Source: a virus
Direction: 5' to 3' (one strand)
Length of the DNA: 64,000 nt
Virus record (IMG/VR): IMGVR_UViG_3300013102_000030
Span: 62,001-126,000 of that record
In this document: positions 1 through 64,000 of the stretch, one piece after another
Layout: each line of letters starts with the position of its first letter
Position numbering within the stretch: the first letter of the stretch is position 1
The notes under the pieces: generated by a model
The model's database searches: none
Told to the model about the DNA's origin: nothing
The model's input: the letters and a program-made list of their open reading frames with translations, nothing else
Program-made: the position numbers and the translations under genes

Positions 1-3000
1 GCTGATGCTATCTCTGCTGCGGCACTGGATGCAACTGCTAAGGCTGACGCGGCTCAGATGGCTGCTATTCAGGCGCAGGCTTACCAGCTAAACCCATCGT
101 TTGAAGACTGGACCGGAACCATTCCGGCCAGCTACACAACATTCGTCACCAACCCGACAAAGGAAACCACAACTGTACGTACAGGCAAGTACGCTGTACG
201 CTTCAACTGCACAGATACTACCACACAGCGAGGACTTCAGTTCAACGCTGCGCTGGCGCACGCCCCTTACTTTGAATACCTGACCGTAGAGCTTGATGTC
301 CGTCTTGACTCAGGATCTTCCTTCGGCGGTGCCGGTGTCCTCGTAGACTGGGGAGGCATGACCGGTGGAAACCGTGCCACGATCTCTCTTGCCACGGAAA
401 TCCCTGCACCTGTTGTCGGTAGATGGTACCGCATGGTCAAGGTCATCCGCAAGCCTGCTACGGCTACCGGTACCTTCACCAGCTACTCCGCATGGCTCAT
501 GGGTCAGTACGGAACCGGTATGGGAACTCAGGCAGTCAAGAACGTCATCTTTGATTGGATCAACGTACGCCCTGCTACAACTGAAGAAATCACTGCTTAC
601 GGAACCCCTGCAAGCATTCAGTCCCTATCCGATGTCGTCAGTACCAAGACCAAGTCTTGGTACCAGCCGGGTCAACCTCCGCTTACCGGAAACACAACTG
701 GTGACCTGTGGTTTGACACTGATGACAACAACAAGGTCTATATCTGGAACGGCACTTGGGCTGTCGCTTCTGACCAACGTATCGAGTCCCTGAACACTTC
801 TGTTTCTTCCATTCAGACAACTGCAAATGGCAAGAACAAGGTGATCTACTCCACCAGTGCTGCATCCGGAACAACCGGATACGTGGCTGGTGATACATGG
901 TTCCAGCGTGACGCTTCCAACAATATCATTGGTCAATGGGAATTCACAACCTCATGGCAGGTCCGCAAGCTGGATGACGCTATGGTTGCGAACCTCAACG
1001 CTGCCAAGATCATTGCTGGTACACTGGATGCTCAGCGTATCGGTGCAAACAGTCTTTCTGCTGGTAAGCTCATGGTTTCGGATATGGAAGAGCTTATTCC
1101 TAACCCGTTCTTCCACCCTAACGGTGAGCCAGTTCAGGCTGCTGCCGGTACAGTCGTCTCAACTGCTTCCTCTGAGGTCTCTGCGGGTGCTCCTTACCCA
1201 TACGCTATCAAAATCTCAGCACGAGATAACCATCCGTTTGCTACGCCTAACATTGCTGTGCGCCCCGGTGATCAGTTCTACATGGAGGCGTGGGTTTGTG
1301 CAGCACCGACAACTACCCGTCAGTTCAATTTCTACATCTTCGGATCAAGTGTACCGGTTGGTAGCCTCTCTGCCAAGTTCGCTTCCGGACAGGCTGTAAC
1401 TGGAACATGGGTCAAGAAGACCTACTCCTTTACTGTACCACTGAACGCAACCTACACCTACATCAAGCCTGTCCTTCAGGTTGAGACTATTGGTGGAGAT
1501 ACTTCCGACAAGTGGGTTTGGTACGTCACCGGCTGGTCTATGCGTCGAAAGAACACCGGAGAGCTTATTGTTGACGGTGCTATCAAGGCCGGATCTGCTA
1601 TCATTGATAACCTCGCGGTTAGCAATGCCCAGATTGCTGACCTTGCCATCAGCACTGCCAAGATTCAGATCCTCGCGGTAAAGACTGCTCAGATTGATGA
1701 CCTTGCTGTTACGGATGGCAAGATCACCAGCCTCAACGCTGGTAAGATCACTGCCGGATATCTTGATTCCAAGGTCATTGCTGCTGGTTCCATCAAAGCT
1801 GATAAGCTTGACGTTACTCTCGGTGGACTGAACCTTGTTGCCAACTCCTCCTTTGAAGTTGACAGCAACAACGATGGACTGGCAGATAACTGGAACACAT
1901 GGGCACGTGGAGCGGGAGACGCTAGCCGTACTTTCGCTAACACACGCCCTGCCGGTCTGTTCCCCGGATCAACCTACGCTCAACGTGTTACGTCCAACAA
2001 CGTCTCCAATACTGAATCATCTTCCATCCAGTCCAGCACTCTGTTCAGCATTGCTCCCGGAGCAAGTGCTACCCTGAGCCTTTACGCTCGTGCCAGTGTT
2101 GCAGGCAACTACCCTGTGTCCATCCGCTGTGAGGACGATACAGGCGCGTACAAGGGTGATGCGCAGTTCATTGCTGCCGTTACCACAACTGTACAGCGCT
2201 TCTCTGGAACTGTCATCACCCCTGCGGGAACTACTCGTGCCAAGGTAACCATTACTACCCCAACCTCACTGACCAGTGGACACTGGTTTGAAGTTGACGG
2301 TATCAAGTGTGAACTTGGTGACGTTGTCTCCGCTTGGTCTCCGCTGGCTGTTGAACTTCTTCCGGGTACCATCGTTGGTACCTTCCTGAGGGGTGATGCC
2401 ATCGACGGTATGATCATCACTGGCTCTACCTTCCAGACTACCGCAACTGCAAACCGTGGAATCAAGTTCACATCCACTGAGCTTGCAGGATACGATAACA
2501 GCGGAAACAAGAACTTCTCCTTGCTTTCCTCTGGTAGCCTGTCCCTCAAGGGTGATTTGACCTCTGGTTCCACCATCACGGGTGCCACTGTTACCGGTTC
2601 GACCGTTCAGACGGAAGCAACAGCCTCACGAGGAATCAAGCTCACCACAACCGAGCTTGCAGGATACGACACGTCCGGTAACAAGAACTTCTCCCTGACA
2701 ACAGGCGGAACTCTTACCATCAAGGGTGACATCACAGCAGGGTCCACCATCACAGGTGCAACCATCACGGGTGCCACGGTACAGACTGAAGTAACGGCTG
2801 CACGCGGTATCAAGCTGACAAGCACTGAGTTTGCCGGATACGATACTGCTGGTGCTAAGAACTTCAGTCTGACTTCTGCTGGTGTTCTTTCCCTGAAGGG
2901 TTCCATTGAATCCGGCTCCACCATCAAGGGTGCAACTCTTGCTGCTGGCGCTGGTGGAATCGAGACCAGCAGTTCGGTCAACCGTGGAGTGAAGCTCAAG

Positions 3001-4593
3001 GATACCGGTATCGTAGCTTACGACAGCAACGGTAACATGACGTTCAAGGTCGATGCTGCAACCGGTCTTGTTGAAGCTCCCGGAATCAAGGCAAACTCGA
3101 TCACGGGTGATATGATTGCCGCGAACACCATTACGGTTCAGGATCTCCTTGTTGGTGACTTCACCAACCTTGTTGATGATGCTGACCTCAACGGTGCTGG
3201 CTGGTATGACCGCTCCGGTGTTGGAACTGCTTCCAACATTGTAGTTACCTCAGGTCTTCCGGGTCCATCTTGGAAGCTTGATGGTGTCGGTACTGAGGTT
3301 TCTGTAGCAACCAAGTCCTACTTCTCTGTAGTTCCCGGTTCCGAGTACCGTATCTCAATCAAGGCACAGAACCAGCTTCTCCCGAGTGGTACTCCTGCTC
3401 TCTTCCGAATCTACTGGTTCACAGAGACTGGCGCTGCCGCGTCTGCTGCATACTCTGAGCTTTCCATCCCAACAGGATCATGGAACACCTACGCAGGAAA
3501 CGCTACTCCTCCTGCTGATGCCCGCCGTGGTGTTCCTACCCTCATCCATGGATCATCTGCCACAGGTGGCTCATGGTGGGCAGGTCTTCCTGCAATCCGT
3601 CGTAAGAACGGTGGAGACCTCATCGTTGACGGTGCGATTGACGGTACGGTCATCAGCGGTGCCACGATTCAGACTGAAAAGACTGCAAACCGTGGAATCA
3701 AGCTTACGACTACGGAGCTTTCCGGATACGATACCAGCGGTAACAAGAACTTCTCGCTGACCACAGCGGGTGCTCTGACAGTTCTGGGAACCATCAAGTC
3801 CGGTTCCACCATTGAAGGTGCTACGATTACAGGTACCACAGGTATCCAGACATCGACTGTTGCCAACCGTGGCGCAAAGATCACCAACACCGGAATCATC
3901 ACATACGACTCCAGCGGCAACATGACCTTCAAGGTTGATGGAACCACTGGTCTTGTGGAAGCTCCGGGCCTGAAGGCTAACAGCATCACTGGTGACATGA
4001 TTGCTACTGCAACTCTGACAGCCAAGAACCTGCTTGTCGGTGACTACGCGAACATTGCCACAATCAATGAGAACATTCCGGTCACCATCAGTTCCTACGG
4101 CCAGACAATGGTCTCCGCTGGATACAACAAGCTGGTAAACGATGCTGGTAACTACCTCATGTTCACAGATCAGCGTGGACCGGTTCCGTTCTCCATCAAC
4201 GATACACTCTACTTTGAGTTTGAGGCCAAGGCAACTGCTGCAACCACTGCTCAACTCGGTGTCTGGACATACGATGGAACAGTGAACGCTTCCACACTCG
4301 GAACTACTGTCAACATTGGCTCTGCCAGTGCCACAGTAACCGGTGAGGTCAAGGTTGTCAACTACCGTCCAAACGCTACACAGTTCGTTGTGGGCCTGAA
4401 CGGAGTCAACAACAAGGGTATCCAAGTCCGAAACGTCAAGGTTTACAAGAAGTCAGGTGGAAACCTGATTGTTGACGGCTCACTCAAGTCAACCACTTTG
4501 TCTCTGATACAATCGACGGTGGAATCATCAAGGCCGGATCTCTATCCGCTACCAAGATCGAATCCAAGTCCATCAAGGCTGACCAGCTTGTGA
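1..4593 (+). CDS. Tail fibre / minor tail protein, 5' end outside the window, 3' end frameshifted
   Basis: The reading frame is open from base 1, so the true start lies upstream. About 1,530 residues are visible, rich in Gly, Thr, Ser and Ala. Carbohydrate-binding-like beta-sandwich stretches alternate with short modules of the form LIVDGAI..GSTITGATI..AGYD.SGNKNFSL. The latter repeat near 2440-2600, 2630-2770, 2800-2940 and 3680-3830, and are typical of phage fibre and tail-tip proteins. A W.P..PP..GNT.GDLWFDTDD motif lies near residue 220. The last 30 residues (from about 4503) lose this character and become Ser/Pro-rich, while the -1 frame continues the expected pattern, so the C-terminus is probably an artefact of a one-base loss. 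Likely role: host recognition at the tail tip. The receptor cannot be told from the sequence. Confidence 0.85.
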   Translation, partial: ADAISAAALDATAKADAAQMAAIQAQAYQLNPSFEDWTGTIPASYTTFVTNPTKETTTVRTGKYAVRFNCTDTTTQRGLQFNAALAHAPYFEYLTVELDVRLDSGSSFGGAGVLVDWGGMTGGNRATISLATEIPAPVVGRWYRMVKVIRKPATATGTFTSYSAWLMGQYGTGMGTQAVKNVIFDWINVRPATTEEITAYGTPASIQSLSDVVSTKTKSWYQPGQPPLTGNTTGDLWFDTDDNNKVYIWNGTWAVASDQRIESLNTSVSSIQTTANGKNKVIYSTSAASGTTGYVAGDTWFQRDASNNIIGQWEFTTSWQVRKLDDAMVANLNAAKIIAGTLDAQRIGANSLSAGKLMVSDMEELIPNPFFHPNGEPVQAAAGTVVSTASSEVSAGAPYPYAIKISARDNHPFATPNIAVRPGDQFYMEAWVCAAPTTTRQFNFYIFGSSVPVGSLSAKFASGQAVTGTWVKKTYSFTVPLNATYTYIKPVLQVETIGGDTSDKWVWYVTGWSMRRKNTGELIVDGAIKAGSAIIDNLAVSNAQIADLAISTAKIQILAVKTAQIDDLAVTDGKITSLNAGKITAGYLDSKVIAAGSIKADKLDVTLGGLNLVANSSFEVDSNNDGLADNWNTWARGAGDASRTFANTRPAGLFPGSTYAQRVTSNNVSNTESSSIQSSTLFSIAPGASATLSLYARASVAGNYPVSIRCEDDTGAYKGDAQFIAAVTTTVQRFSGTVITPAGTTRAKVTITTPTSLTSGHWFEVDGIKCELGDVVSAWSPLAVELLPGTIVGTFLRGDAIDGMIITGSTFQTTATANRGIKFTSTELAGYDNSGNKNFSLLSSGSLSLKGDLTSGSTITGATVTGSTVQTEATASRGIKLTTTELAGYDTSGNKNFSLTTGGTLTIKGDITAGSTITGATITGATVQTEVTAARGIKLTSTEFAGYDTAGAKNFSLTSAGVLSLKGSIESGSTIKGATLAAGAGGIETSSSVNRGVKLKDTGIVAYDSNGNMTFKVDAATGLVEAPGIKANSITGDMIAANTITVQDLLVGDFTNLVDDADLNGAGWYDRSGVGTASNIVVTSGLPGPSWKLDGVGTEVSVATKSYFSVVPGSEYRISIKAQNQLLPSGTPALFRIYWFTETGAAASAAYSELSIPTGSWNTYAGNATPPADARRGVPTLIHGSSATGGSWWAGLPAIRRKNGGDLIVDGAIDGTVISGATIQTEKTANRGIKLTTTELSGYDTSGNKNFSLTTAGALTVLGTIKSGSTIEGATITGTTGIQTSTVANRGAKITNTGIITYDSSGNMTFKVDGTTGLVEAPGLKANSITGDMIATATLTAKNLLVGDYANIATINENIPVTISSYGQTMVSAGYNKLVNDAGNYLMFTDQRGPVPFSINDTLYFEFEAKATAATTAQLGVWTYDGTVNASTLGTTVNIGSASATVTGEVKVVNYRPNATQFVVGLNGVNNKGIQVRNVKVYKKSGGNLIVDGSLKSTTLSLIQSTVESSRPDLYPLPRSNPSPSRLTSL

Positions 4594-6611
4594 TCTCATC
4601 CACGGACAACCTGATTGTTGAGTCTGCCTTTGAGCACCCAACAAATCCGGGAGCTTCGTGGGAACGTGATGCCAACAAGATCATTCAGGTTGGCGGCGGA
4701 CGTAACGGTGGAAACGCTCTGCGCTTCACTGGAACGGTATCCACTCTCACAAGCTACAACGTGAACAACAAGGTGATGGTTGACGATGACAACCGATTCC
4801 GTGTTTCTATGTGGGTCAAGACCAACGCAGCGTTCGGAAACGGTGCTATCCGTCTTGGTGTGAAGCCTTACAAGGGAACCGCTGCTCAGTCTGCTGTGAT
4901 CCTGTTCAGCAACTCAACGAACTCCGCAAGTGCAAACTACGTACCCGGAACCGATGTATGGACTCAGATCAGTGGCATCACCAGCGCCCTTCCTTCGGGA
5001 ACAACCGCTGTGGAATTCTACTTGAGTTCTGTTGCCCCGTCAACGACCGCTTACCTTGATGTTGCCTCTGTTGCTGTGACTCGTGCTGCTGACGGAAACC
5101 TCGTGGTTGATGGAGCTATTGACGGTAAGACTATCACAGGTGCTACTATCCAGACAGCTTCTCCTGCCCTCAGTGGCGCTCGCCTCGTCATGGACGGAAC
5201 GGGTCTTCGTGGTTGGGATGCATCCAACAAGCAATACCTAAGCGCAAGCTCAACGGGTCTTGCTGTTACCGGTAGCCTTGGAGCGACTGGTGATGGTGTG
5301 GACTACGCAATTTACGACAGCACCACTGGTCAATTCGGTTCACGTCCAGTGTATGTTGGAATTGGTGGCGCTGCTGGTGCAGTTGGTCTCGGTACCGGTG
5401 GTCAGACTTGGCCGTACCCGTCTCCGTATAAGACAGGTACACCTATTCCGGGCATCATCTTCAAGCCTACCACTGTAGACATGTATGACGTTGCCAGTAT
5501 GACGGCCCGTGACGGTGTGACCGTATCACTTCAGAGGGGTGTGACACAGGCTGACTTTGACGCGTGGGCAGCACAGACTGATGGTTCCGGCACTCTTGTA
5601 AATGCTCGCAAGACATACATGCCAACCATTATGACTCTGAACCAGAACGGTGTCAACTTCAGCAAGTACGTTGAGGCTCCTGAGTACCGTATCGGTGGAA
5701 CTTCCCTTTCCACAGCATCTGTGGTAACCTATACAGGTGGAGGATCTGTCAACAACCAGACCCTTACTACCTTGGCTTCATACACTCGTAGAGATGATGC
5801 ATCGACTGATACGTTCCTGTTCACCGTAGATGCAAATGGGTACGAGTTCGTTGCCCGTGATACTGGTGTATATGAAATCTTCGTTAACTTCGCCATTGGT
5901 GGACCAGCAACTGGTCGTTCATTCGTGGAAGTAGTCAATTCCTCTGACAGTTGGGGCGGCGCACGCGCCTTCTTCGGCTCGGGTGAAGACACGCAGTCGC
6001 TAGTGCAGGGCGGTTTCAAGATGACCGCTGGACAGAAGTTCAGTATTCGTGCATTCACTACTCTTGGTAGTGGATCAATCAACACTGGATATACTGTACG
6101 TATCACAAAGATGGCCGCTCCACTACCTGTCAAGCAGTGGGGAGAGGGTGACATTACTCAGACAGGTAACGTCACTGTTCAGGGTGAACTCCTTGTCAAG
6201 CCCAAGTTTGCACAATTCTACAACAACGGCTTCAATGTTGCCAGTGGTAGTGCATCGTGGGACTCCGGACCTGTTACAATGGATACAGCGAAGTGCAAGA
6301 ACAACGACTTCACGGTAGCCGGTCCATACGCTGGTTCCGTCAGCTTTACACAGACCGGTTGGTACAGCATCAGCCTGTTCATCATCCCGACAGGTGGTAA
6401 TCCGTTCGACTCTTGGGCACGACTCTTCTTGGGATCAACCGGAGAAAACCTCGTGCAGGACGGTAACCGACCACAGTCCGAGATCTACTTGTCCACCATA
6501 CCGATTTACATCACCGCTGGTGATTACGTACGATCAACAGTTGTATCCCCCGGTGGTATTACATGTAACAGCGTGTGGAAGATTGCCAAAATGCCTTGGT
6601 CCAACGCATAG
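4590..6611 (+). CDS. C-terminal part of the same tail fibre, separated by a frameshift
   Basis: The open frame starts with GTG at 4590 but has no ribosome binding site. The same frame reads sensibly upstream to about 4503 (residues DTIDGGIIKAGSLSATKIES), in continuity with the previous gene. It holds a beta-sandwich region, another LVVDGAIDGKTITGATIQ module, and two C-terminal jelly-roll-like domains of the C1q/TNF type (about residues 390-520 and 550-670), a common fibre-tip architecture. Most likely it is not an independent gene but the tip of the 1-4593 fibre. If the break is real, the tip would be lost or made at a low level. Confidence 0.75.
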   Translation: MISSTDNLIVESAFEHPTNPGASWERDANKIIQVGGGRNGGNALRFTGTVSTLTSYNVNNKVMVDDDNRFRVSMWVKTNAAFGNGAIRLGVKPYKGTAAQSAVILFSNSTNSASANYVPGTDVWTQISGITSALPSGTTAVEFYLSSVAPSTTAYLDVASVAVTRAADGNLVVDGAIDGKTITGATIQTASPALSGARLVMDGTGLRGWDASNKQYLSASSTGLAVTGSLGATGDGVDYAIYDSTTGQFGSRPVYVGIGGAAGAVGLGTGGQTWPYPSPYKTGTPIPGIIFKPTTVDMYDVASMTARDGVTVSLQRGVTQADFDAWAAQTDGSGTLVNARKTYMPTIMTLNQNGVNFSKYVEAPEYRIGGTSLSTASVVTYTGGGSVNNQTLTTLASYTRRDDASTDTFLFTVDANGYEFVARDTGVYEIFVNFAIGGPATGRSFVEVVNSSDSWGGARAFFGSGEDTQSLVQGGFKMTAGQKFSIRAFTTLGSGSINTGYTVRITKMAAPLPVKQWGEGDITQTGNVTVQGELLVKPKFAQFYNNGFNVASGSASWDSGPVTMDTAKCKNNDFTVAGPYAGSVSFTQTGWYSISLFIIPTGGNPFDSWARLFLGSTGENLVQDGNRPQSEIYLSTIPIYITAGDYVRSTVVSPGGITCNSVWKIAKMPWSNA

Positions 6612-6624
6612 AAATGAGGAAAGG

Positions 6625-6777
6625 ATGCTAGCCATCTTGGAAAGAATCCGACAGGCCGTAGCCGCAAAACTGGCTCAGGCGAAAGCACTAATCGATACAT
6701 ACAAGCCCGTGGCTCCCGCTGAGGATGTTTCTCCGGAAACACCTTCAGACGGAGGGACACCAACCCAAGGAGTCTAA
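6625..6777 (+). CDS. Small hypothetical protein, 50 aa, at the end of the fibre operon
   Basis: ATG at 6625 follows a good Shine-Dalgarno (GAGGAAAGG). The N-terminal half is an amphipathic helix (LERIRQAVAAKLAQAKALI). The C-terminal half is Pro/Glu/Thr-rich. Its stop overlaps the next start (TAATG). I do not recognise the family. Position after the fibre and before a terminator suggests a structural or assembly accessory, but this is inference. Confidence 0.7.
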   Translation: MLAILERIRQAVAAKLAQAKALIDTYKPVAPAEDVSPETPSDGGTPTQGV

Positions 6778-6959
6778 TGGCTTCAGTCCAGATCCAGATC
6801 CAGCGAGACAACGGAACCAATATCAGTGCAAACGGCCAAGTGCCGGATGAACTGATCGCGGATACCGCAGCAATGCTGGGAGCTATGTTGTTCGACGCGG
6901 CTGCTGCACCAGTAGTCACAAGCACGTCAACTGAAGTAGTCACAACTACAAATCCTTAG
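6777..6959 (+). CDS. Small hypothetical protein, 60 aa
   Basis: It starts inside the TAATG overlap with the previous gene, so translation is probably coupled. The first 15 residues form a strand-like segment (ASVQIQIQRDNG), followed by an Ala/Leu/Met helix and a Thr/Val tail. It is the last gene before the terminator at 6965-7001. No known family recognised. Confidence 0.7.
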   Translation: MASVQIQIQRDNGTNISANGQVPDELIADTAAMLGAMLFDAAAAPVVTSTSTEVVTTTNP

Positions 6960-6964
6960 CACAG

Positions 6965-7001
6965 AAGGAGGCAGGCCGTCAATTCGGTCTGCCTCCTTTC
7001 G
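6965..7001 (+). terminator. Rho-independent terminator after the tail operon
   Basis: A 14 bp stem (6965-6978 with 6985-6998, one G-T pair) and a 6-base loop are followed by a short T run. It separates the tail genes from the early-type genes downstream. Confidence 0.8.
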
Positions 7002-7035
7002 TGGTATAATTGGTACATTACATATGACGAAAGGA
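6994..7035 (+). promoter_or_regulatory. Extended -10 promoter nested in a 9 bp inverted repeat
   Basis: TGGTATAAT has its -10 at 7005-7010; the -35 is weak. The arms are TCCTTTCGT (6994-7002) and ACGAAAGGA (7027-7035). The right arm contains the ribosome binding site of the 7041 gene. RNA begun near 7017 lacks the left arm, which is also part of the terminator stem. Confidence 0.6.
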
Positions 7036-7040
7036 CAGAA

Positions 7041-7262
7041 ATGTCAGAACTACCTCAGATCGATTCACTCAAGGTTGCCGAAAAGGATATCCAGAAGCTT
7101 GAGTCACTGCTAAAGCAGTCTCGCCGCAACGAATCCACCCTTGAAACCCTTGCAGAAGCTCTCCGTGATGAGCGTGATGAAGTACGCGAGAAGCTAGCAG
7201 AAGCAGAGCGTAAGCTCTCCGAGCCGGTACACGACATCACGTCGCTGCCTGATGGCAGATAA
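7041..7262 (+). CDS. Small coiled-coil protein, 73 aa
   Basis: ATG at 7041 lies behind GAAAGGA. Residues 12-60 show heptad-like Leu spacing with many Glu, Arg and Lys (KDIQKLESLLKQSRR, then LRDERDEVREKLAEAERKL), so a coiled coil is very likely. No enzyme motif is visible. First gene after a terminator and promoter; function unknown, perhaps a scaffold or host-interaction factor. Confidence 0.75.
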   Translation: MSELPQIDSLKVAEKDIQKLESLLKQSRRNESTLETLAEALRDERDEVREKLAEAERKLSEPVHDITSLPDGR

Positions 7263-7265
7263 GCC

Positions 7266-7778
7266 GTGGAGGCCGCTCCAAGCGAACAGGTACAAGAGAG
7301 GCCAAAGTTCGCCGTAAGAGATCTGGTCAGGACCCTTGAGTTCGATGGTATCAAACTTGCTGATAGCTCAAGCCGAGTCCCGCAGCGACCACGTTGGGTA
7401 GAGTTCGAACTTTACCGAACACCAATCAACACTTACGTACTTTCCCGTGTAGGCTACAGCCTTTACTATCACTCGCAAGAGTGCTACACTGTACAGCGTA
7501 ACAAGCTCAGTGCCGTAGATGGTCTGGAACTCAGTGGAGCGTACGTCGCATGTGATAAGTGCAACCCACAGCGAGCAGATATTGAAGGTGTATATCCTGA
7601 AACTCCTCGCTACCGAGCATGGCATTGCACCGAAGCCGTTGGTGTTGTCGCACTCCTCATGAAGGAAGACGACAACGGAACAGAGTATCTGACCAACGTT
7701 GCACGGAGGCTCCTCATGGAAGCTTCCAAACTGGACAAGAACATTGCCAGCGCGTTCCTCGTAGACCGCATCGGATAG
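7266..7778 (+). CDS. Hypothetical protein with Cys/His cluster, 170 aa
   Basis: The start is GTG three bases after the previous stop, with only a weak binding site. Residues about 68-100 carry HSQEC and CDKC with other polar residues between, consistent with a metal site, plus a later HCTE. The rest is mixed alpha/beta. No catalytic motif recognised. It ends where the nested promoter at 7776 begins, so it shares the upstream transcript. Confidence 0.7.
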   Translation: MEAAPSEQVQERPKFAVRDLVRTLEFDGIKLADSSSRVPQRPRWVEFELYRTPINTYVLSRVGYSLYYHSQECYTVQRNKLSAVDGLELSGAYVACDKCNPQRADIEGVYPETPRYRAWHCTEAVGVVALLMKEDDNGTEYLTNVARRLLMEASKLDKNIASAFLVDRIG

Positions 7779-7827
7779 ACAAACGGTGTCCTTTCTGATA
7801 GAATGAGAATTCTGACGAAAGGACACC
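7776..7827 (+). promoter_or_regulatory. Promoter nested in an 11 bp inverted repeat that covers the next ribosome binding site
   Basis: TAGACA (7776-7781), 17 bp spacer, TAGAAT (7799-7804). Left arm GGTGTCCTTTC (7785-7795) lies in the spacer; right arm GAAAGGACACC (7817-7827) holds the Shine-Dalgarno of the TTG-start gene and is followed by TTTGTTT. Read-through RNA would hide the binding site or terminate. RNA starting near 7811 cannot form the hairpin. Confidence 0.75.
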
Positions 7828-7828
7828 T

Positions 7829-8521
7829 TTGTTTATTCTAATCGATACCGACCTTGATAACCTCATCCCCTTCTACGACCATATCAATGAACTGGATGAT
7901 AAGCCAGTCTTTGGTCTGGAAGAGTTGGAACATTACGCTCCAAACGGGGATTTCCACATCGTTGACCTCCTACCAAAGGATCTTACACGGTGGCAACAGC
8001 TTCGTCTAGGTGCTCTCGGTGCGCGTGTCTTCTCAGATTCCTTCGACAAGGAGTCCCCCATCTACTCTGCGGCTATCCCTACCAAGGACAAGATCCGCAG
8101 GATTGAAGTGGATGGACGTAACGCTGAGAGTCGGGCTAGCTTTTTCAGCAACTATGGTGTAAACTACATAGGCCGTACACACCTTTCCCCACGGAACATC
8201 TTCGTGCTGGACAACAAGGGTAAGAACCCTCTCCACGATCCCGCGAAAGATCCTCTGCTGGATGCGCTGTACGCCTCCCTGCCTGAAGACTGGTGGGGTT
8301 CCTGTGGATTCATCTCCGCAGGCAACGTAATCAAGCTAGAAGCCTTCCTGAGGGACCACCCGGATACTATTCCGCTGGCATGGACCTCCGGAGGCAAAGC
8401 AAAACTGGACTTCTTTGGACTGGACTTTGTCCATGTCAGGGAGCCAAACAACACTCAAGAGTATGGCCGCGCTGTACGTGAGGCCGCAAACAGGCTGAGC
8501 TACAAGTTGAGCCTACAATAA
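7829..8521 (+). CDS. Hypothetical protein, 230 aa
   Basis: TTG at 7829 is chosen because GAAAGGA lies just upstream and no ATG is near. The protein is soluble and mixed alpha/beta, with a Trp-rich central part (PEDWWGSCGFISAGN) and a segment LAWTSGGKAKLDFFG near residue 185. I do not recognise a family. Next to DNA polymerase it may be a DNA-metabolism accessory, but that is only context. Expression appears insulated by the hairpin at 7785-7827. Confidence 0.75.
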   Translation: MFILIDTDLDNLIPFYDHINELDDKPVFGLEELEHYAPNGDFHIVDLLPKDLTRWQQLRLGALGARVFSDSFDKESPIYSAAIPTKDKIRRIEVDGRNAESRASFFSNYGVNYIGRTHLSPRNIFVLDNKGKNPLHDPAKDPLLDALYASLPEDWWGSCGFISAGNVIKLEAFLRDHPDTIPLAWTSGGKAKLDFFGLDFVHVREPNNTQEYGRAVREAANRLSYKLSLQ

Positions 8522-8542
8522 CAATACAACACAAAGGAAAGA

Positions 8543-10342
8543 ATGCCACAACTACCCTCTGACATCGACCTCAGGCTTGTAAACTGTATCGATGATTTGT
8601 TTGATATGAAGCGGTGGCTGGGCGAACGTCGGGAGGTAATGGGTCTCGATACTGAAACTTCAGGTCTTGATCCTTACACTCCCGACGCTAAACTGCGCCT
8701 CATCCAGATTGGCGATCACAAGACCGGCTGGGCCATTCCGTGGGAAGGCTGGGGCGGTGCCGCCATCGAATGCTTGAACCTGTGGGAAGGGCCTATCACC
8801 CTTCACAACGCGTCCTTTGATGCCAAGTGGCTCAAGCAGCACGCAAACTGGGATATGCCGTGGGAACGAACCCATGATACTATGATCATGGCACAGATTG
8901 AGCGTCCGGGAGGCCGCAACGATCTGAAGCACCTGTCCACAACCTACATCGATCCGATGGCGGATGCTGGACAGAAGGATCTCAAGGATGCCATGAAGAC
9001 TCATGGCTGGGGATGGCACAACATTCCGGTTGACTATCAGTCATACTGGGTGTATTCTGCTCTTGACCCGATTCTTGCTGCCCACCTGTGGACGCACTTC
9101 CGTACCGATCTAAAGTTTCCTAAGACTTACGATATGGAAATGTCTGTCCGCCGTATCTGCACCAACATGGAAGCAAGCGGTATGCGGGTGGATCTGGACT
9201 ACTCCCAGATGAAGTTCGAACAACTGAAGCAGGAAGTAGAAGACTCCAAGAAGTGGGCACAGGAAAACTGGGGAATCTCCATTGGTTCCAACGTTCAGCT
9301 TGCAGACTTCTTCGAACACACCCTTGGTGCTGAGTTTGAGGTCTTTTCTGCTACATCTGGTAAGCCCTCCGTGGACAAGAACCAGTTGGCAATCTTTGAG
9401 ACCAGCGAGAATACCAACGTCGCTGCTGTAGCGAAGTTCATCCTTGATGTCCGCAACAAGGATAAGATGTCCAACAGCTACTTCAAGAACTTCATTGAAA
9501 TGGCTGTAGACGGAGTTGTCCACCCTTCCATCAAGACGATGGGTGCCCGTACCGGACGTATGTCTGTGACCTCTCCTGCCCTCCAGACCATCCCCAAGGA
9601 TGATAAGATGGGTGTTCGTGGTGCGTTCCTGCCACGTAATCCGGGTGAGATCCTGATCTCCTGTGACTACTCACAGGTTGAAATGCGCCTTCTGGCACAC
9701 TTCTCCGGTGACGCTGCTCTTCAAACTGCCTTCAAGGAAGCTGACGAGACTGGTGGTGACTTCTTCGTCTCCATCGGTCGGCAGATCTACAACGACCCTA
9801 ACTTCTCCAAGAAGGACAAGCGTCGTGGTCTGATGAAGAACGTCATGTACGGCGCTGCTTACGGCTCCGGCATCCAGAAGATGGCAGACGCAGCCGGTGT
9901 TCCGTTTGAACAGATGAAGGCCGTTTCGGACGACATCTTCAACACGTACCCCGGAATCAAGAACTTCATGGAGAAGACTGAAAAGCTCGGTAACATCCGT
10001 GAAGCAGAAGAGGGAGTCGGCTACATCGTAACCGGCACTGGTCGGCACATTCCTGCCGACAAGGGCAAGATGTACACCCTCACCAACTACACGCTTCAGG
10101 GTACCGCAGCGGAACTGATGAAGCAAGCAATTGTCCGTCTGGATGCTGCTGGTTACGGCCCGTACATGCAGATGGCTATCCACGACGAAATGATCTTCTC
10201 GATCCCTCCTCACATGCTGGAGAAGGCTCTTCCTGAGATTCAGGATCTGATGTCCTACTGCAACGGTGAGTTCGACGTGGACCTTCCGGCTGAACCTGAG
10301 GTCATCGGGTCCAAGAACTGGGGCGAGAAGTACGCTGAATAA
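8543..10342 (+). CDS. DNA polymerase I (family A) with 3'-5' exonuclease domain
   Basis: 599 aa. The N-terminal third is a DnaQ-type proofreading domain: GLDTETSGLD near residue 33 (DxE), TLHNASFDAKW near 92, and Y..ALDP near 174 (YxxxD). The polymerase domain has motif A SCDYSQVEMRLLAHFSGD near 375, motif B KRRGLMKNVMYGAAYG near 430, and motif C MAIHDEMIFS near 550. The 5' nuclease of bacterial PolI is absent, as usual for phage enzymes. ATG follows AAAGGAAAG. It would replicate the phage genome and heads the replication block. Confidence 0.95.
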   Translation: MPQLPSDIDLRLVNCIDDLFDMKRWLGERREVMGLDTETSGLDPYTPDAKLRLIQIGDHKTGWAIPWEGWGGAAIECLNLWEGPITLHNASFDAKWLKQHANWDMPWERTHDTMIMAQIERPGGRNDLKHLSTTYIDPMADAGQKDLKDAMKTHGWGWHNIPVDYQSYWVYSALDPILAAHLWTHFRTDLKFPKTYDMEMSVRRICTNMEASGMRVDLDYSQMKFEQLKQEVEDSKKWAQENWGISIGSNVQLADFFEHTLGAEFEVFSATSGKPSVDKNQLAIFETSENTNVAAVAKFILDVRNKDKMSNSYFKNFIEMAVDGVVHPSIKTMGARTGRMSVTSPALQTIPKDDKMGVRGAFLPRNPGEILISCDYSQVEMRLLAHFSGDAALQTAFKEADETGGDFFVSIGRQIYNDPNFSKKDKRRGLMKNVMYGAAYGSGIQKMADAAGVPFEQMKAVSDDIFNTYPGIKNFMEKTEKLGNIREAEEGVGYIVTGTGRHIPADKGKMYTLTNYTLQGTAAELMKQAIVRLDAAGYGPYMQMAIHDEMIFSIPPHMLEKALPEIQDLMSYCNGEFDVDLPAEPEVIGSKNWGEKYAE

Positions 10343-10352
10343 CTAGGAAAAC

Positions 10353-10808
10353 ATGTTCTGTAAATGTCAATGCCGTTATCTTCTCGCTATCGACCCCGGA
10401 TTGGCTACAGGCGTATGCCTGATCGATCTGGAAGATCCCGAGAATCCCAAGAAACTGTGGTCCTGTGAGTTGTCCATTACGGAGTTCTATGATACAATTT
10501 GGAACTCCATTGCGGACGGTGTCCATGTGGTGATTGAGGATTTCCGCATCACCACTGAAACGGGCAAGCTCACTGAAGCTCCATGGTCCTTGAACCTGAT
10601 TGGAGTTGTACAGTACGTCGCCTACCACAGGAAACGCACTGTCGATCTCCAGCTTCCATCACAGAAGCCCTTTGCGACTAACGACAGACTCAGAGCAGTA
10701 GATTTTTGGCATGTCGGAGGGGAAGGTCACGCAAATGACGCTCTCCGACATGCCATGATCTGGATCGTGAATCATAACAGGAAGTGGACAAAAAAGCTAC
10801 TACTGTGA
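10353..10808 (+). CDS. RuvC-like Holliday junction resolvase
   Basis: 151 aa, RNase H-fold nuclease. Acidic motifs sit in the expected order: LAIDPGLATGV (first Asp, near residue 13), VVIEDF (Glu/Asp, near 60), and HANDALRHAMIW near the end (last Asp). It probably cuts branched DNA during recombination or before packaging. ATG at 10353 is ten bases after the polymerase stop behind AGGAAAAC. Confidence 0.85.
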   Translation: MFCKCQCRYLLAIDPGLATGVCLIDLEDPENPKKLWSCELSITEFYDTIWNSIADGVHVVIEDFRITTETGKLTEAPWSLNLIGVVQYVAYHRKRTVDLQLPSQKPFATNDRLRAVDFWHVGGEGHANDALRHAMIWIVNHNRKWTKKLLL

Positions 10809-10814
10809 TACAAT
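10785..10814 (+). promoter_or_regulatory. Promoter for the SNF2-type helicase operon
   Basis: TGGACA (10785-10790), 18 bp spacer, TACAAT (10809-10814) with TG extension. It overlaps the end of the RuvC-like gene. A direct repeat GTTGAC TTA GTTGAC follows between the -10 and the ATG at 10842. Confidence 0.65.
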
Positions 10815-10841
10815 GTTGACTTAGTTGACGAATAGAGAATA

Positions 10842-12701
10842 ATGGCACTAACCGCTGAGATCAGTGCAACTGATCCCACTAAGATAAAGATAACATACGC
10901 TGACCGAAGACTCAACCAGTTGATGAATTCGATCCCGTCAGCGCACTTCAACAAAGATGAGACATGGGATTATGCGCTAACATGGCATACCTGCTTGGCT
11001 CTTCAAAGCACTCTCAAAGGCAAGCTTGAGATCGGCCCCAACCTTAGGTCTTGGGTAAACGAACTCTACACTAACACAATTCTTCCAGCTTACAACATGC
11101 GGTCGGAGATCACTCCGGCTGGATGGGAAGAAGTGATGCCTGACCTGAAGCTCTTCCCTCACCAGAAGGGAGACGTTGCGTTCCTGTCCAGAGTCTTGAG
11201 AGGATTCCTCTTCAACGGCATGGGATCAGGGAAGTCAATCTCTTCCATGTCGGCTATCCGGCAGATGTACGCAGATGGACATGATGTGTTTCCGCTGCTC
11301 ATTGCCTGCCCGAACTCTACAAAGTTCTCGTGGGCAAAGGAAATTGAGAAGGTATGGCCGGGACTTGAGATCCATGTGATCGATGGTACGGCTACTCAGC
11401 GCCGCAAGGCATTTGAGACACCGGCTCACGTGTACATCATCAACTGGGAATCCATCCGGTCCCACTCAAAGCTCAAGCCTTACGGTGGCGCTCCACCTTT
11501 GAAGCGCTGCACCGAGTGCAAGGGACTGGACAACAAGATCAAGCCTGCTTCCTGTGAAGCGCACGTCAAGGAACTGAATGAGATTGACTTCAAGTCAGTC
11601 ATTGGTGATGAGATCCACCGGATCAAGGACCCTGCTTCAAAGACTTCTCGTGCGTTCAAGGCAGCAACCGGTAACGCTCCAATCCGTATCGGCCTGTCTG
11701 GTACTCCGTTGGCATCGACACCGGAGGATTTGTATTCTCCGCTACACTGGATGTTCCCTGAGGCATTCCCGTCCAAGAACAAGTTCATTGAGCGTATGTG
11801 CATCACAGCAGACGCTGCATGGGGCGGCAGGATCGTAATCGGAATCCGTCCAGAGATGGAGCAGGAGTTCTTCAACGGTCTTGATCCCTTCAGCAGGCGT
11901 ATGCCTAAGGAAGTCATTCTTCCATTCCTTCCGCCGATTGTCCATCAACGCAGAGATGTTGAGATGGGTACCAAGCAGAAGAAGGCGTACGAGCAAATGC
12001 GGGACCAGATGATCGCGGAGGTTGAGGCTGGAGACGTTGTCTACACCACTTCCCCGCTGACCAAGATGACCCGTCTGCTTCAGTTTGCTTCTGCCTACGC
12101 AGAGGTAGAGTATCGAGACTGGTACAATCCAGCGCTCGGTGAAGTAGAGAAGGACAAGCCGTATGTCCGTCTGGCAGACCCTTCCGCGAAGCTTGATGCT
12201 TTCATGGAAGACTTGCCTGACTTTGGTGATGAGTCTCTTGTCATCTTTGCAGTCTCCTCCCAGCTTATCAACATGCTATCAGCACGGTTGACTAAAGCCA
12301 AGATCCCACACGGTCTTATTACGGGAGATCAGGATGCCAAGGAGCGAGAGATGCACATGACCAACTTCCAAGCTGGTCACACCAAGTACATCCTGTGCAC
12401 CATTGCAGCAGGCGGAACAGGTATCACCCTGACGGCTGGCAGCACTGCTGTCTTCCTTCAGCGCTCTTGGTCAATGATCGAGAACTTGCAGGCTGAGGCA
12501 CGTGTCCACCGTATCGGATCGGAGAAGTTCGATTCCATCCGGATTATGGACTACGTCACCAAGGACTCTGTTGAAGAGCTTGTCTTCAAGGCTGTTGAAG
12601 CCAAAACGGACCAACTGGAATTCATCCTCCGTGACAAGGAGATGATCCGCAAGTTCCTGAACCATGAACTATCACTAAAACCAGAACCGAAAGCAGCATG
12701 A
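10842..12701 (+). CDS. SNF2/SF2-type DNA helicase
   Basis: 619 aa. Helicase motifs are clear: Walker A NGMGSGKS near residue 126, motif II DEIH near 253, motif III LSGTPL near 284, motif V AAGGTGITL near 525 and motif VI QAEARVHRIGS near 548. A CTEC...C insertion near 222-237 may bind zinc. The N-terminal about 90 residues are a phage-type extension. It likely remodels DNA in replication or recombination. Its stop overlaps the thyX start (ATGA). Confidence 0.9.
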   Translation: MALTAEISATDPTKIKITYADRRLNQLMNSIPSAHFNKDETWDYALTWHTCLALQSTLKGKLEIGPNLRSWVNELYTNTILPAYNMRSEITPAGWEEVMPDLKLFPHQKGDVAFLSRVLRGFLFNGMGSGKSISSMSAIRQMYADGHDVFPLLIACPNSTKFSWAKEIEKVWPGLEIHVIDGTATQRRKAFETPAHVYIINWESIRSHSKLKPYGGAPPLKRCTECKGLDNKIKPASCEAHVKELNEIDFKSVIGDEIHRIKDPASKTSRAFKAATGNAPIRIGLSGTPLASTPEDLYSPLHWMFPEAFPSKNKFIERMCITADAAWGGRIVIGIRPEMEQEFFNGLDPFSRRMPKEVILPFLPPIVHQRRDVEMGTKQKKAYEQMRDQMIAEVEAGDVVYTTSPLTKMTRLLQFASAYAEVEYRDWYNPALGEVEKDKPYVRLADPSAKLDAFMEDLPDFGDESLVIFAVSSQLINMLSARLTKAKIPHGLITGDQDAKEREMHMTNFQAGHTKYILCTIAAGGTGITLTAGSTAVFLQRSWSMIENLQAEARVHRIGSEKFDSIRIMDYVTKDSVEELVFKAVEAKTDQLEFILRDKEMIRKFLNHELSLKPEPKAA

Positions 12702-13513
12702 CAGAACCTGTAGAAGAAAAAGTAACGACGGTCACCCCTGTGGATCTCTCCAACATCACACTTGAACCCGCTGAATTCCGCAGCGACGTGAAGGCTGTGC
12801 TGGTGGACTCCATGGGCGGTGAACACTCCATCACCCGCAGGGCACGTGTCAGTGTTCAGGGTGAAGGAAGCCTTGAATGGGATGAAGATGAGCAGATCGT
12901 CATCCCGAAGACCATTCTGGACGGTTCCGACATCGGACTGATCAAGTGGCTCTACCGTAACCAGCACGGCACTCCATTTGAAGGTCCGGAGTTTGAATGG
13001 TACTTTGAGGTACCTGTGTTTGTCTCCCGTCAGATCGTCAAGCACCGCCTCTCGTCCATCAATGAGGAATCCGGCAGGTATCGCACCATGCGCGGCCAGT
13101 TCTACGTTGTTCCGGACACTGGCGAACGTCCTCTGGTACAGGTCGGCAAGACCGGTAACTACGAGTTCGAACTTGGCCGTCCTGACCAGCTTGACGCTAC
13201 CCGTTGGGTGCAGAAGAGCACGGCTGAGGCCGCGTGGGAGAACTATCAGAAGCTCTCTGAGTACGGTATCGCCAAGGAAGTTGCTCGTATGCACCTTCCG
13301 GTCTCCCTGTACTCGTCCATGTTCTTCAAGGCCAACCTCCGGAGCATGCTCAACTTCCTGTCCCTCCGTAAGGACTGGGGCGAGGATGCAGTGCATCCCT
13401 CCAAGGCTCAGTACGAGATCGCTCTTCTGACCGATCAGATCGCTGAGGTCATCAAGAAGAAGTTCCCCACTGTGTGGGAGTGCTTCGTTGAGAGCGGCTA
13501 TCAGGCCGTTTGA
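12698..13513 (+). CDS. thyX: Flavin-dependent thymidylate synthase
   Basis: 271 aa. The ThyX signature is present as KHRLSSINEESGRY near residue 112 (family RHRxxSxNExSxR, first Arg replaced by Lys), preceded by FEVPVFVSRQIV. The C-terminal helix FKANLRSMLNFLSLR fits the substrate-binding part. It makes dTMP from dUMP with FAD and methylene-tetrahydrofolate, feeding DNA synthesis together with the reductase genes downstream. Translationally coupled to the helicase. Confidence 0.92.
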   Translation: MTEPVEEKVTTVTPVDLSNITLEPAEFRSDVKAVLVDSMGGEHSITRRARVSVQGEGSLEWDEDEQIVIPKTILDGSDIGLIKWLYRNQHGTPFEGPEFEWYFEVPVFVSRQIVKHRLSSINEESGRYRTMRGQFYVVPDTGERPLVQVGKTGNYEFELGRPDQLDATRWVQKSTAEAAWENYQKLSEYGIAKEVARMHLPVSLYSSMFFKANLRSMLNFLSLRKDWGEDAVHPSKAQYEIALLTDQIAEVIKKKFPTVWECFVESGYQAV

Positions 13514-13538
13514 CTCTGACAAACAGATAGGCTAGAAT
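13510..13538 (+). promoter_or_regulatory. Promoter-like sequence overlapping the Cas4-like gene start
   Basis: TTGACT (13510-13515), 17 bp, TAGAAT (13533-13538). The -10 overlaps the ATG at 13537, so RNA from here would start about eight bases inside the gene. Either the true start is downstream (GTG 13582) or the match is fortuitous. Confidence 0.45.
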
Positions 13539-14508
13539 GGGATACAACACAGAGCCTTTCTTGGGGAAGAATCCGGAGTCGGTGTCCATCACCAACTCCG
13601 AGATTCAGACCTTCAAGGATTGCAAACGTAAATGGTGGCTGGGGAACTATCGCGCCCTGAAGCCAAAGAAAAAGACCGTCATGGGTCCGCTGTCGCTCGG
13701 TTCTCGCATTCACAATGCGCTGGAGCAGTTCTACACCACAGGTGAGAATCCAGTAGATGCCTATGAACGGTACCAGCGAGCAGATAACGAACTGTTCCTC
13801 CAGTCAAGGGATTCATCGTTCGAAGAGAACGTGAAGAAGTTCAACTCCGAAGCAGAACTTGGGCGACTTATGCTTGAGGGCTACATGGAGTGGCTGGCGG
13901 AAGAAAATCCAGATGCTGATCTGGAAGTTATCGGTGCTGAGAAGAAGCTCTCAATCCGCCTTCACGGCTTTGACGAGCGTGTAGAACTGATGGGTAAGAC
14001 TGACCTCAAGGTGAAGAGGCGGTCCAGTGGGGCACATGCTCTGCTTGACCACAAGAGCGCTCAGTCGTTCAACTCCTACTATGAGACCTCTCATATGTCG
14101 GAACAGTTGATGCTCTATGTTCTGCTTGAAAAGTCAGACAAGGTGAACGGTGATCCTAACGTTGACGGCGGTATTTACAACCTCCTCAAGAAGGTGAAAC
14201 GTTCAGGATCTGCTAAGCCTCCATTCTACGAACGTATGGATGTCCGGTTCAATGACAAGACTCTTGAGTCTTTCTGGATTAGGACTTTGGGAACGGTTCG
14301 TGATATAATGGAACTAAGAGATCGGCTTGACGCTGGCGAGGACCACAGGTTCTACGCATATCCAAGCCCTACCAAAGATTGCACATGGAAATGCCCATTC
14401 TTCCAAGTGTGTCCAATGTTTGATGATGGATCATCCGCTGAAGCAATGCTTGAAGAGATGTTTGAGCAAGTCGATCCAAACGCGCGTTATGAAGAAGAAG
14501 AAAACTAA
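13537..14508 (+). CDS. Cas4/RecB-family exonuclease
   Basis: 323 aa, PD-(D/E)XK fold. SITNSEIQTFKDCKRKWW gives the first Fe-S cysteine and typical N-terminal helix, LGSRIHNALE the H motif, ALLDHKSAQSF the D..(E/D).K core, and DCTWKCPFFQVCP the C-terminal cysteine cluster. It probably trims DNA ends for recombination with the Sak4-like protein next door. The start is uncertain: the ATG overlaps a promoter-like -10 and has a poor binding site, and homology-like sequence begins near residue 15, where GTG 13582 is possible. Confidence 0.85.
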   Translation: MGYNTEPFLGKNPESVSITNSEIQTFKDCKRKWWLGNYRALKPKKKTVMGPLSLGSRIHNALEQFYTTGENPVDAYERYQRADNELFLQSRDSSFEENVKKFNSEAELGRLMLEGYMEWLAEENPDADLEVIGAEKKLSIRLHGFDERVELMGKTDLKVKRRSSGAHALLDHKSAQSFNSYYETSHMSEQLMLYVLLEKSDKVNGDPNVDGGIYNLLKKVKRSGSAKPPFYERMDVRFNDKTLESFWIRTLGTVRDIMELRDRLDAGEDHRFYAYPSPTKDCTWKCPFFQVCPMFDDGSSAEAMLEEMFEQVDPNARYEEEEN

Positions 14509-14523
14509 AGAGAGCGGTATTCA

Positions 14524-15345
14524 ATGGCCGAAAGAGCCGTAAGCGCCCTCCTGCACGGACTAGCTGGTGCAGGCAAAACAAGACTAGGAACTTCAGCCCC
14601 CAAACCTCTACTCTTCATTGACGTAGAGAAGGCTGCAAGGTTCATCAAGGGCCGAAAGATCCGATGGAACCCCCTCACTGAGGTAGTACCTGTAAACGAT
14701 GGTACATGGGATATCTGCGTTGTCAACGTGGATGAGTACAACAAAGCCGCTAAGGCTTACGAAGTACTGAAGAGCAAGAATCACCCGTTCCGATCTGTAC
14801 TTGTTGACTCCGTGTCTGAACTTCAGTCCAAGGCTGTTGAAGACATCAAGGGCCGTCAGCAGTTCCAGACTCAGGACTGGGGAAAGCTTCTCTCCCGTCT
14901 GTCATTCTTCTGTCGAGACATGCGTGACTTGACTGAGGATGAGGGTAACACTATTGAAGCTGTGATCATGACCGCCATGTCCAAGGACTACGACGGTATT
15001 ATCAAGCCCTACCTTCAGGGACAGATCGCGGCACAGGTTGCCTACTGGTTCGATATCACCGGATATCTTTACGTCCAGCAGCTTCCTGATCCTGCCACAG
15101 GAGAACTCAAAGACGTTCGAATGCTCCTCATTGGTAACCACCCGAACTACGAGGCCAAGTGCCGAGTACCGGATCTGCCACCAGTGATTGAGAATCCGGA
15201 CATCTCCCGACTTCTCGATGAGATCTTTGGACCTGACGGCACCAACTTGCAGCAGGCAGTCGAAGCTCCGGCCCAGACAGCTATCGCTGCGCCTCCTCCA
15301 CAAGAGGTACCAGTTCCAGCAGGAATGCCGGAACCACCGAGCTAG
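14524..15345 (+). CDS. Sak4-like RecA-fold ATPase
   Basis: 273 aa. Walker A HGLAGAGKTRL is at residues 11-21, a Walker B-like SVLVDSVSEL near 97. The body resembles phage Sak4-type recombinases, smaller than RecA. The last 40 residues are Pro/Ala/Gln-rich. It likely promotes single-strand annealing or strand exchange with the SSB-like protein encoded next and the Cas4-like nuclease before it. Confidence 0.8.
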   Translation: MAERAVSALLHGLAGAGKTRLGTSAPKPLLFIDVEKAARFIKGRKIRWNPLTEVVPVNDGTWDICVVNVDEYNKAAKAYEVLKSKNHPFRSVLVDSVSELQSKAVEDIKGRQQFQTQDWGKLLSRLSFFCRDMRDLTEDEGNTIEAVIMTAMSKDYDGIIKPYLQGQIAAQVAYWFDITGYLYVQQLPDPATGELKDVRMLLIGNHPNYEAKCRVPDLPPVIENPDISRLLDEIFGPDGTNLQQAVEAPAQTAIAAPPPQEVPVPAGMPEPPS

Positions 15346-15409
15346 ATCATCTATCTCAAACCATACAACTAAATATCACTAACCACAAGAATAATTGACG
15401 ATAGGAAAT

Positions 15410-16063
15410 ATGCAAATGCCCGCACAGAACTGGAAAGACCTGATGGACAAGGCCAACGAAGGCGCAAAGGAATTTGCGATCCTTGACGAAGGCATGTACA
15501 ACTTTGTCGTGAAGGACCCCGCCAAGGTTGGCACCACCAGCAAGAACAACCTCAAGCTCACCATCAACCCGTCCGTTGAATCCGGCCCCCGTGCGAACGC
15601 TCGCGTTTGGCACGACTTCTCGGTCAGCGACAGCGCGTACGCCATGAAGAACTTCTTCTTCGGTGACCTTGCCACGCTGGGTCTTGGCCCGAGCTTCTTT
15701 GAGACCAACCCGTCTCCCGAGCAGATCGCTTCCGCTCTTCAGGGCAAGCGCTTCGTCGCTCAGGTCGTCCACAAGGTAGGTACTGACGGCAAGACCCGTC
15801 CGAACCTTGAGAACATCTCTCCGGCTGTGGGTGCTGCACCTACCGCAGGCGTTCCCGGTGGCCTTCCTCAGGCCACAGGAGTTCCGGCAGGTCTTCCTGT
15901 AGCACAGGCCGCTCCTGCGGTCGCTCAGGCGGCTCCTGTAGCCGCTACGGCCAGCCCGTGGGAGACTGCACCGGCTCCGGCAGCACCGGCTGCTCCTGCT
16001 GCCCCTCAGGTAGCACAGAGCGCCACCATCCCGCTTCCTCCGGGCCTGCCGTTCGGTAACTAA
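15410..16063 (+). CDS. Single-stranded DNA-binding-like protein
   Basis: About 217 aa. The N-terminal 150 residues are beta-rich with alternating polar and aromatic residues (YNFVVKDPAKVGTTSKNNLKL, then ARVWHDFSVSD). The C-terminal 80 residues are a low-complexity Pro/Ala/Gln tail ending PPGLPFGN, the layout of phage SSB and Sak4 partner proteins. A TTG at 15395 and ATGs at 15410 and 15416 are all possible starts; AGGAAAT sits just upstream of the ATGs. Identification rests on layout and position after Sak4, not on a firm motif. Confidence 0.65.
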   Translation: MQMPAQNWKDLMDKANEGAKEFAILDEGMYNFVVKDPAKVGTTSKNNLKLTINPSVESGPRANARVWHDFSVSDSAYAMKNFFFGDLATLGLGPSFFETNPSPEQIASALQGKRFVAQVVHKVGTDGKTRPNLENISPAVGAAPTAGVPGGLPQATGVPAGLPVAQAAPAVAQAAPVAATASPWETAPAPAAPAAPAAPQVAQSATIPLPPGLPFGN

Positions 16064-16075
16064 CCCTTACTGAAT

Positions 16076-16120
16076 AAGTGTGTCCCTGTGACTTCGGTTG
16101 CAGGGACACACTTTTCCTTT
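16076..16120 (+). terminator. Rho-independent terminator
   Basis: A 13 bp perfect stem (16076-16088 with 16101-16113) and a 12-base loop are followed by TTCCTTT. It closes the recombination block before the mazG-like gene. Confidence 0.85.
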
Positions 16121-16151
16121 ACCCTGAAAAACCACTAAGAAAAGGTCAACC

Positions 16152-16574
16152 TTGACGAACACTTCCCCAGAACTCAGTGCCATCGAAGGCATCCGATTTC
16201 TGACTGAACTTTGCGGTTCCGATGCCCAGAAGAAGGGCTGGCACGAGGACCGTCCAGAAGATCCCACACTTCTGAAGATCTGGCAGGGCAACAAGCTCAT
16301 GCTGATGGTCTCCGAGCTTGTAGAAGCTCACGATGAGATCCGCACCGGCCACGCGGCCAACGAAACGTACCACCCTGACGCTCCTGCTCCCGGAACTATC
16401 ACGACAGCGGAAGTCAAGCTGTACAAGCCTGAAGGTGTCCCCTCCGAACTGGCTGACACGGTCATCCGAATCCTTGACTTCTGCTACACTGAGAAGATCG
16501 ACCTTGGGCAGATCATCGAAGAGAAGCTGGCCTACAACCGCACCCGAGCCTACAAGCACGGTAAGCAGTTCTAA
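16152..16574 (+). CDS. MazG-like nucleotide pyrophosphohydrolase
   Basis: 140 aa, all alpha. Metal-site residues appear as KLMLMVSELVEAHDE (ExxE-like, near residue 50) and ELADTVIRILDFC (second ExxD, near 100), the MazG/dUTPase-like pattern. Start is TTG at 16152 behind AAAAGG. It probably hydrolyses unwanted or signalling nucleotides, and fits beside the nucleotide genes. Confidence 0.8.
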   Translation: MTNTSPELSAIEGIRFLTELCGSDAQKKGWHEDRPEDPTLLKIWQGNKLMLMVSELVEAHDEIRTGHAANETYHPDAPAPGTITTAEVKLYKPEGVPSELADTVIRILDFCYTEKIDLGQIIEEKLAYNRTRAYKHGKQF

Positions 16575-16575
16575 C

Positions 16576-17013
16576 ATGCTAACCTTTGCAGATGACCACG
16601 AGGGCCTGAAGGCGAGACTTGCCTCAATCGGCTATGATGAAGACTCTGAGCTTGTCAAAGCCATCCTAGCCGTCCATATCACCTTGAGCAGCTACAAGCT
16701 GTCTCCGGAAGACCAGTCGGTAGCGTTGGAACTGCTCAGCAAGTCAGGACGTGCAGCGTTGAAGTCTGCACCGAGTTTCGATGAAAACTCATGGCGCGAT
16801 TTCGACTACGGAAACGTCAAGATTGGTGACTTTGTGCGAGTCAAAAAAGACGCATACGACTCCCCCACAGGAGTCAGACACAACGGATTGGTGGGGGTTC
16901 TGAAGTTCATGTCGAACAACCAGTGCTCCGTTGAGTACATCGGACTTGCGTCCGGAAACACCATGAAGCATCCCATGGGAAGACTTGAGTCTTTGAAAAG
17001 GAGTGTACAATAG
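16576..17013 (+). CDS. Hypothetical protein, 145 aa, with SH3/KOW-like C-terminal half
   Basis: ATG at 16576 follows the mazG stop at once. Residues 1-75 are helical. From residue 85, KIGDFVRVKKDAYDS..GLVGVLKF with later SVEYIGL looks like a small beta-barrel (SH3/KOW style), often seen in nucleic-acid-associated proteins. No catalytic motif. Co-transcribed between mazG and nrdH. Confidence 0.75.
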   Translation: MLTFADDHEGLKARLASIGYDEDSELVKAILAVHITLSSYKLSPEDQSVALELLSKSGRAALKSAPSFDENSWRDFDYGNVKIGDFVRVKKDAYDSPTGVRHNGLVGVLKFMSNNQCSVEYIGLASGNTMKHPMGRLESLKRSVQ

Positions 17014-17044
17014 AAGACCATCGATTTATGAGGAGTATCCCAGC

Positions 17045-17296
17045 ATGACCATTACCGTCTTTTCCAAGCCTGCCTGCACTCAGTGCAACGCCACCTACCG
17101 CGCCCTTGACAAGAAGGGTCTCGTGTACAATGTCATCGACATTTCACAGGATGAGGCAGGTCTTGAGCGACTGAAGGCTCTTGGCTTCCAGCAGGCACCT
17201 GTTGTTGAAGCCGGAGACGATAGCTGGTCTGGCTTCCGTCCGGACAAGATCGAAGAGCTAGCGCTCGCGGCTGCACCGGCTGAACAGGCCGCATAA
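17045..17296 (+). CDS. nrdH: NrdH glutaredoxin-like protein
   Basis: 83 aa, thioredoxin fold. Redox motif CTQC at residues 11-14, the cis-Pro region QAPVVE near 51, and SGFRPDKI near 64, all typical of NrdH. It reduces the class Ib ribonucleotide reductase. ATG at 17045 lies behind GAGGAG. A TACAAT (17006-17011) upstream may be a promoter. Its stop overlaps nrdI (TAATG). Confidence 0.92.
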   Translation: MTITVFSKPACTQCNATYRALDKKGLVYNVIDISQDEAGLERLKALGFQQAPVVEAGDDSWSGFRPDKIEELALAAAPAEQAA

Positions 17297-17703
17297 TGCT
17301 GCTGGTGTATTTCAGTTCTGTAACTGAGAACACCAGCCGATTCATAGAAAAACTTGACGTACCTGCTCTGAGAATCCCCCTGAAGGTCTCTGATGCTGCT
17401 GAATTCAGTGTCGATGAAGACTACATTCTCGTGACCCCGACATACGGGTCCGGAAGGGTTCCGGGGCAGGTCGTCAAGTTTTTGAATGTCGAGCACAATC
17501 GTGTAAGATGTAAAGGTGTGATCGGTTCCGGTAACAGGAACTTCTATGAGGATTTTGCTAAGGCTGGAGACATCATCTCTGCCAAGCTACAGGTGCCTCT
17601 CCTCTATCGATTCGAACTAGCAGGCACCCCTGAAGACATAACCAAGACTAAAGAAGGACTGAACGCGCTCTATGGCGAAAGTAACCGAAGAAAGCCCAAT
17701 TGA
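17296..17703 (+). CDS. nrdI: NrdI flavodoxin-like protein
   Basis: 135 aa. N-terminal [19 protein letters not shown] is the FMN phosphate loop; [18 protein letters not shown] and [19 protein letters not shown] are characteristic NrdI segments. It generates the oxidant for the manganese cofactor of NrdF. It overlaps nrdH by the stop/start and nrdE by 32 bases, so the three are tightly coupled. Confidence 0.92.
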
Positions 17704-19813
17704 ACTGAATGCGGCCCTCAACCTGTGGGGTCCGGACGGAAAGGTCCAGTTCGATAAAGACAAGGAAGCTGCCAAGCAGTTCTTCCTTCAGGAAGTAAAC
17801 CCGACCACTCAGCACTTCTATACACTAGAGGAAAAGTTGACGTTCCTCTACGACAACGGTTACTACGAGCGCGAAGTCTTTGAGCAGTACGACTTCAACG
17901 ACCTCAAGAGCCTGTACCAGCTTGTCTACAGCTACAAGCCGCGCTTTGAATCCTACTTCTCCGCATTCAAGTACGACAAGCAGTATGGCATGAAGTCCTT
18001 CAACGGCAAGACCCGTCTGGAGCGCTTTGAGGATCGTGTTGTCGCCAACGCAGCACTGCTTGGTCAGGGTGATGTCACCCTTGCCCGTAAGATCGCTGTA
18101 GAGATCGTCACAGGCCGTCTCCAGCCTGCCACTCCCACGTTCGGCAACGCTGGCAAGAAGCAGCGTGGAGAGTTCGTCTCCTGCTTCCTGCTCCGTCTGG
18201 AAGACAACATGGAGTCCATCGGACGTGCCATTGTCTCCTCACTCCAGCTTTCCAAGCGCGGTGGCGGTGTAGCCCTGCTGCTGACCAACCTGCGCGAGAT
18301 GGGTTCTCCCATCAAGCAGATCGAGAACCAGTCCTCGGGCATCATCCCTGTGATGAAGCTTCTGGAAGACAGCTTCTCCTACGCAAACCAGCTTGGCGCA
18401 CGACAGGGAGCCGGTGCTGTCTACCTGAACGCACACCACCCTGACATTCAGCGGTTCCTTGACACCAAGCGTGAGAACGCTGACGAGAAGATCCGAATCA
18501 AGACCCTCTCCCTTGGTGTCGTGGTTCCGGACATCACGTACGAACTTGCCAAGAACAACGAAGAGATGTATCTCTTCTCACCTTACGACGTACAGAAGGT
18601 CTACGGCAAGCCTTTCGCTGACATTTCTGTCACCGAGAAGTACCGTGAGATGGTTGCTGATTCCCGAATCAAGAAGAGCAAGTTCGAAGGTGGCGCTCGC
18701 GGCTTCCTTCAGCAGACTGCGGAACTCCTGTTCGAATCCGGCTACCCGTACATCCTCTTTGAAGACAACGCAAACCGGGCACACGCGAACGGTGAGCTTG
18801 GACGCATCAACATGTCCAACCTCTGCACCGAGATCCTTCAGGCGAACGCCCCAGCAGAGTTCTACGAGGATCTGTCTTACAAGACATGGGGCCGCGACAT
18901 CTCGTGTAACCTTGCATCCCTGAACATTGCGAAGACAATGGAGGGTGGCAACCTTGCTGAGACCGTCTCTACGGCCATCCGTGCCCTCTCTGCCGTCTCC
19001 GATCTGTCATCCATCAACTCTGTCCCCTCTGTCCGTGAGGGCAACCGTTCAAGCCGCGCAATCGGCCTTGGACAGATGAACCTGCATGGATTCTTCATCA
19101 AGCACGGTTGGAAGTATGGTAGCCCGGAATCTCTGGACTTCACCAACGCCTACTTCATGACTGTTGCGTACCACGCGTACAAGGCATCCATGGAGCTTGC
19201 CAAGGAGACCGGAAGCCCGTTTGACGGATTCGAAAAGTCCAAGTACGCTGATTTCCGGTACCTCAAGACCAAGTATGCTCCCAGTGAAGGGATGTCTTAC
19301 CCGAACGCTGAGACTGAAAAGCTCTTCGCGGATTACGGCATCTCTACACCTACTTGGGCTGACTGGACTCAGCTTGCTCATGAGATCGCTGAGCACGGTC
19401 TCTACAACGCATACCTTCAGGCGATTCCTCCGACCGGATCTATCTCCTACGTCAACTACAGCACGTCCAGCATCCACCCGGTTGCTCAGGCTGTTGAGAC
19501 CCGCAAGGAAGGTTCCACTGGCCGCGTCTACTTCCCGCAGCCGTACGTCACCAACGACAATTACAATGAGATTGAAGACGCATACTCGGTTGGCCCGAAC
19601 AAGACCATCGATGTCTACGCGGAAGCAACGAAGCACGTTGATCAGGGCCTGTCTCTGACACTGTTCTTCCCGGACACCGCAACGACTCGTGACATCAACA
19701 AGGCACAGATGTACGCATGGAAGAAGGGCATCAAGACGCTCTACTACAGCCGCGTCCGCCAGTCCGACCTTGCCGGAACTGAGCTAGAGGGCTGCGTTTC
19801 CTGCGCTCTCTAA
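17672..19813 (+). CDS. nrdE: Ribonucleotide reductase class Ib, large subunit
   Basis: 713 aa, normal length. Active-site regions seen: [10 protein letters not shown] near 152, FVSCFLL with the first redox cysteine near 168, NLCTEIL near 385, CNLASLN near 410, and the C-terminal LEGCVSC tail that shuttles electrons from NrdH. It converts NDPs to dNDPs with NrdF. No intein or intron. It ends just before a strong terminator. Confidence 0.95.
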
Positions 19814-19818
19814 TCTGA

Positions 19819-20841
<1,023 letters not shown>

Positions 20842-20844
20842 CTC

Positions 20845-20873
20845 TTGAATGCTAGGCATCCCGGAGATATACT
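20845..20873 (+). promoter_or_regulatory. Promoter with SD-pairing arm and downstream palindrome
   Basis: TTGAAT (20845-20850), 17 bp, TATACT (20868-20873). CTTCCC (20872-20877) can pair with GGGAGG of the ribosome binding site before 20910. The perfect palindrome AGTGATATCACT (20884-20895) lies just after the expected start. Confidence 0.7.
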
Positions 20874-20909
20874 TCCCACTGTAAGTGATATCACTGCAAG
20901 GGAGGAACT

Positions 20910-21272
20910 ATGTTTTGGGAAATACTGCTGATAGCTGTCGCCGCCTACGCTGTGGGAGGCATCCTCTGCATCACAACCCTTACAAGGGATGAGTATCGGA
21001 GGATGAGGCTGAAGAATCCGGATAAACCGGAGCCTCAGGTCCGCAGCGAAGCGGCAACTCAAGGATGGGGAAACTCCCTGTTTTGGCCGGTCTTTCTGAT
21101 GATGCACATCAGCGAGAGGGCCTTGGACAGAGATGCCAAGGTCGAAGAGATTGATCAACGCACCAAGCAGATCCTTGGTGAGCTTCGTGATCCTTTGGGA
21201 TGGGAGCACCAGTTTGATCAAGCAGCCCACGAAGCTGCCGTGAATAAATTCCTCTCCGGCGAAGGGAAATAA
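20910..21272 (+). CDS. Small membrane protein, 120 aa
   Basis: ATG after GGGAGGAACT. Residues 1-22 (FWEILLIAVAAYAVGGILCI) form a transmembrane helix. The rest is charged and probably cytoplasmic, with a second mildly hydrophobic stretch (NSLFWPVFLMMHI) near 55. No family recognised. Its own promoter and flanking terminator make it a single-gene unit. Confidence 0.75.
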   Translation: MFWEILLIAVAAYAVGGILCITTLTRDEYRRMRLKNPDKPEPQVRSEAATQGWGNSLFWPVFLMMHISERALDRDAKVEEIDQRTKQILGELRDPLGWEHQFDQAAHEAAVNKFLSGEGK

Positions 21273-21275
21273 CGG

Positions 21276-21309
21276 AAAGTCCAACTACTTCGGTGGTTGG
21301 ACTTTTCGT
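21276..21309 (+). terminator. Rho-independent terminator with TTCG loop
   Basis: A 13 bp stem (21276-21288 with 21293-21305, one G-T) and TTCG loop run into TTTCGTTT. Its right arm carries the -35 of the next promoter. Confidence 0.85.
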
Positions 21310-21326
21310 TTCTCTTCCTGTAGACT
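21297..21326 (+). promoter_or_regulatory. Promoter placing the RNA start on an ATG
   Basis: TTGGAC (21297-21302), 18 bp, TAGACT (21321-21326). A start seven bases downstream is the A of ATG 21333. No Shine-Dalgarno is present, so the mRNA is predicted to be leaderless. Confidence 0.6.
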
Positions 21327-21332
21327 GAGGCT

Positions 21333-21755
21333 ATGAGAATCGGAATTGATATTGGAAACGTGATCATTGGAGGACAAGGTGTAGATACAACATTCTTTAC
21401 GGAAGACTACCTGAAGACTCCTGAGGTTGAGGGAGCGTGGCAGGCTCTGTCGCTTCTGCGTCACAAGCACGAGTTGCACGTAATCTCCAAGTGTGGCATA
21501 GTCGTAGAAGCTAAATCGCTGAAGTGGTTGGATGTCAACGGATTCTACTGGTCCCTGAAGGCCCACCGTATCCACTTCGTTCGTAAGCGCCATCTGAAAG
21601 CTCCGATGGCACAGGCTCTTGAGCTTGACATCTTCATCGATGACCGTCAGGACATCATTGACAGCATGCAGGGAATAGTTGAGCATCCGATCTTGTTCAT
21701 CTCATGGGACCAAACCATGGCTGAACTGGAGAAGATCTTTGCTACACAAGGGTGA
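21333..21755 (+). CDS. HAD-like hydrolase
   Basis: 140 aa. Motif I appears as GIDIGNVI, so the usual second Asp is Gly. Motif II is VISKCG near 52, a Lys lies in KSLKW, and motif IV is IFIDDRQD near 110. The fold is HAD, but the altered motif I leaves activity open; it could be a phosphatase of modified specificity or a binding protein. The predicted mRNA is leaderless. Confidence 0.7.
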   Translation: MRIGIDIGNVIIGGQGVDTTFFTEDYLKTPEVEGAWQALSLLRHKHELHVISKCGIVVEAKSLKWLDVNGFYWSLKAHRIHFVRKRHLKAPMAQALELDIFIDDRQDIIDSMQGIVEHPILFISWDQTMAELEKIFATQG

Positions 21756-21906
21756 CATCGTAAAGGTAGTCTGTGAAGACTACGAAAAGCTGGGGTTGAT
21801 TTCTGAAGACCCTGATGGTAGAATGGTTCGTGTCGGAAAGAACTGGTTCGACCTTGAGAACTGCGAAGTAACTGTTCTTCACAGTGAGGTTGACACGGAA
21901 AACTGA
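21739..21906 (+). CDS. Small hypothetical protein, 55 aa
   Basis: TTG at 21739 is chosen because GGAGAAG lies four bases before it; it overlaps the end of the HAD gene. The sequence KGDIVKVVCEDYEKLGLISEDP..RMVRVGKNWFDLE resembles a small SH3/KOW-like beta-barrel. Function unknown. The promoter for the tRNA/Y-RNA cluster overlaps its 3' end. Confidence 0.6.
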   Translation: MLHKGDIVKVVCEDYEKLGLISEDPDGRMVRVGKNWFDLENCEVTVLHSEVDTEN

Positions 21907-21919
21907 CATGTGGTACAAT
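21890..21919 (+). promoter_or_regulatory. Promoter of Y RNA A and tRNA-Trp
   Basis: TTGACA (21890-21895), 18 bp, TACAAT (21914-21919) with TGG extension. The expected start, near 21926, coincides with the 5' end of the first Y-like element. Confidence 0.8.
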
Positions 21920-21925
21920 GGATAT

Positions 21926-21992
21926 ACACGAAGCGCTTGGGAAGAGTTACTTCTTTGGGTGAAATCACACTCTTGCCGTCTTTTTCTCGTGT
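21926..21992 (+). ncRNA. Y RNA-like element A
   Basis: 67 nt. Outer stem ACACGA/TCGTGT (21926-21931, 21987-21992). 5' loop with AGCG. Inner stem GGGAAGAG/CTCTTGCC (21939-21946, 21970-21977, one mismatch), then TTACTTC. 3' loop GTCTTTTTC runs into TC. It is short and lacks a tRNA-like domain; GTGAAATCAC forms the tip. It begins at the promoter start site and ends 5 nt before tRNA-Trp, so RNase P would free its 3' end. Confidence 0.7.
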
Positions 21993-21997
21993 CTCCT

Positions 21998-22070
21998 AGG
22001 TTCGTAGCTCAATTGGTAGAGCGTCGGTCTCCAAAACCGAAGGTTGCAGGTTCAAGTCCTGTCGGGCCTG
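21998..22070 (+). tRNA. tRNA-Trp (CCA)
   Basis: Cloverleaf with acceptor AGGTTCG/CGGGCCT, anticodon CCA at 22031-22033 and T-loop TTCAAGT. The 3' CCA is not encoded. It follows Y element A directly. Confidence 0.93.
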
Positions 22071-22074
22071 CAAG

Positions 22075-22102
22075 TTGACAAACTATAAATGTATGGTACA
22101 AT
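22075..22102 (+). promoter_or_regulatory. Promoter of tRNA-Pro
   Basis: TTGACA (22075-22080), 16 bp, TACAAT (22097-22102) with TGG extension. A hairpin ACATGAAGA/TCTTCATGT (22115-22123, 22141-22149) lies in the leader just before the tRNA. Confidence 0.8.
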
Positions 22103-22154
22103 TGTACTGTAAAGACATGAAGACTCGCCGTCTAACGGACTCTTCATGTTGTAG

Positions 22155-22404
<250 letters not shown>

Positions 22405-22411
22405 TCAAGTT

Positions 22412-22530
22412 TGAAAGAAGCGACGAAAACTGATACTTCGGAAACTATCAACTATTTATTGATTAGCGGTTCAATCCCGCAAACAGACCTTCCCGGTCTG
22501 ATAACCTCAGTTTTCACCTATTCTCTTTCA
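22412..22530 (+). ncRNA. Y RNA-like element C with tRNA-like parts
   Basis: 119 nt. Outer stem TGAAAGA/TCTTTCA (22412-22418, 22524-22530), 5' loop AGCGAC, perfect inner stem GAAAACTGA/TCAGTTTTC (22425-22433, 22507-22515), then TACTTC; 3' loop ACCTATTC. The interior has a 5 bp hairpin with 7-base loop, a T-arm (GCGG-TTCAATC-CCGC) and a hairpin CAGACC/GGTCTG that mimics a closed acceptor stem. It ends 4 nt before tRNA-Gly. Confidence 0.78.
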
Positions 22531-22534
22531 TTAT

Positions 22535-22607
22535 GCAGAAGTAGCTCAATTGGTAGAGCGCCTTCCTTCCAAGTAGGATGTTGCGGGTTCGAGTCCCGTC
22601 TTCTGCT
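22535..22607 (+). tRNA. tRNA-Gly (TCC)
   Basis: Acceptor GCAGAAG/CTTCTGC, anticodon loop CTTCCAA with anticodon TCC; the anticodon stem has one T-T mismatch. T-loop TTCGAGT. No encoded CCA. Confidence 0.9.
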
Positions 22608-22612
22608 CTAGT

Positions 22613-22684
22613 TACAGATGTGATGTTGTCGAGTTACTTCCAACTCTTATTCGAAACAACACTTGACACGCTCTGTTCTCTGTA
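22613..22684 (+). ncRNA. Y RNA-like element D, in the ro leader region
   Basis: 72 nt. Outer stem TACAGA/TCTGTA (22613-22618, 22679-22684), 5' loop TGTGATG, inner stem TGTCGAG/CTTGACA (22627-22633, 22662-22668, one G-T), then TTACTTC; 3' loop ends TGTTC before TC. No tRNA-like domain. Its 3' half overlaps the -35 and spacer of the ro promoter, so making this RNA and firing that promoter may interfere. Confidence 0.65.
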
Positions 22685-22691
22685 CTAAGCT
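22663..22691 (+). promoter_or_regulatory. Promoter of the Ro gene
   Basis: TTGACA (22663-22668), 17 bp, TAAGCT (22686-22691), matching an actinobacterial TTGACA-N17-TANNNT. A small hairpin TCAGG/CCTGA follows in the leader. Confidence 0.65.
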
Positions 22692-22743
22692 TTACACTGT
22701 TATCAGGTTCTCCTGAATTGAAAATGACGAAAGGTATATAATC

Positions 22744-24366
22744 ATGTCCAAGTACAACACTTCTTCTGCGCGTTCTCGCGCTGGTGTCGGCCCGATCAAG
22801 TCCGCACCTTCCACCAATCTTCGCACCTTTGAAGGTGCAACCGGCTTCGCTCGTGATGCCAAGTCTGAACTCTTCCTTGCCGCTGTCTCTGATTTCGGTG
22901 GAGAGGCAACTTTCTACGAGTCTGCCAGCAACCGCGCTGATCGTCTCAAGGGTCTTGCCCATGAGGTCGCTGTTCAGGATGCCGACTGGCTGACGAACTT
23001 CACTCAGTGGCTCCGCAACGAAGCCAACATGCGTACCGTCTCCCTCACCACTGCCCTTGAAGGTGCCAAGGCACTCAACAAGGCCGGTATTCCGGGTGGA
23101 CGCAAGCTGGTCTCCAACGCGATCCGTCGTGCTGATGAGGCCGGTGAAGCTCTCGCTTACTGGATGGCAAACAATGGTCGTAAGATCCCGTCTGCTGTCA
23201 AGCGCGGTATCGCTGATGGTGCTGTGAAGTCCTTCAGCGAGTACTCCCTTGCCAAGTACGACACGGCTTCCCACGGCTTCCGCTTCGGTGACGTGATCGA
23301 ACTGACCCACCCGTCTCCTCGGGACGAGAAGCAGTCCGACCTGTTCAAGTTCGCGCTTGACCGTCGTCGTGACGCTGCCGCAGAGCCTTCTGAGAACCTG
23401 ACCATGCTCCAGAAGCGTAAGGAATTCCTCGCGCTTTCTGACGCTGAGAAGCGTGAACTGGTCAACTCCGGTAAGGCTCTCGATGTCCTGTCTCAGGCTG
23501 GCCTGACGTGGGAGGTTCTGTCCTCTGCGTACGGTAAGGGTGGTCTCGATGCCAAGGGCTGGGAAGCAATCATCCCTTCCATGGGTTACATGGCTCTGCT
23601 CCGCAACCTTCGTAACTTTGAAGAGAAGGGCGTTTCTGACGCTGTTCTGGATCAGGTAGCTGCACGGATCTCCGATCCTGCTGAAGTTGCCAAGTCCCGT
23701 CAGCTTCCGTTCCGCTTCCTCGCGGCCTATCAGGCGAACAAGGGTTCCCTCCGCTTCGGCTACCCTCTGGAGAAGGCCCTCAAGGCTTCTCTGGAGAACG
23801 TTCCGGCTCTGGATGGCGATACCCTGATCCTCGTGGACCGCTCCATCTCCATGTTCGGTACCCTCTCCAAGAGCACTCAGTTGAACTTCGCTGACTCTGC
23901 TGCTCTGTTTGGTTCCGCCCTTGCTCTGCGTGCAGAGAAGGCTACTCTTGTGGCCTTTGGCGATAACTCCAAGGAGATCTCCTTCAAGCGCAGCGATTCG
24001 GTTCTCAAGACCGTTGAGCGCTTTGAGCGCATGGGTGGTACGATGACCTATGACGCTCTGGTGAAGCACTTTGATCCGTCAAAGCACACCCGTGTTGTCC
24101 TCATCACCGATGAGCAGGCAACCGGTGCGTACTACCGATCCACGGCAAACCGTGGCTGGGGATACCAGACCGTTCAGGGAGACATCCTTGATGCCATTCC
24201 TTCCACCATCCCGGCATACACTTGGAACCTCGCGGGTTACAGGGCCGGTCACGGTGAGTCCAAGACGAACCGAACCTATCTGGGTGGTTTGTCCGATCAG
24301 GCTTTCAAGCTGATCCCGCTCCTTGAGCGTGGATACGACGCTGGCTGGCCTTGGGAAGTCAAGTGA
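22744..24366 (+). CDS. Ro/TROVE RNA-binding protein
   Basis: 540 aa, normal for bacterial Ro (Rsr). Residues about 20-360 are the helical TROVE ring (ATFYESASNRADRLKGLAHEVAVQDADWL, then RNEANMRTVSL). The C-terminal part is a von Willebrand A domain with MIDAS motif DRSIS near 361 and VVLITDEQATG near 450. Known Ro proteins hold misfolded RNA in the ring and bind Y RNAs on its outer surface. Seven Y-like elements surround this gene, and RNA-repair genes occur elsewhere in the window. ATG lies behind GACGAAAGG; it has its own promoter at 22663. Confidence 0.93.
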   Translation: MSKYNTSSARSRAGVGPIKSAPSTNLRTFEGATGFARDAKSELFLAAVSDFGGEATFYESASNRADRLKGLAHEVAVQDADWLTNFTQWLRNEANMRTVSLTTALEGAKALNKAGIPGGRKLVSNAIRRADEAGEALAYWMANNGRKIPSAVKRGIADGAVKSFSEYSLAKYDTASHGFRFGDVIELTHPSPRDEKQSDLFKFALDRRRDAAAEPSENLTMLQKRKEFLALSDAEKRELVNSGKALDVLSQAGLTWEVLSSAYGKGGLDAKGWEAIIPSMGYMALLRNLRNFEEKGVSDAVLDQVAARISDPAEVAKSRQLPFRFLAAYQANKGSLRFGYPLEKALKASLENVPALDGDTLILVDRSISMFGTLSKSTQLNFADSAALFGSALALRAEKATLVAFGDNSKEISFKRSDSVLKTVERFERMGGTMTYDALVKHFDPSKHTRVVLITDEQATGAYYRSTANRGWGYQTVQGDILDAIPSTIPAYTWNLAGYRAGHGESKTNRTYLGGLSDQAFKLIPLLERGYDAGWPWEVK

Positions 24367-24435
24367 CTTTCCTCCTGCTCTTTCCGGTTGCTCTGGCTCT
24401 TTTGGGCTGGGGCAACCGGAAGGAGATGTGGTAAC

Positions 24436-24465
24436 TTGACCTCAGTCTGAGGACTGTGGTACAAT
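24436..24465 (+). promoter_or_regulatory. Promoter of the Y RNA E / tRNA-Thr transcript
   Basis: TTGACC (24436-24441), 18 bp, TACAAT (24460-24465) with TGG extension. The spacer contains the palindrome CCTCAGTCTGAGG. The expected start is the 5' end of element E. Confidence 0.8.
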
Positions 24466-24471
24466 AGATTT

Positions 24472-24578
24472 ACTGAAGCGCAGAGTAGAGTTACTTCATA
24501 TCATTCATGGTACGCCCTGTTGGAGGGTTTACGGGTTCAACTCCCGCGTAAAAATCTCTCTATTCGATTTTTCTCAGT
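24472..24578 (+). ncRNA. Y RNA-like element E with tRNA-like parts
   Basis: 107 nt. Outer stem ACTGA/TCAGT (24472-24476, 24574-24578), 5' loop AGCGCAG, inner stem AGTAGAG/CTCTATT (24484-24490, 24558-24564, one G-T), then TTACTTC; 3' loop CGATTTTTC. Interior: D-arm-like CCCT-GTTGG-AGGG and a T-arm-like stem around TTCAACT closed by TTTAC/GTAAA. It begins at the promoter start and ends 3 nt before tRNA-Thr. Confidence 0.75.
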
Positions 24579-24581
24579 GAT

Positions 24582-24655
24582 GCTTCCTTAGCTCAGTTGG
24601 CCAGAGCGGCGCTCTTGTAAAGCGTAGGTCGTCGGTTCGAATCCGACAGGAAGCT
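24582..24655 (+). tRNA. tRNA-Thr (TGT)
   Basis: Acceptor GCTTCCT/AGGAAGC, anticodon arm GCGCT-CTTGTAA-AGCGT with anticodon TGT, T-loop TTCGAAT. No encoded CCA. Element F starts 3 nt later. Confidence 0.93.
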
Positions 24656-24658
24656 CTA

Positions 24659-24797
24659 GTCCAGAAGTGATAGATACCTGTTACTTCCTCTGTTAATGGA
24701 CGAGACCGTGGTTCGATTCCCGGATACCCCGCTTCATGGGGTATTAGTGTAATGGTTTAGCACTGTAAAATCACAGGGATCGCCTTTTTCTCTGGAC
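24659..24797 (+). ncRNA. Y RNA-like element F with circularly permuted tRNA-like domain
   Basis: 139 nt. Outer stem GTCCAGA/TCTGGAC (24659-24665, 24791-24797), 5' loop AGTGATA, inner stem GATACCTG/CAGGGATC (24673-24680, 24774-24781, one mismatch), TTACTTC; 3' loop GCCTTTTTC. Inside, a T-arm (loop TTCGATT) is followed by ATACCCC, a short loop, GGGGTAT (7 bp acceptor-like stem, 24724-24730 with 24738-24744) and a D-arm-like segment with GG. The order is a tRNA opened at the anticodon and closed at the acceptor. Confidence 0.78.
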
Positions 24798-24805
24798 AAA
24801 ATTTT

Positions 24806-24950
24806 GTGTGAAGTGTAAAGAAGAGTTACTTCTAACTCAAATCAGCGGGTCGCAGGTTCGAATCCTGTCACCTGACCGTTCGCGGTTGGGTGTAGCTCAG
24901 ATGGAAGAGCAGCCGACATCTAACAAGCCTCTTCTTGCTTGTTCTCACAC
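24806..24950 (+). ncRNA. Y RNA-like element G with circularly permuted tRNA-like domain
   Basis: 145 nt. Outer stem GTGTGA/TCACAC (24806-24811, 24945-24950), 5' loop AGTGTA, perfect inner stem AAGAAGAG/CTCTTCTT (24818-24825, 24929-24936), TTACTTC; 3' loop GCTTGTTC. Inside: T-arm GCAGG-TTCGAAT-CCTGT, acceptor-like CACCTGACC/GGTTGGGTG joined by a short loop, then a canonical D-arm TAGCTCAGATGGAAGAGC. It ends 5 nt before tRNA-Phe. The clearest YrlA-type candidate. Confidence 0.8.
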
Positions 24951-24955
24951 GATAT

Positions 24956-25030
24956 GGCGCTGTAGCTCAGTTTAGGCAGAGCGACTGATTGAAAATCAGT
25001 AGGTCGCGGGTTCGATCCCCGTTGGTGCCA
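24956..25030 (+). tRNA. tRNA-Phe (GAA)
   Basis: Acceptor GGCGCTG/TGGTGCC with several G-T pairs, anticodon arm ACTGA-TTGAAAA-TCAGT with anticodon GAA, T-loop TTCGATC. No encoded CCA. Confidence 0.92.
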
Positions 25031-25039
25031 CTCCCCCTT

Positions 25040-25111
25040 TGGGCTATAGGGTAAAGGCAACCCGGCGATCTTTGGAATCGTAGATTCTTGGTTCGAATCC
25101 AAGTAGCCCAG
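25040..25111 (+). tRNA. tRNA-Gln (TTG)
   Basis: Acceptor TGGGCTA/TAGCCCA, anticodon arm GCGAT-CTTTGGA-ATCGT with anticodon TTG, T-loop TTCGAAT. No encoded CCA. Confidence 0.92.
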
Positions 25112-25117
25112 CTATGG

Positions 25118-25140
25118 TATAATATACTTGTTACGTAACA
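25118..25140 (+). promoter_or_regulatory. Extended -10 promoter followed by a palindrome
   Basis: TGGTATAAT has its -10 at 25118-25123. The perfect palindrome TGTTACGTAACA (25129-25140) sits at the expected start. It may be an operator or a short 5' RNA hairpin. It serves the gene at 25156. Confidence 0.6.
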
Positions 25141-25155
25141 CACTTAGGAGCTAAA

Positions 25156-25347
25156 ATGGCACTTCCAACCAACAAGATGTCTCAGGATGTCCTCTTCAAG
25201 ACTCAGGGCGCACGCGTCACTGAGGACTCAGAAAACGCACGTATCGCTATCCGCGACGACTCCCCTGCTGGTGACTCCACGGGCGAGTCCATTGCAACCG
25301 AAAACTCGGAAAACAAGCGTATTGGGACAGTAGTCTATCCTGCATAG
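25156..25347 (+). CDS. Small polar protein, 63 aa
   Basis: ATG behind TAGGAG. It begins MALPTN, as does the fibre protein at 54961. The rest is Asp/Glu/Ser/Thr-rich with two NSENARI/NSENKRI-like units (SENARIAIRDD, SENKRIGTVV), so an internal repeat of about 35 residues is likely. No family recognised; own promoter and terminator, so it is a single-gene unit inside the tRNA cluster. Confidence 0.7.
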   Translation: MALPTNKMSQDVLFKTQGARVTEDSENARIAIRDDSPAGDSTGESIATENSENKRIGTVVYPA

Positions 25348-25362
25348 ATCTAATCGATGAAG

Positions 25363-25398
25363 GGGCGGACTGCTTGTACAAAGCGGTTCGCCCTTTTT
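25363..25398 (+). terminator. Rho-independent terminator
   Basis: A 13 bp stem (25363-25375 with 25381-25393, two G-T pairs) with loop GTACA is followed by TTTTT. Confidence 0.87.
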
Positions 25399-25403
25399 CG
25401 TAG

Positions 25404-25475
25404 TCCGGTGTAGGGTAATGGCATCCCGACTGTCTCTGGAACAGTAGATTCTAGGTTCGAATCCTAGCACCGGAA
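25404..25475 (+). tRNA. tRNA-Gln (CTG)
   Basis: Acceptor TCCGGTG/CACCGGA, anticodon arm ACTGT-CTCTGGA-ACAGT with anticodon CTG, T-loop TTCGAAT. Second Gln isoacceptor. No encoded CCA. Confidence 0.92.
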
Positions 25476-25485
25476 CGCAAGACAA

Positions 25486-25559
25486 TCCCGCATAGCTCAG
25501 TTGGTTAGAGCGCCGTCCTGATAAGACGGAGGTCGTTGGTTCAAATCCAACTGTGGGAA
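25486..25559 (+). tRNA. tRNA-Ile (GAT)
   Basis: Acceptor TCCCGCA/TGTGGGA, anticodon arm CCGTC-CTGATAA-GACGG with anticodon GAT, T-loop TTCAAAT. A start codon follows after a single C (ATG 25561). Confidence 0.93.
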
Positions 25560-25560
25560 C

Positions 25561-25725
25561 ATGGAACTACTAGGAACGTACGTCATCTGGGGACTTGTAC
25601 TAGCCTTGATTGTTGTGGCTGCTAAAGGTCTCGTAGGAAAAGCTGATCCGTCAGAGGATGACGGAATTGACTACGATTCAGACGGTGTGATACTGTTTGG
25701 ATTGAAACACCGCAAGAACAATTGA
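25561..25725 (+). CDS. Small membrane protein, 54 aa, starting one base after tRNA-Ile
   Basis: The ATG lies one nucleotide beyond the tRNA discriminator base, so there is no room for a leader. Residues 3-24 (LLGTYVIWGLVLALIVVAA) form a transmembrane helix; the tail is acidic then basic (DPSEDDGIDYDSDG...KHRKNN). Codon use resembles its neighbours. 3' processing of the tRNA would leave a leaderless mRNA. No family recognised. Confidence 0.6.
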   Translation: MELLGTYVIWGLVLALIVVAAKGLVGKADPSEDDGIDYDSDGVILFGLKHRKNN

Positions 25726-25746
25726 CACAACGACGAAAGGCATTAC

Positions 25747-26226
25747 ATGGAATTTCTCTGGTTTCTGGTACTGGTAGGACTGGCTGTCTGGCTGATCCTG
25801 AGGCACAAGAAGAAGGTAGCCGCACGGCGAGAAGCTGAGCGACGTGCAGAGCGTGAACGCGCTGAGGCCATCCGCAGGCAGATCGAATCGGTACAGCGGC
25901 AACAGCGAGAACGTGACGCTCGGGCAGCACACCCCGCAGGCCGACTCCTTGGAAACCGACTCCCGAAGTCCAGTACTCCCCGGAGCTACGGCTCCAGCAC
26001 CGGTCGAAGCTCTTCCAGCCGCAGCAGCAGTCGTAGCAGCTACGATGACTCCGGCACCAACCTTCTGACCGGTATCGCAATCGGATCGCTCTTCTCCGGA
26101 GGCAGCGACTCAGGTAGCCACCACACCAGCCACAGCAGCCACGACTCAGGATCTAGCTCCAGCAGCTACGATTCCGGCTCCAGCTACTCCGACTCCGGAT
26201 CTTCCTCCGGTGGAGGCTGGGAATAA
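25747..26226 (+). CDS. Membrane-anchored Ser-rich protein, 159 aa
   Basis: ATG behind GACGAAAGG. Residues 2-20 (EFLWFLVLVGLAVWLILRH) are a transmembrane anchor. Residues 21-60 are a highly charged Arg/Glu helix, probably a coiled coil. From 75 on it is dominated by Ser, Gly, Asp and Tyr repeats (SSYDSGSSYSDSGSSSGGG). It could act at the membrane or cell surface. No enzymatic motif. Confidence 0.75.
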   Translation: MEFLWFLVLVGLAVWLILRHKKKVAARREAERRAERERAEAIRRQIESVQRQQRERDARAAHPAGRLLGNRLPKSSTPRSYGSSTGRSSSSRSSSRSSYDDSGTNLLTGIAIGSLFSGGSDSGSHHTSHSSHDSGSSSSSYDSGSSYSDSGSSSGGGWE

Positions 26227-26234
26227 GTTTTACG

Positions 26235-26253
26235 CTCTCCTCCGGGAGAGTTT
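26235..26253 (+). terminator. Small hairpin before tRNA-Glu
   Basis: CTCTCC/GGAGAG (26235-26240, 26245-26250) with loop TCCG, then TTT. A weak terminator or processing hairpin. Confidence 0.45.
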
Positions 26254-26327
26254 GCCCCCATGGCAGTAGCGGATATCTCGCCGGACTTTCACTCCGGAGA
26301 TCGCGGGTTCGAATCCCGCTGGGGGTA
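26254..26327 (+). tRNA. tRNA-Glu (TTC)
   Basis: Acceptor GCCCCCA/TGGGGGT, anticodon arm CCGGA-CTTTCAC-TCCGG with anticodon TTC, T-loop TTCGAAT. No encoded CCA. It is followed by ACTGGATGT, as is tRNA-Arg at 29388. Confidence 0.92.
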
Positions 26328-26370
26328 CTGGATGTAGCTCAAGGTAGAGTACTTGGCGTTGTGACGGTTG

Positions 26371-26466
26371 CAAACGGAGCGCGCCCATGTCATGGTTGAT
26401 CGCCTGATGTGTCGGTTTGTAGCCGAAGTGGATAGCGGTATCGTAGTCCGCTCATCCTTCCGTTTG
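26371..26466 (+). other. Structured spacer between tRNA-Glu genes
   Basis: Closed by CAAACGGA/TCCGTTTG (26371-26378, 26459-26466), enclosing hairpins TCGG-TTTGTAG-CCGA and AGTGGA/TCCGCT. The preceding 43 bases contain a D-arm-like GCTCAAGGTAGAGT but no complete tRNA. It lacks the Y RNA motifs. Role unknown: processing unit or another small RNA. Confidence 0.45.
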
Positions 26467-26538
26467 GCCCTGTAGAGTAGCGGATAACTCATTTCTCTCT
26501 CACAGAAAAGATCACGGGTTCGAATCCCGTCAGGGTCA
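26466..26538 (+). tRNA. tRNA-Glu (CTC)
   Basis: Acceptor GGCCCTG/CAGGGTC (one G-T), anticodon arm TTTCT-CTCTCAC-AGAAA with anticodon CTC, T-loop TTCGAAT. Second Glu isoacceptor. No encoded CCA. Confidence 0.92.
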
Positions 26539-26591
26539 CGAGGCATCTATGCCTGTAGTATGGACTAACCCTTCAGAGGCAAAAATAGTAT

Positions 26592-26675
26592 GGAGATGTG
26601 GCAGAGCGGCCTAATGCGCTAGTCTTGAAAACTAGTGGGTGTAATGCCCCAAGGGTTCAAATCCCTTCGTCTCCG
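26592..26675 (+). tRNA. tRNA-Ser (TGA)
   Basis: Acceptor GGAGATG/CGTCTCC, anticodon arm CTAGT-CTTGAAA-ACTAG with anticodon TGA, a long class II variable arm and T-loop TTCAAAT. No encoded CCA. Confidence 0.93.
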
Positions 26676-26677
26676 CG

Positions 26678-26736
26678 TGTTTGGTTCCGTCCGTTACGGG
26701 ACTAGGATGACAACCTGATCTGTGAAAAGACAAACA
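26678..26736 (+). other. Structured spacer between tRNA-Ser genes
   Basis: Closed by TGTTTG/CAAACA (26678-26683, 26731-26736), with inner pairs GGTT/AACC and GTCC/GGAC. It shares ACTAGG.TG.CAACCTGA with the spacer at 30013-30128. Confidence 0.45.
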
Positions 26737-26742
26737 GTCTCT

Positions 26743-26826
26743 GGAGAGGCCAGTCTGGTTTCGGAAGCCTGTTTGGAACACAGGTATGGGTTCACGCCCT
26801 CGTGGGTTCAACTCCCATCCTCTCCG
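26743..26826 (+). tRNA. tRNA-Ser (GGA)
   Basis: Acceptor GGAGAGG/CCTCTCC, anticodon arm CCTGT-TTGGAAC-ACAGG with anticodon GGA, long variable arm, T-loop TTCAACT. No encoded CCA. Confidence 0.92.
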
Positions 26827-26848
26827 CTTTGGGCGGCCTATCATACAC

Positions 26849-26854
26849 TATAAT
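26849..26854 (+). promoter_or_regulatory. TATAAT -10 before the papain-like gene
   Basis: TATAAT at 26849-26854 with no good -35. ATAGAA just after it can pair with TTCTAT upstream of the binding site at 26888. Weak support. Confidence 0.4.
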
Positions 26855-26887
26855 AGAAGTTGTACCAATTTCTATCTTAGGTGTTAC

Positions 26888-27586
26888 ATGGCTGAGAAAA
26901 CTTTCAACTGGATTCCGCTATTCGATGAACGATCCAAGGACTACCCACTACGAGCAGCCATCAAGGAACGCCCCACAAGGCGAACCAAGAAGTGGCGAAA
27001 CGGAGTGATCCTTGATCAGGGACGTGAAGGTGCTTGTGTAGGCTTTGGATGGACCGCTGAGGCCCTTTCAACGCCTGTGGCAGTGGATCTCAAGCGAGTC
27101 AAGGCTGATGTCCCAGATGACCCTACTGCGTTCGCACAGCACATCTACCACCGAGCTAAAGAGCTTGACGAGTATGATGGTGTGGACTATGATGGAACTT
27201 CAGTCCTTGCCGGAGCGAAAGCTATGCGTGAGGCTGGCCTCATCAAGGAGTTCCGCTGGTGCTTTGGCATTGAAGATGTCATCGATGCTCTTCTCACCAA
27301 GGGTCCGGTCATTCTCGGGATCTACTGGTACGAGAGCATGTACGATGCTCCAGAAGGCATTGTCTCCGTCTCCGGGGAGATTGTTGGTGGACACTGCATT
27401 GCTGCTGTAGGATTCAAGCTGGCAAAGGATTCACCAACAGGTGAAGACACCATCATCCTTCAGAACTCATGGGGATACAACTGGGGCACGTTCGGTCTTG
27501 CTGAGATCCGTGTCTCTGAGCTAGCCACTCTCCTGAAGAACTCTGGAGAAGCTTGCGTTGTAACAAAGCGCAGCTACGGTCGCTAG
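26888..27586 (+). CDS. Papain-like (C1A) cysteine peptidase
   Basis: 232 aa. Catalytic elements in C1 order: oxyanion Gln and Cys in DQGREGACVGFG near residue 43-54, His in GGHCIAAVGF near 170, Asn in ILQNSWGYNWG near 196. No signal peptide or long propeptide is visible, so it probably acts inside the cell; targets cannot be inferred. ATG 26888 is chosen over the longer frame, which runs back into tRNA-Ser. Unusual cargo for a tRNA cluster. Confidence 0.85.
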   Translation: MAEKTFNWIPLFDERSKDYPLRAAIKERPTRRTKKWRNGVILDQGREGACVGFGWTAEALSTPVAVDLKRVKADVPDDPTAFAQHIYHRAKELDEYDGVDYDGTSVLAGAKAMREAGLIKEFRWCFGIEDVIDALLTKGPVILGIYWYESMYDAPEGIVSVSGEIVGGHCIAAVGFKLAKDSPTGEDTIILQNSWGYNWGTFGLAEIRVSELATLLKNSGEACVVTKRSYGR

Positions 27587-27589
27587 TGG

Positions 27590-27595
27590 TATAAT
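27590..27595 (+). promoter_or_regulatory. Extended -10 before tRNA-Val
   Basis: TGGTATAAT with -10 at 27590-27595, no clear -35. A hairpin GGGAT/ATCCC lies between it and the tRNA. Confidence 0.5.
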
Positions 27596-27625
27596 GAAAC
27601 AGTTCGGGATCTGTAAAATCCCTCT

Positions 27626-27698
27626 GGGAGATTAGCTCAGTTGGTAGAGCGCCACTTTTACACAGTGGATGTCATCGGTTCGAATCCGGTATCTCCTA
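27626..27698 (+). tRNA. tRNA-Val (TAC)
   Basis: Acceptor GGGAGAT/ATCTCCT (first pair G-T), anticodon arm CCACT-TTTACAC-AGTGG with anticodon TAC, T-loop TTCGAAT. No encoded CCA. Confidence 0.92.
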
Positions 27699-27699
27699 C

Positions 27700-27782
27700 G
27701 CTTCCGTGGCGGAATGGCAGACGTGCCGACCTCAAGACTCGGTGTCCTTCGTGGCGTGTGGGTTCGAATCCCACCGGGAGTA
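27700..27782 (+). tRNA. tRNA-Leu (CAA)
   Basis: One base after tRNA-Val. Acceptor GCTTCCG/CGGGAGT, anticodon loop CTCAAGA with anticodon CAA (one C-C mismatch in the stem), class II variable arm, T-loop TTCGAAT. Confidence 0.9.
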
Positions 27783-27829
27783 CTCAAATACAAAGATAAA
27801 GACAATACAAGAACAACGGAAAAGGAACA

Positions 27830-29176
27830 TTGACTACTCACACGCGCACTGTTCTCAAGGAACGTCAACTTCATGGTAAGACATGGGAGGGGCAGAAGAC
27901 TTGGGAGAGTTTGAAACAGACCGTTCTTGTGGAGGGTCCGGACACTGTCTCCATCTACGAGAACACCCTCACAGAAGGTATCTCAGTCAATGGTAAGCCA
28001 TGGAAACGGTGGTCACTGGAATCAGCAGTGTACTTCTCCATGCGCGGCACCTATGAAGGCAAGCCTGTTCTGAAGGTCTTCCGAAAGAAGAAGTACCGTG
28101 CTCCCGGAGCAGCACGTCTAACTACCAGCCTTCGTGATGTCACTAAGACCTCTGGATTCACTGCTGGATACGTCCAGAACGTTCCGGAGGTACGAGAGGC
28201 AGTTCTGAAGCTTGTAGCAGCGAAAACGTCAAAAGACATTGAAGATGTCAAGAAATCGATCCCTACTGATGGCAGATCTCCTCATCCTCTTTTCGGAATG
28301 GCATTTCCGCTCTTCGCTCATTGGGACGACGCTGTTGCCACTGTAGGAATCCCGCACATGCGGTCATCCAACATCAATGACTTCACTCAGAAGCTGTTTG
28401 GCAAGACCCGTTACCGAAAGGACTTGGTCAAGGCTGTAGCCAACTGCCCAGACCCTGACCTCCTGAAGAACGCCTACGAACTCCGTGGACTGGTCCCGAT
28501 TGACTGGATCATCCGTTACCTCCGGGAATCAGCAGAGCAGCATCAGCCAAAGCGGAATCGGGGGATTACCTATCATACTCCTATGAAGATCCACAATCTT
28601 CGTGAAGGGTTCAAGAAGATGACTCCTGCTCAGCGGAAGTCTCTCTTCCCGGCCCTACTTGACATGAAGGCTCACACCCGTTACGTCGTGGAAGACACCA
28701 TGCGATCCATCGACAAGCTTCCGGAAGAGACTGTCCACACCGTGAAGATGAAGGCTTCAGAACTGCGCCGCGTTCACGATGAACTGGCTGCTGAAGTACG
28801 GAAGCTTCGTGAAGCCAACCTGACCATTCCCGTCAGTGACCTTGCCAAGAAGATCAAGGAAGCCACCTTTGACGGGATCTCGGTTGTCCCTGCATCCAAC
28901 ACTCACGAGGTCATCGGATGGGGCAGAGACATGAACCACTGCATTGCCAGCTACAACCGGCATGCTGTCTCCAAAGAGCGGACCCTTGTCGGAATCTACA
29001 AGGACGGCAACCTTATCGGTAATGCGAGTTTCCGTGCGGACAACACCTGTGAGCAGGCATTCGGAAAGAACAACCAGCGCATGCCTGAAGAGGTTCTGGA
29101 GTCCCTGAAGGATGGCCTGAAGGGCGTTGTCAACTTCAAGGGAGCTTGGGGTGTAGACAAGAACTCCTACTTCTGA
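27830..29176 (+). CDS. PcfJ-like protein
   Basis: 448 aa. The C-terminal region has the PcfJ-like signature: GWGRDMNHCIASY near 370 followed by LVGIYKDGNLIGNASF and a Gln/Asn-rich FGKNNQRMP. The N-terminal 300 residues are basic and helical without clear motifs. PcfJ-like proteins occur on plasmids and phages; their biochemical role is unsettled. Start TTG 27830 lies behind GGAAAAGGA. The promoter for the next tRNA group overlaps its last codons. Confidence 0.75.
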   Translation: MTTHTRTVLKERQLHGKTWEGQKTWESLKQTVLVEGPDTVSIYENTLTEGISVNGKPWKRWSLESAVYFSMRGTYEGKPVLKVFRKKKYRAPGAARLTTSLRDVTKTSGFTAGYVQNVPEVREAVLKLVAAKTSKDIEDVKKSIPTDGRSPHPLFGMAFPLFAHWDDAVATVGIPHMRSSNINDFTQKLFGKTRYRKDLVKAVANCPDPDLLKNAYELRGLVPIDWIIRYLRESAEQHQPKRNRGITYHTPMKIHNLREGFKKMTPAQRKSLFPALLDMKAHTRYVVEDTMRSIDKLPEETVHTVKMKASELRRVHDELAAEVRKLREANLTIPVSDLAKKIKEATFDGISVVPASNTHEVIGWGRDMNHCIASYNRHAVSKERTLVGIYKDGNLIGNASFRADNTCEQAFGKNNQRMPEEVLESLKDGLKGVVNFKGAWGVDKNSYF

Positions 29177-29182
29177 TATAAT
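29154..29182 (+). promoter_or_regulatory. Promoter for the tRNA-Arg(ACG) group
   Basis: TAGACA (29154-29159), 17 bp, TATAAT (29177-29182) with TGA extension. It lies across the 3' end of the PcfJ-like gene. Confidence 0.75.
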
Positions 29183-29230
29183 TGTTACAACACGACGGCA
29201 ATTCGGCCTCTGATAAAGAGGGGATTGCAG

Positions 29231-29314
29231 GATGCCCTGTTCGCCCGAGCAGTAGGACCGTTCTCTTGGCTAAGGTAACCAGTAGGCCACTGGGGAAGTA
29301 AGCAATCGGGCATC
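29231..29314 (+). other. Structured spacer before tRNA-Arg(ACG)
   Basis: Closed by GATGCCC/GGGCATC (29231-29237, 29308-29314), enclosing CTGTTC/GAGCAG and CCAGT/ACTGG hairpins. It abuts the tRNA 5' end. Another hairpin (GCAAT/ATTGC with CCTC/GAGG) precedes it. Confidence 0.5.
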
Positions 29315-29388
29315 TGCCTCAATAGCTCAGTGGATAGAGCACTTGCCTACGGAGCAAGGTGTCGGGAGTTCGAATCTCTCTTGGGGTA
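29315..29388 (+). tRNA. tRNA-Arg (ACG)
   Basis: Acceptor GCCTCAA/TTGGGGT, anticodon arm CTTGC-CTACGGA-GCAAG with anticodon ACG, T-loop TTCGAAT. A34 would need deamination to inosine to read CGC and CGA. No encoded CCA. Confidence 0.92.
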
Positions 29389-29391
29389 CTG

Positions 29392-29447
29392 GATGTTTGG
29401 AAGGAACCGGAAAGCTGGGTTGATCGGTGTGACGGGAGCCAAACATC
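29392..29447 (+). other. Structured spacer between tRNA-Arg and tRNA-Ser
   Basis: A perfect 9 bp closing stem GATGTTTGG/CCAAACATC (29392-29400, 29439-29447). The interior shares GGTTGATCG..TGTG.CGG with the spacer at 26371-26466. Confidence 0.5.
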
Positions 29448-29450
29448 TCT

Positions 29451-29535
29451 GGAAGTGTGCCAGAGCGGTCTAATGGGCATCACTGCTAATGATGAGCGTG
29501 TAACAGCGCCGCAGGTTCGAATCCTGTCACTTCCG
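29451..29535 (+). tRNA. tRNA-Ser (GCT)
   Basis: Acceptor GGAAGTG/CACTTCC, anticodon arm CATCA-CTGCTAA-TGATG with anticodon GCT, long variable arm, T-loop TTCGAAT. A GTG start codon follows after one C. Confidence 0.92.
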
Positions 29536-29536
29536 C

Positions 29537-29914
29537 GTGAATACTACAAACAAGAAACTGCTTGAGGAAGAGCTTGAACTCCTCAAGAACGCAAAAGATC
29601 GAACACTCAGGTCATGCCTCATGGCAGGTATCCTCCACATTCCTGAAGGACTGACGTTCTGGAACTCAGACACAGATGAAGATCCAAGGAATGCTTTCGT
29701 GGAAGAGCTTTCGGATGCTCTAGTTGAGCAGACGAAGGGGGACATCGATAGCATAGCCACTTACGCTCCGATCATCATTCAGGGTCCGGTGGAGTTGCTA
29801 CGAGAAGTCCGACTTCAGAAGTTCGGTGACTCCCACTTTCTGGAAGTCCTACAGGATCGAATCGATGTCATTGAAAGCCGACTTGCGTTGATCGAAGAGG
29901 CCGTGGTACAATAG
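29537..29914 (+). CDS. Hypothetical helical protein, 125 aa, starting one base after tRNA-Ser
   Basis: GTG at 29537 is the first possible start and lies one base after the tRNA discriminator, with no leader or binding site. The N-terminal 25 residues are a charged helix (NKKLLEEELELLKNAKDR) and the C-terminus a Leu/Ile/Glu helix. No family recognised. tRNA 3' cleavage would create a leaderless message, as with the gene at 25561. Confidence 0.7.
   Translation: MNTTNKKLLEEELELLKNAKDRTLRSCLMAGILHIPEGLTFWNSDTDEDPRNAFVEELSDALVEQTKGDIDSIATYAPIIIQGPVELLREVRLQKFGDSHFLEVLQDRIDVIESRLALIEEAVVQ
29883..29912 (+). promoter_or_regulatory. Promoter for the tRNA-Leu group
   Basis: TTGCGT (29883-29888), 18 bp, TACAAT (29907-29912) with TGG extension, inside the end of the preceding gene. 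Confidence 0.75.
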
Positions 29915-29926
29915 ATACACACGTTC

Positions 29927-30012
29927 GGGCGTGTGGCGGAATGGTAGACGCGCTAGCTTGAGGTGCTAGTGGGCTGAAAATGCCCGTGTGGGTTCGACTC
30001 CCATCATGCCCA
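29927..30012 (+). tRNA. tRNA-Leu (GAG)
   Basis: Acceptor GGGCGTG/CATGCCC, anticodon loop CTTGAGG with anticodon GAG, class II variable arm, T-loop TTCGACT. No encoded CCA. Confidence 0.92.
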
Positions 30013-30128
30013 CGACTTTTTGGTTTCTTACGTCTGGCAAAGGAACTAGGGTGGCAACCTGACTGGTCTAGAACAGTCTAATTGCTGGGTTTAGCTCACC
30101 CGTGATGTGCACGTCCAAAGAAGCTGCT
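30013..30128 (+). other. Structured spacer between tRNA-Leu genes
   Basis: Pairs TTCTT/AAGAA and ACGT/ACGT close it; GGGT/ACCC and GGTT/AACC hairpins lie inside. It shares ACTAGG.TG.CAACCTGA and ACAGTCT with the spacer at 26678. Confidence 0.4.
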
Positions 30129-30210
30129 GGGTGCGTGGCGGAATGGCAGACGCGCAGGGTTTAGGTTCCTGTGTCTTTATGGCGTGTGAGTTCAAGTCTC
30201 ACCGTGCCCA
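30129..30210 (+). tRNA. tRNA-Leu (TAG)
   Basis: Acceptor GGGTGCG/CGTGCCC, anticodon arm CAGGG-TTTAGGT-TCCTG with anticodon TAG, T-loop TTCAAGT. Third Leu isoacceptor. Confidence 0.92.
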
Positions 30211-30384
30211 CGATAGCGGATGGCACCGCTACCCCTACCTCAGGGTGAAGAGGGGTCTCAGTTGGTGGACCTAAAAGGGCTAACAGGGTTCAGTCGGAGA
30301 ACGCTATGACGTGAGTCAGGTAGATCGACAGGTGGCGACTCCCTAAAGTAGTCACGGTGATGGATGCCAGTCCTAGTCCGTTAC
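30211..30384 (+). other. Long structured spacer before tRNA-Arg(TCT)
   Basis: 174 bases without a gene. Hairpins TAGCGG/CCGCTA and ACCCCT/AGGGGT, and a longer-range ATAGCG/CGCTAT pairing. No tRNA, no Y motif and no convincing ORF. Probably a folded RNA segment of unknown role. Confidence 0.4.
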
Positions 30385-30458
30385 GCCTCCATAGCTCAGC
30401 AGGATAGAGCAGCGGCCTTCTAATCCGCAGGTCGTTGGTTCGAATCCAACTGGGGGCA
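30385..30458 (+). tRNA. tRNA-Arg (TCT)
   Basis: Acceptor GCCTCCA/TGGGGGC, anticodon loop CTTCTAA with anticodon TCT, T-loop TTCGAAT. No encoded CCA. Confidence 0.92.
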
Positions 30459-30460
30459 CT

Positions 30461-30557
30461 GAACGGTCAAGGAGTCGGTAAGATTGCGTTGCCACAGTTT
30501 CACCTGTAGACTCTTTGCAGGGTGATATCGTCGTCGCAAAGGCACGTAACACCGTTC
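30461..30557 (+). other. Structured spacer between tRNA-Arg and tRNA-Lys
   Basis: Closed by a perfect GAACGGT/ACCGTTC (30461-30467, 30551-30557). Inside: AGGAGTC/GACTCTT enclosing GGTAA/TTGCC (7-base loop) and ACAG/CTGT hairpins, plus CTTTGC/GCAAAG. A multibranched fold, almost tRNA-sized, without tRNA signatures. Confidence 0.5.
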
Positions 30558-30562
30558 AACAT

Positions 30563-30634
30563 GGATCTGTAGCTCAGAGGCAGAGCACCGCACTCTTAAT
30601 GCGGGGGTCGAGATTTCGAAATTCTCCGGGTCTA
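30563..30634 (+). tRNA. tRNA-Lys (CTT)
   Basis: Acceptor GGATCTG/CGGGTCT, anticodon arm CCGCA-CTCTTAA-TGCGG with anticodon CTT, T-loop TTCGAAA with one mismatch in the T stem. Confidence 0.9.
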
Positions 30635-30654
30635 CTCAACAACTGAATATCAAT

Positions 30655-30738
30655 GGGGTCGTGCGCTGAGCGGACGAAGGCACCTGACTGTAAATCAGGC
30701 ACAAAGACACATCGTAGGTTCGAATCCTACCGGCCCCA
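30655..30738 (+). tRNA. tRNA-Tyr (GTA)
   Basis: Acceptor GGGGTCG/CGGCCCC, anticodon arm CCTGA-CTGTAAA-TCAGG with anticodon GTA, class II variable arm, T-loop TTCGAAT. Confidence 0.93.
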
Positions 30739-30745
30739 CTCTCTC

Positions 30746-30819
30746 GCCTCTATAGCTCAGGTCGGCAGAGCAGCGTACTTTTAATACGCGGGTCCTCGGT
30801 TCAAATCCGAGTGGGGGCA
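30746..30819 (+). tRNA. tRNA-Lys (TTT)
   Basis: Acceptor GCCTCTA/TGGGGGC, anticodon arm GCGTA-CTTTTAA-TACGC with anticodon TTT, T-loop TTCAAAT. Confidence 0.93.
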
Positions 30820-30839
30820 CTACGGTACTAAGCATACTG

Positions 30840-30873
30840 TATAATTGGGTGTATCCAACAACCAAGGATACAC
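30840..30873 (+). promoter_or_regulatory. -10 promoter with SD-covering hairpin
   Basis: TATAAT (30840-30845). GTGTATCC (30849-30856) pairs with GGATACAC (30866-30873), which includes the AAGGA binding site just before ATG 30875. The expected start near 30852 lies within the left arm. Confidence 0.6.
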
Positions 30874-30874
30874 T

Positions 30875-31108
30875 ATGAAGAAATTCTTTGCCAAAATCCG
30901 AGACCTACTTCACGATCCAAAATTCACCACTGAGTTTCACAAATGGGCAACCATCGTTTGGATACTCCTGATCATCCCGTCCGTCCTCTTCTGGAGTCAG
31001 ACAATCATGTGGGTTGTTCTGATGTCAGTTTGGGCTAATATCGCTGGTCACTGGTCAGCGTACCAAGCCTCTCGTGCTGAACTCAAGCAGGACGAACACA
31101 ACAAGTAA
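30875..31108 (+). CDS. Small membrane protein, 77 aa
   Basis: ATG 30875 is chosen over an upstream TTG because AAGGA is placed correctly. Residues 27-60 (TIVWILLIIPSVLFWSQTIMWVVLMSVW) are hydrophobic, enough for one or two membrane helices. The N-terminus is basic and the C-terminus polar. No family recognised. Confidence 0.7.
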   Translation: MKKFFAKIRDLLHDPKFTTEFHKWATIVWILLIIPSVLFWSQTIMWVVLMSVWANIAGHWSAYQASRAELKQDEHNK

Positions 31109-31118
31109 GTAAGTCAAT

Positions 31119-31147
31119 TTGTCACTCAAGCAGTCGGGTGATATAAT
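31119..31147 (+). promoter_or_regulatory. Promoter followed by a palindrome and an attenuator-like hairpin
   Basis: TTGTCA (31119-31124), 17 bp, TATAAT (31142-31147) with TGA extension. TTGACT CA AGTCAA (31147-31160) overlaps the start. Confidence 0.75.
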
Positions 31148-31158
31148 TGACTCAAGTC

Positions 31159-31187
31159 AACCTCCGGTTCGCTGGAGGTTTTGTTGT
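31159..31187 (+). terminator. Attenuator-like hairpin in the leader of the 31200 gene
   Basis: AACCTCC/GGAGGTT (31159-31165, 31174-31180) is followed by TTGTTGTTT. It begins only about five bases after the predicted RNA start, so most transcripts might end here unless something prevents folding. Confidence 0.6.
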
Positions 31188-31199
31188 TTGGAGAACAAA

Positions 31200-31388
31200 A
31201 TGCCACAGTCACGCGAAGACAGGATCTACCTCGCCTACAAAGCCTGCAAGAAACAGTGGGCTAAGGAAGAGGTTGGGCAACTGCACGCGCATGCTGTGGT
31301 TGAGGTAGGACGCAGATTCTCCCTCTCCCCAATCAAGGTTCAACAAATCGTCAACGAACGTCGGGACGAGAACCGAAAGAACAAGTAG
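31200..31388 (+). CDS. Small basic helical protein, 62 aa
   Basis: ATG 31200 behind TTGGAG. About 40 percent charged; the segment HAHAVVEVGRRFSLSPIKVQQIVNERR resembles a helix-turn-helix (VGRRFSLSPIKVQQIV), so it may bind DNA. Weak evidence. It is expressed from its own promoter through an attenuator-like leader. The 150 bases after it hold no convincing gene. Confidence 0.65.
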   Translation: MPQSREDRIYLAYKACKKQWAKEEVGQLHAHAVVEVGRRFSLSPIKVQQIVNERRDENRKNK

Positions 31389-31538
31389 CAAGCACAGCGG
31401 ACAAGGCTTTGGCACGTGATCCGGGAAACGGTAGCAGGAGACCTCACGGTCGTTTTGACTACGCCGCAACTGGAAACAAAGTGGTGGGATGCGCGTGGCT
31501 GACCAGCTTGCTACTTTTGCTATACCCTAAAGGAAATA

Positions 31539-31940
31539 ATGAACACTGTAGAATATCGGTACAAAGCAGCAATAGATCGCTGGGTGGATGGGGACACCGT
31601 TGATCTATACGTGGATCTAGGATTCCACACTTACATCAAAACCAGATTCCGTCTCTACGGTATCGACACTCCGGAGCGCGGTCAACTCCTGTGGGCAGAA
31701 GCCACAGCAGCCGCAAAGCATATGGCTCCTGAGGGAACAGACGTTGTGATCGATGTCTTCAAGGATGCTGACAAGTACGGACGATGGCTGGTGAACATCA
31801 AACTCGATGAACAGACCGTCAACGATGCTCTGGTGGCCGCAGGACTGGCCCGAGAGTATGACGGAGGAACAAAGACATGGGCAGCACTTCTCCGCTCTGG
31901 TGAGGCTGCTGAATACATAGGAGAGCCTATCAATGCCTAA
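31539..31940 (+). CDS. Thermonuclease-like (SNase) protein
   Basis: 133 aa. Staphylococcal-nuclease motifs: WVDGDTVDLYVDLG (Asp pair near 17-20), RFRLYGIDTPER (Arg near 36 and Asp/Glu near 41-44), and KYGRWLVNI near 77 (catalytic Arg). No signal peptide, so probably intracellular; it may cut host or phage nucleic acid. It overlaps the next gene by 8 bases. Confidence 0.85.
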   Translation: MNTVEYRYKAAIDRWVDGDTVDLYVDLGFHTYIKTRFRLYGIDTPERGQLLWAEATAAAKHMAPEGTDVVIDVFKDADKYGRWLVNIKLDEQTVNDALVAAGLAREYDGGTKTWAALLRSGEAAEYIGEPINA

Positions 31941-32379
31941 TGACTACTCAAAGTCTGTAGGAATCATGTTCCCGTCCTCATGGCCTGAGGATAAGGACGA
32001 CGCACACTGTACTCTCATCTATCTGGGAGACATGGACGCGCTAACCTGTACCCGTGAGGATCTGGAGATCGTAGTCAAGCGCCTTGACACACGTGCTCCG
32101 GAAGAAGTCATCGTTACTGGAGTGGACCTGTTTGGGCCGGAGAAGAACGTTCTGGTTGCAACACTGGACCCGATCAAGCTCCAGCCGATCCGTGATTCCT
32201 TTGAGCGTACGCTTGCCAAGATCAACGTCTTCAACGGAAGCCAGTACACGGATTACAATCCGCACGTGACCATCACCGAAGAGTTCGGTGGAACTATGGA
32301 AAATGCCATCGAAGACACGAAGCTTCCGCGCACTGTTTTCCTTGGAAAGCCGCGTCTGTGGTGGGGAAACGAGCATTGA
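31933..32379 (+). CDS. 2H phosphoesterase-like protein
   Basis: 148 aa. Two HxT motifs in the expected places: DDAHCTLIYLGD near residue 25 and YNPHVTITEEF near 112. The 2H family (LigT, CPDase, AKAP7-like) acts on 2',5' or cyclic phosphates; phage members include RNA-repair enzymes and the anti-CBASS enzyme Acb1. Which applies here cannot be told. Coupled to the SNase gene. Confidence 0.75.
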   Translation: MPNDYSKSVGIMFPSSWPEDKDDAHCTLIYLGDMDALTCTREDLEIVVKRLDTRAPEEVIVTGVDLFGPEKNVLVATLDPIKLQPIRDSFERTLAKINVFNGSQYTDYNPHVTITEEFGGTMENAIEDTKLPRTVFLGKPRLWWGNEH

Positions 32380-32418
32380 GCTTGACTTTCTGATCATCTC
32401 GTGATAGTGCCATTCTGC

Positions 32419-32446
32419 TATACTGTATCTATTGACATACAGTATA
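32419..32446 (+). promoter_or_regulatory. Promoter inside a 10 bp perfect inverted repeat before the endolysin
   Basis: TATACTGTAT (32419-32428) pairs with ATACAGTATA (32437-32446). The left arm contains the -10 TATACT (32419-32424). The predicted start falls in the loop. GGAG for ATG 32459 follows the right arm. The -35 is weak. Confidence 0.6.
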
Positions 32447-32458
32447 TGGAGAACTACA

Positions 32459-34108
32459 ATGGCACTTTCATGGCCTGTTGACGCACCAGTCACGCAGCAG
32501 TTTGGTAGCAACCCAAACTCCATCCAGCCAAACGGGCACACGGGTGTTGACTTTGGCGTACCTGAAGGAACTGCTATCTACGCAGCAGACTCGGGTAACA
32601 TCGAATTTGAGGGATGGGCTTCCACCCTTAGCTCAGCAAACCCGTGGTGGATCGCTCCTGCCTACGCTGGTATTCTTGTCATCATCAACCACAATGACGG
32701 ATTCATGTCCGTCTACGGCCACCTTAGCAGCACTACAGTAGACAACGGACAGTTTGTCGAAAAGGGCCAGCTAATCGGATACTCAGGAACCACAGGTCTG
32801 TCAACCGGGCCTCACCTTCACTTTGAGATCTTCCAGTGGCCTCTTCAGCCATACAACGGCTACTACGGTCGTGTCAATCCAAACCTATACGTCGGCGGAT
32901 TTGCTGGCGCTCCTGAGGTTGCTGGAAACCAGCGCGTCGTTGGAGAGTATGGCGTAAAGGAACGCACGGCAGCAAGCACAGCTTCTGCTGAAGGCCGAAC
33001 CTTTGCTCACGGAGATGTCCTTACGTTCAAGGGCTTTGTCCGTGGCGAGAACGTCAACGGCAGTGACATCTGGTTCGTTGGAGGATACTCCGGAACATTC
33101 TTCCATTCCTCCGCGTTTGATGACAACGGAACCCATGACCTACAGGATCTCACTCCTGCCCCTGCTCCGGTCACTATTGGTGTGACTCAGCGCAAGGTAG
33201 GATCTGCTGTCATCCGCTACCGTAAGGATGCGAACACCAGCGCAGAGATCATTCAGGAGTTCCAGCCCGGAGATGTCCTAAACTTCTCTGCATTCAAGCG
33301 TGGGCAGGATATCAGTGGAAACAACGTCTGGTTCAAGGGTGCAATCTCCGGAGGTTATGCTTGGTCCGGTGGTTTCGAAGACCAGTCTACAACAGGTCTG
33401 CCTGAGGAAGCAACATCTGCTCCTGCTCCTGCTCCGACTCCAACGCCTGCTCCTGCTCCAGAGCCTGAGAAGTACTCCTTTGTCAAAGACTTTGACTTTG
33501 TTGAGTACATCCCAGCACAGGGAGACAAGTTCCAGTACGGAAACTTCCCGGAGAAGCCCGAGAAGGTAGTCATTCACCAGTTCGGTACAGTCGGAATCGA
33601 CACGATCAACAGTACGATCAACACCTTCACGAATCCGACAGCCCGTCAGGCATCCGCACACTTCGTTGTGTCAGGCAAGCGTATTGTTCAGATGGTCTCC
33701 CTGAAGGATCGTGCTTATCACGCAGGTAAGGGCGGCAATAACTGGGTAGGCATCGAGACCGATCCGGCACAGGATGCTGATACCACTGCGTCCACCAAGA
33801 GACTGCTTGCAGCCCTCAAGGAAAAGTACGGTTACGAGCTTGTCAAGATCCTGCACAAGGATGTTCCGGAAGCAACCACGAACTGTGGAGCTTCCATCAC
33901 ACTGTCCAAGTACAATCTGGATACTCCGGTCATCATCGTACCGGCCCCAACTCCGGACCCTACACCAGCGGACATTCCATCCACTCCGGTTGTTACTCCG
34001 GACCCAACACCTACGCCTATTCCAACCCCGGAAAAAGCGGTAGATGAGGAAGCCGTCATTGACGCATTCCTCGCTTTCCTCAAGAAGGAATACTTCCTAA
34101 AGAAGTAA
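32459..34108 (+). CDS. Endolysin: M23 peptidase + two SH3-like repeats + amidase
   Basis: 549 aa. Residues 1-140 are an M23 metallopeptidase (GHTGVDFGVPEG and GPHLHFEI, the HxxxD and HxH motifs). Residues about 160-290 hold two similar SH3b-like wall-binding repeats (each with AS/TSAEGRTFAHGDVLTFKGFVRG-like and GSDIWFVGG). After a Pro/Ala linker, residues 345-480 are an amidase-2 domain (KVVIHQFGT, SAHFVVSG, YHAGKGGNNWVGIE). The tail is Pro-rich with a final helix. No signal peptide, so release probably needs a holin, not identified. It cuts host peptidoglycan at lysis. Confidence 0.92.
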   Translation: MALSWPVDAPVTQQFGSNPNSIQPNGHTGVDFGVPEGTAIYAADSGNIEFEGWASTLSSANPWWIAPAYAGILVIINHNDGFMSVYGHLSSTTVDNGQFVEKGQLIGYSGTTGLSTGPHLHFEIFQWPLQPYNGYYGRVNPNLYVGGFAGAPEVAGNQRVVGEYGVKERTAASTASAEGRTFAHGDVLTFKGFVRGENVNGSDIWFVGGYSGTFFHSSAFDDNGTHDLQDLTPAPAPVTIGVTQRKVGSAVIRYRKDANTSAEIIQEFQPGDVLNFSAFKRGQDISGNNVWFKGAISGGYAWSGGFEDQSTTGLPEEATSAPAPAPTPTPAPAPEPEKYSFVKDFDFVEYIPAQGDKFQYGNFPEKPEKVVIHQFGTVGIDTINSTINTFTNPTARQASAHFVVSGKRIVQMVSLKDRAYHAGKGGNNWVGIETDPAQDADTTASTKRLLAALKEKYGYELVKILHKDVPEATTNCGASITLSKYNLDTPVIIVPAPTPDPTPADIPSTPVVTPDPTPTPIPTPEKAVDEEAVIDAFLAFLKKEYFLKK

Positions 34109-34122
34109 CTCGTACCACGAAG

Positions 34123-34152
34123 AGGCAGGGACGATTTGTGTCCCTGCCTTTT
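34123..34152 (+). terminator. Rho-independent terminator after the endolysin
   Basis: AGGCAGGGAC/GTCCCTGCCT (34123-34132, 34140-34149) with a 7-base loop, then TTTTCT. Confidence 0.87.
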
Positions 34153-34156
34153 CTGG

Positions 34157-34162
34157 TATAAA
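34157..34162 (+). promoter_or_regulatory. Extended -10 before the NlpC/P60-like gene
   Basis: TGGTATAAA with -10 at 34157-34162, right after the terminator. The -35 is weak. A second TAGAAT at 34210-34215 lies closer to the start. Confidence 0.45.
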
Positions 34163-34235
34163 CTGTTCATTGTCATTGCCGCTCCCCTACCAGAAAGAAA
34201 AAGGCAGCCTAGAATCCCCACGACCCATTGGACTT

Positions 34236-34895
34236 ATGAATACTCAAACAAAACTCACTGCAATTGCCTCTACTATCCTGCTCTCCGTGTGCTTGGCAGG
34301 CCCCGCAAAAGCCACAACCGAGACTGACCGAACAATCCCTCCGCTTGAAGCAGTAGACGTACCAATCTCTGCGCCCACCACATCAGCACTGACCTACGAC
34401 AAGCCAACTGTCACCACCAGTGCTGCTCCTGTTGTTCAGGAAGTCGCACCCGCAGCAGCGGTACAGAGCGCTCCAGCAGCCAAGACTGCTCCAGTAGCTC
34501 CCGCCCCTGTTCAGACCGCTCCTGTGGCCCCTAAGGCTGCTCCAGCGCCTGCTACACCGGCACCCGCAGCACCGGCAGTTCCAGCTTCCAGCAGGGGCGC
34601 TCTCCTGCTTGCATCTGCGTACTCCCAGATCGGAATCACACAGGACTGCACCGCCATGGTTGAGCACGCTCTCGCGTCCATCGGAATTATCTCCGGTGAT
34701 CTCGCCCCAGCCCAGTTCTTCCGCTTTGGCCCTGTAGTCGGGTCTCCAGAACCGGGAGACATCCTCATCTCTGCTGGTCACGTAGGAATCTACGCTGGCA
34801 ATGGACAGATGATCTCCGGTGGATTCAACGGAAGCCAGACGGTTCTACACCCCGTCAGTTACGTTGGTGCTTACTCTGCTGTACGAGTTGCGTAA
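34236..34895 (+). CDS. Secreted NlpC/P60-like peptidoglycan hydrolase
   Basis: 219 aa. Residues 1-28 form a signal peptide (basic start, hydrophobic core ASTILLSVCLAG, cleavage near AKA). An Ala/Pro-rich linker reaches about 120. The C-terminal 100 residues have Cys in QDCTAMVEHAL and His in GDILISAGHVGIYAG, the NlpC/P60 or CHAP pattern. ATG 34236 is chosen for the signal peptide; a longer frame from 34170 is possible. It may remodel the wall from outside during infection. Confidence 0.75.
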   Translation: MNTQTKLTAIASTILLSVCLAGPAKATTETDRTIPPLEAVDVPISAPTTSALTYDKPTVTTSAAPVVQEVAPAAAVQSAPAAKTAPVAPAPVQTAPVAPKAAPAPATPAPAAPAVPASSRGALLLASAYSQIGITQDCTAMVEHALASIGIISGDLAPAQFFRFGPVVGSPEPGDILISAGHVGIYAGNGQMISGGFNGSQTVLHPVSYVGAYSAVRVA

Positions 34896-34910
34896 AGTCT
34901 CTCCATAGAC

Positions 34911-34916
34911 TATAAT
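34911..34916 (+). promoter_or_regulatory. TATAAT -10 before tRNA-Met
   Basis: TATAAT at 34911-34916, ten bases before the tRNA; no convincing -35. Confidence 0.45.
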
Positions 34917-34925
34917 TGAATGGAT

Positions 34926-34996
34926 GCCTCAGGTCTCTGGCGAAGCGCGGTTCTCTCATAAGGAACTGGTAGGTGGTTCGATCCCACCCTGAGGTA
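34926..34996 (+). tRNA. tRNA-Met (CAT)
   Basis: Acceptor GCCTCAG/CTGAGGT, anticodon arm GTTCT-CTCATAA-GGAAC with anticodon CAT, T-loop TTCGATC, short D arm. CAT could be elongator Met or a lysidine-modified Ile tRNA; not resolved. Confidence 0.85.
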
Positions 34997-35022
34997 CGTA
35001 ATACTCAATGACAAAGGTATAA

Positions 35023-35742
35023 ATGACAACTCCCTTCTACGAACTGCCCCTGCTCTCCCTTGACACGGAAACGACAGGTGTTGACGTGTTCACGGATCGC
35101 GTGGTAACATGTAACATCACATATGACTACCCTGACGGTCGAGATCCCTTCATTGCTGACTGGATCATCAATCCGGGAGTTCCGATCCCGCAAGGTGCAT
35201 CGGATGTGCATGGCATCACAGACGAAATCGCTCAGAGAGATGGCGGTGACCCGTTCACGGTGCTCACCAACGTAGCACAACATCTCAAGTACTGGGGCGA
35301 TCTTGGACTTCCTTACGTTATTTACAACGCTAGTTTTGACACTACTATCCTTATGGCTGAATTTGACCGTTATGGCATTCCTCAGCCTACTGGGTGGAAT
35401 TGTGTTATTGACCCTTTGGTACTGGATAAAGGGGTAGAACCATATCGAAAGGGAAGCCGAAAGCTGATTGACACAGCGCGGCACTATGGCATAGAATTGT
35501 CGGAAGAAGACGCGCACAGCGCAAACTTTGACTCCATGGCTTCTGTCAAGATCTCACGAGCCATCGGGCGAAAGTATGAGATCGACTCCCCACTGGATGA
35601 GGTCCACGCGCAGCAAGTCATCTGGAAGGCAAAGCAGGCCAAGGGTCTACAGGACTACTTCCGGAAATCCAAGAATGATGACACCATCGTCATCAACGGA
35701 GAATGGCCGTTCCAGACAAGAGAGTTGACACCAACTTTCTAA
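35023..35742 (+). CDS. DnaQ-family 3'-5' exonuclease
   Basis: 239 aa. Exo I LSLDTETTGVD near 10 (DxE), Exo II VIYNASFDTTIL near 106, Exo III DAHSANFDSMA near 165 (HxAxxD). Family DEDDh. It may proofread for, or work beside, the phage polymerase. ATG behind AAAGG. The promoter of the following tRNA overlaps its end. Confidence 0.88.
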   Translation: MTTPFYELPLLSLDTETTGVDVFTDRVVTCNITYDYPDGRDPFIADWIINPGVPIPQGASDVHGITDEIAQRDGGDPFTVLTNVAQHLKYWGDLGLPYVIYNASFDTTILMAEFDRYGIPQPTGWNCVIDPLVLDKGVEPYRKGSRKLIDTARHYGIELSEEDAHSANFDSMASVKISRAIGRKYEIDSPLDEVHAQQVIWKAKQAKGLQDYFRKSKNDDTIVINGEWPFQTRELTPTF

Positions 35743-35754
35743 GTATGGTACAAT
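35725..35754 (+). promoter_or_regulatory. Promoter of the tRNA-Met/Asn/Ala group
   Basis: TTGACA (35725-35730), 18 bp, TACAAT (35749-35754) with TGG extension, overlapping the stop of the exonuclease gene. Confidence 0.82.
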
Positions 35755-35761
35755 AGAGTCT

Positions 35762-35842
35762 TATGGAGTAGAGAAGTTCGGTATCTCGCTGGTTTCATAA
35801 GCCAGAGGACGCATTCAAGTGGTTCAAATCCCGCCTCCGTCT
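35762..35842 (+). tRNA. Atypical tRNA-Met (CAT)
   Basis: 81 nt. Acceptor TATGGAG/CTCCGTC leaves positions 1 and 72 unpaired, as in bacterial initiators. D arm GAGA/TCTC, anticodon arm CTGGT-TTCATAA-GCCAG with CAT. The variable region is long and the T stem poor (loop TTCAAAT). It may be an initiator-like or decaying tRNA. Confidence 0.65.
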
Positions 35843-35882
35843 CTAGTAGTACGTCACCGCCTTTGACGATAAAAAGGCACCG

Positions 35883-35954
35883 ACCCGTGTAGCTCAAAGG
35901 CAGAGCGGCGCACTGTTAATGCGTAGGTTATAGGTTCGAATCCTATCATGGGTG
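35883..35954 (+). tRNA. tRNA-Asn (GTT)
   Basis: Acceptor ACCCGTG/CATGGGT, anticodon arm GCGCA-CTGTTAA-TGCGT with anticodon GTT, T-loop TTCGAAT. Confidence 0.92.
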
Positions 35955-36087
35955 CAAACGCATCACTTCCCTGCTTAGGCTGGTGAGTGGTCGGGAGTAG
36001 GTCTTGTATTGCTACGGCCAACCTACTCTAATTATGGTGCAGATTCACGTCCCTCTGTCCGAGCAATCGGTTAGGCACTGCATCGAT
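35955..36087 (+). other. Structured spacer between tRNA-Asn and tRNA-Ala
   Basis: 133 bases without a gene. GAGTAGG/CCTACTC forms a 7 bp hairpin with a 20-base loop. No Y motif, no tRNA and no ORF. Confidence 0.35.
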
Positions 36088-36160
36088 GGGGACTTAGCTC
36101 AGTTGGTAGAGCGGTTGCTTTGCAAGCAGCATGTCAGGAGTTCGATTCTCCTAGTCTCCA
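36088..36160 (+). tRNA. tRNA-Ala (TGC)
   Basis: Acceptor GGGGACT/AGTCTCC, anticodon arm GTTGC-TTTGCAA-GCAGC with anticodon TGC, T-loop TTCGATT. Confidence 0.93.
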
Positions 36161-36274
36161 CGCAATCTAATGCCGCGAGGCCGTTAAACATCCCAACAGT
36201 GTTGTGAACCAGCCACACGTCCGCCTGACGTAAAAGGCCCCTAAGCTTTGTCCCTACAATACAATGGAGTATTC

Positions 36275-36403
36275 ATGCCAGATAACGACCCCGATTACAA
36301 AACAATCGTGGAAAAGGCGCTTCACGAACTTCAACTAATGAAGGATCGAAGCTGCATCGATTATGGCAGACTCCGATGGATTCTAGAGGGACGACCAGTT
36401 TGA
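36275..36403 (+). CDS. Small hypothetical protein, 42 aa
   Basis: ATG at 36275 behind TGGAG, with a doubled TACAAT just upstream that may be a promoter. Sequence polar and helical (DYKTIVEKALHELQLMKDR, then YGRLRWILEGRPV). Short but with start signals and an in-frame stop; no family recognised. Confidence 0.55.
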   Translation: MPDNDPDYKTIVEKALHELQLMKDRSCIDYGRLRWILEGRPV

Positions 36404-36475
36404 GCGGTTAGAGGCGCGGCTGCACTCTAATCCCCTTTGTGCGAGTGCCGGAACGCACGCTCAACTTCCGGCTTT
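36404..36475 (+). other. Structured spacer before tRNA-Asp
   Basis: Hairpins TTAGAG/CTCTAA, GTGCG/CGCAC and CCGGAA/TTCCGG (the last two overlap as alternatives). No gene seen. Confidence 0.4.
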
Positions 36476-36548
36476 CCCCTCATAATATAGCGGCCTAATA
36501 TGCTCGCCTGTCTAGTGAGTTACACGGGTTCAAATCCCGTTGAGGGGA
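36476..36548 (+). tRNA. tRNA-Asp (GTC)
   Basis: Acceptor CCCCTCA/TGAGGGG, D stem ATAT/ATAT, anticodon arm CTCGC-CTGTCTA-GTGAG with anticodon GTC, T arm ACGGG-TTCAAAT-CCCGT. Confidence 0.9.
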
Positions 36549-36585
36549 CTTTTTCATGCCCAAAACAAATCAAAGTAAAGGAAAT

Positions 36586-37557
36586 ATGGAACGCCAGCTT
36601 GTCACACTTGAAACTATCTCAGAAATCAACCCCATTCCTGATGCAGACGCTATCGAAGTCGCCAAGGTTCGCGGGTGGAATGTTGTCACTAAGAAGGGCG
36701 AGTTTCAGCCCGGAGACGAAGTCCTCTACTTTGAGATCGATTCTTTCCTTCCCATTTCCGACCCTCGGTTCGCTTTCCTTGAACCACGTGGTGTCCGAGT
36801 ACAGGATGGAGTTACGGGACACGTTCTCAAAACTGTACGCCTTAGAGGCCAGTACTCTCAAGGACTTATCAAACCAGTATCTGAATTTCCTGAGGGACTT
36901 CCGGATATCGTCAAGTTTGACCCTCCCCTTCCCGCAGGTCTTGAAGGTGCAGTAGAAGGCCAGTTCCTCTACCAGTTCGCTCCCAAGACGGATGCAGAGC
37001 GTATTCAGAACCTTGGACGAGTCCTCAATGAGATCCATGAGCACGAGTGGACTGCCACTGAGAAGATCGACGGAACATCTACCACAATCGTCAACGATGG
37101 CGGAACCATCCGGATCTGCTCCCGTAACTGGGAGATCAGCCGCCCCAGCGCACGGTTCGATCTTGCCGACAAGCTGAACCTTGCGGAGATCCTTCCTGTG
37201 GATCACGCGATTCAGGGTGAGTACTTTGGTGAGAACATCCAAGGTAACCCTCTCGGGATCAAGGGCACGGACTTCAAGGCGTTCAACCTCTACCGGAAGA
37301 CCGATAATGGCCCTGTAGCTGTTCCGTTCAATGAGTGGGGCGAAGAGCTTAGCGCTCTACAGGTCCCTGTGCTTCCTCTGACGCTCCCGCAGGCCATCCA
37401 TGAGATTGTGGATCAGGCTGATGGTTTGAAGTCTGTAATCAACCCACAGCGCCTTGCAGAAGGTATTGTGTGGCAGGGACCGAAGGGCTTCCCGTTCTTG
37501 GGTAACCGTCCCGGATTCAAGGCCATCTCCAACAAGTACCTTGCCAAGCAGAAGTAG
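36586..37557 (+). CDS. RNA ligase, Rnl5/DraRnl-like
   Basis: 323 aa from ATG 36586, chosen because TAAAGGA precedes it; ATG 36556 would add 10 residues. The N-terminal about 110 residues are an OB-like domain (VTLETISEINPIPDADAIEVAKVRGW, then GDEVLYFEIDSFLP), as in Deinococcus DraRnl. The nucleotidyltransferase core has EKIDGTSTTI near 160 (motif I, Lys-x-Asp-Gly), QGEYFGENI and EGIVWQGP (motifs IIIa/IV) and FKAISNKYL (motif V). It seals nicks in RNA, plausibly cleaved tRNAs. Confidence 0.88.
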   Translation: MERQLVTLETISEINPIPDADAIEVAKVRGWNVVTKKGEFQPGDEVLYFEIDSFLPISDPRFAFLEPRGVRVQDGVTGHVLKTVRLRGQYSQGLIKPVSEFPEGLPDIVKFDPPLPAGLEGAVEGQFLYQFAPKTDAERIQNLGRVLNEIHEHEWTATEKIDGTSTTIVNDGGTIRICSRNWEISRPSARFDLADKLNLAEILPVDHAIQGEYFGENIQGNPLGIKGTDFKAFNLYRKTDNGPVAVPFNEWGEELSALQVPVLPLTLPQAIHEIVDQADGLKSVINPQRLAEGIVWQGPKGFPFLGNRPGFKAISNKYLAKQK

Positions 37558-37570
37558 AGCATGATACAAT
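37541..37570 (+). promoter_or_regulatory. Promoter of tRNA-His
   Basis: TTGCCA (37541-37546), 18 bp, TACAAT (37565-37570) with TGA extension, overlapping the ligase 3' end. Confidence 0.7.
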
Positions 37571-37576
37571 AGTATC

Positions 37577-37650
37577 GGTGGCTGTAGCTCAGTTGGTAGA
37601 GCGCTTGCTTGTGGCGCAAGATGTCGCGGGTTCGAATCCCGTCAGTCACC
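37577..37650 (+). tRNA. tRNA-His (GTG)
   Basis: Acceptor GTGGCTG/CAGTCAC plus the extra G-1 paired with C73, the His identity feature. Anticodon arm CTTGC-TTGTGGC-GCAAG with anticodon GTG, T-loop TTCGAAT. Confidence 0.93.
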
Positions 37651-37656
37651 CTCAGA

Positions 37657-37701
37657 TTGCGAAAATAGTCTAGACCTGATACAATGGTCTAGACTATTTT
37701 T
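37657..37701 (+). promoter_or_regulatory. Promoter in the loop of a perfect 15 bp terminator hairpin
   Basis: TTGCGA (37657-37662), 17 bp, TACAAT (37680-37685). The spacer is the left arm AAAATAGTCTAGACC (37662-37676), the 9-base loop holds the -10, and the right arm GGTCTAGACTATTTT (37686-37700) ends in the T run. Incoming transcripts should terminate; new RNA starts inside the right arm. Confidence 0.85.
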
Positions 37702-37722
37702 GTTCCCCGACGAAAGACAATA

Positions 37723-38742
37723 ATGACAGAAAAAATCCTCCTGACCGGTGCTGGTGGAGCAATTGGCGTTCATATGCTAGCCCACCTGATGCACAACACG
37801 GACGCTACTGTAATCGCAACCGGAAGCTTCCGTAACAAGGGGTACTACGACCGCATTACCCGAGTCTGTAGGAATCATCCGGACTGGAAAGATCGTATTG
37901 AGATTCTAGTTCACGACCTTACAGTCCCGTTCTCCACCCGTCAAGTGGAATCCCTTCAGGGCGTTGACCACATCATCAACCTTGCTTCCCTCTCGGATGT
38001 CTACGATTCCATCGAGAATCCGGTACCGTTTGTCCGCAACAACGTTGATCTTGTCCTGAATATGCTGGAACTTGCGCGTCAGATCAAGCCAAAGACTTTC
38101 ATTCAGTTCTCAACCGATGAAGTCTACGGCCCCTGTGACGTAAACTCCAACGGACACAAGGAATGGGACACCATCCTGCCGTCCAACCCGTACGCAGCCT
38201 CCAAGGCAGCGCAGGAAGCCATTGCCATCTCCTACTGGAGAAGCTATGGAGTCCCTGTCATTCTCACAAACACTATGAACAATTTCGGTGAGATGCAGGG
38301 AGTTTCCAAGTTTACTGCTATGATTCAGAAGAAGCTTCAGGAAGGCGAGAAGGTAACAGTTCACGCAGCTTCTGACGGACAGATCGGCACCCGCTACTAC
38401 TTGCACTCCCGCAACGCGTCGGATGCTGTTCTGCACATCCTGAAAAACCTACCGGCAACGCTCCACCAGCCGGGAGAAATCGACCGTCCAGACCGCTACA
38501 ATGTGGTTGGAGACAAGCAGGTTTCAAACCTTGACCTCGCTCAGACCATTGCGGATCTGATGGGCAAGGAACTGGATCACGAGCTTGTAGACTTCCACTC
38601 TGAGCAGCCCGGACACGATTTGCACTACGGACTCGATGGTGCTAAGCTCAAGGCGACAGGATGGGAATCTCCCTACTCCTTTGAAGACTCCCTCAAGAAC
38701 ACCATTGAGTGGCAAGTCCGCAATCCCGAGTGGATGAAGTAA
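37723..38742 (+). CDS. NAD-dependent sugar epimerase/dehydratase
   Basis: 339 aa, extended SDR. Rossmann motif LLTGAGGAIGVHM at 4-16, FSTDEVYG near 124, catalytic YAASK near 151. The arrangement resembles dTDP-glucose 4,6-dehydratase and UDP-sugar epimerases; substrate not assignable. With two glycosyltransferase genes downstream it may supply sugars for modifying virion or host surface. ATG behind GACGAAAG, after the promoter/terminator element. Confidence 0.87.
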   Translation: MTEKILLTGAGGAIGVHMLAHLMHNTDATVIATGSFRNKGYYDRITRVCRNHPDWKDRIEILVHDLTVPFSTRQVESLQGVDHIINLASLSDVYDSIENPVPFVRNNVDLVLNMLELARQIKPKTFIQFSTDEVYGPCDVNSNGHKEWDTILPSNPYAASKAAQEAIAISYWRSYGVPVILTNTMNNFGEMQGVSKFTAMIQKKLQEGEKVTVHAASDGQIGTRYYLHSRNASDAVLHILKNLPATLHQPGEIDRPDRYNVVGDKQVSNLDLAQTIADLMGKELDHELVDFHSEQPGHDLHYGLDGAKLKATGWESPYSFEDSLKNTIEWQVRNPEWMK

Positions 38743-38752
38743 TCTGATCGAG

Positions 38753-38782
38753 CGGTCCCAGCACCCTTCTGTGCTGGGGCCG
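38753..38782 (+). terminator. GC-rich hairpin before the rIIA-like gene
   Basis: A 12 bp stem (38753-38764 with 38771-38782, one G-T) and 6-base loop. No good T run, so termination is uncertain. Confidence 0.5.
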
Positions 38783-38814
38783 CGCCCTCTAACAAACTAA
38801 AGGAAAAAGTACAT

Positions 38815-40986
38815 TTGAAGATCGAAGTAAAAGAAGCTACAGTTCTCTCCAACGTTCCACAGGGAAACGTCACCGCAATGTCTATCTCGGTGGACGGCAT
38901 GGAACACATCATGTCCCTTCTGACCAACCTGTACAAGGACCCTGAACTCGCTGTCATCCGTGAGTACTACACAAACGCACTGGATGCTCACGTAGCAGCC
39001 GGAGTCACCGACAAGCACGTTCTGGTCACCCTCCCGTCTTGGGACTCCCCCACATACGTTGTACAGGACTTTGGCATCGGTATGTCTGAAGAAGACATCA
39101 AGAACATCTACGCACAGTACGGTGCCTCCACCAAACGCAACACCAACGATCAGGTTGGCGCTTTCGGTCTTGGATGCAAGTCCGCCCTCACCATTGCCAC
39201 TCAGTTCACCATCGTATCCGTCAAGGATGGCTGGAAGACCACCGCCCTGATTTCCAAGACGGAAACTGGTGTCAACACCATCAACATCATCAGCCGCATT
39301 GATACGTCTGAAGGTAACGGAACCACTGTCAAGATCCCTGTTCCGGATGACTACAGCTTCAACCGGAAGGCTGAGAAGTTCTTCCCGTTCTCTGCTCCGG
39401 GACTGGTCAAGGTCAACGGCAATGAACCGAAGTACGTTCTGGAAGGTCTGACAAAGGTCACCGACCCCAACGATCCAACCCGTGAAGTCTTCCTTCAGCC
39501 TGACACCTACGGAACCTCTTACCTTATCATGGGTAACGTTGGATATGCCCTGTCCGATGATGAAATCAAGTCCTCCCTTGCACGTCTGAAGCGTGAGCAC
39601 AGCCGACTCTTTCTCAACATGCCCAAGTACTTCCCAGTACCCATCGGATCTGTTGACCTTACTCCGTCCCGTGAAGGTCTGCGGTTCACTGAGAAGACCG
39701 AAGACCTTGTTGACGAACTGATCACCTTCATGCTTGACGATCTCGCCCGTATCGCACAGGAAGAGATTGACAACTCCACTAACCTAACCGAATTCTGGAA
39801 GGCTCAGGAGAAGTGGGGAAACCTGCTTGAGAAAGACAAGATGAACGTCTGGAAGGGCGAGCACGTTCCGGCATGGATCGATCTGGACAACGAAATGCGG
39901 ATCATTGAACGATCTGACTACTACGGCTCCAGCCACCAGACCACCAAGCGGTTCAACCTCAAGCGGGATTCCGAACGTATCCTTGTCACCGGCTTCTCTG
40001 CCGACCAGTACAAGCGCGTCAACTCCTACCTGACCCCCTACATGAAGGCTGTGGATCTGGACTCCGCTGTCTTCGTGATCACCGACGACACGGAACTGTT
40101 TACCAACAAGTGGATTCCATTCCTTGAAAAGGTGACAGTCGTCTCCGGTGATGATATCATTGCCAAGGGCAAGGAACAGCGCAAGAAGGATCGAGCGTCA
40201 GCTTCGTCCTCCGCAGGTCCGGTCACTCGTGAGAAGACCAAGTACCCTGTTGTCTTCCTTGACGATGAGAAGATCCGCTGGGTTCCCTCTGATGAGATCC
40301 CTGATGATACTCCGTACTTGATGCGTACCCACGTTTGGCAGAACAGTCATCTTGACAACTTCGTGAAGAACCTGTACTATTTTGATCTGAACACCGATAA
40401 GGATCTCAGCGCGGATCGAGTCAAGGCTTTTGAAGCCCTGACGAAATCTCGCACGATTATCCTGATGGGTGGCGGTCGATCAGAAACCACGCTGCTGTCT
40501 CGCGTTCCAACGACTTATCCTCTCGCGGATGATGCCAAGGCCGCAGCAGTTGATGTAAAGGCTCTGATCACTCCGGAAGTTCTGGCCCACTACTCTGTGA
40601 CCAAGAGTTCTTGGCAGCAGTTCCTTGACCGTGCTGGTCTCCGCAACAAGATCGACCGGATCAAGGACAAGAAAATCAAGGCAGTCATCATCCCTGAAGA
40701 AGCCACTCGTAAGGCTTACGACAAGGCAAAGGCTACCATCGATACACTCTCTTGGGCCATGATCAAGGGTGTTGAAATCCCGTCCATGGAACTCAACGAC
40801 ACCAAGGATTCCACCTTGGAACTGACCAAGAAGTACCCTCTGGTCGATGCCATCACCACATGGCAACTGAACGACAAGAGCCGTAACCATCTCATCACGT
40901 ACCTCAATGCTGTACACGATGAGACGGAAGCCGCGCTCGCGTCAAAGGTTCTACCGCCCATCCCGGCTGTACCTGCATCTGTCTGA
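38815..40986 (+). CDS. rIIA-like protein with GHKL ATPase domain
   Basis: 723 aa. The N-terminal 200 residues are a GHKL ATPase fold: REYYTNALDAHVAAG (E..N motif) near 46, DFGIGMSEEDI (DxGxG) near 84, GAFGLGCKSALT near 116. The rest resembles phage T4 rIIA-type proteins. The rIIB-like gene follows, as in other phages. T4 RII affects membrane integrity and exclusion by host prophages; the exact role here is unknown. Start TTG behind AAAGGAAAAA. Confidence 0.82.
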   Translation: MKIEVKEATVLSNVPQGNVTAMSISVDGMEHIMSLLTNLYKDPELAVIREYYTNALDAHVAAGVTDKHVLVTLPSWDSPTYVVQDFGIGMSEEDIKNIYAQYGASTKRNTNDQVGAFGLGCKSALTIATQFTIVSVKDGWKTTALISKTETGVNTINIISRIDTSEGNGTTVKIPVPDDYSFNRKAEKFFPFSAPGLVKVNGNEPKYVLEGLTKVTDPNDPTREVFLQPDTYGTSYLIMGNVGYALSDDEIKSSLARLKREHSRLFLNMPKYFPVPIGSVDLTPSREGLRFTEKTEDLVDELITFMLDDLARIAQEEIDNSTNLTEFWKAQEKWGNLLEKDKMNVWKGEHVPAWIDLDNEMRIIERSDYYGSSHQTTKRFNLKRDSERILVTGFSADQYKRVNSYLTPYMKAVDLDSAVFVITDDTELFTNKWIPFLEKVTVVSGDDIIAKGKEQRKKDRASASSSAGPVTREKTKYPVVFLDDEKIRWVPSDEIPDDTPYLMRTHVWQNSHLDNFVKNLYYFDLNTDKDLSADRVKAFEALTKSRTIILMGGGRSETTLLSRVPTTYPLADDAKAAAVDVKALITPEVLAHYSVTKSSWQQFLDRAGLRNKIDRIKDKKIKAVIIPEEATRKAYDKAKATIDTLSWAMIKGVEIPSMELNDTKDSTLELTKKYPLVDAITTWQLNDKSRNHLITYLNAVHDETEAALASKVLPPIPAVPASV

Positions 40987-41014
40987 ATTACAAACAACTG
41001 AAAGGCAATACTAG

Positions 41015-41971
41015 ATGACATTGTTTTCCCTCTCCGAAGACCGCAAGGGCAAGACTCTTACGATCTTCTTTGACAACGGAGACTGTGAGCCGATCCCGGA
41101 ATCTCACGTCAACTTCAAGAAGATCCTTGGAATGTGGCTTGAAGGTGGCAAGATCGATGACACCGAAGTCCGAGAACTGACAAAGATCATGGAGACGGTT
41201 GCCAAGAAGCTTGCCGTCCTGTCCGAGCGTATCACTGTGGACTCCGATGGAGTGTACTTTGATGGTGATCCGCTCAACGGTGAAGTCTCCGAACTGATCA
41301 AGAACGCGTACCTGAACGACGAAGAGCTTCAGGTTGGCTCTCTGGTCAACTTCATTGAGAAGGCTATGACCAACCCGTCCCTGAAGTCGCTGGATGATCT
41401 CTACCGCTGGATCAAGAACGGTGACTTGGTCATCGATCCTGACGGTGATATCCTTGCCTACAAGGGCACCGTCCTGAACTCCAAGGGCATCCCTGAGTCG
41501 GTCCACTCCGGTACGGCATTCGTCAACGGTGAGAAGATCACCGGCAAGATCCCGAACGTCGCTGGAACCACCATCACCATGCCGCGCTCCAATGTCAACG
41601 ACAACGAAGCCATTGCATGCTCCACAGGTCTGCACGCTGGTACGTACCGCTACGCCTCCAGCTTCGCTCAGCACTTGATTCAGGTCAAGATCAACCCTCG
41701 TGACGTTGTGTCTGTCCCGAAGGATGCCCGTGACCAGAAGATGCGTGTCTCCCGGTACATCGTACTGGACAAGATCACCGAGCGCGTCAAGACGACCTTT
41801 GCCAAGGCTCCTGTAGCCGTCAAGGAGATCTCCGAGACCAAGAGTGAGATCAAGACCGAGAAGCCTGCTGTACCCGCAGCAGAACGCATTGGAGCCGTCC
41901 GTGACTCCAAGGGCCGCTTCATCAAGGGAGCCAAGGTTCCCCGTGACGAGAAGGGACGGTTCATCCGATGA
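41015..41971 (+). CDS. rIIB-like protein
   Basis: 318 aa. Central part resembles RIIB: ITVDSDGVYFDGDPLNGE, then YRWIKNGDLVIDPDGDILAYKGT and CSTGLHAGTYRYAS, INPRDVVSVPKDA. The C-terminal 50 residues are Lys/Arg-rich (RDSKGRFIKGAKVPRDEKGRF). Behind GAAAGGC, 28 bases after the rIIA-like stop; the pair probably works together. Confidence 0.82.
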   Translation: MTLFSLSEDRKGKTLTIFFDNGDCEPIPESHVNFKKILGMWLEGGKIDDTEVRELTKIMETVAKKLAVLSERITVDSDGVYFDGDPLNGEVSELIKNAYLNDEELQVGSLVNFIEKAMTNPSLKSLDDLYRWIKNGDLVIDPDGDILAYKGTVLNSKGIPESVHSGTAFVNGEKITGKIPNVAGTTITMPRSNVNDNEAIACSTGLHAGTYRYASSFAQHLIQVKINPRDVVSVPKDARDQKMRVSRYIVLDKITERVKTTFAKAPVAVKEISETKSEIKTEKPAVPAAERIGAVRDSKGRFIKGAKVPRDEKGRFIR

Positions 41972-42189
41972 GCCAGAATACAGAAACCTCTAGCAAGAGT
42001 GGCATCGGCTTTGTCGGCCTGCTGACTCTGCTCTTCATCGGCCTCAAGCTGGCCGGTATCGGTGTGGTTGCAACATGGTCTTGGTGGTGGGTTCTTTCCC
42101 CAATCTGGATCACATTCTCCCTTGTGTTTGTGATTGCACTTGTTGCATTCATCATCTTGGGCATTGCGTTCCTCATCAAAAATAAGTAG
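41968..42189 (+). CDS. Small membrane protein, 73 aa
   Basis: Starts in the ATGA overlap with the rIIB-like stop. Two hydrophobic helices (FVGLLTLLFIGLKLAGIGVVATW and ITFSLVFVIALVAFIILGIAFLI) with short polar ends. Translationally coupled to the rII pair, so it may act with it at the membrane. It could also be holin-like, though no endolysin is adjacent. Confidence 0.75.
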   Translation: MSQNTETSSKSGIGFVGLLTLLFIGLKLAGIGVVATWSWWWVLSPIWITFSLVFVIALVAFIILGIAFLIKNK

Positions 42190-42227
42190 TACAATAGGTT
42201 TACCGCTCCTCGGGGCGGTATTCCTTT
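42190..42227 (+). promoter_or_regulatory. TACAAT -10 and leader hairpin before tRNA-Arg(CCT)
   Basis: TACAAT (42190-42195) overlapping the previous stop. Hairpin TACCGCTC/GGGCGGTA (42201-42208, 42213-42220) precedes the tRNA. Confidence 0.5.
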
Positions 42228-42301
42228 GCCCTTGTAGCTCAGCAGGATAGAGCGTCCCTCTCCTAAAGGGAAGGCCACCAGTTCGAATCTGGTCAAGGGC
42301 A
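42228..42301 (+). tRNA. tRNA-Arg (CCT)
   Basis: Acceptor GCCCTTG/CAAGGGC, anticodon arm TCCCT-CTCCTAA-AGGGA with anticodon CCT, T-loop TTCGAAT. Confidence 0.93.
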
Positions 42302-42302
42302 C

Positions 42303-42331
42303 GTGACAAAACAATTTGAAGATGATATAAT
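42303..42331 (+). promoter_or_regulatory. Promoter of the tRNA-Thr/Cys group
   Basis: GTGACA (42303-42308), 17 bp, TATAAT (42326-42331) with TGA extension. Confidence 0.75.
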
Positions 42332-42362
42332 GGTTTCATCAACAAGTTATGTCCGTTGAAAT

Positions 42363-42434
42363 GCTTCCTTAGCTCAGTGGTAGAGCGCATTCTTGGTAAG
42401 AATGAGGTCGCGGGATCGATTCCCGCAGGAAGCT
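42363..42434 (+). tRNA. tRNA-Thr (GGT)
   Basis: Acceptor GCTTCCT/AGGAAGC, identical to the other Thr tRNA; anticodon arm CATTC-TTGGTAA-GAATG with anticodon GGT; T-loop ATCGATT. Confidence 0.92.
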
Positions 42435-42441
42435 CTATGTT

Positions 42442-42554
42442 TCTGCGTCCCCCATGATGTTTTAGGCCGAGTGGGTACGTTGATAGACCTGAGTCCCCAT
42501 TTAGCGTCAACGCGCAAGGGCGAGGGTCCGTGGGTTCGAATCCCACACGCAGAG
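42442..42554 (+). ncRNA. tRNA-like RNA with normal acceptor and T arm but aberrant body
   Basis: 113 nt. Acceptor TCTGCGT/ACGCAGA (42442-42448, 42547-42553) and T arm GTGGG-TTCGAAT-CCCAC are perfect. Between them lies about 70 nt with CCCA/TGGG, CGTTGA/TCAACG and GAC/GTC pairings but no standard anticodon arm. It could be a tRNA with an insertion, a decaying class II tRNA, or another tRNA mimic. Confidence 0.55.
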
Positions 42555-42564
42555 ACATTGACCT

Positions 42565-42639
42565 GCGGGTATGGTCGAAAGGCAAGGCGGCTGACTGCAA
42601 ATCAGCAGAGTCCCGGTTCGATTCCGGGTTCCCGCTCCA
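42565..42639 (+). tRNA. tRNA-Cys (GCA)
   Basis: Acceptor GCGGGTA/TTCCCGC (one T-T), anticodon arm GCTGA-CTGCAAA-TCAGC with anticodon GCA, T arm CCCGG-TTCGATT-CCGGG. CCA is encoded at 42637-42639, the only case I see in this window. Confidence 0.92.
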
Positions 42640-42663
42640 CTACGATTTTTGAAAGGACTGAAT

Positions 42664-42861
42664 ATGACAATCGCTACACTGCCAGTAAGGGTGCTCAATG
42701 CATCCTACGAAGACCTAGGACCGACTACGCTAGATCGTGCCATGGCGCTTGTCGAAGTTCAGGGCCGAGCAGAAATCATCATGGTTGACGAAACCAAGAC
42801 CATCCGAACAATGGGCGGACGAGAGTTCTTCCTGCCGAAGATGATTCGACTTCTCACATGA
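42664..42861 (+). CDS. N-terminal half of a split HNH endonuclease
   Basis: 65 aa from ATG 42664, behind GAAAGGA. VRVLNASYEDLGPTTLDRAMALVEVQGRAEII..FFLPKMIRLL matches the N-terminal module of bacterial HNH proteins that in single-chain members leads into the HNH domain. Here it stops (ATGA) exactly where that domain begins in the next frame. It may form a two-chain enzyme with the 42858 product. Confidence 0.7.
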   Translation: MTIATLPVRVLNASYEDLGPTTLDRAMALVEVQGRAEIIMVDETKTIRTMGGREFFLPKMIRLLT

Positions 42862-43178
42862 AAAAGGTTGATGTATATTGGGCACCGAAGACATGGTCCC
42901 GAGAAGGAGTAATCAAGCGAGACGGAGGTATCTGCGGATACTGTCTCAGCAGGAACGGTGACACTGTTGACCACATCCTAGCAAAGGATCTCGGTGGTAA
43001 GGGCGAATGGTTGAACACCATGGCCTGCTGCCTCAAATGCAACGGAGCCAAGTCCAACATGACTCTGGAAGCATGGGGAAAGCCCATCCTCCATGACATG
43101 AGCAAGGAGAGGGCTATCCCGAAGCAAATGTACTACCGGAGTGAATTCTCCAGACGCAAGCGTAAGAAGAACCACTAG
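42858..43178 (+). CDS. HNH endonuclease domain protein
   Basis: 106 aa. Zinc cysteines CGYC near 27-30 and C..CN near 54-58, the catalytic VDHILAKDLGG near 38 and N near 51 form a complete HNH domain. The C-terminus is basic. The ATG overlaps the previous stop, so translation is coupled. It cuts DNA; as a free-standing nuclease it may be a homing-type element or serve packaging or host-DNA degradation. Confidence 0.85.
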   Translation: MKKVDVYWAPKTWSREGVIKRDGGICGYCLSRNGDTVDHILAKDLGGKGEWLNTMACCLKCNGAKSNMTLEAWGKPILHDMSKERAIPKQMYYRSEFSRRKRKKNH

Positions 43179-43181
43179 ATT

Positions 43182-43212
43182 GTCCCGGTTACCCAGTAGC
43201 CGGGACTTTCTG
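43182..43212 (+). terminator. Rho-independent terminator after the HNH gene
   Basis: An 11 bp stem (43182-43192 with 43196-43206, one T-G) and 3-base loop, then TTTCTGTT. Confidence 0.8.
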
Positions 43213-43229
43213 TTGCCCAAAAGGTGATT

Positions 43230-43451
43230 ATGATAGACTATCTAAAATGGCTGTTCAATAGGAAATGCCAACACGAGAGAATCCGCTGCATTCACGGAGA
43301 CGAAATCATTCAGGCTGGATACAAGAGGGCGACATGCCTTGACTGCCCGAAGCTCTTTGATTCCCTGCCGGAGTATTGCTCCTTCACTCTGGAGAAGCAT
43401 CCGTCCTTTGTTGTCCCTGTGACACACACAATGGACCCTCACCACAAATAA
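43230..43451 (+). CDS. Small Cys/His protein, 73 aa
   Basis: ATG 43230 preferred over GTG 43224; AAAAGG upstream. CQHERIRCIHG with CLDC near 35 suggests one zinc site (C, H, C, C). The remainder is polar. Unknown function; last gene before the convergent terminator. Confidence 0.7.
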   Translation: MIDYLKWLFNRKCQHERIRCIHGDEIIQAGYKRATCLDCPKLFDSLPEYCSFTLEKHPSFVVPVTHTMDPHHK

Positions 43452-43452
43452 G

Positions 43453-43485
43453 AAGACCCCCTCCGAAGAGGGGGTCTTTCTTTTA
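43453..43485. terminator. Bidirectional terminator between convergent genes
   Basis: AAGACCCCCTC/GAGGGGGTCTT (43453-43463, 43468-43478) with loop CGAA is followed by TTTCTTTT on the plus strand, and by a pyrimidine-rich stretch on the minus strand. Confidence 0.88.
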
Positions 43486-44904
43486 CAATACTGTAAAGCT
43501 TTGGAGATCAAAGCCAATCTCAGAATCAATGACGAATGCCATCAATCCGGGATCGGAGTCAGATCCTGTCTTGTTGGCCCACCAGTCGGAGCCGTTGTCC
43601 AGCGTTGGAGTGGCGATCCAGTACTTCTGCTTACCAGTCTTGCGGGACCGGCCTGAAGGCTTTAGTCCTAGTGTATGGTAGTGAGCGGTGATCAGGATGT
43701 CTGATTCGGCAATCGGAGAGTTTCCGTGAACCTGCTTGGCCCACCAGTTCTCCATCTGCGCCAGCGAGGAGTCTTCACCGTGCACAAGGCCGATGCCAAG
43801 GCCCTGAACGTCGATATTGAGGCTCTTTTCCCAGTCTCCGGGGAATCGGAAGTCTACGTGCCCGTAAGCCTCTGGAGCGAGCTTGTACGCCTTCTGGATC
43901 TGCTTCAGGAGGAAGAGGCCCCAGTCGTCTGACGGACGGCCTAGAATGTCCTTGCCCTTTCGCCATGCTCCGTGATTGGAGGGAACTCCGGCTACGGTAA
44001 CCTTGTCGTGTGTACCGGCCAGCAGCGTGATAAACTCCTGCTCAAGCGTTCCCGCAAGGTCAAGCTGCTGCATGATGCTGAGGTCATTGGTGAATCCCTG
44101 CTGAGCGGTGTTTTCGAAGCTCTCAACAACGTCTCCACCATCAAGGAAGACCGCTTCAGAGCATCCTTGTTCTTCAATGTACTTGGCAAGCTTTTCCTTC
44201 TTCTCCATGACTCGCTCAATCAGAGCCTTGGAATCTCCACGGGAGCCGACCTTACCGGCCTGAAGATCCGAGAACGGAACAATTAGTGTACGGTTTGGGT
44301 TCTTGATCTTCTCAAGGGGACGGAGACCGTTGATGTTGATGGAGCGGTCACGGACTCCAATGGTGGAAGCGTAGGTTTTGACTTCTGCAAAGAGTGTAGT
44401 AAGGTCGAAGGTGTCAGGAGATTTCTTGCGGATGTTGAACTTGTAGTAGGAGAGCCAATCTCCACCGTACTGCTGCCACTGACGGACCTGTACAGTTTCA
44501 TTGAGAACTTCAAAGACTTCAGGATCGATCTTGAAGAAGCGCAGGATGTCGGAGAAGTCCTTCATATCCGGCTTGTTCTGAGCGGGGGAGACGATCTCAC
44601 CCTCATCACCAACAAGAGTGGCTTGAGGTTCCCATCCCTTAGGGGGTTTGACGACTCCCAGCAAAGGTGCTACGGTAGTTGTAGGAGTTCGGGGGATGCC
44701 AACAGGACTTGGAGCACAGTGCTTCCGGAAGTGGTTGGATACAGCGTCTGCCGAGATCTTCTCGTGGTTGTCTGTGATGTACTTGGCGAGAACGGTGTAA
44801 GGGGTTGCATCTTCTTCACGCCATGAATGAACAGCTTGAGACATGTCATGAGGCAGGTTGCACGTCACACACTGCTCTTCATATTTCGTAATGGGGTTTG
44901 TCAT
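43483..44904 (-). CDS. Calcineurin-like metallophosphoesterase, only reverse-strand gene
   Basis: 473 aa from ATG 44904. Phosphoesterase motifs: FSDLQAGK (first metal motif, His replaced by Gln), FLDGGDVVESF (GD), GVPSNHGAW (GNH), GLVHGEDSS and ITAHYHTLGL (H.H). The N-terminal 60 residues have CVTCNLPH..H..C, perhaps a DNA-binding zinc element. The start is chosen because a reverse promoter (TTACGC, 17 bp, TAGAAT 44917-44912) puts the RNA start on this ATG; a longer start at 44913 exists. It may be a nuclease of the SbcD/Mre11 type or another phosphatase. Confidence 0.78.
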   Translation of the reverse strand: MTNPITKYEEQCVTCNLPHDMSQAVHSWREEDATPYTVLAKYITDNHEKISADAVSNHFRKHCAPSPVGIPRTPTTTVAPLLGVVKPPKGWEPQATLVGDEGEIVSPAQNKPDMKDFSDILRFFKIDPEVFEVLNETVQVRQWQQYGGDWLSYYKFNIRKKSPDTFDLTTLFAEVKTYASTIGVRDRSININGLRPLEKIKNPNRTLIVPFSDLQAGKVGSRGDSKALIERVMEKKEKLAKYIEEQGCSEAVFLDGGDVVESFENTAQQGFTNDLSIMQQLDLAGTLEQEFITLLAGTHDKVTVAGVPSNHGAWRKGKDILGRPSDDWGLFLLKQIQKAYKLAPEAYGHVDFRFPGDWEKSLNIDVQGLGIGLVHGEDSSLAQMENWWAKQVHGNSPIAESDILITAHYHTLGLKPSGRSRKTGKQKYWIATPTLDNGSDWWANKTGSDSDPGLMAFVIDSEIGFDLQSFTVL

Positions 44905-44911
44905 ACGGACC

Positions 44912-44961
44912 ATTCTATCATATAGTACGGTTTTGCGTAAATCGGAGCGATATGATAAACT
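44912..44961. promoter_or_regulatory. Divergent pair of leaderless promoters sharing the -35 region
   Basis: Reverse: TTACGC (44940-44935), 17 bp, TAGAAT (44917-44912), start at ATG 44904. Forward: TTGCGT (44933-44938), 17 bp, TAAACT (44956-44961), start at ATG 44968. Both -10s have TGA extensions. The -35 boxes overlap, so the two may compete. Confidence 0.65.
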
Positions 44962-44967
44962 GTCGTC

Positions 44968-45360
44968 ATGACAATCACAACCCCTAAGCCAGAACGCGTC
45001 GAAATTCTCAACGAAGCCGCAGGTCTCATCGTAGGCCAGCGACAGGAGGACTACGGTACTCCCGAAGAGAACTTCCAGCGGATGGCTGATTACGCAAACA
45101 TTCACTTCAAGAAGAACCTTGAGAACAACATCCCCATCTCAGCGCGTCAGACCGCTGAGTACATGATCCTCCTCAAGATGGCCCGTACCATCAACAGCCC
45201 GACCCGCGACTCTTACGTGGACATCGGAGGCTACGCAGGCATTGCCGGTGAACTCGCCAAGAATGAAAAGACTGCAAAGCTCATCGTGGACGGCTCAATC
45301 CAGTTCATCCCCAACTCTGTCGCCAACACCGGCATCACTTCCGTGAAGGTTCAGGGCTAA
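44968..45360 (+). CDS. DUF6378-like phage protein
   Basis: 130 aa. Conserved segments RQEDYGTPEENFQRMADYANIHF, MILLKMARTINSPTRDSYVDIGGYAGIA match a widespread phage family of unknown function whose all-alpha fold resembles MazG-type pyrophosphatases. No binding site precedes ATG 44968, in line with a leaderless mRNA. TAATG coupling to the next gene. Confidence 0.75.
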   Translation: MTITTPKPERVEILNEAAGLIVGQRQEDYGTPEENFQRMADYANIHFKKNLENNIPISARQTAEYMILLKMARTINSPTRDSYVDIGGYAGIAGELAKNEKTAKLIVDGSIQFIPNSVANTGITSVKVQG

Positions 45361-45551
45361 TGCTGGGAAACTACCAGAAGTACGAAGTAAACGTCAAGTT
45401 CATCTACGAAGGTGAAGTCTTTCCCGGAGATCCGGATGATGTTTACCAGCTTGCAGAGCAGGAAAAATCCTTCATCCGTGGAGAACTGGACGCGCTGTTT
45501 GAAACAGCAGAGGTCAAGAGTCTCACCGTAACCCCTGTTATAGGAGAGTAA
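45360..45551 (+). CDS. Small hypothetical protein, 63 aa
   Basis: TAATG overlaps on both ends with its neighbours. Acidic; one beta-rich half (YEVNVKFIYEGEVFPG) and one helical half (VYQLAEQEKSFIRGELDALFE). No family recognised. Confidence 0.7.
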   Translation: MLGNYQKYEVNVKFIYEGEVFPGDPDDVYQLAEQEKSFIRGELDALFETAEVKSLTVTPVIGE

Positions 45552-46609
45552 TGAAAGTACTTGGACTAGCCGCTGACAATGGGGGTTGCGGCTTTTATCG
45601 TCTCCGTGCTCCCGCTGAGGCAGCACTTGCCCTCGGTGTTGATATCACGATTGCAGACGGTATCGATGCAAAAGCCACCAAGTTTCCTGACGGCACGGTT
45701 CAAGTAGATGAACTCCACACGGACGCTGACCTTATCATAGTTCAGCGTCCGTTGGACAACTCAATGACCGCCATTATTGAACAGGCCAAGAAGCAAGGCA
45801 TTGCTACGATGGTGGAGCTTGATGACGACTTCTCCACCGTTCATACTCGAAACGTAGCGCATTCTTCCATCACTGGCAAGGCCACTCTTGGTAACCAGTG
45901 GGTAGAGAAAGCTGCTGCCACAGCGGATCACGTATCCATCTCCACTCCACAGCTTGCCAAGTACGCCCGTCATGGCCGATACTCAATCCTCAGGAACTGT
46001 GTCCCTGAGTCCATCTTTGATGTAGTCAACGTCAAGTCGGAAGGACAGAAGTGGCCCCGTATTGGCTGGTCAGGCACTGTCCAGACTCACCCGTTCGATC
46101 TTCAGGAGACCAAGGGACGAGTAGCTGACGTACTGGCCGAGAATGGTCTTCCATTCAACGTAATCGGTGACGGGCAACAGGTGGCAACGGCCCTCAGGCT
46201 CAAGCCTGATCATCCGGTCTATGCTACGGGATGGGTTCCAATCGAGCAGTACTACATGCATCTGTACTCTTTTGTTGACATCGGAATCGTTCCGTTGGAG
46301 ATCTCTCCCTTCAATCAGGCCAAGTCGGCTCTGAAGGGTCTTGAGTACGCTGCCCTTGGAATTCCGTTCGTAGCTTCTCCTACCCGCGAGTATGAGCGGC
46401 TGGCAGCTTACGGAATCGGTAAGATTGCACGCAATCCGGCTGAGTGGAAGAAGCACCTTCAGAGGATGATTGATCGTCCTGCTGAAACCGAAAGAATCGG
46501 CAAAGAGTCTCGTGATAGAATTAGAGCAGAACACACCTACCGTGTGAACGCTCCCCAGTGGATTGAAGCTTGGGAGAAAGCTATACACTATCGAAAGACC
46601 CAGCCATGA
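45551..46609 (+). CDS. Glycosyltransferase, GT4-like
   Basis: 352 aa, GT-B type. GCGFYRLRAPAEAALALG at the start (acceptor-side loop), VELDDDFSTVH near 92, RIGWSGTVQTHP near 169, IVPLEISPFNQAKSALKGLEYAALGIPFVASP near 258 (donor-binding E motif). It transfers a nucleotide-activated sugar; acceptor unknown. Coupled to neighbours by TAATG and ATGA. Confidence 0.87.
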   Translation: MKVLGLAADNGGCGFYRLRAPAEAALALGVDITIADGIDAKATKFPDGTVQVDELHTDADLIIVQRPLDNSMTAIIEQAKKQGIATMVELDDDFSTVHTRNVAHSSITGKATLGNQWVEKAAATADHVSISTPQLAKYARHGRYSILRNCVPESIFDVVNVKSEGQKWPRIGWSGTVQTHPFDLQETKGRVADVLAENGLPFNVIGDGQQVATALRLKPDHPVYATGWVPIEQYYMHLYSFVDIGIVPLEISPFNQAKSALKGLEYAALGIPFVASPTREYERLAAYGIGKIARNPAEWKKHLQRMIDRPAETERIGKESRDRIRAEHTYRVNAPQWIEAWEKAIHYRKTQP

Positions 46610-46854
46610 ATAAACCGCAACTAATCGCTGAGATCAACAAGCTTCCAGACAACGTTGAGTTTCTAGTCTCCAAAGATGCTGAGGGCAACGCCTTCTCACC
46701 ACTTGAAGCCTTCTCCCTTGAGTATGTGGATGAACTCGATTATGACTCCGGCATCATAGAAAACGTTTTCACGGAAGAGGATCTGCGGGAGGACTCAGAG
46801 GACGGCGAGATCCCTGACAACTTCAGGCTTGTAGCGGTCGCTTGGCGTAGGTAG
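46606..46854 (+). CDS. Small acidic protein, 82 aa
   Basis: ATG 46606 overlaps the glycosyltransferase stop (ATGA). Strongly acidic (EYVDELDYDSG, EEDLREDSEDGEIPD) with a short alpha/beta start (LIAEINKLPDNVEFLVSKD). Possibly a DNA mimic or regulator; nothing firm. Last gene of its operon. Confidence 0.7.
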   Translation: MNKPQLIAEINKLPDNVEFLVSKDAEGNAFSPLEAFSLEYVDELDYDSGIIENVFTEEDLREDSEDGEIPDNFRLVAVAWRR

Positions 46855-46885
46855 TACCGGGCATCCAAAAGTTTTTCTCATAGTG

Positions 46886-46915
46886 TTGACAAGGTGAATT
46901 TCCTAAGACTATAGT
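46886..46915 (+). promoter_or_regulatory. Strong promoter with a 12 bp SD-covering repeat
   Basis: TTGACA (46886-46891), 18 bp, TATAGT (46910-46915). GGTGAATTTCCT (46893-46904, inside the spacer) pairs with AGGAGATTCACC (46953-46964), the binding site directly before ATG 46965, with one G-T. Local RNA starts after the left arm. Confidence 0.83.
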
Positions 46916-46964
46916 AGAGGCATAAGCAAAAGAGCACACCACTACATAGCAAAGGAGATTCACC

Positions 46965-47975
46965 ATGGCACATGATCTGGATTTTGACGAACAGGGTAAC
47001 GCCCGTTTCTTCTCCGGAGAAGGAAAGACCCCTTGGCACAACGTTGGCAAGGTCATCTCGGGAGAGGCAACCGCTGAGGAAGCCCTGAAGCTCGCTGGAC
47101 TCGACTGGACGGTCAACCTCCGTCCCACGTACCACGAGATCCCGTCCAAGTACGACGACGAAGGCAACGTAGAGGAATGGAAGCTCGTCAAGATTCCAGA
47201 CCGCTTCTCCGCTGTCCGTGACATCGACAACAAGAGCCTCGGAATCGTTGGCAAGGGCTATCACGTCTACAACAACGTGGAGTCGTTCGCCTTCCTGAAC
47301 AACCTGACGGACACCGGTTCCGGAGACGCTGTCTTCTCGACCGCTGGTGCCCTGAACGGTGGCAAGTCGGTCTTCATGACCATGAGGATCGGTGACCGGT
47401 TCATGGTCGGTGATCAGGATGCTCACGATCTGTACATCATGGCAACCAACAGCCACGATGCCAAGCAGTCCTTCATCGTCTCCATCACTCAGATCCGGGC
47501 AGTCTGCCGGAACACGGTTACTCTCGGACTGGCAGCAGCCAAGACCAAGTGGAGCCTGCGGCATAAGATGTCGCTGGAAGGACGCGTACAGGATGCACGA
47601 GACATCCTGAAGATGTCCTTCAACTACGAGAAGGAGTTCCAGAAGCTCGTCTCTGAGATGATCGACATTGAGGTCAACAAGCAGAAGTTCTACGAGATCA
47701 TTGATGAATGCCTGCCTGAGTCTCCGCAGCAGCACACCAAGGACCTTGACGCGATCATGAACGTCTGGGAGAACGAAGAGACCTGCCGGATGGGCGGCGG
47801 TGACAAGGCCAACGGCTGGAGGGCCTTCAACGCAGTTACCTTCTGGACCGACAACGTCAAGGACTACCGCACCCCGGAGTCCAAGTTCAACTCCATCATC
47901 GGAGCCGGTGTCGGAACCGGTCTGGCTGAGAAGCTTCGCCCCGCAGTCCAGAAGCGGATCATGGCTCTGGCCTAA
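46965..47975 (+). CDS. DUF932 phage/plasmid-like protein
   Basis: 336 aa, usual family length. Recognisable segments: TPWHNVGKVISGEATAEEALKLAGLDWTV, FSAVRDIDNKSLGIVGKGYHVYNNVESFAFLN, TNSHDAKQSFIVSITQIRAVCRNTVTLGL, and WRAFNAVTFWTDN. Found on many phages and plasmids; function unknown, sometimes strongly expressed. AAAGGAG is a near-perfect binding site. Regulated by the nested hairpin. Confidence 0.87.
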   Translation: MAHDLDFDEQGNARFFSGEGKTPWHNVGKVISGEATAEEALKLAGLDWTVNLRPTYHEIPSKYDDEGNVEEWKLVKIPDRFSAVRDIDNKSLGIVGKGYHVYNNVESFAFLNNLTDTGSGDAVFSTAGALNGGKSVFMTMRIGDRFMVGDQDAHDLYIMATNSHDAKQSFIVSITQIRAVCRNTVTLGLAAAKTKWSLRHKMSLEGRVQDARDILKMSFNYEKEFQKLVSEMIDIEVNKQKFYEIIDECLPESPQQHTKDLDAIMNVWENEETCRMGGGDKANGWRAFNAVTFWTDNVKDYRTPESKFNSIIGAGVGTGLAEKLRPAVQKRIMALA

Positions 47976-47978
47976 GAG

Positions 47979-48032
47979 TTGCGGAAATAACTAAACACTG
48001 GTAGGATGGGTCTAGAAATAGATCCATCCTAC
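47979..48032 (+). promoter_or_regulatory. Promoter nested in a 13 bp inverted repeat
   Basis: TTGCGG (47979-47984), 17 bp, TAGGAT (48002-48007). GTAGGATGGGTCT (48001-48013) pairs with AGATCCATCCTAC (48020-48032), one G-T. The -10 is in the left arm; the predicted start is in the loop. Confidence 0.75.
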
Positions 48033-48051
48033 TACTGTATAAGGACCCATA

Positions 48052-49173
48052 TTGCCTTGGAGCGCTGACGAGAACCGCGAGTGGATTCTCTCCCAGATTT
48101 TACCTTCTGACCACATTCTTGACGTAGGAGCCGGAGCCGGTATCTGGGCTGACCTTCTACGCGGAAAGGGAGTCAGCAAGCGCAACATCCACGCAGTGGA
48201 GATCTTTGAGCCGTACATCTCCCGGTTCGGTCTGGAAGAGAAGTACAGCAAGATCTACCTAGGCGACTTCCAGACGCTGGGAATCCGTACCGATTACTAC
48301 AACGTACTCATCATGGGTGACGTTCTGGAGCACTTCAAGATGGAAGATGCCCTGAAAGTCTGGGAGAAGGCTCGACAGATCGTCGGCCCTCAGGGCATTG
48401 TCCTGCTATCAACCCCCATCATCGACTTCCCGCAGGGTGAGGAAGAGGGGAACATCCACGAAGCACACCTGTCAGCGTTCGACATGGAAGCGCTCAAGGG
48501 CCTCTCAGGAGTCTACGGACACGCTGAGGGTACAATCATCGGCTCTATCGCTGCAAAGGGCGCAGATACGCCTGTAGCGCAGGATCTGAGTGTCCTGATC
48601 ACCACCATCCCGACCCGGTCTGAACTCATGGTGGAGGCTCATCGGAGTGTAATCCAGCAGTCCCTTCTTCCCAAAGAGATCATTGTTCAGGAGGACACCG
48701 AAAGACTAGGAGCGCCCGGCAACCGTGATGCCGGTATCGACAAGGTCAAGACGAAATACGTCGCGCTGCTGGATGACGATGACTACTTCTACCCGGACCA
48801 CTTGGAAACACTATACCAAACTGCGCTTGACACAGATGCAGACATTGTGTATTCTTGGTTCGACGTTGACGGTGGAGAAGACCCCTTCCCGGAGAACTTT
48901 GGAAAGCCTTGGAACCCCAAGAAACCTGTCCAGACGACCGTAACTGTTCTTGCCAAGACCGATGTCATCCGCAAAGCCGGTGGATACACCAACAAATTCG
49001 ATCTGAACATGGATGCTCTGGGTGAAATTGCCCAAGGGAGCACTGCTGGAGAAGATTACCGAATGGTTTTCAATGCCAATTCTCAGGGTGCCAAGATCGT
49101 CCATGTGCCCAAAAAGACATGGGCCTACAGGCATCACGATTCCAACACGTCAGGACACTCTGACCGCTGGTAA
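48052..49173 (+). CDS. Methyltransferase-glycosyltransferase fusion
   Basis: 373 aa. Residues 1-165: SAM methyltransferase (HILDVGAGAGIWADLL motif I, VEIFEPY, NVLIMGDVLEHF). Residues 175-373: GT2-type glycosyltransferase (SVLITTIPTRSELMVEAHRS, EIIVQED, KYVALLDDDDYFYPDHL with the DxD). Both parts look intact. TTG start behind AAGGACC. It may modify a sugar and attach it, perhaps with the epimerase and GT4 enzyme; target unknown. Confidence 0.85.
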   Translation: MPWSADENREWILSQILPSDHILDVGAGAGIWADLLRGKGVSKRNIHAVEIFEPYISRFGLEEKYSKIYLGDFQTLGIRTDYYNVLIMGDVLEHFKMEDALKVWEKARQIVGPQGIVLLSTPIIDFPQGEEEGNIHEAHLSAFDMEALKGLSGVYGHAEGTIIGSIAAKGADTPVAQDLSVLITTIPTRSELMVEAHRSVIQQSLLPKEIIVQEDTERLGAPGNRDAGIDKVKTKYVALLDDDDYFYPDHLETLYQTALDTDADIVYSWFDVDGGEDPFPENFGKPWNPKKPVQTTVTVLAKTDVIRKAGGYTNKFDLNMDALGEIAQGSTAGEDYRMVFNANSQGAKIVHVPKKTWAYRHHDSNTSGHSDRW

Positions 49174-49205
49174 GATAAGTATGCTGACTGGATAAATCCA
49201 CATGG

Positions 49206-49237
49206 TACACTGGTTGGGGAGGCTCCATCACCAACTG
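49206..49237 (+). promoter_or_regulatory. -10 with SD-covering hairpin before 49248
   Basis: TACACT (49206-49211). TGGTTGG (49211-49217) pairs with CCAACTG (49231-49237, two G-T), which touches the GGAG binding site. The -35 (CTGACT, about 16 bp upstream) is weak. Confidence 0.5.
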
Positions 49238-49247
49238 GAGAATAATC

Positions 49248-49541
49248 ATGACCAAACCAGACTACGCTCTAGAGTACGTCTTTCGACGTAGCCAGTTCAA
49301 CCGTACCATGTGGATTCTTGTCGCTATCTGGGTGGCACTGCGCCTTTGCCGTGCCCTCATTATCCTCACTGTGGGACTCACATGGCTTGCGTCTATCCCT
49401 GCCATGATCATCTTCTGGGGATCAGGTCTCATCTGTGGACTGATCCTTGCCACATACTATGTATACCGCCGCTCCGTGCGTATTGATTCAATCGAGCGCG
49501 AGAGGAGTAACATAGCCAAGCTAAAAGAAAAGGTAAAATGA
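49248..49541 (+). CDS. Membrane protein, 97 aa
   Basis: ATG behind CTGGAG. Two adjacent transmembrane helices (MWILVAIWVALRLCRALIILTVGLTWLASIPAMIIFWGSGL, about residues 20-70), then a charged coiled-coil-like tail. No family recognised. Overlaps the RNA ligase start by 4 bases. Confidence 0.75.
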   Translation: MTKPDYALEYVFRRSQFNRTMWILVAIWVALRLCRALIILTVGLTWLASIPAMIIFWGSGLICGLILATYYVYRRSVRIDSIERERSNIAKLKEKVK

Positions 49542-50311
49542 CCGAAACGTACATCTTTGACCTCATCAATGGTGCAGAGCTTTTCAAGATGCAGCAGGAA
49601 GGCCGCATCAACCGACAGGTTCACCCTAAGCTTCCGATCTCCATCTTCAACTACACAGCCGCAGCACAGTTCAAGAACATCTGGACTGACGCTGAGCGGA
49701 TCTGCCGTGGCTTGATCATTGAGGACGGAACCGGTAAGGTGATTGCCCGTGGACCGTCCAAGTTCATGAACTATGGTGACCCCAAGGCTGCTGAAGTCTC
49801 TCTGGAGGACGAGGTCTGGGTTACCCGGAAGGAAGACGGCTCCCTAGGCATCGGCTGGGAGTACAATGGTGAGTTTGGTGTTGCTACCCGTGGTTCCTTT
49901 GACTCTCCTCAGGCACGACACGCTACGGCCAAGCTGACTGAGGAAGAAAAGCAGGACATCCTGAGTGAGCGCACCAAGGGCCGAACCGCCATCTGGGAGA
50001 TTGTCTACCCTGACAACCGAATTGTCCTAGACTATGGTGATAGGGATGAACTGATCAAGATCGGTGGAGTCCGCAACGATTCCGGCCTCATCTCTTTGCG
50101 CCCTTTCAAGCTCTTCATGTCCATCCGCAAGGGTGGAAATCCCGTGATGACCTTCAAGGAAGCCCTTGAGCTTCCAATTCCGGATGACCAAGAGGGTTAT
50201 GTCATTGACATCCTGAAGGACGGATGGATTCAAGGCCACGTCAAGCTCAAGGGTGAAGCCTACAAGCTTCTTCACGGCCTGCTGACCAACACCAACGCTC
50301 GCCGGATCTGA
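49538..50311 (+). CDS. RNA ligase, Rnl1-like, N-terminal part ending at an in-frame TGA
   Basis: 257 aa. ICRGLIIEDGTGKVIARGPSKFMNY and TRKEDGSLGIGWEY (motif I, Lys of KEDGS) are typical of T4 Rnl1-type ligases; AIWEIVYPDNRIVLDYG, EGYVIDILKDG and HVKLKGEAYKLLHGLL are motifs III-V. The chain stops at TGA 50309-50311 after ARRI, while the same frame continues with ATG and a ligase-like C-terminal region. It may still have catalytic activity alone. Confidence 0.82.
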   Translation: MTETYIFDLINGAELFKMQQEGRINRQVHPKLPISIFNYTAAAQFKNIWTDAERICRGLIIEDGTGKVIARGPSKFMNYGDPKAAEVSLEDEVWVTRKEDGSLGIGWEYNGEFGVATRGSFDSPQARHATAKLTEEEKQDILSERTKGRTAIWEIVYPDNRIVLDYGDRDELIKIGGVRNDSGLISLRPFKLFMSIRKGGNPVMTFKEALELPIPDDQEGYVIDILKDGWIQGHVKLKGEAYKLLHGLLTNTNARRI

Positions 50312-50722
50312 ATGCAGCTTGCGTGGAGGGCATGCAAGGATCTTCTGCCCAACGATCCCAAAGTGATTGCGTTCCGACTCGGAAACGACCCTCGGGACTT
50401 TGAGCGGATTGACACTACCAAGACCATTGAGGAGACCTTCCTTGAGAAGGTTCCCGATGAGTTCTACGGATGGGTGACCAAGCAAATTGACAGCATTGAA
50501 GACAATGTGTACAGTCTTACAGGTCAGGCAAAAGTCCTGATTGACAAGATTGCTGATGTCTCGGACAAGCGTGAGCGCTGGGAAATGGCCAAGGATCACC
50601 CGCTCTGCACTGAGATTCTGAGGGCTAAGAACTCTGAAGACCTCTCCGGATGCACCGTCTTGGCTTGGAAACTGTCCCGTCCGGGTGACGAGACTCCCTT
50701 CAAATCAAAGGAAGAAGACTAA
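50312..50722 (+). CDS. C-terminal part of the Rnl1-like RNA ligase
   Basis: 136 aa, same frame as the preceding ORF, ATG directly after its TGA. FLEKVPDEFYGWVTKQIDSIEDNVYSLTGQAKVLIDKI and the later RWEMAKDHPLCTEIL, CTVLAWKLSRP resemble the helical C-terminal domain of phage Rnl1-like ligases. In single-chain relatives a Trp usually follows the Ile where TGA stands (TGG to TGA). Made by reinitiation (TGAATG), read-through, or not at all if the stop is an error. Confidence 0.7.
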   Translation: MQLAWRACKDLLPNDPKVIAFRLGNDPRDFERIDTTKTIEETFLEKVPDEFYGWVTKQIDSIEDNVYSLTGQAKVLIDKIADVSDKRERWEMAKDHPLCTEILRAKNSEDLSGCTVLAWKLSRPGDETPFKSKEED

Positions 50723-50723
50723 C

Positions 50724-51218
50724 TTGAAGAAACTGATCATTGCCGGTATTGCCGTCGCAGCGCTCGCGCTCACTGGATGTGGGGCCTCCGGCAGTCGCGG
50801 CTTTGAGAGTGACGATTACGACTACGGCGGATACTCCAGCAATGGAGGATGGACCGACTCTGATTGGGACATGGACCGAACAACGGTCTATAACAACAAC
50901 ACGTACTGCCAAGGCGGAACGTACATGCCTCTGGCAAACAACCAGTACTCGTGCAACCGGAACGGAGTCGTCACGGCTCCTCTGGTCCGTCCCAAGCAGA
51001 TCATACCTCCCAAGTCCCAGCAGAAGGCTCCTGCCGACGTTCTGAAGCGAGTGGAGCAGCAGAAGGCTGAACGCCTGAAGCAGCGTCAGGAAGCTGCAAA
51101 GAAAGCTGAGCAGCAGAAGCAGCAACAACAATCACAGAAGAATGCCCCAGCGCAGAAGGCACCGGCTCCCGCCAAGCCTCCTGCTCCTGCAAAGGCTCCT
51201 CCTGCCAAATCCAAGTAG
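50724..51218 (+). CDS. Lipoprotein, 164 aa
   Basis: TTG 50724 is chosen because it gives a full lipoprotein signal: KKLIIAGIAVAALALTGC, lipobox LTGC at 16-19, and AAGGAAGAAG lies upstream. The mature part is Gly/Tyr/Asp-rich with a Cys pair (YCQGG, YSCNR), then a long Lys/Gln/Ala/Pro tail. Probably exported and anchored outside the membrane; phage lipoproteins often block superinfection, which is only a suggestion here. Confidence 0.8.
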   Translation: MKKLIIAGIAVAALALTGCGASGSRGFESDDYDYGGYSSNGGWTDSDWDMDRTTVYNNNTYCQGGTYMPLANNQYSCNRNGVVTAPLVRPKQIIPPKSQQKAPADVLKRVEQQKAERLKQRQEAAKKAEQQKQQQQSQKNAPAQKAPAPAKPPAPAKAPPAKSK

Positions 51219-51227
51219 AAAGAGAAA

Positions 51228-52178
51228 ATGCTAAACCCTAACCAAGAACTTCTGATCCTGCGCGGTTTGCAGGGTTCAGGTAAGACCACCTTCGCCCACC
51301 AGTGGGTAGCTGAAGATCCGGACTGGCGCTTCCGTGTCAACCGGGATGACCTCCGCAAGCAGGGCTACAACATGCTGTGGGGCCTGTCAAACCACATGGA
51401 GGGAACAATCTCCCTCATGGAGGAAGCCTGCGCCAAGGCAGCGCTCGCGGCTGGTTTGTCTGTCGTCATCGACGCAACGAACCTCAAGGCCCGTACCGTG
51501 AAGGAATGGTACGCAGTAGCTGAAAAGGCCGGAGTTCCCGTCCGTGTCCATGACATCGACACTCCTCTTGACATATGCATCGAGAGGGACAAGAATAGGG
51601 AGAAGAAGGTTGGCGAAGATGTCATCCGACGCTACAACGACCGGTTCTTCCAGAAGGGGAAGCTGCCACCGGTTCCCGAGAATGTCAAGAAGGAAGGAGT
51701 TTCTGTGCAAGGCCGAGCTTACGTACCGAATCCTGACCTTCCAAAGGCTATCTGGGTTGACGTTGACGGCACGCTGGCTGAGAGGGTCCATCCCGGAGCC
51801 AACCAGCCTGTCCGTGGACCGTTTGACGAAGACCGAGTGATGGAAGACGCACCGATCCCACACATCGTGGAACTGGTCCGAATCCTTCACGCTGCCGGAT
51901 TCAAGATCGTCATCATGTCCGGACGTACAGATGGATGCAAGGCTCTTACGGAACAGTGGCTCATCGAGCACGCTATCCCGTACGACGACATCTTCATGCG
52001 CCGTACCGTAGAAGATAAGAACCGCAAGGACAACATTGTCAAGCACGACCTCTTCTGGGCGAACGTTGCCCCGAAGTACAATGTGGTCTACGCACTGGAT
52101 GACCGTCAGCAGGTTGTTGACTTCACCCGTGATGTCCTGAAGATCCCTGTGTTGCAGGTAGCTCCCGGACTGTTCTGA
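51228..52178 (+). CDS. Polynucleotide kinase-phosphatase (Pnkp)
   Basis: 316 aa, same order as T4 Pnkp. Kinase: LRGLQGSGKTTFA near 12 (P-loop), VNRDDLR near 38, IDATNLKARTV near 81. Phosphatase (HAD): IWVDVDGTLAE near 178, IVIMSGRTDG near 226, ALDDRQQVVD near 288. It restores 5'-phosphate and 3'-OH ends so the ligases can seal cut tRNA. Lies between the Rnl1-like ligase and the CCA enzyme. Confidence 0.93.
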   Translation: MLNPNQELLILRGLQGSGKTTFAHQWVAEDPDWRFRVNRDDLRKQGYNMLWGLSNHMEGTISLMEEACAKAALAAGLSVVIDATNLKARTVKEWYAVAEKAGVPVRVHDIDTPLDICIERDKNREKKVGEDVIRRYNDRFFQKGKLPPVPENVKKEGVSVQGRAYVPNPDLPKAIWVDVDGTLAERVHPGANQPVRGPFDEDRVMEDAPIPHIVELVRILHAAGFKIVIMSGRTDGCKALTEQWLIEHAIPYDDIFMRRTVEDKNRKDNIVKHDLFWANVAPKYNVVYALDDRQQVVDFTRDVLKIPVLQVAPGLF

Positions 52179-52179
52179 T

Positions 52180-52227
52180 TCGACACAAAGCAGGTTGAGA
52201 GGTATGATTATCTCTCAACCTGCTTTT
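52180..52227 (+). promoter_or_regulatory. Promoter in the loop of a perfect 15 bp terminator hairpin
   Basis: TCGACA (52180-52185), 17 bp, TATGAT (52203-52208). Left arm AAAGCAGGTTGAGAG (52187-52201) is the spacer, the 10-base loop holds the -10, the right arm (52212-52226) ends in TTTT. Geometry matches 37657-37701 with no sequence similarity in the arms. Confidence 0.85.
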
Positions 52228-52246
52228 CTATCATCTAAGGAGAAAT

Positions 52247-52567
52247 ATGACCACCGAAGTCATTGAGAAGGAACAAGAAGAGGCCACCGAAGTCTCCGAC
52301 GAACTCAAGGTCATCGAGCTTGAGGCCAACAGCAAGAAGTTTGAATTCGATACCCGCCATCGTTGTGACCACAGCGGTGTTGAAGGTACCAGCACGTCCT
52401 GCGGTGCACAGGCATATATCCGTGCCACGCTGAAGAACGGTGACACCCTCATCTTCTGCTCCCACCATGCCAACGAAGTAGAGGCCGCTCTGAAGCCGCT
52501 CTGCTCCGAATGGTACTCAGAGACCAGCCGCCTTGTCCATGACCGCAAGAAGGGATCAGAGAACTGA
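52247..52567 (+). CDS. Small zinc-binding-like protein, 106 aa
   Basis: ATG behind AAGGAG. N-terminal 35 residues are acidic. Then RHRCDHSG..TSCGAQAYIRATLKNGDTLIFCSHHANE: C, H, C, C, HH suggests one zinc site, as in small actinobacterial proteins of the DUF7455 type. Function unknown. First gene after the insulated promoter. Confidence 0.75.
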   Translation: MTTEVIEKEQEEATEVSDELKVIELEANSKKFEFDTRHRCDHSGVEGTSTSCGAQAYIRATLKNGDTLIFCSHHANEVEAALKPLCSEWYSETSRLVHDRKKGSEN

Positions 52568-52653
52568 CCACGATACTATATCCCGGACCATCCGCTCCAA
52601 CGTACTTTCCTCACGTAGAGGGTCGCACCTTTGAAGAGGAACTGCTGAAAGGC

Positions 52654-53391
52654 TTGATTACTCCACCTGATATCAAGATCTACCTTGTAGGTGGAGCCGT
52701 ACGTGAGATCACCCGTGGATTCCCTGAGAAGGTCAAGGACTGGGATTTTGCTGTGGAGGCTCCGAGCTACGAAGGTATGAAGCAGTGGCTGGATCACAAG
52801 GGCTTTGAGATCTTCGTTGAGACTCCGCAGTACTTCACCATCCGCGCCCGAGCGCCCAAGGGACTCTTCAAGTTCGCTGGAATCGACATGTCACACAAGA
52901 CGTTCGACTTCACGCTCTGCCGCACTGAAGGTGAGTACTCAGACGGACGACGGCCTGATGAAGTCAAGCCCGGAACCCTGCTGGAAGATCTCTCGCGCCG
53001 TGACTTCACGATGAACGCAATGGCGCTGGATTCCCGTGGGACGGTCATAGATCCGTTTGGTGGTCAACAGGACATCAAGGATAAACTGATTCGTCTGGTA
53101 GGTGGTACAGACCGCCTGAAGGAGGACTCCTTGAGGATGCTCCGTGCCATCCGCTTTGCTGTCCAGCTTGACTTTGAGATGGATAATGATGTCTACGCCT
53201 TCCTCTTCAAGGAAGATAATGCAGAACTTCTGAAGAACGTTGACGAAAATCGAATCCGTGATGAACTCACCAAGTGCTTCAAGATCGACACGCTGGAAAC
53301 CCTGTGGATGCTCCAGAGCTTCCCTGCTATTGCGGACAGATGCTTCAGAGGAGACATCTGGCTCATGCCCACCGTCAAGGGAGCTAAGTGA
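52654..53391 (+). CDS. tRNA nucleotidyltransferase (CCA-adding type)
   Basis: 245 aa. Head domain: YLVGGAVREITRG near 10, KDWDFAV (DxD) near 28; then LLEDLSRRDFTMNAMA near 108, DPFGGQQDIKDKLIRLVG and EDSLRMLRAIRFAVQLDF near 156. The tail of bacterial enzymes is missing, as in compact phage forms. It could add CCA, which 30 of the 31 tRNA genes here do not encode. The start is uncertain: TTG 52654 has a cramped binding site, and the frame is open back to a CTG at 52564. Confidence 0.85.
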   Translation: MITPPDIKIYLVGGAVREITRGFPEKVKDWDFAVEAPSYEGMKQWLDHKGFEIFVETPQYFTIRARAPKGLFKFAGIDMSHKTFDFTLCRTEGEYSDGRRPDEVKPGTLLEDLSRRDFTMNAMALDSRGTVIDPFGGQQDIKDKLIRLVGGTDRLKEDSLRMLRAIRFAVQLDFEMDNDVYAFLFKEDNAELLKNVDENRIRDELTKCFKIDTLETLWMLQSFPAIADRCFRGDIWLMPTVKGAK

Positions 53392-53534
53392 CACCAGACC
53401 AAGAGCAAGAAAAACAAATCAACTACACTCAATTTCGACTTGACGAACTGAAGGTACGTCGTGATAAGATCGATGAAGAGATTGCCTACGAGCAGCGAGT
53501 GCTAGACAAGCTGCTCGGAGGAGTGGTAGAATAG
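53388..53534 (+). CDS. Small charged helical protein, 48 aa
   Basis: GTG overlaps the previous stop (GTGA), so translation is coupled. Almost half the residues are Glu, Asp, Lys, Arg or Gln (EQEKQINYTQFRLDELKVRRDKIDEEIAYEQRVLDKLL), a single long helix or coiled coil. Its 3' end carries the promoter for the PhoH-like gene. Confidence 0.6.
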   Translation: MTPDQEQEKQINYTQFRLDELKVRRDKIDEEIAYEQRVLDKLLGGVVE

Positions 53535-53566
53535 TGTAGTAAGTCCTCACCAGAGGAAACTACCAC
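53503..53566 (+). promoter_or_regulatory. Promoter of the PhoH-like gene with flanking repeats
   Basis: TAGACA (53503-53508), 18 bp, TAGAAT (53527-53532) with TGG extension. GTGGTAG (53523-53529) pairs with CTACCAC (53560-53566). A hairpin TCCTC/GAGGA (53544-53557) lies between. Confidence 0.65.
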
Positions 53567-53580
53567 AGTAAGTGACAAAC

Positions 53581-54852
53581 ATGGCAACAACCGTAGTTCT
53601 GGACACATCCGTTCTCCTCTCCGCAGGAAGGACGGCACTGTATTCCTTTGGTGAAAACAACGTAGTCCTCCCCCTCGTAGTTGTAAGTGAGCTTGAGAAA
53701 AAGCGCAATGACCCGGATCTTGGTCTCGCGTCTCGCTCCGTTCTACGGGAGCTTGATATCCTCCGGTCACAGGGGGATTTGGCTAATGGAGTCTCCCTAG
53801 GGGAGGACTACGGCACACTTCGTGTTGAAATCAACAACACTCACAATGTACCACTCGCGGTTCAGAACCGTAAGACTAACGATGCCGAGATCATCACAGT
53901 AGCACACAACCTTGGACGATTCCAAACGGTTGTGCTGATCTCCAAGGATATTCCGATGAAGATCCTTGCCGACATCGTTGGTGTCGAGACAGCAGACTTT
54001 GTTCCGGCCAATATCTCCGGAGACTTCATCGATAAGACTGAGACCTACTGGGTAACGGCGGAAGAGATCAACCAGATTCACGAACACGGAACTGTCCGTC
54101 TGACTCTGGATGTGCCCCGCAACGTTGGTGTCATCCTTCGCTCCGAAGAGAATCCCAAGAATACAGCCCTTGCCATTGCAGGACCGGAGTTCAAGTTCAA
54201 CAAGGTTCAGTCCTTCAACGTTTCCGGACTTGAGTCCCGTTCCGCTGAGCAGGCTATCGCCATTGACTACCTGATGGATGATTCTGTCAAGATCGTCTCC
54301 CTTGGTGGCCGTGCCGGTACTGGTAAGACTACTCTAGCACTCGCTGCCGCCATTGAGCAACTACAACAGTACAAGAAGATCACGGTCTTCCGCTCCATGC
54401 ACGCTGTAGGTGGAGAAGAGCTTGGATTCCTCCCCGGATCTGAGGCTGAGAAGATGGACCCTTGGACTGCTGCAATCTACGATAGTCTAAACTCATTCCT
54501 CACACCGGCCCAGATCAATGCTCTGAAGACCAAGCAGGCCATTGAGGTTCTCCCGCTGACACACATCCGTGGACGTACGCTGAACAACTTCATCATCATT
54601 GATGAGGCCCAGAACCTTGAGCGTGCCACCATCCTCACAGCCCTCTCCCGTATGGGTAAGAACGCAAAGGCTGTCATGTCGTGGGATGTCTCCCAGCGAG
54701 ACAACTTCCGCGTAGGCCGACACGATGGTGTCTATGAGGTCACCAGCCGCCTACTGGGTGAAAAGCTGTTCGCCCATACGTCCCTCCAGAAATCAGAGCG
54801 CTCACCGGCAGCAGAGCTTGTTTCCCGCAAGCTGGATGATTTCGACATCTAA
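53581..54852 (+). CDS. PIN-PhoH fusion ATPase
   Basis: About 423 aa. Residues 1-130: PIN nuclease domain (VVLDTSVLLSAG Asp near 6, VVVSELEKKR, TNDAEIITVA, LISKD). Residues 215-420: PhoH ATPase (SLGGRAGTGKTTLAL P-loop, FIIIDEAQNLE Walker B, GKNAKAVMSWDVSQRDN). This PIN-PhoH order is that of PhoH2, reported to unwind and cut RNA. ATG 53581 preferred over GTG 53572. Confidence 0.87.
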   Translation: MATTVVLDTSVLLSAGRTALYSFGENNVVLPLVVVSELEKKRNDPDLGLASRSVLRELDILRSQGDLANGVSLGEDYGTLRVEINNTHNVPLAVQNRKTNDAEIITVAHNLGRFQTVVLISKDIPMKILADIVGVETADFVPANISGDFIDKTETYWVTAEEINQIHEHGTVRLTLDVPRNVGVILRSEENPKNTALAIAGPEFKFNKVQSFNVSGLESRSAEQAIAIDYLMDDSVKIVSLGGRAGTGKTTLALAAAIEQLQQYKKITVFRSMHAVGGEELGFLPGSEAEKMDPWTAAIYDSLNSFLTPAQINALKTKQAIEVLPLTHIRGRTLNNFIIIDEAQNLERATILTALSRMGKNAKAVMSWDVSQRDNFRVGRHDGVYEVTSRLLGEKLFAHTSLQKSERSPAAELVSRKLDDFDI

Positions 54853-54866
54853 CCACTACCACAGAG

Positions 54867-54897
54867 AAGCCATCGAGTCAAACTCGGTGGCTTTTTC
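54867..54897 (+). terminator. Rho-independent terminator
   Basis: AAGCCATCGAGT/ACTCGGTGGCTT (54867-54878, 54882-54893, with mismatch/wobble) and a 3-base loop run into TTTTT. Confidence 0.85.
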
Positions 54898-54910
54898 TGT
54901 ACCCGTATGG

Positions 54911-54916
54911 TAGAAT
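54911..54916 (+). promoter_or_regulatory. Extended -10 before the second fibre module
   Basis: TGGTAGAAT with -10 at 54911-54916, after the terminator; -35 weak. Confidence 0.5.
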
Positions 54917-54960
54917 AGGATGGACTAACTTTATGCTTCTTTACTCTTTAGGAATAGCCC

Positions 54961-55770
54961 GTGGCGCTACCAACAAACATTAGCTATGGCACAGTAGTAG
55001 GACAGTTCTTGGCCGCGATTCAAGACGGGCCTGACCCTGACAAGCTCCCAGAAGGTATCCCTATGAAGGGTACCGTCACTTTTGTGGCTTCTCCTGTCTA
55101 CGTTCTAGACTACACCGCCAACCCCAACCCTGTCACGATCCTCAAGACACCTATCACATGCTCTCTGGACTCAGAGGGCTATCTGTGTGCACCTTACTCA
55201 GCGTCTGACTCTCCTCTGTCTCGTGGAGTTCCGCTGATTGCTACGGACGATCCTGACATCCTGCCTATCGGCTGGACATGGAGTGTCATCTATAACCTCA
55301 CGGACCCGTACGGCAACCGAGCCAACCTGCCAACACAGAACATTGCTGTTCCATCCGGAGTCACTACTGACCTTACCACAGCAATGAACATTGCTGCTGC
55401 CAACGGCTCCATCATCACCAAGGGTGCCACCGGAGATCCCGGAGACCTTGTCGGAGTCACCAACGGAGGATCATGGGGAAGCTCCGTCACGCTTTCCGCG
55501 TACCCTCAGACCTACATCTCCACCCTGTCTGCCTCTGTCACGTCCCTGACGCTGCCTACAGAGGTCTATCCGAATGAGTCTGGAACAATCACCCTCGTAC
55601 TCACTCAGGACGCTACAGGAGGCCGTACAATCACGTGGCCTGCTTCCGTCAAGTGGCCTGAGGGAATTGCTCAGCAGCCAGCAGCGGCTGCAAATTCAAT
55701 TTCGGTGATTCATCTTCTTTGGACAGGAACAACATGGCTGGGAATGCTAGGAGGTAAGAGCTTTGCGTAG
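54961..55770 (+). CDS. Tail fibre-associated protein, 269 aa
   Basis: GTG 54961 with TAGGAATA upstream. N-terminal about 100 residues (GTVVGQFLAAIQDGPDPDKLPEGIPMKGTVTFVASP, then IGWTWSVIYNLTDPYG) resemble phage minor tail or fibre-base proteins. The middle is a short collagen-like KGATGDPGDLVG stretch. The C-terminal 90 residues are beta-rich (ESGTITLVLTQDATGGRTITWPASVKWPEG), a fold seen in fibre proteins. It overlaps the next gene by 8 bases. Confidence 0.8.
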   Translation: MALPTNISYGTVVGQFLAAIQDGPDPDKLPEGIPMKGTVTFVASPVYVLDYTANPNPVTILKTPITCSLDSEGYLCAPYSASDSPLSRGVPLIATDDPDILPIGWTWSVIYNLTDPYGNRANLPTQNIAVPSGVTTDLTTAMNIAAANGSIITKGATGDPGDLVGVTNGGSWGSSVTLSAYPQTYISTLSASVTSLTLPTEVYPNESGTITLVLTQDATGGRTITWPASVKWPEGIAQQPAAAANSISVIHLLWTGTTWLGMLGGKSFA

Positions 55771-58700
55771 AGACAACTTTGACAGCGGAAGTCAACCAGT
55801 CCGCAACCTTGCCTACATCCCAAGCTTTGAAGTTGCCAGCGGAACAGTCAACACCCGAACTAACCTGTACAAAGATCCTCACTGTGAGGGTGTCAGTGGG
55901 TCAGTAACTGTCCGTACAAACCTCTGCACAAACCCCGGACCACAGGCTGTAGGCGGAACCACAACAACCATCCGCACCAATCTAAGCACTAACTCACGTG
56001 GTGTCAGTGCCTTGCCCGACTACAACGGTGCTAGTTATCAGACCATCACTACAGTAACAGGGATAACAGGGCATCCGGAAGGCATCACGACTGCCAACCG
56101 AGTAAGCTACAATGCAGGGGCAACCAATCCGGGAGTAGCTCTGCTCAATCCTGCTCAAGCAAACACTAAGTACACGATTAGTGCATGGGTATACCACGAG
56201 ACCGTACCTCCAGCAGGAGGTCAAGCCTTCGCCATGGCAGGACTCACCAGCAGTACACCAACAACACCTGTAGCAGGGGTTTGGCAACGTTTGTCATGGA
56301 CCTACACTACCACAGCATCACCTAGTTACTTTGGTTTCCGTGTAGCATCTCCTACAGGATCAGGAAGCTTCCTCATCACCGGAATTCTCATTGAGAGGTC
56401 CGGATTTCTTGGTGACTTCTTTGACGGTGCAGGAGCCAGTAGAACCAATCTCGCCAATGATCCCCGCGCTCTAACCATTACTGGCACTACGGGAGTAGGA
56501 TGGCGCAATAGTCGTTGGTTCGGTGGGAACGGTACCACTGTCGGTACTCATACTAATATCACCGGTATGCAGGATGGACCTACACCGCAACTAACCACCT
56601 ATATCCGTAAGCAGTGGACTGGGGACAACCTCAGCACCAGTAACGGTGACACCGGATTTGAGTTGTCCACAGGCTTCAACACTACAGCAGGCGTAGCTTA
56701 TGCCGGAGGATGGAGTGTCCAAGCCGGTGTCACATACTCTCTTTCAGCATGGCTGCGCCCCACCAGTGATAAAGGTAATGCTGGATTTGATATGACGTGG
56801 AGAGATAGTGCAGGATACTATATCACACGAAGTACCTTCTCCACGTATACGCTTCCCGCGAACGTCTGGACCCGTGTCACTGCCACAGTAACCGCACCCT
56901 CAGGAGCGATCACAGCAGGTCTCGTATTGGACGTAGATGGCGGTTCGTTGTGGAAGTCAGGGGAATCTCTCGACGGCACTGGTCTCATCATTGAGCGCAC
57001 AGACACTCCCAGCACTATCTTTTATGAAGGAACTGGTGACTTCAGCTACTCATGGACAGGAACAGCCAACAATTCGGCCAGTATCCAGACCGCCGCAGGT
57101 ACTCCAGCTATCGGTGGAGCTAACAACGGAATAACGTACAGAAGTGGTATCTCAGGGAACTACTTTGCCCGAACTTTCTTCACCAGCGATCAGATCATGG
57201 ACAGTGGTCCGAGCCTTCAGGGTACAGCCCCCGGACTAACAGCCAGCAAGACCTATACCTTGTCTGTAGATGTATGGGTAGATCGAGACCGCACCTATAG
57301 ACTAAGCGTACAAGGGAACGGTACCACCAACACTAGCACCAGCTTTACGCAGACCGCAGGAACCACCGTCCGCAGAATCATCACATTCCAGACGAATGTG
57401 TCGGCTACAGGACCATCAAACGTTGCACTGTACGTGCTCCGTAGTGATGTGCTGCCCGGATATATTGATGTATCTAAAATCCTCATCGAAGAGGCCCCCC
57501 AAGCTCTTCCATATTTTGATGGTAGCAATCCTGTCCGTAATCTTGCGGCAGGCACTAACCCTTCTGCACTAAGTGGTATTACAATGACCTCTGGGGTCTC
57601 CTACAAAGGAGATACATGGAGGCGAGCCAGTGTTGCCGCAGGAAACAGTGGTTGGATTGTTAGACAATACGTCAATCTTTTCGACCTGATTCCGGGGCAA
57701 ACCTACACCGCAGCAGTCACCGTTGCCAATGACAGTACCGCTGATAGTGTAAGCATTGCGCTGGATTGGTGCGACACAGCAGCAACTACTGTTACACTTG
57801 CCCCCGGTGAGGTACGTCGCCTCAGGGTCACTAACAGTAAGGCATCCTACAGCAACGTATACCGGTTTGCCGACCTACAGGTAAACCAGAATACCGCAGG
57901 TAGCCGCAGTGTACTTTTCAAGGATTTCACTGTAGAGTTTGGTGCTACACCCGGCTATCAAGGCGCAGCAGATTACACTACCGCGTGGACTGGTGTAGTC
58001 AACGGCTCCACTAGTACGATGACGGCTCCGCTTCCCGGAGGGTGGTCTAAATCTGGCAACACTGTCGTCATCCCGACCACTGAGGGAATCAGCGGTAAAG
58101 GTATCAAAATCATCAAGAATGGAGGGTACGGATTCGTTGGAACCACTCTCAGCGGTCTAGCTGTAAGCACTGCCTACACATGGTCAGCGGATATTTTGAC
58201 GAGTCAGACCACTGTCAACACTGTGGACCGAAGCAGTCTCGTCGGCGGGTATAGCCCGAGTGACAGAACTGTCGTGTCCGATCTCGTGACCAGAATTCAA
58301 AGGACCTTTACCACTGGACCGAGTGAGACTACCAGAACCATCAGTATCGCTGGATGGGAGAATGCTACCGTGCCGGATGGCAGCATCCTTATCATCGACA
58401 ACATACAAGTAGAAGCTAACGGGCAGGCTACTCCCTTCTTCTCGGGAGACACACCAGCAGCTAATGAGTTCACCTACGCATGGACCGGAACTCAGCACGC
58501 CAGCACCAGCACCGAGACAGCACCGGGAGCCAGTGGATACACTGGATCATACAGCAACCGTATCGCATGGCAGTCTACCCAGTGGAGCGCCAGTGGTACC
58601 AAGAGCCTTGCAGTTGCCGGTGGTGCCCCATCACAGGACAGCTTCAGCCAGTTCGGACAGCCGTATCCATTCCCAGCGGACTTCGCCGGGAAGACTTACA

Positions 58701-59611
58701 CTATACTTGCCCGACTCCGTACTGAGGAAGCTTTCCCCGTAGGGGCAGACGGTCGAGCATGGGGCGTTCATATAGCCGTCAACACCACTGGGGCGCAGGT
58801 ATTTTTTAGCCTCCGTCCAAACAACTATAACACTCTTCCGGCAGGGGTCTATGAGGTCCGTCAAACTATCACCATGCCTGCCAATGCCACAAACATCTCT
58901 TTCATGAGATTCTATAACGGCAGTCCAAACCGGACAACCGTATGGTGGGACAACTTCATGGTGGTGGAAGGACGCTACGATGGAGGATATATCAACCCCG
59001 ACCAAAACCCCCTTGCCAAATGGGACGGTGCGGCGAACGTTAGCACAAGTGTAGGATATCCTCCTACCCTTCTTGAACTTGCCGGAAAACCTAGCCTTGA
59101 GTTGGTAGGGGAAGGCATCTCTCCTACGACTACAGTTGACGGTTTTGTTGCCAGAACGCTCTATGCTGTATACGAGGTAACAGATATCAACCAAGGTAGC
59201 TGGCAGGTTCCGATTATCTATGGAGTAGCAAGCAGTGAAGGATACACCCTTCAGTCCAACTCAGCAGGAACTATCCAGATGGTACCACGAGCAGACTTTG
59301 CTACTGGTGGCGGAAATACCAATGCCACCACTGGATTCAATACAAGGACTTCGGGCAGAGTCCATGTTATGGCTTTTGCCTTCAATGATGGCTTGACGAG
59401 CATGCTTGGAATGGGAAACGGAGCTACTGATGTACAAAGAACATTGGTACCCGGAACTGTTGGGTGGACTAAGCATAAGCTTGAAATCCGCCCCGCAGCC
59501 CAAGGTATGCGTGGTGTGTACGCGTCTGTGTATATGGGGGAGCATTCCCGAGCTACCCGATTGGCTATTAGCCGATATCTCGGAAATAAATATGGAGCAA
59601 ATGTCGCCTAG
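55763..59611 (+). CDS. Large tail fibre with carbohydrate-binding repeats, 1282 aa
   Basis: TTG 55763 is chosen because a perfect AGGAGG lies 8 bases upstream. The N-terminus has four RTNLxxNP-type units (about residues 30, 50, 70, 230). Several jelly-roll carbohydrate-binding-like domains follow, each ending in FxG..(P)xNxFxYAWTG-like signatures (about 420, 590, 735, 910). The last 200 residues resemble a laminin-G/concanavalin domain ending HSRATRLAISRYLGNKYG. Probably binds host surface glycans. Lying far from the other tail genes with its own promoter, it may be an exchangeable host-range module. Confidence 0.87.
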   Translation: MRRDNFDSGSQPVRNLAYIPSFEVASGTVNTRTNLYKDPHCEGVSGSVTVRTNLCTNPGPQAVGGTTTTIRTNLSTNSRGVSALPDYNGASYQTITTVTGITGHPEGITTANRVSYNAGATNPGVALLNPAQANTKYTISAWVYHETVPPAGGQAFAMAGLTSSTPTTPVAGVWQRLSWTYTTTASPSYFGFRVASPTGSGSFLITGILIERSGFLGDFFDGAGASRTNLANDPRALTITGTTGVGWRNSRWFGGNGTTVGTHTNITGMQDGPTPQLTTYIRKQWTGDNLSTSNGDTGFELSTGFNTTAGVAYAGGWSVQAGVTYSLSAWLRPTSDKGNAGFDMTWRDSAGYYITRSTFSTYTLPANVWTRVTATVTAPSGAITAGLVLDVDGGSLWKSGESLDGTGLIIERTDTPSTIFYEGTGDFSYSWTGTANNSASIQTAAGTPAIGGANNGITYRSGISGNYFARTFFTSDQIMDSGPSLQGTAPGLTASKTYTLSVDVWVDRDRTYRLSVQGNGTTNTSTSFTQTAGTTVRRIITFQTNVSATGPSNVALYVLRSDVLPGYIDVSKILIEEAPQALPYFDGSNPVRNLAAGTNPSALSGITMTSGVSYKGDTWRRASVAAGNSGWIVRQYVNLFDLIPGQTYTAAVTVANDSTADSVSIALDWCDTAATTVTLAPGEVRRLRVTNSKASYSNVYRFADLQVNQNTAGSRSVLFKDFTVEFGATPGYQGAADYTTAWTGVVNGSTSTMTAPLPGGWSKSGNTVVIPTTEGISGKGIKIIKNGGYGFVGTTLSGLAVSTAYTWSADILTSQTTVNTVDRSSLVGGYSPSDRTVVSDLVTRIQRTFTTGPSETTRTISIAGWENATVPDGSILIIDNIQVEANGQATPFFSGDTPAANEFTYAWTGTQHASTSTETAPGASGYTGSYSNRIAWQSTQWSASGTKSLAVAGGAPSQDSFSQFGQPYPFPADFAGKTYTILARLRTEEAFPVGADGRAWGVHIAVNTTGAQVFFSLRPNNYNTLPAGVYEVRQTITMPANATNISFMRFYNGSPNRTTVWWDNFMVVEGRYDGGYINPDQNPLAKWDGAANVSTSVGYPPTLLELAGKPSLELVGEGISPTTTVDGFVARTLYAVYEVTDINQGSWQVPIIYGVASSEGYTLQSNSAGTIQMVPRADFATGGGNTNATTGFNTRTSGRVHVMAFAFNDGLTSMLGMGNGATDVQRTLVPGTVGWTKHKLEIRPAAQGMRGVYASVYMGEHSRATRLAISRYLGNKYGANVA

Positions 59612-59614
59612 GGG

Positions 59615-59677
59615 TTGACACGTTGTCTTTCTGTAGAGTATCGTAATTCTTATCAGGAACACCGATACTCTACAGAA
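59615..59677 (+). promoter_or_regulatory. Promoter nested in a perfect 15 bp inverted repeat
   Basis: TTGACA (59615-59620), 18 bp, TATCGT (59639-59644). TTCTGTAGAGTATCG (59629-59643) pairs with CGATACTCTACAGAA (59663-59677), whose end overlaps the GAAGGG binding site. The predicted start near 59651 lies in the 19-base loop. Confidence 0.75.
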
Positions 59678-59686
59678 GGGCACATC

Positions 59687-60544
59687 ATGAAAAAGATCGC
59701 AAGCACCGCAACCGCTGTACTCCTCGCCTCCTCGGGGCTTCTCTTCGTAGGGCAGGCCGCGAACGCCATGCCCTGTGACCTCCCCGGAGCAGGATGTACG
59801 GGTGACAGCAACACCGGCTATCCCGGAGGAGTCGCACCGACTCCCGATCCGGGGAAAGGACATGATCCTGTGACATTCTGCCACAACGGAATGCTGAAGA
59901 CAACTGACGACGACGGAGAACTCCATGGTCACAAGACCAAAAAGGGAGAGCACGTCAACGATGTCTTCCGCGAAGACCTTGGACGTGAGGTAACAGAAGC
60001 TGACTGTGCCGTCGTCACGGAACCGGTGAAGCCCCCTCAGCCTGCACCGGAGTTCCCGGAAGGCAACGTGGACATCACCTACCAGTGTGACGCGGTTCCC
60101 ATGACCCGAACCGATCACATCACCTACAAGCGGATCGACTACGTCTACGACGCTCCCAGCAATTCGTGGGTGAAGGGTCCGGAGCAGGTCACGGACGGGG
60201 TCTACGTCTTCCCGCTGACTGACGAGCAGGCGCAAACGTACTGCGGAGTTGCCGTCACCCCTCCCGTACAGGAGACTCCTCCGGCTGTGACTCCTGACGC
60301 TCCGGCTCCCGAACAGGCTGCACCGGAGGCTCCGGTAGCTCCTGCTGTCGTCCCTGCCGCTGAGCCTGCACCGCTGGCAAATCTCGGTGGACAGGTCCCT
60401 GCAAGCAACGTGGAGCAGGCAGCACAGACGCAGGCACCCGCCGAACTTGCCTACACGGGCTTCAACTGGGGAATGTTCGGAGCCGCGATCCTCTCGCTGC
60501 TTGGCGGATTCGGACTCATGCGGCTGAAGCGGAAGCTCGCATAA
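59687..60544 (+). CDS. Cell-wall surface protein with LAxTG sorting signal
   Basis: 285 aa from ATG 59687. Signal peptide 1-27 (KKIASTATAVLLASSGLLFVGQAANA). Residues 40-180 include FCHNGMLKTTDDDGELHGHKTKKGEHVNDVF, a small His-rich unit, and a Cys-containing domain. A Pro/Ala linker leads to LAYTG, a hydrophobic helix (MFGAAILSLLGGFGLM) and a basic end, the layout used by class E sortases of actinobacteria. The product should be exported and attached to the host wall, perhaps blocking other phages. Regulated by the nested hairpin. Confidence 0.83.
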   Translation: MKKIASTATAVLLASSGLLFVGQAANAMPCDLPGAGCTGDSNTGYPGGVAPTPDPGKGHDPVTFCHNGMLKTTDDDGELHGHKTKKGEHVNDVFREDLGREVTEADCAVVTEPVKPPQPAPEFPEGNVDITYQCDAVPMTRTDHITYKRIDYVYDAPSNSWVKGPEQVTDGVYVFPLTDEQAQTYCGVAVTPPVQETPPAVTPDAPAPEQAAPEAPVAPAVVPAAEPAPLANLGGQVPASNVEQAAQTQAPAELAYTGFNWGMFGAAILSLLGGFGLMRLKRKLA

Positions 60545-60558
60545 CTTCCACAAGGTAG

Positions 60559-60590
60559 ACCCTCTCCTTCGGGAGAGGGTTTACTTTTTG
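60559..60590 (+). terminator. Rho-independent terminator with TTCG loop
   Basis: ACCCTCTCC/GGAGAGGGT (60559-60567, 60572-60580), then TTACTTTTT. Confidence 0.87.
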
Positions 60591-60608
60591 CCCTGAAACT
60601 GCTAAGAT
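60580..60608 (+). promoter_or_regulatory. Promoter placing the RNA start on ATG 60616
   Basis: TTTACT (60580-60585, in the terminator tail), 17 bp, TAAGAT (60603-60608). The expected start is at 60615-60616; no Shine-Dalgarno. Predicted leaderless. Confidence 0.55.
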
Positions 60609-60615
60609 GTACCGA

Positions 60616-61272
60616 ATGACCCAAAAAATCATTCTTGAAGCCGTCACTGGCTCAAAAGCCTACGGGCTGAATCACGCACAATCCGACACCGACAAGATGG
60701 GCATCTTCGTTGCCCCTACTGTACACGTAGCTGGCCTTGGATGGGCCTCAAAGCACGAGTCATGGTCCAATGCTGGACCGGAGGGTGATGACTACACCTT
60801 GCACGAGGTTGGCAAGTATCTCAAGCTTGTGCTAAAGTCGAACCCTACCCTTGTGGAACTGCTCTTCATCGACCAGTACGAGACTCTGACTGATGAAGGC
60901 AGAGCCATGATTGACCTTCGTGGGAAAGTCCTGTATACTAAGGGCATCCGCGAAGCCTACTATGGATACGCTAAGGCTCAGTACGAGCGTGTAATGAGGG
61001 AATACCCTCTCCATAAGCCCAAGATGGCACGACACTGTGTACGGATCGCCATTCAGGGGCATGAGCTTCTGACCACAGGGACCACGAACGTAAAGGTTCT
61101 TGACCCTCAATACCTGTTTGATCTGAATGACATGGGCCAAACAGATCTGTTCAACACTATGGCTAAGCATGTGCAATCCATTGATGATGCAAAATCTGTC
61201 CTTCGGGACGAACCAGACCGCAAGTCAGTTGCCGCGTTTCTGGAAGATATACGACGACAAAATCTAGGCTAA
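60616..61272 (+). CDS. RlaP-like nucleotidyltransferase
   Basis: 218 aa; ATG 60616 preferred because the promoter start coincides with it (ATG 60607 overlaps the -10). Polymerase-beta fold: VTGSKAYGLNHAQSDTDKMGIFVAP near 10-35, with GS and DxD in the RlaP arrangement; KYLKLVLKSNPTLVELLF and ARHCVRIAIQGHELL follow. RlaP was defined as an RNA-ligase-associated nucleotidyltransferase, so it may add nucleotides during RNA repair. Activity not proven. Confidence 0.8.
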   Translation: MTQKIILEAVTGSKAYGLNHAQSDTDKMGIFVAPTVHVAGLGWASKHESWSNAGPEGDDYTLHEVGKYLKLVLKSNPTLVELLFIDQYETLTDEGRAMIDLRGKVLYTKGIREAYYGYAKAQYERVMREYPLHKPKMARHCVRIAIQGHELLTTGTTNVKVLDPQYLFDLNDMGQTDLFNTMAKHVQSIDDAKSVLRDEPDRKSVAAFLEDIRRQNLG

Positions 61273-61283
61273 GAAAGAAGGAA

Positions 61284-62666
61284 ATGAAGGGACTTGAACG
61301 CCTCAAGGGCACTCTGAAGGAGGATGGTGAATCCCGCAAGGAAGCCACATTCCTCTCACGGGATGTGCTTGAACTCGCTATGCTTGCAGCAACCGCAAGC
61401 AAGAACCCCAAGCTCGCCAAGGCGGTCACCATTGGCTCTGCTGCCATTACGGTAGGCACTCTCGCCAAGGATATCTGGAAGTTCTACAGGAAGTCCACAG
61501 CGGACGAAACCTACACCATCAAGATCATGGAAGATGACGGGATCTTTGAGGTTGTAGAAGACTGGTTCATGGAAGCTCTCCCTGAAGAGAAGCAGCGCTC
61601 CGTGTACGCACACTCAACTGTGCAGCGCCATGATCCTCATAGCCGTATGGCTGCTAGACTGGCGGCAGAGGAGGACCCTGAGAAGAAGGACAAGGTCAAG
61701 ATCAACTACTCCTTTGACGGGACAATCGTACAGCAGCTTGACATTGCAGGACAGAAGGTCTCCATCTGGATCTCAGTTCCCGAGCAGTCGGCCAAGAGTA
61801 CCGGCAGTGGAAAGAGCCTGCTCCAGCGCTCCATCAACATCATCTGCCCCACGGTGGAAGCCAAGAGGGCTATTCAGGAAGAACTGGACAAGCAGTCCCA
61901 GTTCCTTTCCAAGTCCCAGCCGCGCATGTTTGTCTCCAGCAAGTGGGGCAACTTCAACAAGCGCTCCCACATCCAGACGCGCTCCGTGGAATCGGTCATC
62001 CTCAAGGAAGGACAGATGGAGCGTATCCTTGGTTACCTGAACAGCTTCCTTGAAAACAAGGATGCCTATCTGAAGGCTGACCTTCCCTACCGCACGGGCA
62101 TCCTGCTCTACGGTGAACCGGGAAGTGGCAAGTCGTCAACCGCGCTGGCAATCGCCAACGAACTGCGGATGAACGTCTTCATCATCTCCCTGACCTCACT
62201 GGACAGCGACGATGCTCTGAATGAGTGCTTCTCATCCATCCCTCCGAACTCGATCATCATCCTTGAGGATATCGATATCGCTCACTCGGTCAAGGACCGT
62301 GATGAGGATGACGGTGTCACCATGACCGGCATGCTGAACGTGCTGGACGGCTTCCAGTCCCCTCCGGGAGTCATCACCATCATGACCACCAACCGCCTTG
62401 ACGTACTGGATGAGGCAATCATCCGTCCGGGCCGCGTGGATCTTCAGGAGGAACTGAACTGTCTGGATACCCACCAGCTTTCCCGAATGTGTGAGTACTT
62501 CACCGGATCGGTTCCCGAGAACCTTCCGGAGATCACCCCTGCCGATGGTATCACGTCGGCTGAGATTGTGGGTGTTGTGCGGAAGCATCTTCCCAACTTT
62601 GAGAACGCTGGTGAGGACATTGTAACTTTTGTAAGTGACAAGCTCTTGACACCAGCCGCAGCATAG
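61284..62666 (+). CDS. BCS1-like AAA+ ATPase
   Basis: 460 aa. Residues 1-70 helical with a hydrophobic stretch (LELAMLAATASKNPKLAKAVTIGSAAITVG) that may touch the membrane. A BCS1-like middle domain follows, then the AAA+ core: GILLYGEPGSGKSSTAL (Walker A near 273), IIILEDIDIAHS (Walker B near 327), IMTTNRLDVLDEAIIRPGRVDL (sensor and Arg finger near 370). BCS1-like phage and bacterial proteins are probable protein remodelers; target unknown. Confidence 0.85.
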   Translation: MKGLERLKGTLKEDGESRKEATFLSRDVLELAMLAATASKNPKLAKAVTIGSAAITVGTLAKDIWKFYRKSTADETYTIKIMEDDGIFEVVEDWFMEALPEEKQRSVYAHSTVQRHDPHSRMAARLAAEEDPEKKDKVKINYSFDGTIVQQLDIAGQKVSIWISVPEQSAKSTGSGKSLLQRSINIICPTVEAKRAIQEELDKQSQFLSKSQPRMFVSSKWGNFNKRSHIQTRSVESVILKEGQMERILGYLNSFLENKDAYLKADLPYRTGILLYGEPGSGKSSTALAIANELRMNVFIISLTSLDSDDALNECFSSIPPNSIIILEDIDIAHSVKDRDEDDGVTMTGMLNVLDGFQSPPGVITIMTTNRLDVLDEAIIRPGRVDLQEELNCLDTHQLSRMCEYFTGSVPENLPEITPADGITSAEIVGVVRKHLPNFENAGEDIVTFVSDKLLTPAAA

Positions 62667-62679
62667 AGTAGGCTACCGC

Positions 62680-62747
62680 TTTACATAAAAGCTGTCATAG
62701 TGTAGAATGGAAGACATAAGTTTCTATCGAAGGACACTAATGTCTTC
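62680..62747 (+). promoter_or_regulatory. Promoter with hairpin covering the next start codon
   Basis: TTTACA (62680-62685), 17 bp, TAGAAT (62703-62708). GAAGACAT (62710-62717) pairs with ATGTCTTC (62740-62747), which contains the ATG. The predicted start near 62715 removes most of the left arm. Confidence 0.72.
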
Positions 62748-63024
62748 TACTGCTGACGCAACCCCCACATATAACTGGCTGGTCCACTACCAGTTTTCCT
62801 TCCCCAAGTCAGACCTCCGTCCAGAGGATCAGCGCTGGGGTACGGGCACCATTCCCATCCAAACGGATAAGGTTCCTGAAACTAAGGAAGAGTTCAAAGA
62901 AATTGCCAGAACCATCGGCAAAGAAGGTGGCTACGAGCGCGTAGCAATCACCAAGCTAGATGTAACCGATCACTTCGTTGAAGATAAGGCAGAGATCCTA
63001 GAAGGACTCATTGTCAATGACTAA
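62740..63024 (+). CDS. Hypothetical protein, 94 aa
   Basis: ATG 62740 behind GAAGGAC; a longer frame from 62707 overlaps the promoter. Beta-rich start (YNWLVHYQFSFPK, RWGTGTIPIQTDKVPET) and a helical middle (KEEFKEIARTIGKEGGYERVAITKLDVTDHF). No family recognised. Overlaps the WhiB gene by 8 bases. Confidence 0.75.
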   Translation: MSSTADATPTYNWLVHYQFSFPKSDLRPEDQRWGTGTIPIQTDKVPETKEEFKEIARTIGKEGGYERVAITKLDVTDHFVEDKAEILEGLIVND

Positions 63025-63445
63025 CGAAAATTGGATCAAAGACGCGCCTTGTGCCCGACCTGTAAAGACGGATGACTCTGAAGAGCCTCGTATGATCGAG
63101 TTCTACAGTAGTGACCCGGAAGAGCAGAATCGGGCCAAGGCCGTCTGTGTTACATGCCCCTTCCGTCGTGAATGCCTTCAGTACGCGTACGATGGCAAAG
63201 AACGTTTCGGAGTCTGGGGAGGCGTAGGAGGGGAAGAGCTACGCAAGAATCAGGCCATCAATGCTCTTGGAGAAGCACACGTCTCCAAGCTGGGAAAGAT
63301 CCGCTGTGCTTTCTGCGGTCCTCGTACTACGGACCAGCTAGAGGTAGTGGAGCGAAAGCGTACCCGAACGCACGTCATGTGCTCAGAGTGCGGCCTTTCG
63401 TGGACCGTCCGCAAGGCGATCAATAAGAAGGAAACCAACTGGTAG
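63017..63445 (+). CDS. WhiB-family regulator with C-terminal zinc ribbon-like part
   Basis: 142 aa. WhiB: WIKDAPCARP (first Cys), AVCVTCPFRRECLQYAYDGKERFGVWGGVGGEEL (CxxCPxxxxC and the GxWGG turn), the four Fe-S cysteines and the beta-turn that binds sigma factor. Unlike typical 80-100 aa WhiBs it has an added CAFC...CSEC unit (about 95-135), probably zinc-binding. It likely retunes host RNA polymerase. WhiB proteins are confined to actinobacteria and their phages. Confidence 0.9.
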   Translation: MTNENWIKDAPCARPVKTDDSEEPRMIEFYSSDPEEQNRAKAVCVTCPFRRECLQYAYDGKERFGVWGGVGGEELRKNQAINALGEAHVSKLGKIRCAFCGPRTTDQLEVVERKRTRTHVMCSECGLSWTVRKAINKKETNW

Positions 63446-63446
63446 A

Positions 63447-63508
63447 TTGACACTGACGCGTCCTACCAGTACAATGTACACGCAAATTACAAGATAAAAA
63501 GGTAGGAC
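63447..63508 (+). promoter_or_regulatory. Promoter with SD-covering inverted repeat before the DinG-like gene
   Basis: TTGACA (63447-63452), 17 bp, TACAAT (63470-63475). GTCCTACC (63460-63467, in the spacer) pairs with GGTAGGAC (63501-63508), the binding site just before ATG 63509. Confidence 0.82.
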
Positions 63509-64000
63509 ATGGCTACTCAGTGGTCTGATATTTTCGCGCCCGTAATGGGACAAGGCCGAGAGATCCGTCAAGGGCAAGCTATGCTTGGTCAGGCGATCAT
63601 CGACGCAATAGAGAACAAGACGAGCCTTCTGGCTCAAGCATCAACAGGTACCGGTAAATCCTTCGCCACTCTCATCCCGATCATCGATGCCATTCAAAAG
63701 GCACATGCCAAGGGACAAATCTACCGTGGAATTGTATCCACTGAGACGCTGACCCTTCAGGATCAGTTGGTGAAGAAGGATCTTCCATTCCTTTCAACAC
63801 TATACAAAGACTTTAGCTTCCGCAAGCTTATGGGCCGTACCAATTACCTGTGCCTTGAGGTTGCCGACAACGCCTCTGTTGGTGACATCGTCATGAACAA
63901 GATGGTCGAAAAGCTGAAGATGCGTGCCTCCAATCTTGGGAACGGAGAGCGTGCAGACGTAGAGCGGGTTTTGGGCCGCGAGATCACCAACGACCAGTGG
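63509..64000 (+). CDS. DinG/XPD-like helicase, 3' end outside the window
   Basis: 164 residues visible, open to the edge. IRQGQAMLGQAIIDAIENKTSLLAQASTGTGKSFATLIPII is the N-terminal region of DinG-type helicases with Walker A ASTGTGKS; VSTETLTLQDQLVKKDLP (motif Ia) and GRTNYLC (first iron-sulfur cysteine) follow. It probably unwinds DNA 5'-3' in repair or replication. Expression is gated by the hairpin upstream. Confidence 0.88.
   Translation, partial: MATQWSDIFAPVMGQGREIRQGQAMLGQAIIDAIENKTSLLAQASTGTGKSFATLIPIIDAIQKAHAKGQIYRGIVSTETLTLQDQLVKKDLPFLSTLYKDFSFRKLMGRTNYLCLEVADNASVGDIVMNKMVEKLKMRASNLGNGERADVERVLGREITNDQW

What the first reader, a model, noticed from the sequence alone, without database searches (positions are those of the whole stretch)
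37657..52227. Two terminators with a promoter in the loop
At 37657-37701 and 52180-52227 the geometry is the same: -35 directly before the left arm, a perfect 15 bp left arm as the 17 bp spacer, -10 in a 9-10 base loop, right arm and T run after. Incoming polymerase should stop and new transcription should begin in the same 45 bases. The arm sequences are unrelated, so they are not copies. This is a compact stop-and-restart device.
Basis: partly seen in the sequence, partly recalled or inferred. Interest (0 to 1): 0.8.

Follow-up and report, generated by a model that had tools for sequence, protein, structure and literature searches.

The report
Phage terminators with nested forward promoters
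In a group of Arthrobacter phages, many of the RNA hairpins that should end one gene's transcript have the promoter of the next gene woven into the same ~45 bases; the two hairpins reported here carry the promoter's -10 box in the loop, an arrangement kept in relatives even where the hairpin sequence has been replaced.

Summary
Both elements are strong hairpins (RNA fold z -7.7 and -8.1) with a T-rich tail and a promoter-like sequence in the stated geometry: TTGCGA-17-TACAAT and TCGACA-17-TATGAT, -10 in the loop, left arm as spacer.

Within this one genome, two such coincidences are only marginally above chance (shift test P=0.06). The comparative evidence is stronger. At the polynucleotide-kinase (PNK) locus the -10-in-loop geometry persists in relatives with four distinct stems. 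At the tRNA-His locus Racecar keeps it with different arms, though its -35 is weak.

The same phages carry a larger class in the mirror register: -35 in the loop, right arm as 17-bp spacer, -10 just after. There are about 9, 17 and 8 per genome, with a sharp 17-bp peak that is absent in 200 unrelated viral contigs. Wobble pairs in that class are G.U rather than A.C (57:2), so the hairpin works as rightward RNA, not as a DNA operator.

Best reading: compact 'stop, then restart' junctions for host sigma-A polymerase. Termination and initiation are inferred, not measured. Closest known: ESAS of cluster K mycobacteriophages, and an antisense promoter in the loop of the Clostridium sol terminator. 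A new variant of a known kind.

The parts
37541..37570 (+). promoter-like sequence of the upstream unit, tRNA-His alone (TTGCCA-18-TACAAT, TG before -10)
   Evidence: a promoter-like sequence also precedes tRNA-His in Mimi, Talia1610, Racecar and Atuin
37578..37651 (+). tRNA-His(gtg), the transcript that element 1 should end
   Evidence: ARAGORN
37657..37662 (+). element 1: -35 TTGCGA
   Evidence: TTGCAA in Mimi and Talia1610, TTGCAG in Racecar
37662..37676 (+). element 1: left arm AAAATAGTCTAGACC, serving as promoter spacer
37677..37685 (+). element 1: loop TGATACAAT, holding extended -10 TACAAT at 37680-37685
37686..37701 (+). element 1: right arm plus T run GGTCTAGACTATTTTT; predicted new start at about 37691-37693
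   Evidence: arm and fold; start position inferred from -10 spacing, not tested
37723..38742 (+). downstream gene: NAD-dependent epimerase/dehydratase family protein (annotated UDP-glucose dehydrogenase in relatives)
51228..52178 (+). polynucleotide kinase/phosphatase, the transcript that element 2 should end
52180..52185 (+). element 2: -35 TCGACA
   Evidence: TTGACA in Mimi, Racecar, Talia1610 and L104, TTGACG in L085
52187..52201 (+). element 2: left arm AAAGCAGGTTGAGAG, serving as promoter spacer
52202..52211 (+). element 2: loop GTATGATTAT, holding -10 TATGAT at 52203-52208
52212..52227 (+). element 2: right arm plus T run CTCTCAACCTGCTTTT; predicted new start at about 52215-52217
   Evidence: arm and fold; start position inferred, not tested
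52247..52567 (+). downstream gene, 106 aa, DUF7455, with AAGGAG before its ATG
53485..53532 (+). possible weak member of the mirror register in the window: hairpin with -35 TAGACA in the loop, right arm in the 18-bp spacer, -10 TAGAAT after it

Best explanation
Each element is a composite junction that ends one rightward transcription unit and begins the next, interleaved at base resolution. A sigma-A promoter needs two hexamers about 17 bp apart and is largely indifferent to the spacer; a terminator needs two complementary arms of about 15 bp and is largely indifferent to their sequence. The left arm therefore sits in the promoter spacer, the -10 sits in the unpaired loop, and the start point falls in the right arm. 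RNA arriving from upstream (tRNA-His, or polynucleotide kinase) contains both arms and should terminate at the U tract. RNA started inside the element lacks the left arm, so it cannot refold the hairpin and should read on into the next gene (epimerase-like gene, or DUF7455 gene). The phage family uses the same trick more often in the mirror register, with -35 in the loop and the right arm as spacer. Shown here: the geometry, hairpin strength, direction of the hairpin, persistence across stems, and the family-wide registers. Inferred: that polymerase actually stops and starts there, and that host sigma-A polymerase does it.
For: Fold and terminator scores, rightward better than leftward. At the PNK locus the same geometry occurs in G000, in Mimi/Racecar/Talia1610, in L085/L086/L103 and in L104, with four distinct stems; arms aligned from the loop outward give 13 of 15 pairs changed on both sides and no broken pair, left-arm identity 3-9 of 15. 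At the tRNA-His locus Racecar has largely different arms but the same layout. Register statistics: -35-in-loop promoters peak at 17-bp spacing on the gene strand in three genomes (9, 17 and 8 at 17 bp, at most 5 at any other spacing tested) and not in 200 unrelated viral contigs with 141 hairpins. Wobble test: G.U 57 against A.C 2 in the mirror-register hairpins; all 7 curated -10-in-loop hairpins fold at least as well in the rightward RNA as in the leftward one. Extended -10 sites are also enriched 20-40 bp after hairpin centres. No sigma factor and no RpoB-type polymerase found in the record.
Against: No transcript data exist for these phages in what I could search. In this genome alone the -10-in-loop count is not significant (P=0.06). 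Atuin has a plain terminator at the tRNA-His locus and, at the PNK locus, a hairpin with -35 in the loop and TATAAT after it; L102 lacks the PNK element, so it is dispensable. The Racecar tRNA-His -35 is weak (TTGCAG, 3 of 6) and fails my strict rule, leaning on its extended -10. L025 has a hairpin with a -10-like loop but no -35. Mirror-register hairpins have modest U tracts, so their stopping power is less sure. The compensatory counts are partly built in, because each element was recognised as a hairpin.
Confidence: 0.74

Rival explanations
1. Ordinary terminators whose AT-rich loops happen to resemble a -10; the real promoter of the next gene lies elsewhere or there is only read-through.
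For: Chance per hairpin is about 1-2% and in-genome P is 0.06. A -10-in-loop match at 17 or 18 bp occurred for a few hairpins among 141 scanned on both strands in unrelated contigs. Atuin and L102 do without it.
Against: At the PNK locus both boxes are retained at 17-18 bp spacing in four distinct stems, and the mirror-register class shows these phages do interleave promoters with hairpins.
Confidence: 0.12
2. The hairpin is not a terminator but a 3'-end stabiliser or processing signal of the upstream RNA (for example after tRNA-His), with a promoter overlapping it.
For: U tracts of the mirror-register class are modest; element 1 starts about 5 bases after the tRNA-His 3' end.
Against: The window's elements have good U tracts and clearly positive rightward terminator scores.
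Confidence: 0.09
3. The inverted repeat is a DNA operator: a dimeric phage regulator binds it and blocks or activates the promoter inside, as proposed for ESAS in cluster K mycobacteriophages.
For: Inverted repeat overlapping a -35/-10 promoter resembles ESAS (PMC11373665).
Against: Arms are unrelated between sites and have diverged at the same site; wobble pairs are G.U rather than A.C in the mirror-register class. Both point to RNA pairing, not to a DNA sequence read by a protein.
Confidence: 0.03
4. A supercoiling-sensitive switch: the repeat extrudes as a DNA cruciform that presents the -10 unpaired and so controls initiation.
For: The -10 lies in what would be the cruciform loop.
Against: The excess of G.U over A.C pairs in the related class (57:2) is not expected for DNA pairing, where G.T and A.C both mispair; the promoter also occurs in the mirror register with -10 outside the hairpin.
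Confidence: 0.02

Closest known systems
Extended start-associated sequences (ESAS) of cluster K mycobacteriophages (PMC3203893, PMC11373665)
   Same: Intergenic, about 45-50 bp, SigA-like -35/-10 spaced 17-18 bp overlapping a 15-17 bp inverted repeat, several copies per genome, upstream of genes.
   Different: ESAS arms are conserved in sequence between copies and their differences do not preserve pairing, so the authors favour a DNA-binding protein. Here arms are unrelated between sites and pairing is what is kept; the element also looks like a rightward terminator.
P_asr antisense promoter overlapping the loop of the sol operon terminator, Clostridium saccharoperbutylacetonicum (PMC9402939)
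   Same: A promoter whose mutated region overlaps the loop of a terminator.
   Different: Single chromosomal case; it drives an antisense RNA back over the operon. Here the promoter points forward into the next gene and the arrangement recurs.
Recycling termination: polymerase stays on DNA after releasing RNA and re-initiates nearby (PMC6978380, PMC6978322, PMC11347151)
   Same: A short terminator-to-promoter distance favours re-use; an in vitro reinitiation efficiency of 37-55% was reported for a downstream unit.
   Different: A behaviour of the polymerase, not a sequence element; not tested for these elements.

Membership tests
Intrinsic (Rho-independent) terminator | stable hairpin in the transcript | tested here: met
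   -26.1 and -30.5 kcal/mol, z -7.7 and -8.1
Intrinsic (Rho-independent) terminator | U tract directly after the hairpin | tested here: met
   TTTTTGTT and TTTTCT, partly paired with the arm's A tract; positive terminator scores
Intrinsic (Rho-independent) terminator | RNA release by purified polymerase | not testable with these tools
   needs in vitro transcription
Sigma-70/sigma-A promoter | -35 and -10 hexamers 16-18 bp apart | tested here: met
   9/12 and 10/12 consensus, 17-bp spacing
Sigma-70/sigma-A promoter | transcription start about 7 bases after -10 | not testable with these tools
   no 5'-end data
ESAS (cluster K mycobacteriophages) | inverted-repeat arms conserved in sequence between copies | tested here: not met
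   arms of the two elements unrelated; 3-9 of 15 identical at one locus across phages
ESAS (cluster K mycobacteriophages) | -35/-10 spaced 17-18 bp overlapping an inverted repeat | tested here: met
ESAS (cluster K mycobacteriophages) | 13-bp SAS GGGATAGGAGCCC just before the start codon | tested here: not met
   absent from 37702-37725 and 52228-52249 by reading
Recycling terminator-promoter pair | same polymerase re-initiates after releasing RNA | not testable with these tools
   needs single-molecule assay

The most novel reading that the evidence does not exclude
Interleaving the promoter with the terminator is a dedicated relay: a host polymerase that releases its RNA at the hairpin is already on the next promoter and re-initiates there without leaving the DNA, so a long series of short phage units is served by passing the same enzymes along.
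Probability: 0.15. Interest if true: 0.82.

Novelty: new variant of a known kind. Interest (0 to 1): 0.56.

Why it matters
Overlap of terminators and promoters is known case by case. If confirmed it gives natural ~45-bp insulated junctions that can be tested and reused in actinobacteria. It also offers a natural test-bed for whether bacterial polymerase recycling after termination is exploited by viruses, a question raised by single-molecule work (PMC6978380, PMC11347151) but without a natural element built for it that I found in the literature searched.

Tried and rejected
Exact-arm pattern search for element 1 in viral contigs found nothing; for element 2 it found the same contigs as L085/L086 and otherwise other hairpins with different loops. 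Searching flank motifs of the mirror-register class gave mostly chance AT-rich matches, which I used as background. 60 epimerase homologues from viral contigs: scanning their loci found no -10-in-loop case at 16-18 bp. Control phages: Adephagia, SPO1 and Daubenski show no excess, T4 one probable chance match, Streptomyces phage Blueeyedbeauty one possible mirror-register case at 18 bp; T4 and Daubenski were missed through a file-name error and redone. Literature searches for a forward promoter in a terminator loop in phages found none; the library lacks most subscription papers, and the filamentous-phage terminator/promoter overlap I remember could not be checked. Operator and cruciform readings were rejected mainly on the wobble test. 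MAFFT alignments A2/A3 were not used for pair counts because loop-length differences shift the right arms; pairs were counted from the loop outward.

Full report
WHAT IS THERE. The window is part of a 174,136-bp uncultivated virus record related to the ~193-kb Arthrobacter phages Mimi, Racecar, Talia1610 and Atuin. Both reported elements are present as described. Element 1 lies between tRNA-His (37578-37651) and a 339-aa epimerase/dehydratase-family gene; element 2 starts two bases after the stop codon of polynucleotide kinase and is followed by a ribosome site and a 106-aa DUF7455 gene. Each is a strong hairpin with a positive rightward terminator score (formula recalled from memory) and a same-direction -35/-10 pair at 17-bp spacing.

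IS IT CHANCE? For these two alone, almost. Shifting promoter positions around the genome gives 0.41 such coincidences on average and two or more in 6% of trials. Randomising loop and flank gives each hairpin a 0.8-2.3% chance. The comparative record carries the argument. At the PNK locus, Mimi, Racecar and Talia1610 have TTGACA-17-TACCAT in a different stem, the uncultivated phages L085/L086/L103 have TTGACG-18-TAAATT and L104 has TTGACA-17-TAAATT in yet another stem. Counted from the loop outward, 13 of 15 stem positions have changed on both sides between these four stems with no broken pair; this is partly built in, since each was recognised as a hairpin, but it shows that pairing and promoter boxes, not arm sequence, are what persist. 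At the tRNA-His locus, Mimi and Talia1610 keep the window's stem with TTGCAA-17-TATACT, while Racecar has largely different arms with TTGCAG-17-TACAAT; its -35 is weak and fails the strict rule. Two relatives lack the arrangement at one or both loci: Atuin (plain terminator after tRNA-His; at PNK a hairpin with -35 in the loop and TATAAT after it) and L102 (nothing after PNK). The product of chances (2.5e-10) should not be taken as a P value, because the sites are related by descent.

A LARGER CLASS. Looking at all strong hairpins, promoters on the gene strand occupy two registers: -10 in the loop, or -10 about 20 bp after the loop centre with -35 in the loop and the right arm as spacer. The second register is the commoner: with a relaxed -10 (TANNNT) there are 9, 17 and 8 cases at exactly 17 bp in G000, Mimi and Atuin, against at most 5 at any other spacing. 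Most lie between small genes near the left end, with arms unrelated between sites and loops reading TTGAC or TTGCA. In 200 unrelated viral contigs (1.72 Mb, 141 hairpins) neither register peaks at 17 bp. Extended -10 sites are also enriched 20-40 bp after hairpin centres, while the 10-20 bp bin, where the -10 would have to lie in the right arm, is empty in all three genomes.

RNA OR DNA? If the repeat acts as RNA in rightward transcripts, imperfect pairs should be G.U; if it is a DNA palindrome, G.T and A.C should be equally bad. With a finder that charges both equally, mirror-register hairpins show 57 G.U and 2 A.C; other hairpins show 175 and 77, reflecting strand composition plus some real terminators. 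The -10-in-loop set is too small for this test in that scan (4 to 1). All seven curated examples fold at least as well in the rightward RNA as in its complement, though for Racecar the difference is negligible (-25.2 and -25.0). This argues against an operator or cruciform for the class as a whole, and by extension, not proof, for these two.

MECHANISM. Spacer and arms are both nearly sequence-free requirements, so they can share the same bases. Upstream RNA carries both arms and should stop at the U tract. RNA started inside begins in the right arm, cannot refold the hairpin and should pass on. tRNA-His has a promoter-like sequence just upstream in all five phages compared, consistent with a one-gene unit that ends where the next begins. 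No sigma-70 domain or RpoB-type polymerase was found in the record; the search for a T7-type polymerase had no working control. Host polymerase is therefore the likely enzyme. Bacterial polymerase often stays on DNA after intrinsic termination and can re-initiate nearby, with 37-55% efficiency in one assay (PMC6978380; see also PMC11347151, and PMC6978322). A nested promoter would be the shortest possible hand-over, but nothing here tests that. A simpler use is insulation: each gene gets its own promoter and read-through is limited, in minimal space.

KNOWN RELATIVES. ESAS elements of cluster K mycobacteriophages share the overlap of an inverted repeat with a 17-18 bp spaced promoter, but their arms are conserved between copies and their changes do not preserve pairing (PMC3203893; PMC11373665), so membership fails on a tested feature. 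A Clostridium antisense promoter overlaps the loop of a terminator (PMC9402939), showing that a promoter in a terminator loop is not unheard of. I found no description of forward promoters interleaved with terminators as a recurring device in a phage group, in a library that lacks most subscription journals.

VERDICT. Observation confirmed; interpretation partly supported, with the function inferred. New variant of a known kind. The mirror-register class is the firmer and more surprising finding, and the two reported elements are best understood as its rarer counterpart.

Noticed in passing
G000 left-end region (L013, about 469-9500) and Mimi L012 6351-16750: Many hairpins between small early genes carry -35 (TTGAC/TTGCA) in the loop and -10 just after the right arm; in Mimi most are preceded by a conserved AGTTACAAAACTTGAATA-like sequence whose role is unexplained.
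   Followed up: partly
window 6965-7011 and 34119-34164: Terminator-like hairpins followed at once by TGGTATAA-type extended -10 sequences, so stop and start are adjacent rather than nested.
   Followed up: partly
window 37723-38742: Gene annotated UDP-glucose dehydrogenase in the relatives matches Pfam epimerase/GDP-mannose dehydratase families instead; the annotation may be wrong.
   Followed up: no
window 21998-42639 with 36556-37557, 51228-52178, 22744-24366: 30 tRNA genes together with an RNA ligase, a polynucleotide kinase/phosphatase and a Ro-like (TROVE) RNA-binding protein: looks like a tRNA maintenance or repair set.
   Followed up: no
window 52207-52234, minus strand: A weak antisense promoter-like match (ATGATA-16-GATAAT) also lies in element 2, possibly making the loop two-way.
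   Followed up: no
L087:29012 (Streptomyces phage Blueeyedbeauty): A single clean mirror-register case, AAAAGACCGGGG(TTGACAAGG)CCCCGGTCTTTT then TATACT, before tRNA-Lys, outside the Arthrobacter group.
   Followed up: no

What the first reader, a model, noticed from the sequence alone, without database searches (positions are those of the whole stretch)
50290..50330. In-frame TGA splits an Rnl1-like RNA ligase
The ORFs 49538-50311 and 50312-50722 are in the same frame, separated only by TGA and followed at once by ATG. The first has the catalytic domain, the second the helical C-terminal domain. In single-chain relatives a Trp usually follows the Ile before the stop, so TGG to TGA is the simplest change. 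Options: sequence error, real truncation, two-chain enzyme by TGAATG reinitiation, or TGA read-through.
Basis: partly seen in the sequence, partly recalled or inferred. Interest (0 to 1): 0.62.

Follow-up and report, generated by a model that had tools for sequence, protein, structure and literature searches.

The report
Nonsense codon in phage tRNA-repair ligase
A phage gene for an enzyme that rejoins cut tRNAs carries one stop codon exactly where nearly all its relatives have tryptophan, which most simply makes it a broken or shortened copy, although the layout leaves room for the two halves being made as separate proteins.

Summary
Frame 49538-50722 is one Rnl1-type RNA-ligase gene cut by a single in-frame TGA (50309-50311), with ATG directly after it. 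All four annotated Arthrobacter phage relatives (Talia1610, Mimi, Racecar, Atuin) have one 386-394 aa chain with TGG at that codon. Of 53 relatives aligned, 47 have Trp there and none is split. The first part keeps the whole nucleotidyltransferase domain (VIA-align Z 22 to T4 Rnl1). The second part is an all-helical domain that also folds confidently alone.

Recoding is not supported: TGA ends about 33 of 113 genes, none of 31 tRNAs in the 174-kb contig reads a stop, and the phage tRNA-Trp is not Hirsh-like. The ATG has no Shine-Dalgarno signal above internal ATGs, but ATG follows only 1.8% of codons one step from a stop, and stop-adjacent starts occur in this operon. A second gene (HNH endonuclease) is split at an ATGA overlap here and fused in all six relatives searched.

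Best reading: a lineage-specific nonsense allele in a conditionally needed tRNA-repair gene, giving a catalytic-domain-only protein. A two-chain ligase by reinitiation and an assembly error remain open. Side observation: the ligase C domain is mosaic at this boundary.

The parts
49538..50311 (+). ORF 1, 257 aa plus TGA: nucleotidyltransferase domain of an Rnl1-type RNA ligase
   Evidence: fold match of model residues 5-248 to T4 Rnl1 residues 0-252, Z 22.0, rmsd 2.9 over 228 residues
49829..49840 (+). KEDG (K98), the KxDG motif I with the lysine expected to be adenylylated; intact
   Evidence: translation; aligned with T4 KEDG; invariant K98, D100, G101 among relatives
50309..50311 (+). in-frame TGA; TGG (Trp258) in Talia1610, Mimi, Racecar, Atuin and L040-L043
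50312..50722 (+). ORF 2, 136 aa, starting ATG directly after the TGA: all-helical C-terminal domain of the same ligase
   Evidence: folds alone with pLDDT 88, pTM 0.79
49248..49541 (+). upstream small gene; its TGA overlaps the ligase ATG as ATGA
   Evidence: called membrane protein in relatives
50724..51218 (+). downstream small gene starting TTG one base after the ligase TAA (TAATTG, directly adjacent, in L042 and L043)
51228..52178 (+). polynucleotide kinase/phosphatase, intact, the usual partner in tRNA repair
   Evidence: Pfam AAA_33 3e-25 and HAD_PNKP 4e-39
52654..53391 (+). tRNA nucleotidyltransferase, intact
   Evidence: Pfam PolyA_pol 4e-23; same neighbour in relatives
36556..37557 (+). 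second, intact RNA ligase of another family (PHA02142 OB-fold plus RNA_ligase), possible backup
   Evidence: 86-88% identical in two of six relatives searched, not found in Atuin
21998..22071 (+). phage tRNA-Trp(CCA), the most likely near-cognate reader if the TGA is ever read through; D arm GCTC/GAGC, so not Hirsh-like

Best explanation
The gene is an ordinary single-chain Rnl1-type tRNA-repair ligase in which a nearly invariant Trp codon has become TGA in this one phage lineage. Translation normally stops there and gives a 257-aa protein with the complete nucleotidyltransferase domain but without the helical C-terminal domain. It is probably still able to bind ATP and perhaps to seal RNA, with lost or changed tRNA selectivity (inferred from T4 Rnl1). 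The C-terminal ORF is intact because the change is recent, or because some of it is still made by occasional reinitiation at the adjacent ATG or by low-level UGA misreading. The lesion is tolerable because phage tRNA repair is needed only in hosts that cut tRNA, and this phage carries a second intact RNA ligase. Shown: the TGA, Trp in relatives, intact domains and neighbours, normal use of TGA as a stop. Inferred: that the base is real in the phage, the activity of the fragment, and why it is tolerated.
For: Four annotated relatives and 43 more aligned sequences have Trp there and none of 53 is split. The ligase is the only mid-gene stop in about 103 kb aligned, and TGA is an ordinary stop at about 33 of 113 gene ends. 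No stop-reading tRNA was found. SD pairing at the new ATG equals the median of internal ATGs (-3.3 kcal/mol; median of gene starts -4.7). Second RNA ligase present. T4 mutants lacking Pnk or RNA ligase 1 grow normally on laboratory strains (PMC3014915). RLIG1 of Yasminevirus lacks the RNA-binding domain of T4 Rnl1 and still ligates tRNA (PMC11494293).
Against: ATG follows a codon one step from a stop in only 1.8% of cases in this genome, and here it does so exactly at the domain boundary. The C-terminal part shows no excess of changes at conserved sites (36 of 40 kept; N part 103 of 109), so no decay is visible. A second gene of the same contig is split at a domain boundary with an ATGA overlap. 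No reads or sister isolates were available.
Confidence: 0.52

Rival explanations
1. Two-chain ligase: ribosomes that stop at the UGA restart at the directly adjacent AUG, so the catalytic domain and the helical RNA-binding domain are made as separate subunits and assemble.
For: UGA AUG leaves no gap, and coupling is strongest at overlaps or very short distances (PMC10666635). The start codon occurs there in only 1.8% of comparable positions. The C fragment is predicted to fold alone (pLDDT 88), and the cut lies at the start of the first C-domain helix (254-266), just after the loop that follows helix 240-251. The operon uses stop-adjacent starts: ATGA at 49538; TAATTG after the ligase in L042 and L043; Atuin gene 174 starts one base after the end of gene 173. 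The HNH gene of the same contig is split with an ATGA overlap. Conserved sites of the C part are kept.
Against: No SD above background, and removing the SD substantially lowered reinitiation in 4 of 5 E. coli pairs tested (PMC6728339). The geometry is not the common -4 or -1 overlap. The nearly invariant Trp is lost and the first helix of the C domain is cut. No relative is split.
Confidence: 0.2
2. Sequence or assembly error, or a minor variant picked by the assembler, in a metagenome contig; the phage gene is intact.
For: IMG/VR record without reads or isolate. A single base in an otherwise conserved codon. A second gene (HNH) differs by a one-base frame change relative to Atuin, as two errors would.
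Against: Substitution errors are rare in a covered consensus (general knowledge). No other mid-gene stop in about 103 kb aligned. Both breaks fall at domain boundaries and both leave an ATG at the stop, which random errors would rarely do.
Confidence: 0.23
3. Programmed or tolerated read-through of the TGA, with Trp or another residue inserted, making the full-length ligase.
For: Trp is ancestral at the site and the phage encodes its own tRNA-Trp(CCA), a known near-cognate reader of UGA (general knowledge).
Against: TGA is a normal stop elsewhere. No UCA-anticodon tRNA, and tRNA-Trp has G24, not the Hirsh A24. No unusual RNA structure follows the TGA (z 0.33, 0.27 and -0.70). No relative has TGA there.
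Confidence: 0.05

Closest known systems
RNA ligase of Arthrobacter phages Talia1610, Mimi, Racecar (gp180/181) and Atuin (gp173)
   Same: Orthologue at the same place, with the same neighbours (membrane protein, small protein, polynucleotide kinase, tRNA nucleotidyltransferase); 55-62% identity in the N domain, 43-72% in the C domain
   Different: One chain of 386-394 aa with TGG (Trp) at the codon that is TGA here
T4 RNA ligase 1 (Rnl1; PDB 2c5u, 5tt6, 9do4)
   Same: Nucleotidyltransferase fold and KxDG motif; Z 22.0, rmsd 2.9 over 228 residues; an all-helical C-terminal part follows; acts with a polynucleotide kinase
   Different: T4 Rnl1 is one chain. Relation of the C domain to T4's could not be shown by sequence or fold
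RLIG1 (C12orf29) and its viral homologues
   Same: 5'-3' RNA ligase with a nucleotidyltransferase domain and no Rnl1-type RNA-binding domain, as the first fragment here would be (PMC11494293)
   Different: A separate family that lacks the domain throughout, not a truncated Rnl1
Gene pairs coupled by termination-reinitiation (ATGA, TGATG)
   Same: Stop and start touch, so reinitiation is possible in principle (PMC6728339, PMC10666635)
   Different: Here the distance is 0 in the same frame, without an SD above background, and arose inside one gene

Membership tests
Rnl1-type RNA ligase (PF09511, T4 Rnl1) | nucleotidyltransferase fold with KxDG and downstream motifs | tested here: met
   PF09511 44 bits, cut-off 28.3; KEDG at K98-G101, EGYV and HVKLKG present; Z 22.0 to 2c5u
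Rnl1-type RNA ligase (PF09511, T4 Rnl1) | helical C-terminal domain on the same chain | tested here: not met
   A helical domain is encoded next in frame, but TGA separates it; in all 53 relatives aligned the chain runs on past this point
Rnl1-type RNA ligase (PF09511, T4 Rnl1) | C-terminal domain homologous to that of T4 Rnl1 | tested here: inconclusive
   profile search matches T4 only to residue 253; C domain alone: best Foldseek E 1.7, best Z 4.2, all unrelated
Rnl1-type RNA ligase (PF09511, T4 Rnl1) | seals tRNA cut in the anticodon loop | not testable with these tools
   only context: PNKP, tRNA nucleotidyltransferase and 31 tRNA genes in the contig
Stop-codon recoding (TGA read as an amino acid) | TGA avoided as a stop, several in-frame TGA, a matching tRNA | tested here: not met
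   about 33 of 113 gene ends are TGA; a single in-frame case; no stop-reading tRNA
Termination-reinitiation gene pair | start overlapping or within a few bases of the stop | tested here: met
   TGAATG, distance 0
Termination-reinitiation gene pair | SD motif before the downstream start (present in most such pairs, not essential) | tested here: not met
   -3.3 kcal/mol, the median of internal ATGs; 52% of 560 internal ATGs are as strong or stronger
Termination-reinitiation gene pair | downstream product made and dependent on upstream translation | not testable with these tools
   needs proteomics, ribosome profiling or reporters

The most novel reading that the evidence does not exclude
A two-subunit Rnl1: the tRNA-recognition domain is detached from the catalytic domain by a point mutation and supplied in trans by UGAAUG reinitiation, in a phage group whose ligases already exchange this domain by recombination near the same boundary.
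Probability: 0.18. Interest if true: 0.55.

Novelty: new member of a known kind. Interest (0 to 1): 0.27.

Why it matters
If the split is real and both parts are made, it gives a natural separation-of-function form of a widely used ligase family and a test of whether the tRNA-selecting domain can work in trans. If it is a plain nonsense allele, it shows loss of tRNA repair in a phage that keeps a second RNA ligase, which bears on which host tRNA-cutting defences the phage meets. If it is an assembly error, it is a caution for calling recoding from single contigs.

Tried and rejected
Genome-wide TGA recoding: rejected, TGA is a normal stop. Suppressor tRNA: none among the tRNAs found; the weak extra Rfam hit at 34926-34996 reads as a Met anticodon, CAT, by eye. 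Hirsh-type tRNA-Trp: position 24 is G. Stimulatory RNA structure: no. Decay of the C part: not detected, conserved sites are kept as well as in controls; synonymous sites are near saturation, so dN/dS with distant relatives says little. A fold relation of the C domain to T4's: none found. The first six-frame lesion scan was full of shadow-frame hits and was redone. The key paper on T4 Rnl1 truncation (Wang et al. 2007, RNA 13:1235) is not held, so its content was used only from its title, as cited in PMC11494293, and from memory.

Full report
What is there. The window is part of a 174,136-base virus record related to Arthrobacter phages Atuin, Racecar, Mimi and Talia1610. Frame 49538-50722 reads 257 codons, TGA, then 136 codons from an ATG directly after it. 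The first part is a nucleotidyltransferase of the Rnl1 type. The second part matches no family on its own, but matches the C-terminal part of the same ligase in the four annotated relatives. There the gene is one chain of 386-394 aa and the codon is TGG in all four.

Wider family. A profile of the N part found 45 IMG/VR loci. Together with eight annotated phage copies they give 53 relatives: 47 have Trp in this column, the others I, V, L or Y, and none is split near the boundary. The IMG/VR copies are 313-404 aa long. Met follows the column only in the window; close relatives have V, I or T.

Structure. A model of the chain with the TGA read as Trp (mean pLDDT 86) aligns over residues 5-248 with T4 Rnl1 (Z 22.0, rmsd 2.9 over 228 residues), so fragment 1 holds the complete catalytic domain. 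Trp258 lies near the start of helix 254-266, the first helix of the C-terminal domain, after a short loop that follows helix 240-251. The C fragment alone is predicted as an all-helical domain (pLDDT 88). It has no convincing match in the PDB, so its relation to T4's C domain is not shown.

Recoding and read-through. Of 113 gene ends inferred from homologues, 50 are TAA, 33 TGA and 30 TAG; a few of these may come from shadow frames, but TGA is clearly a normal stop. The ligase is the only mid-gene stop in about 103 kb of alignments. ARAGORN finds 30 tRNAs in the window and none elsewhere. One further weak Rfam hit reads as a Met anticodon by eye. The phage tRNA-Trp has G24. RNA after the TGA folds no better than shuffles.

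Reinitiation. The ATG has SD pairing of -3.3 kcal/mol. The median is -4.7 for 81 inferred gene starts and -3.3 for 560 internal ATGs, so there is no start signal above background. Yet ATG follows only 1.8% of codons one step from a stop, and 10 of 547 TGG codons. The operon is tightly packed: the ligase ATG overlaps the upstream TGA, and in L042 and L043 the next gene starts TTG directly after the ligase TAA, with GAGGA before it. Published work finds that coupling needs overlaps or very short distances (PMC10666635), and that removing the SD lowered reinitiation in 4 of 5 E. coli pairs (PMC6728339).

A second split. An HNH endonuclease gene, fused and open in all six relatives searched, is two ORFs here, 42664-42861 and 42858-43178, joined by an ATGA overlap. 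Two domain-boundary splits in one contig, both with ATG at the stop, mildly favour tolerated or selected splitting over random error; two breaks in one contig also fit two errors. I cannot separate these.

Mosaic ligase. The window's N domain is 60-64% identical to Talia1610 and L040-L043 but 55% to Atuin, while its C domain is 72% identical to Atuin and 44-53% to the others. The C-domain tree joins window and Atuin with support 100/99, and the join of window with L040 is rejected (p 6e-9). The N-domain tree does not resolve, and joining window with Atuin there is not rejected (p 0.11). So exchange of the C domain is likely but only half proven. L042 and L043 show a similar drop after the boundary (N-domain dN 0.016, C-domain dN 0.17), within a generally mosaic region.

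Function and tolerance. The neighbours are PNKP and tRNA nucleotidyltransferase, the setting of phage tRNA repair. T4 mutants lacking Pnk or RNA ligase 1 grow normally on laboratory strains and are restricted on hosts with the anticodon nuclease PrrC (PMC3014915). This phage also has an intact second RNA ligase at 36556-37557, 86-88% identical in Talia1610 and G001 and not found in Atuin. Loss of Rnl1 selectivity could therefore be tolerated; that step is inference.

Verdict. A single lineage-specific TGG-to-TGA change in a conserved tRNA-repair ligase, most likely a real nonsense allele that leaves a catalytic-domain protein (0.52). Assembly error or minor variant 0.23, two-chain enzyme by reinitiation about 0.2, read-through 0.05.

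Noticed in passing
42664-42861 and 42858-43178: HNH endonuclease gene split into two ORFs by a one-base frame change with an ATGA overlap; fused and open in six relatives.
   Followed up: partly
49538-50722, with L042 and L043: The ligase C domain has a different history from the N domain (closest to Atuin), with the change of affinity within about ten codons of the TGA; L042 and L043 show a similar drop after the boundary.
   Followed up: partly
36556-37557: Second RNA ligase (PHA02142 OB-fold plus RNA_ligase), 86-88% identical in two relatives, where other proteins of the region are about 40-77% identical; not found in Atuin and three other records, two of them fragments.
   Followed up: partly
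34926-34996: tRNA-like sequence with a CAT anticodon by eye, found by Rfam below its cut-off and missed by ARAGORN.
   Followed up: no
48052-49170: One ORF combines a methyltransferase and a family 2 glycosyltransferase domain; the best match in Racecar spans the whole, in Atuin only the second half.
   Followed up: no
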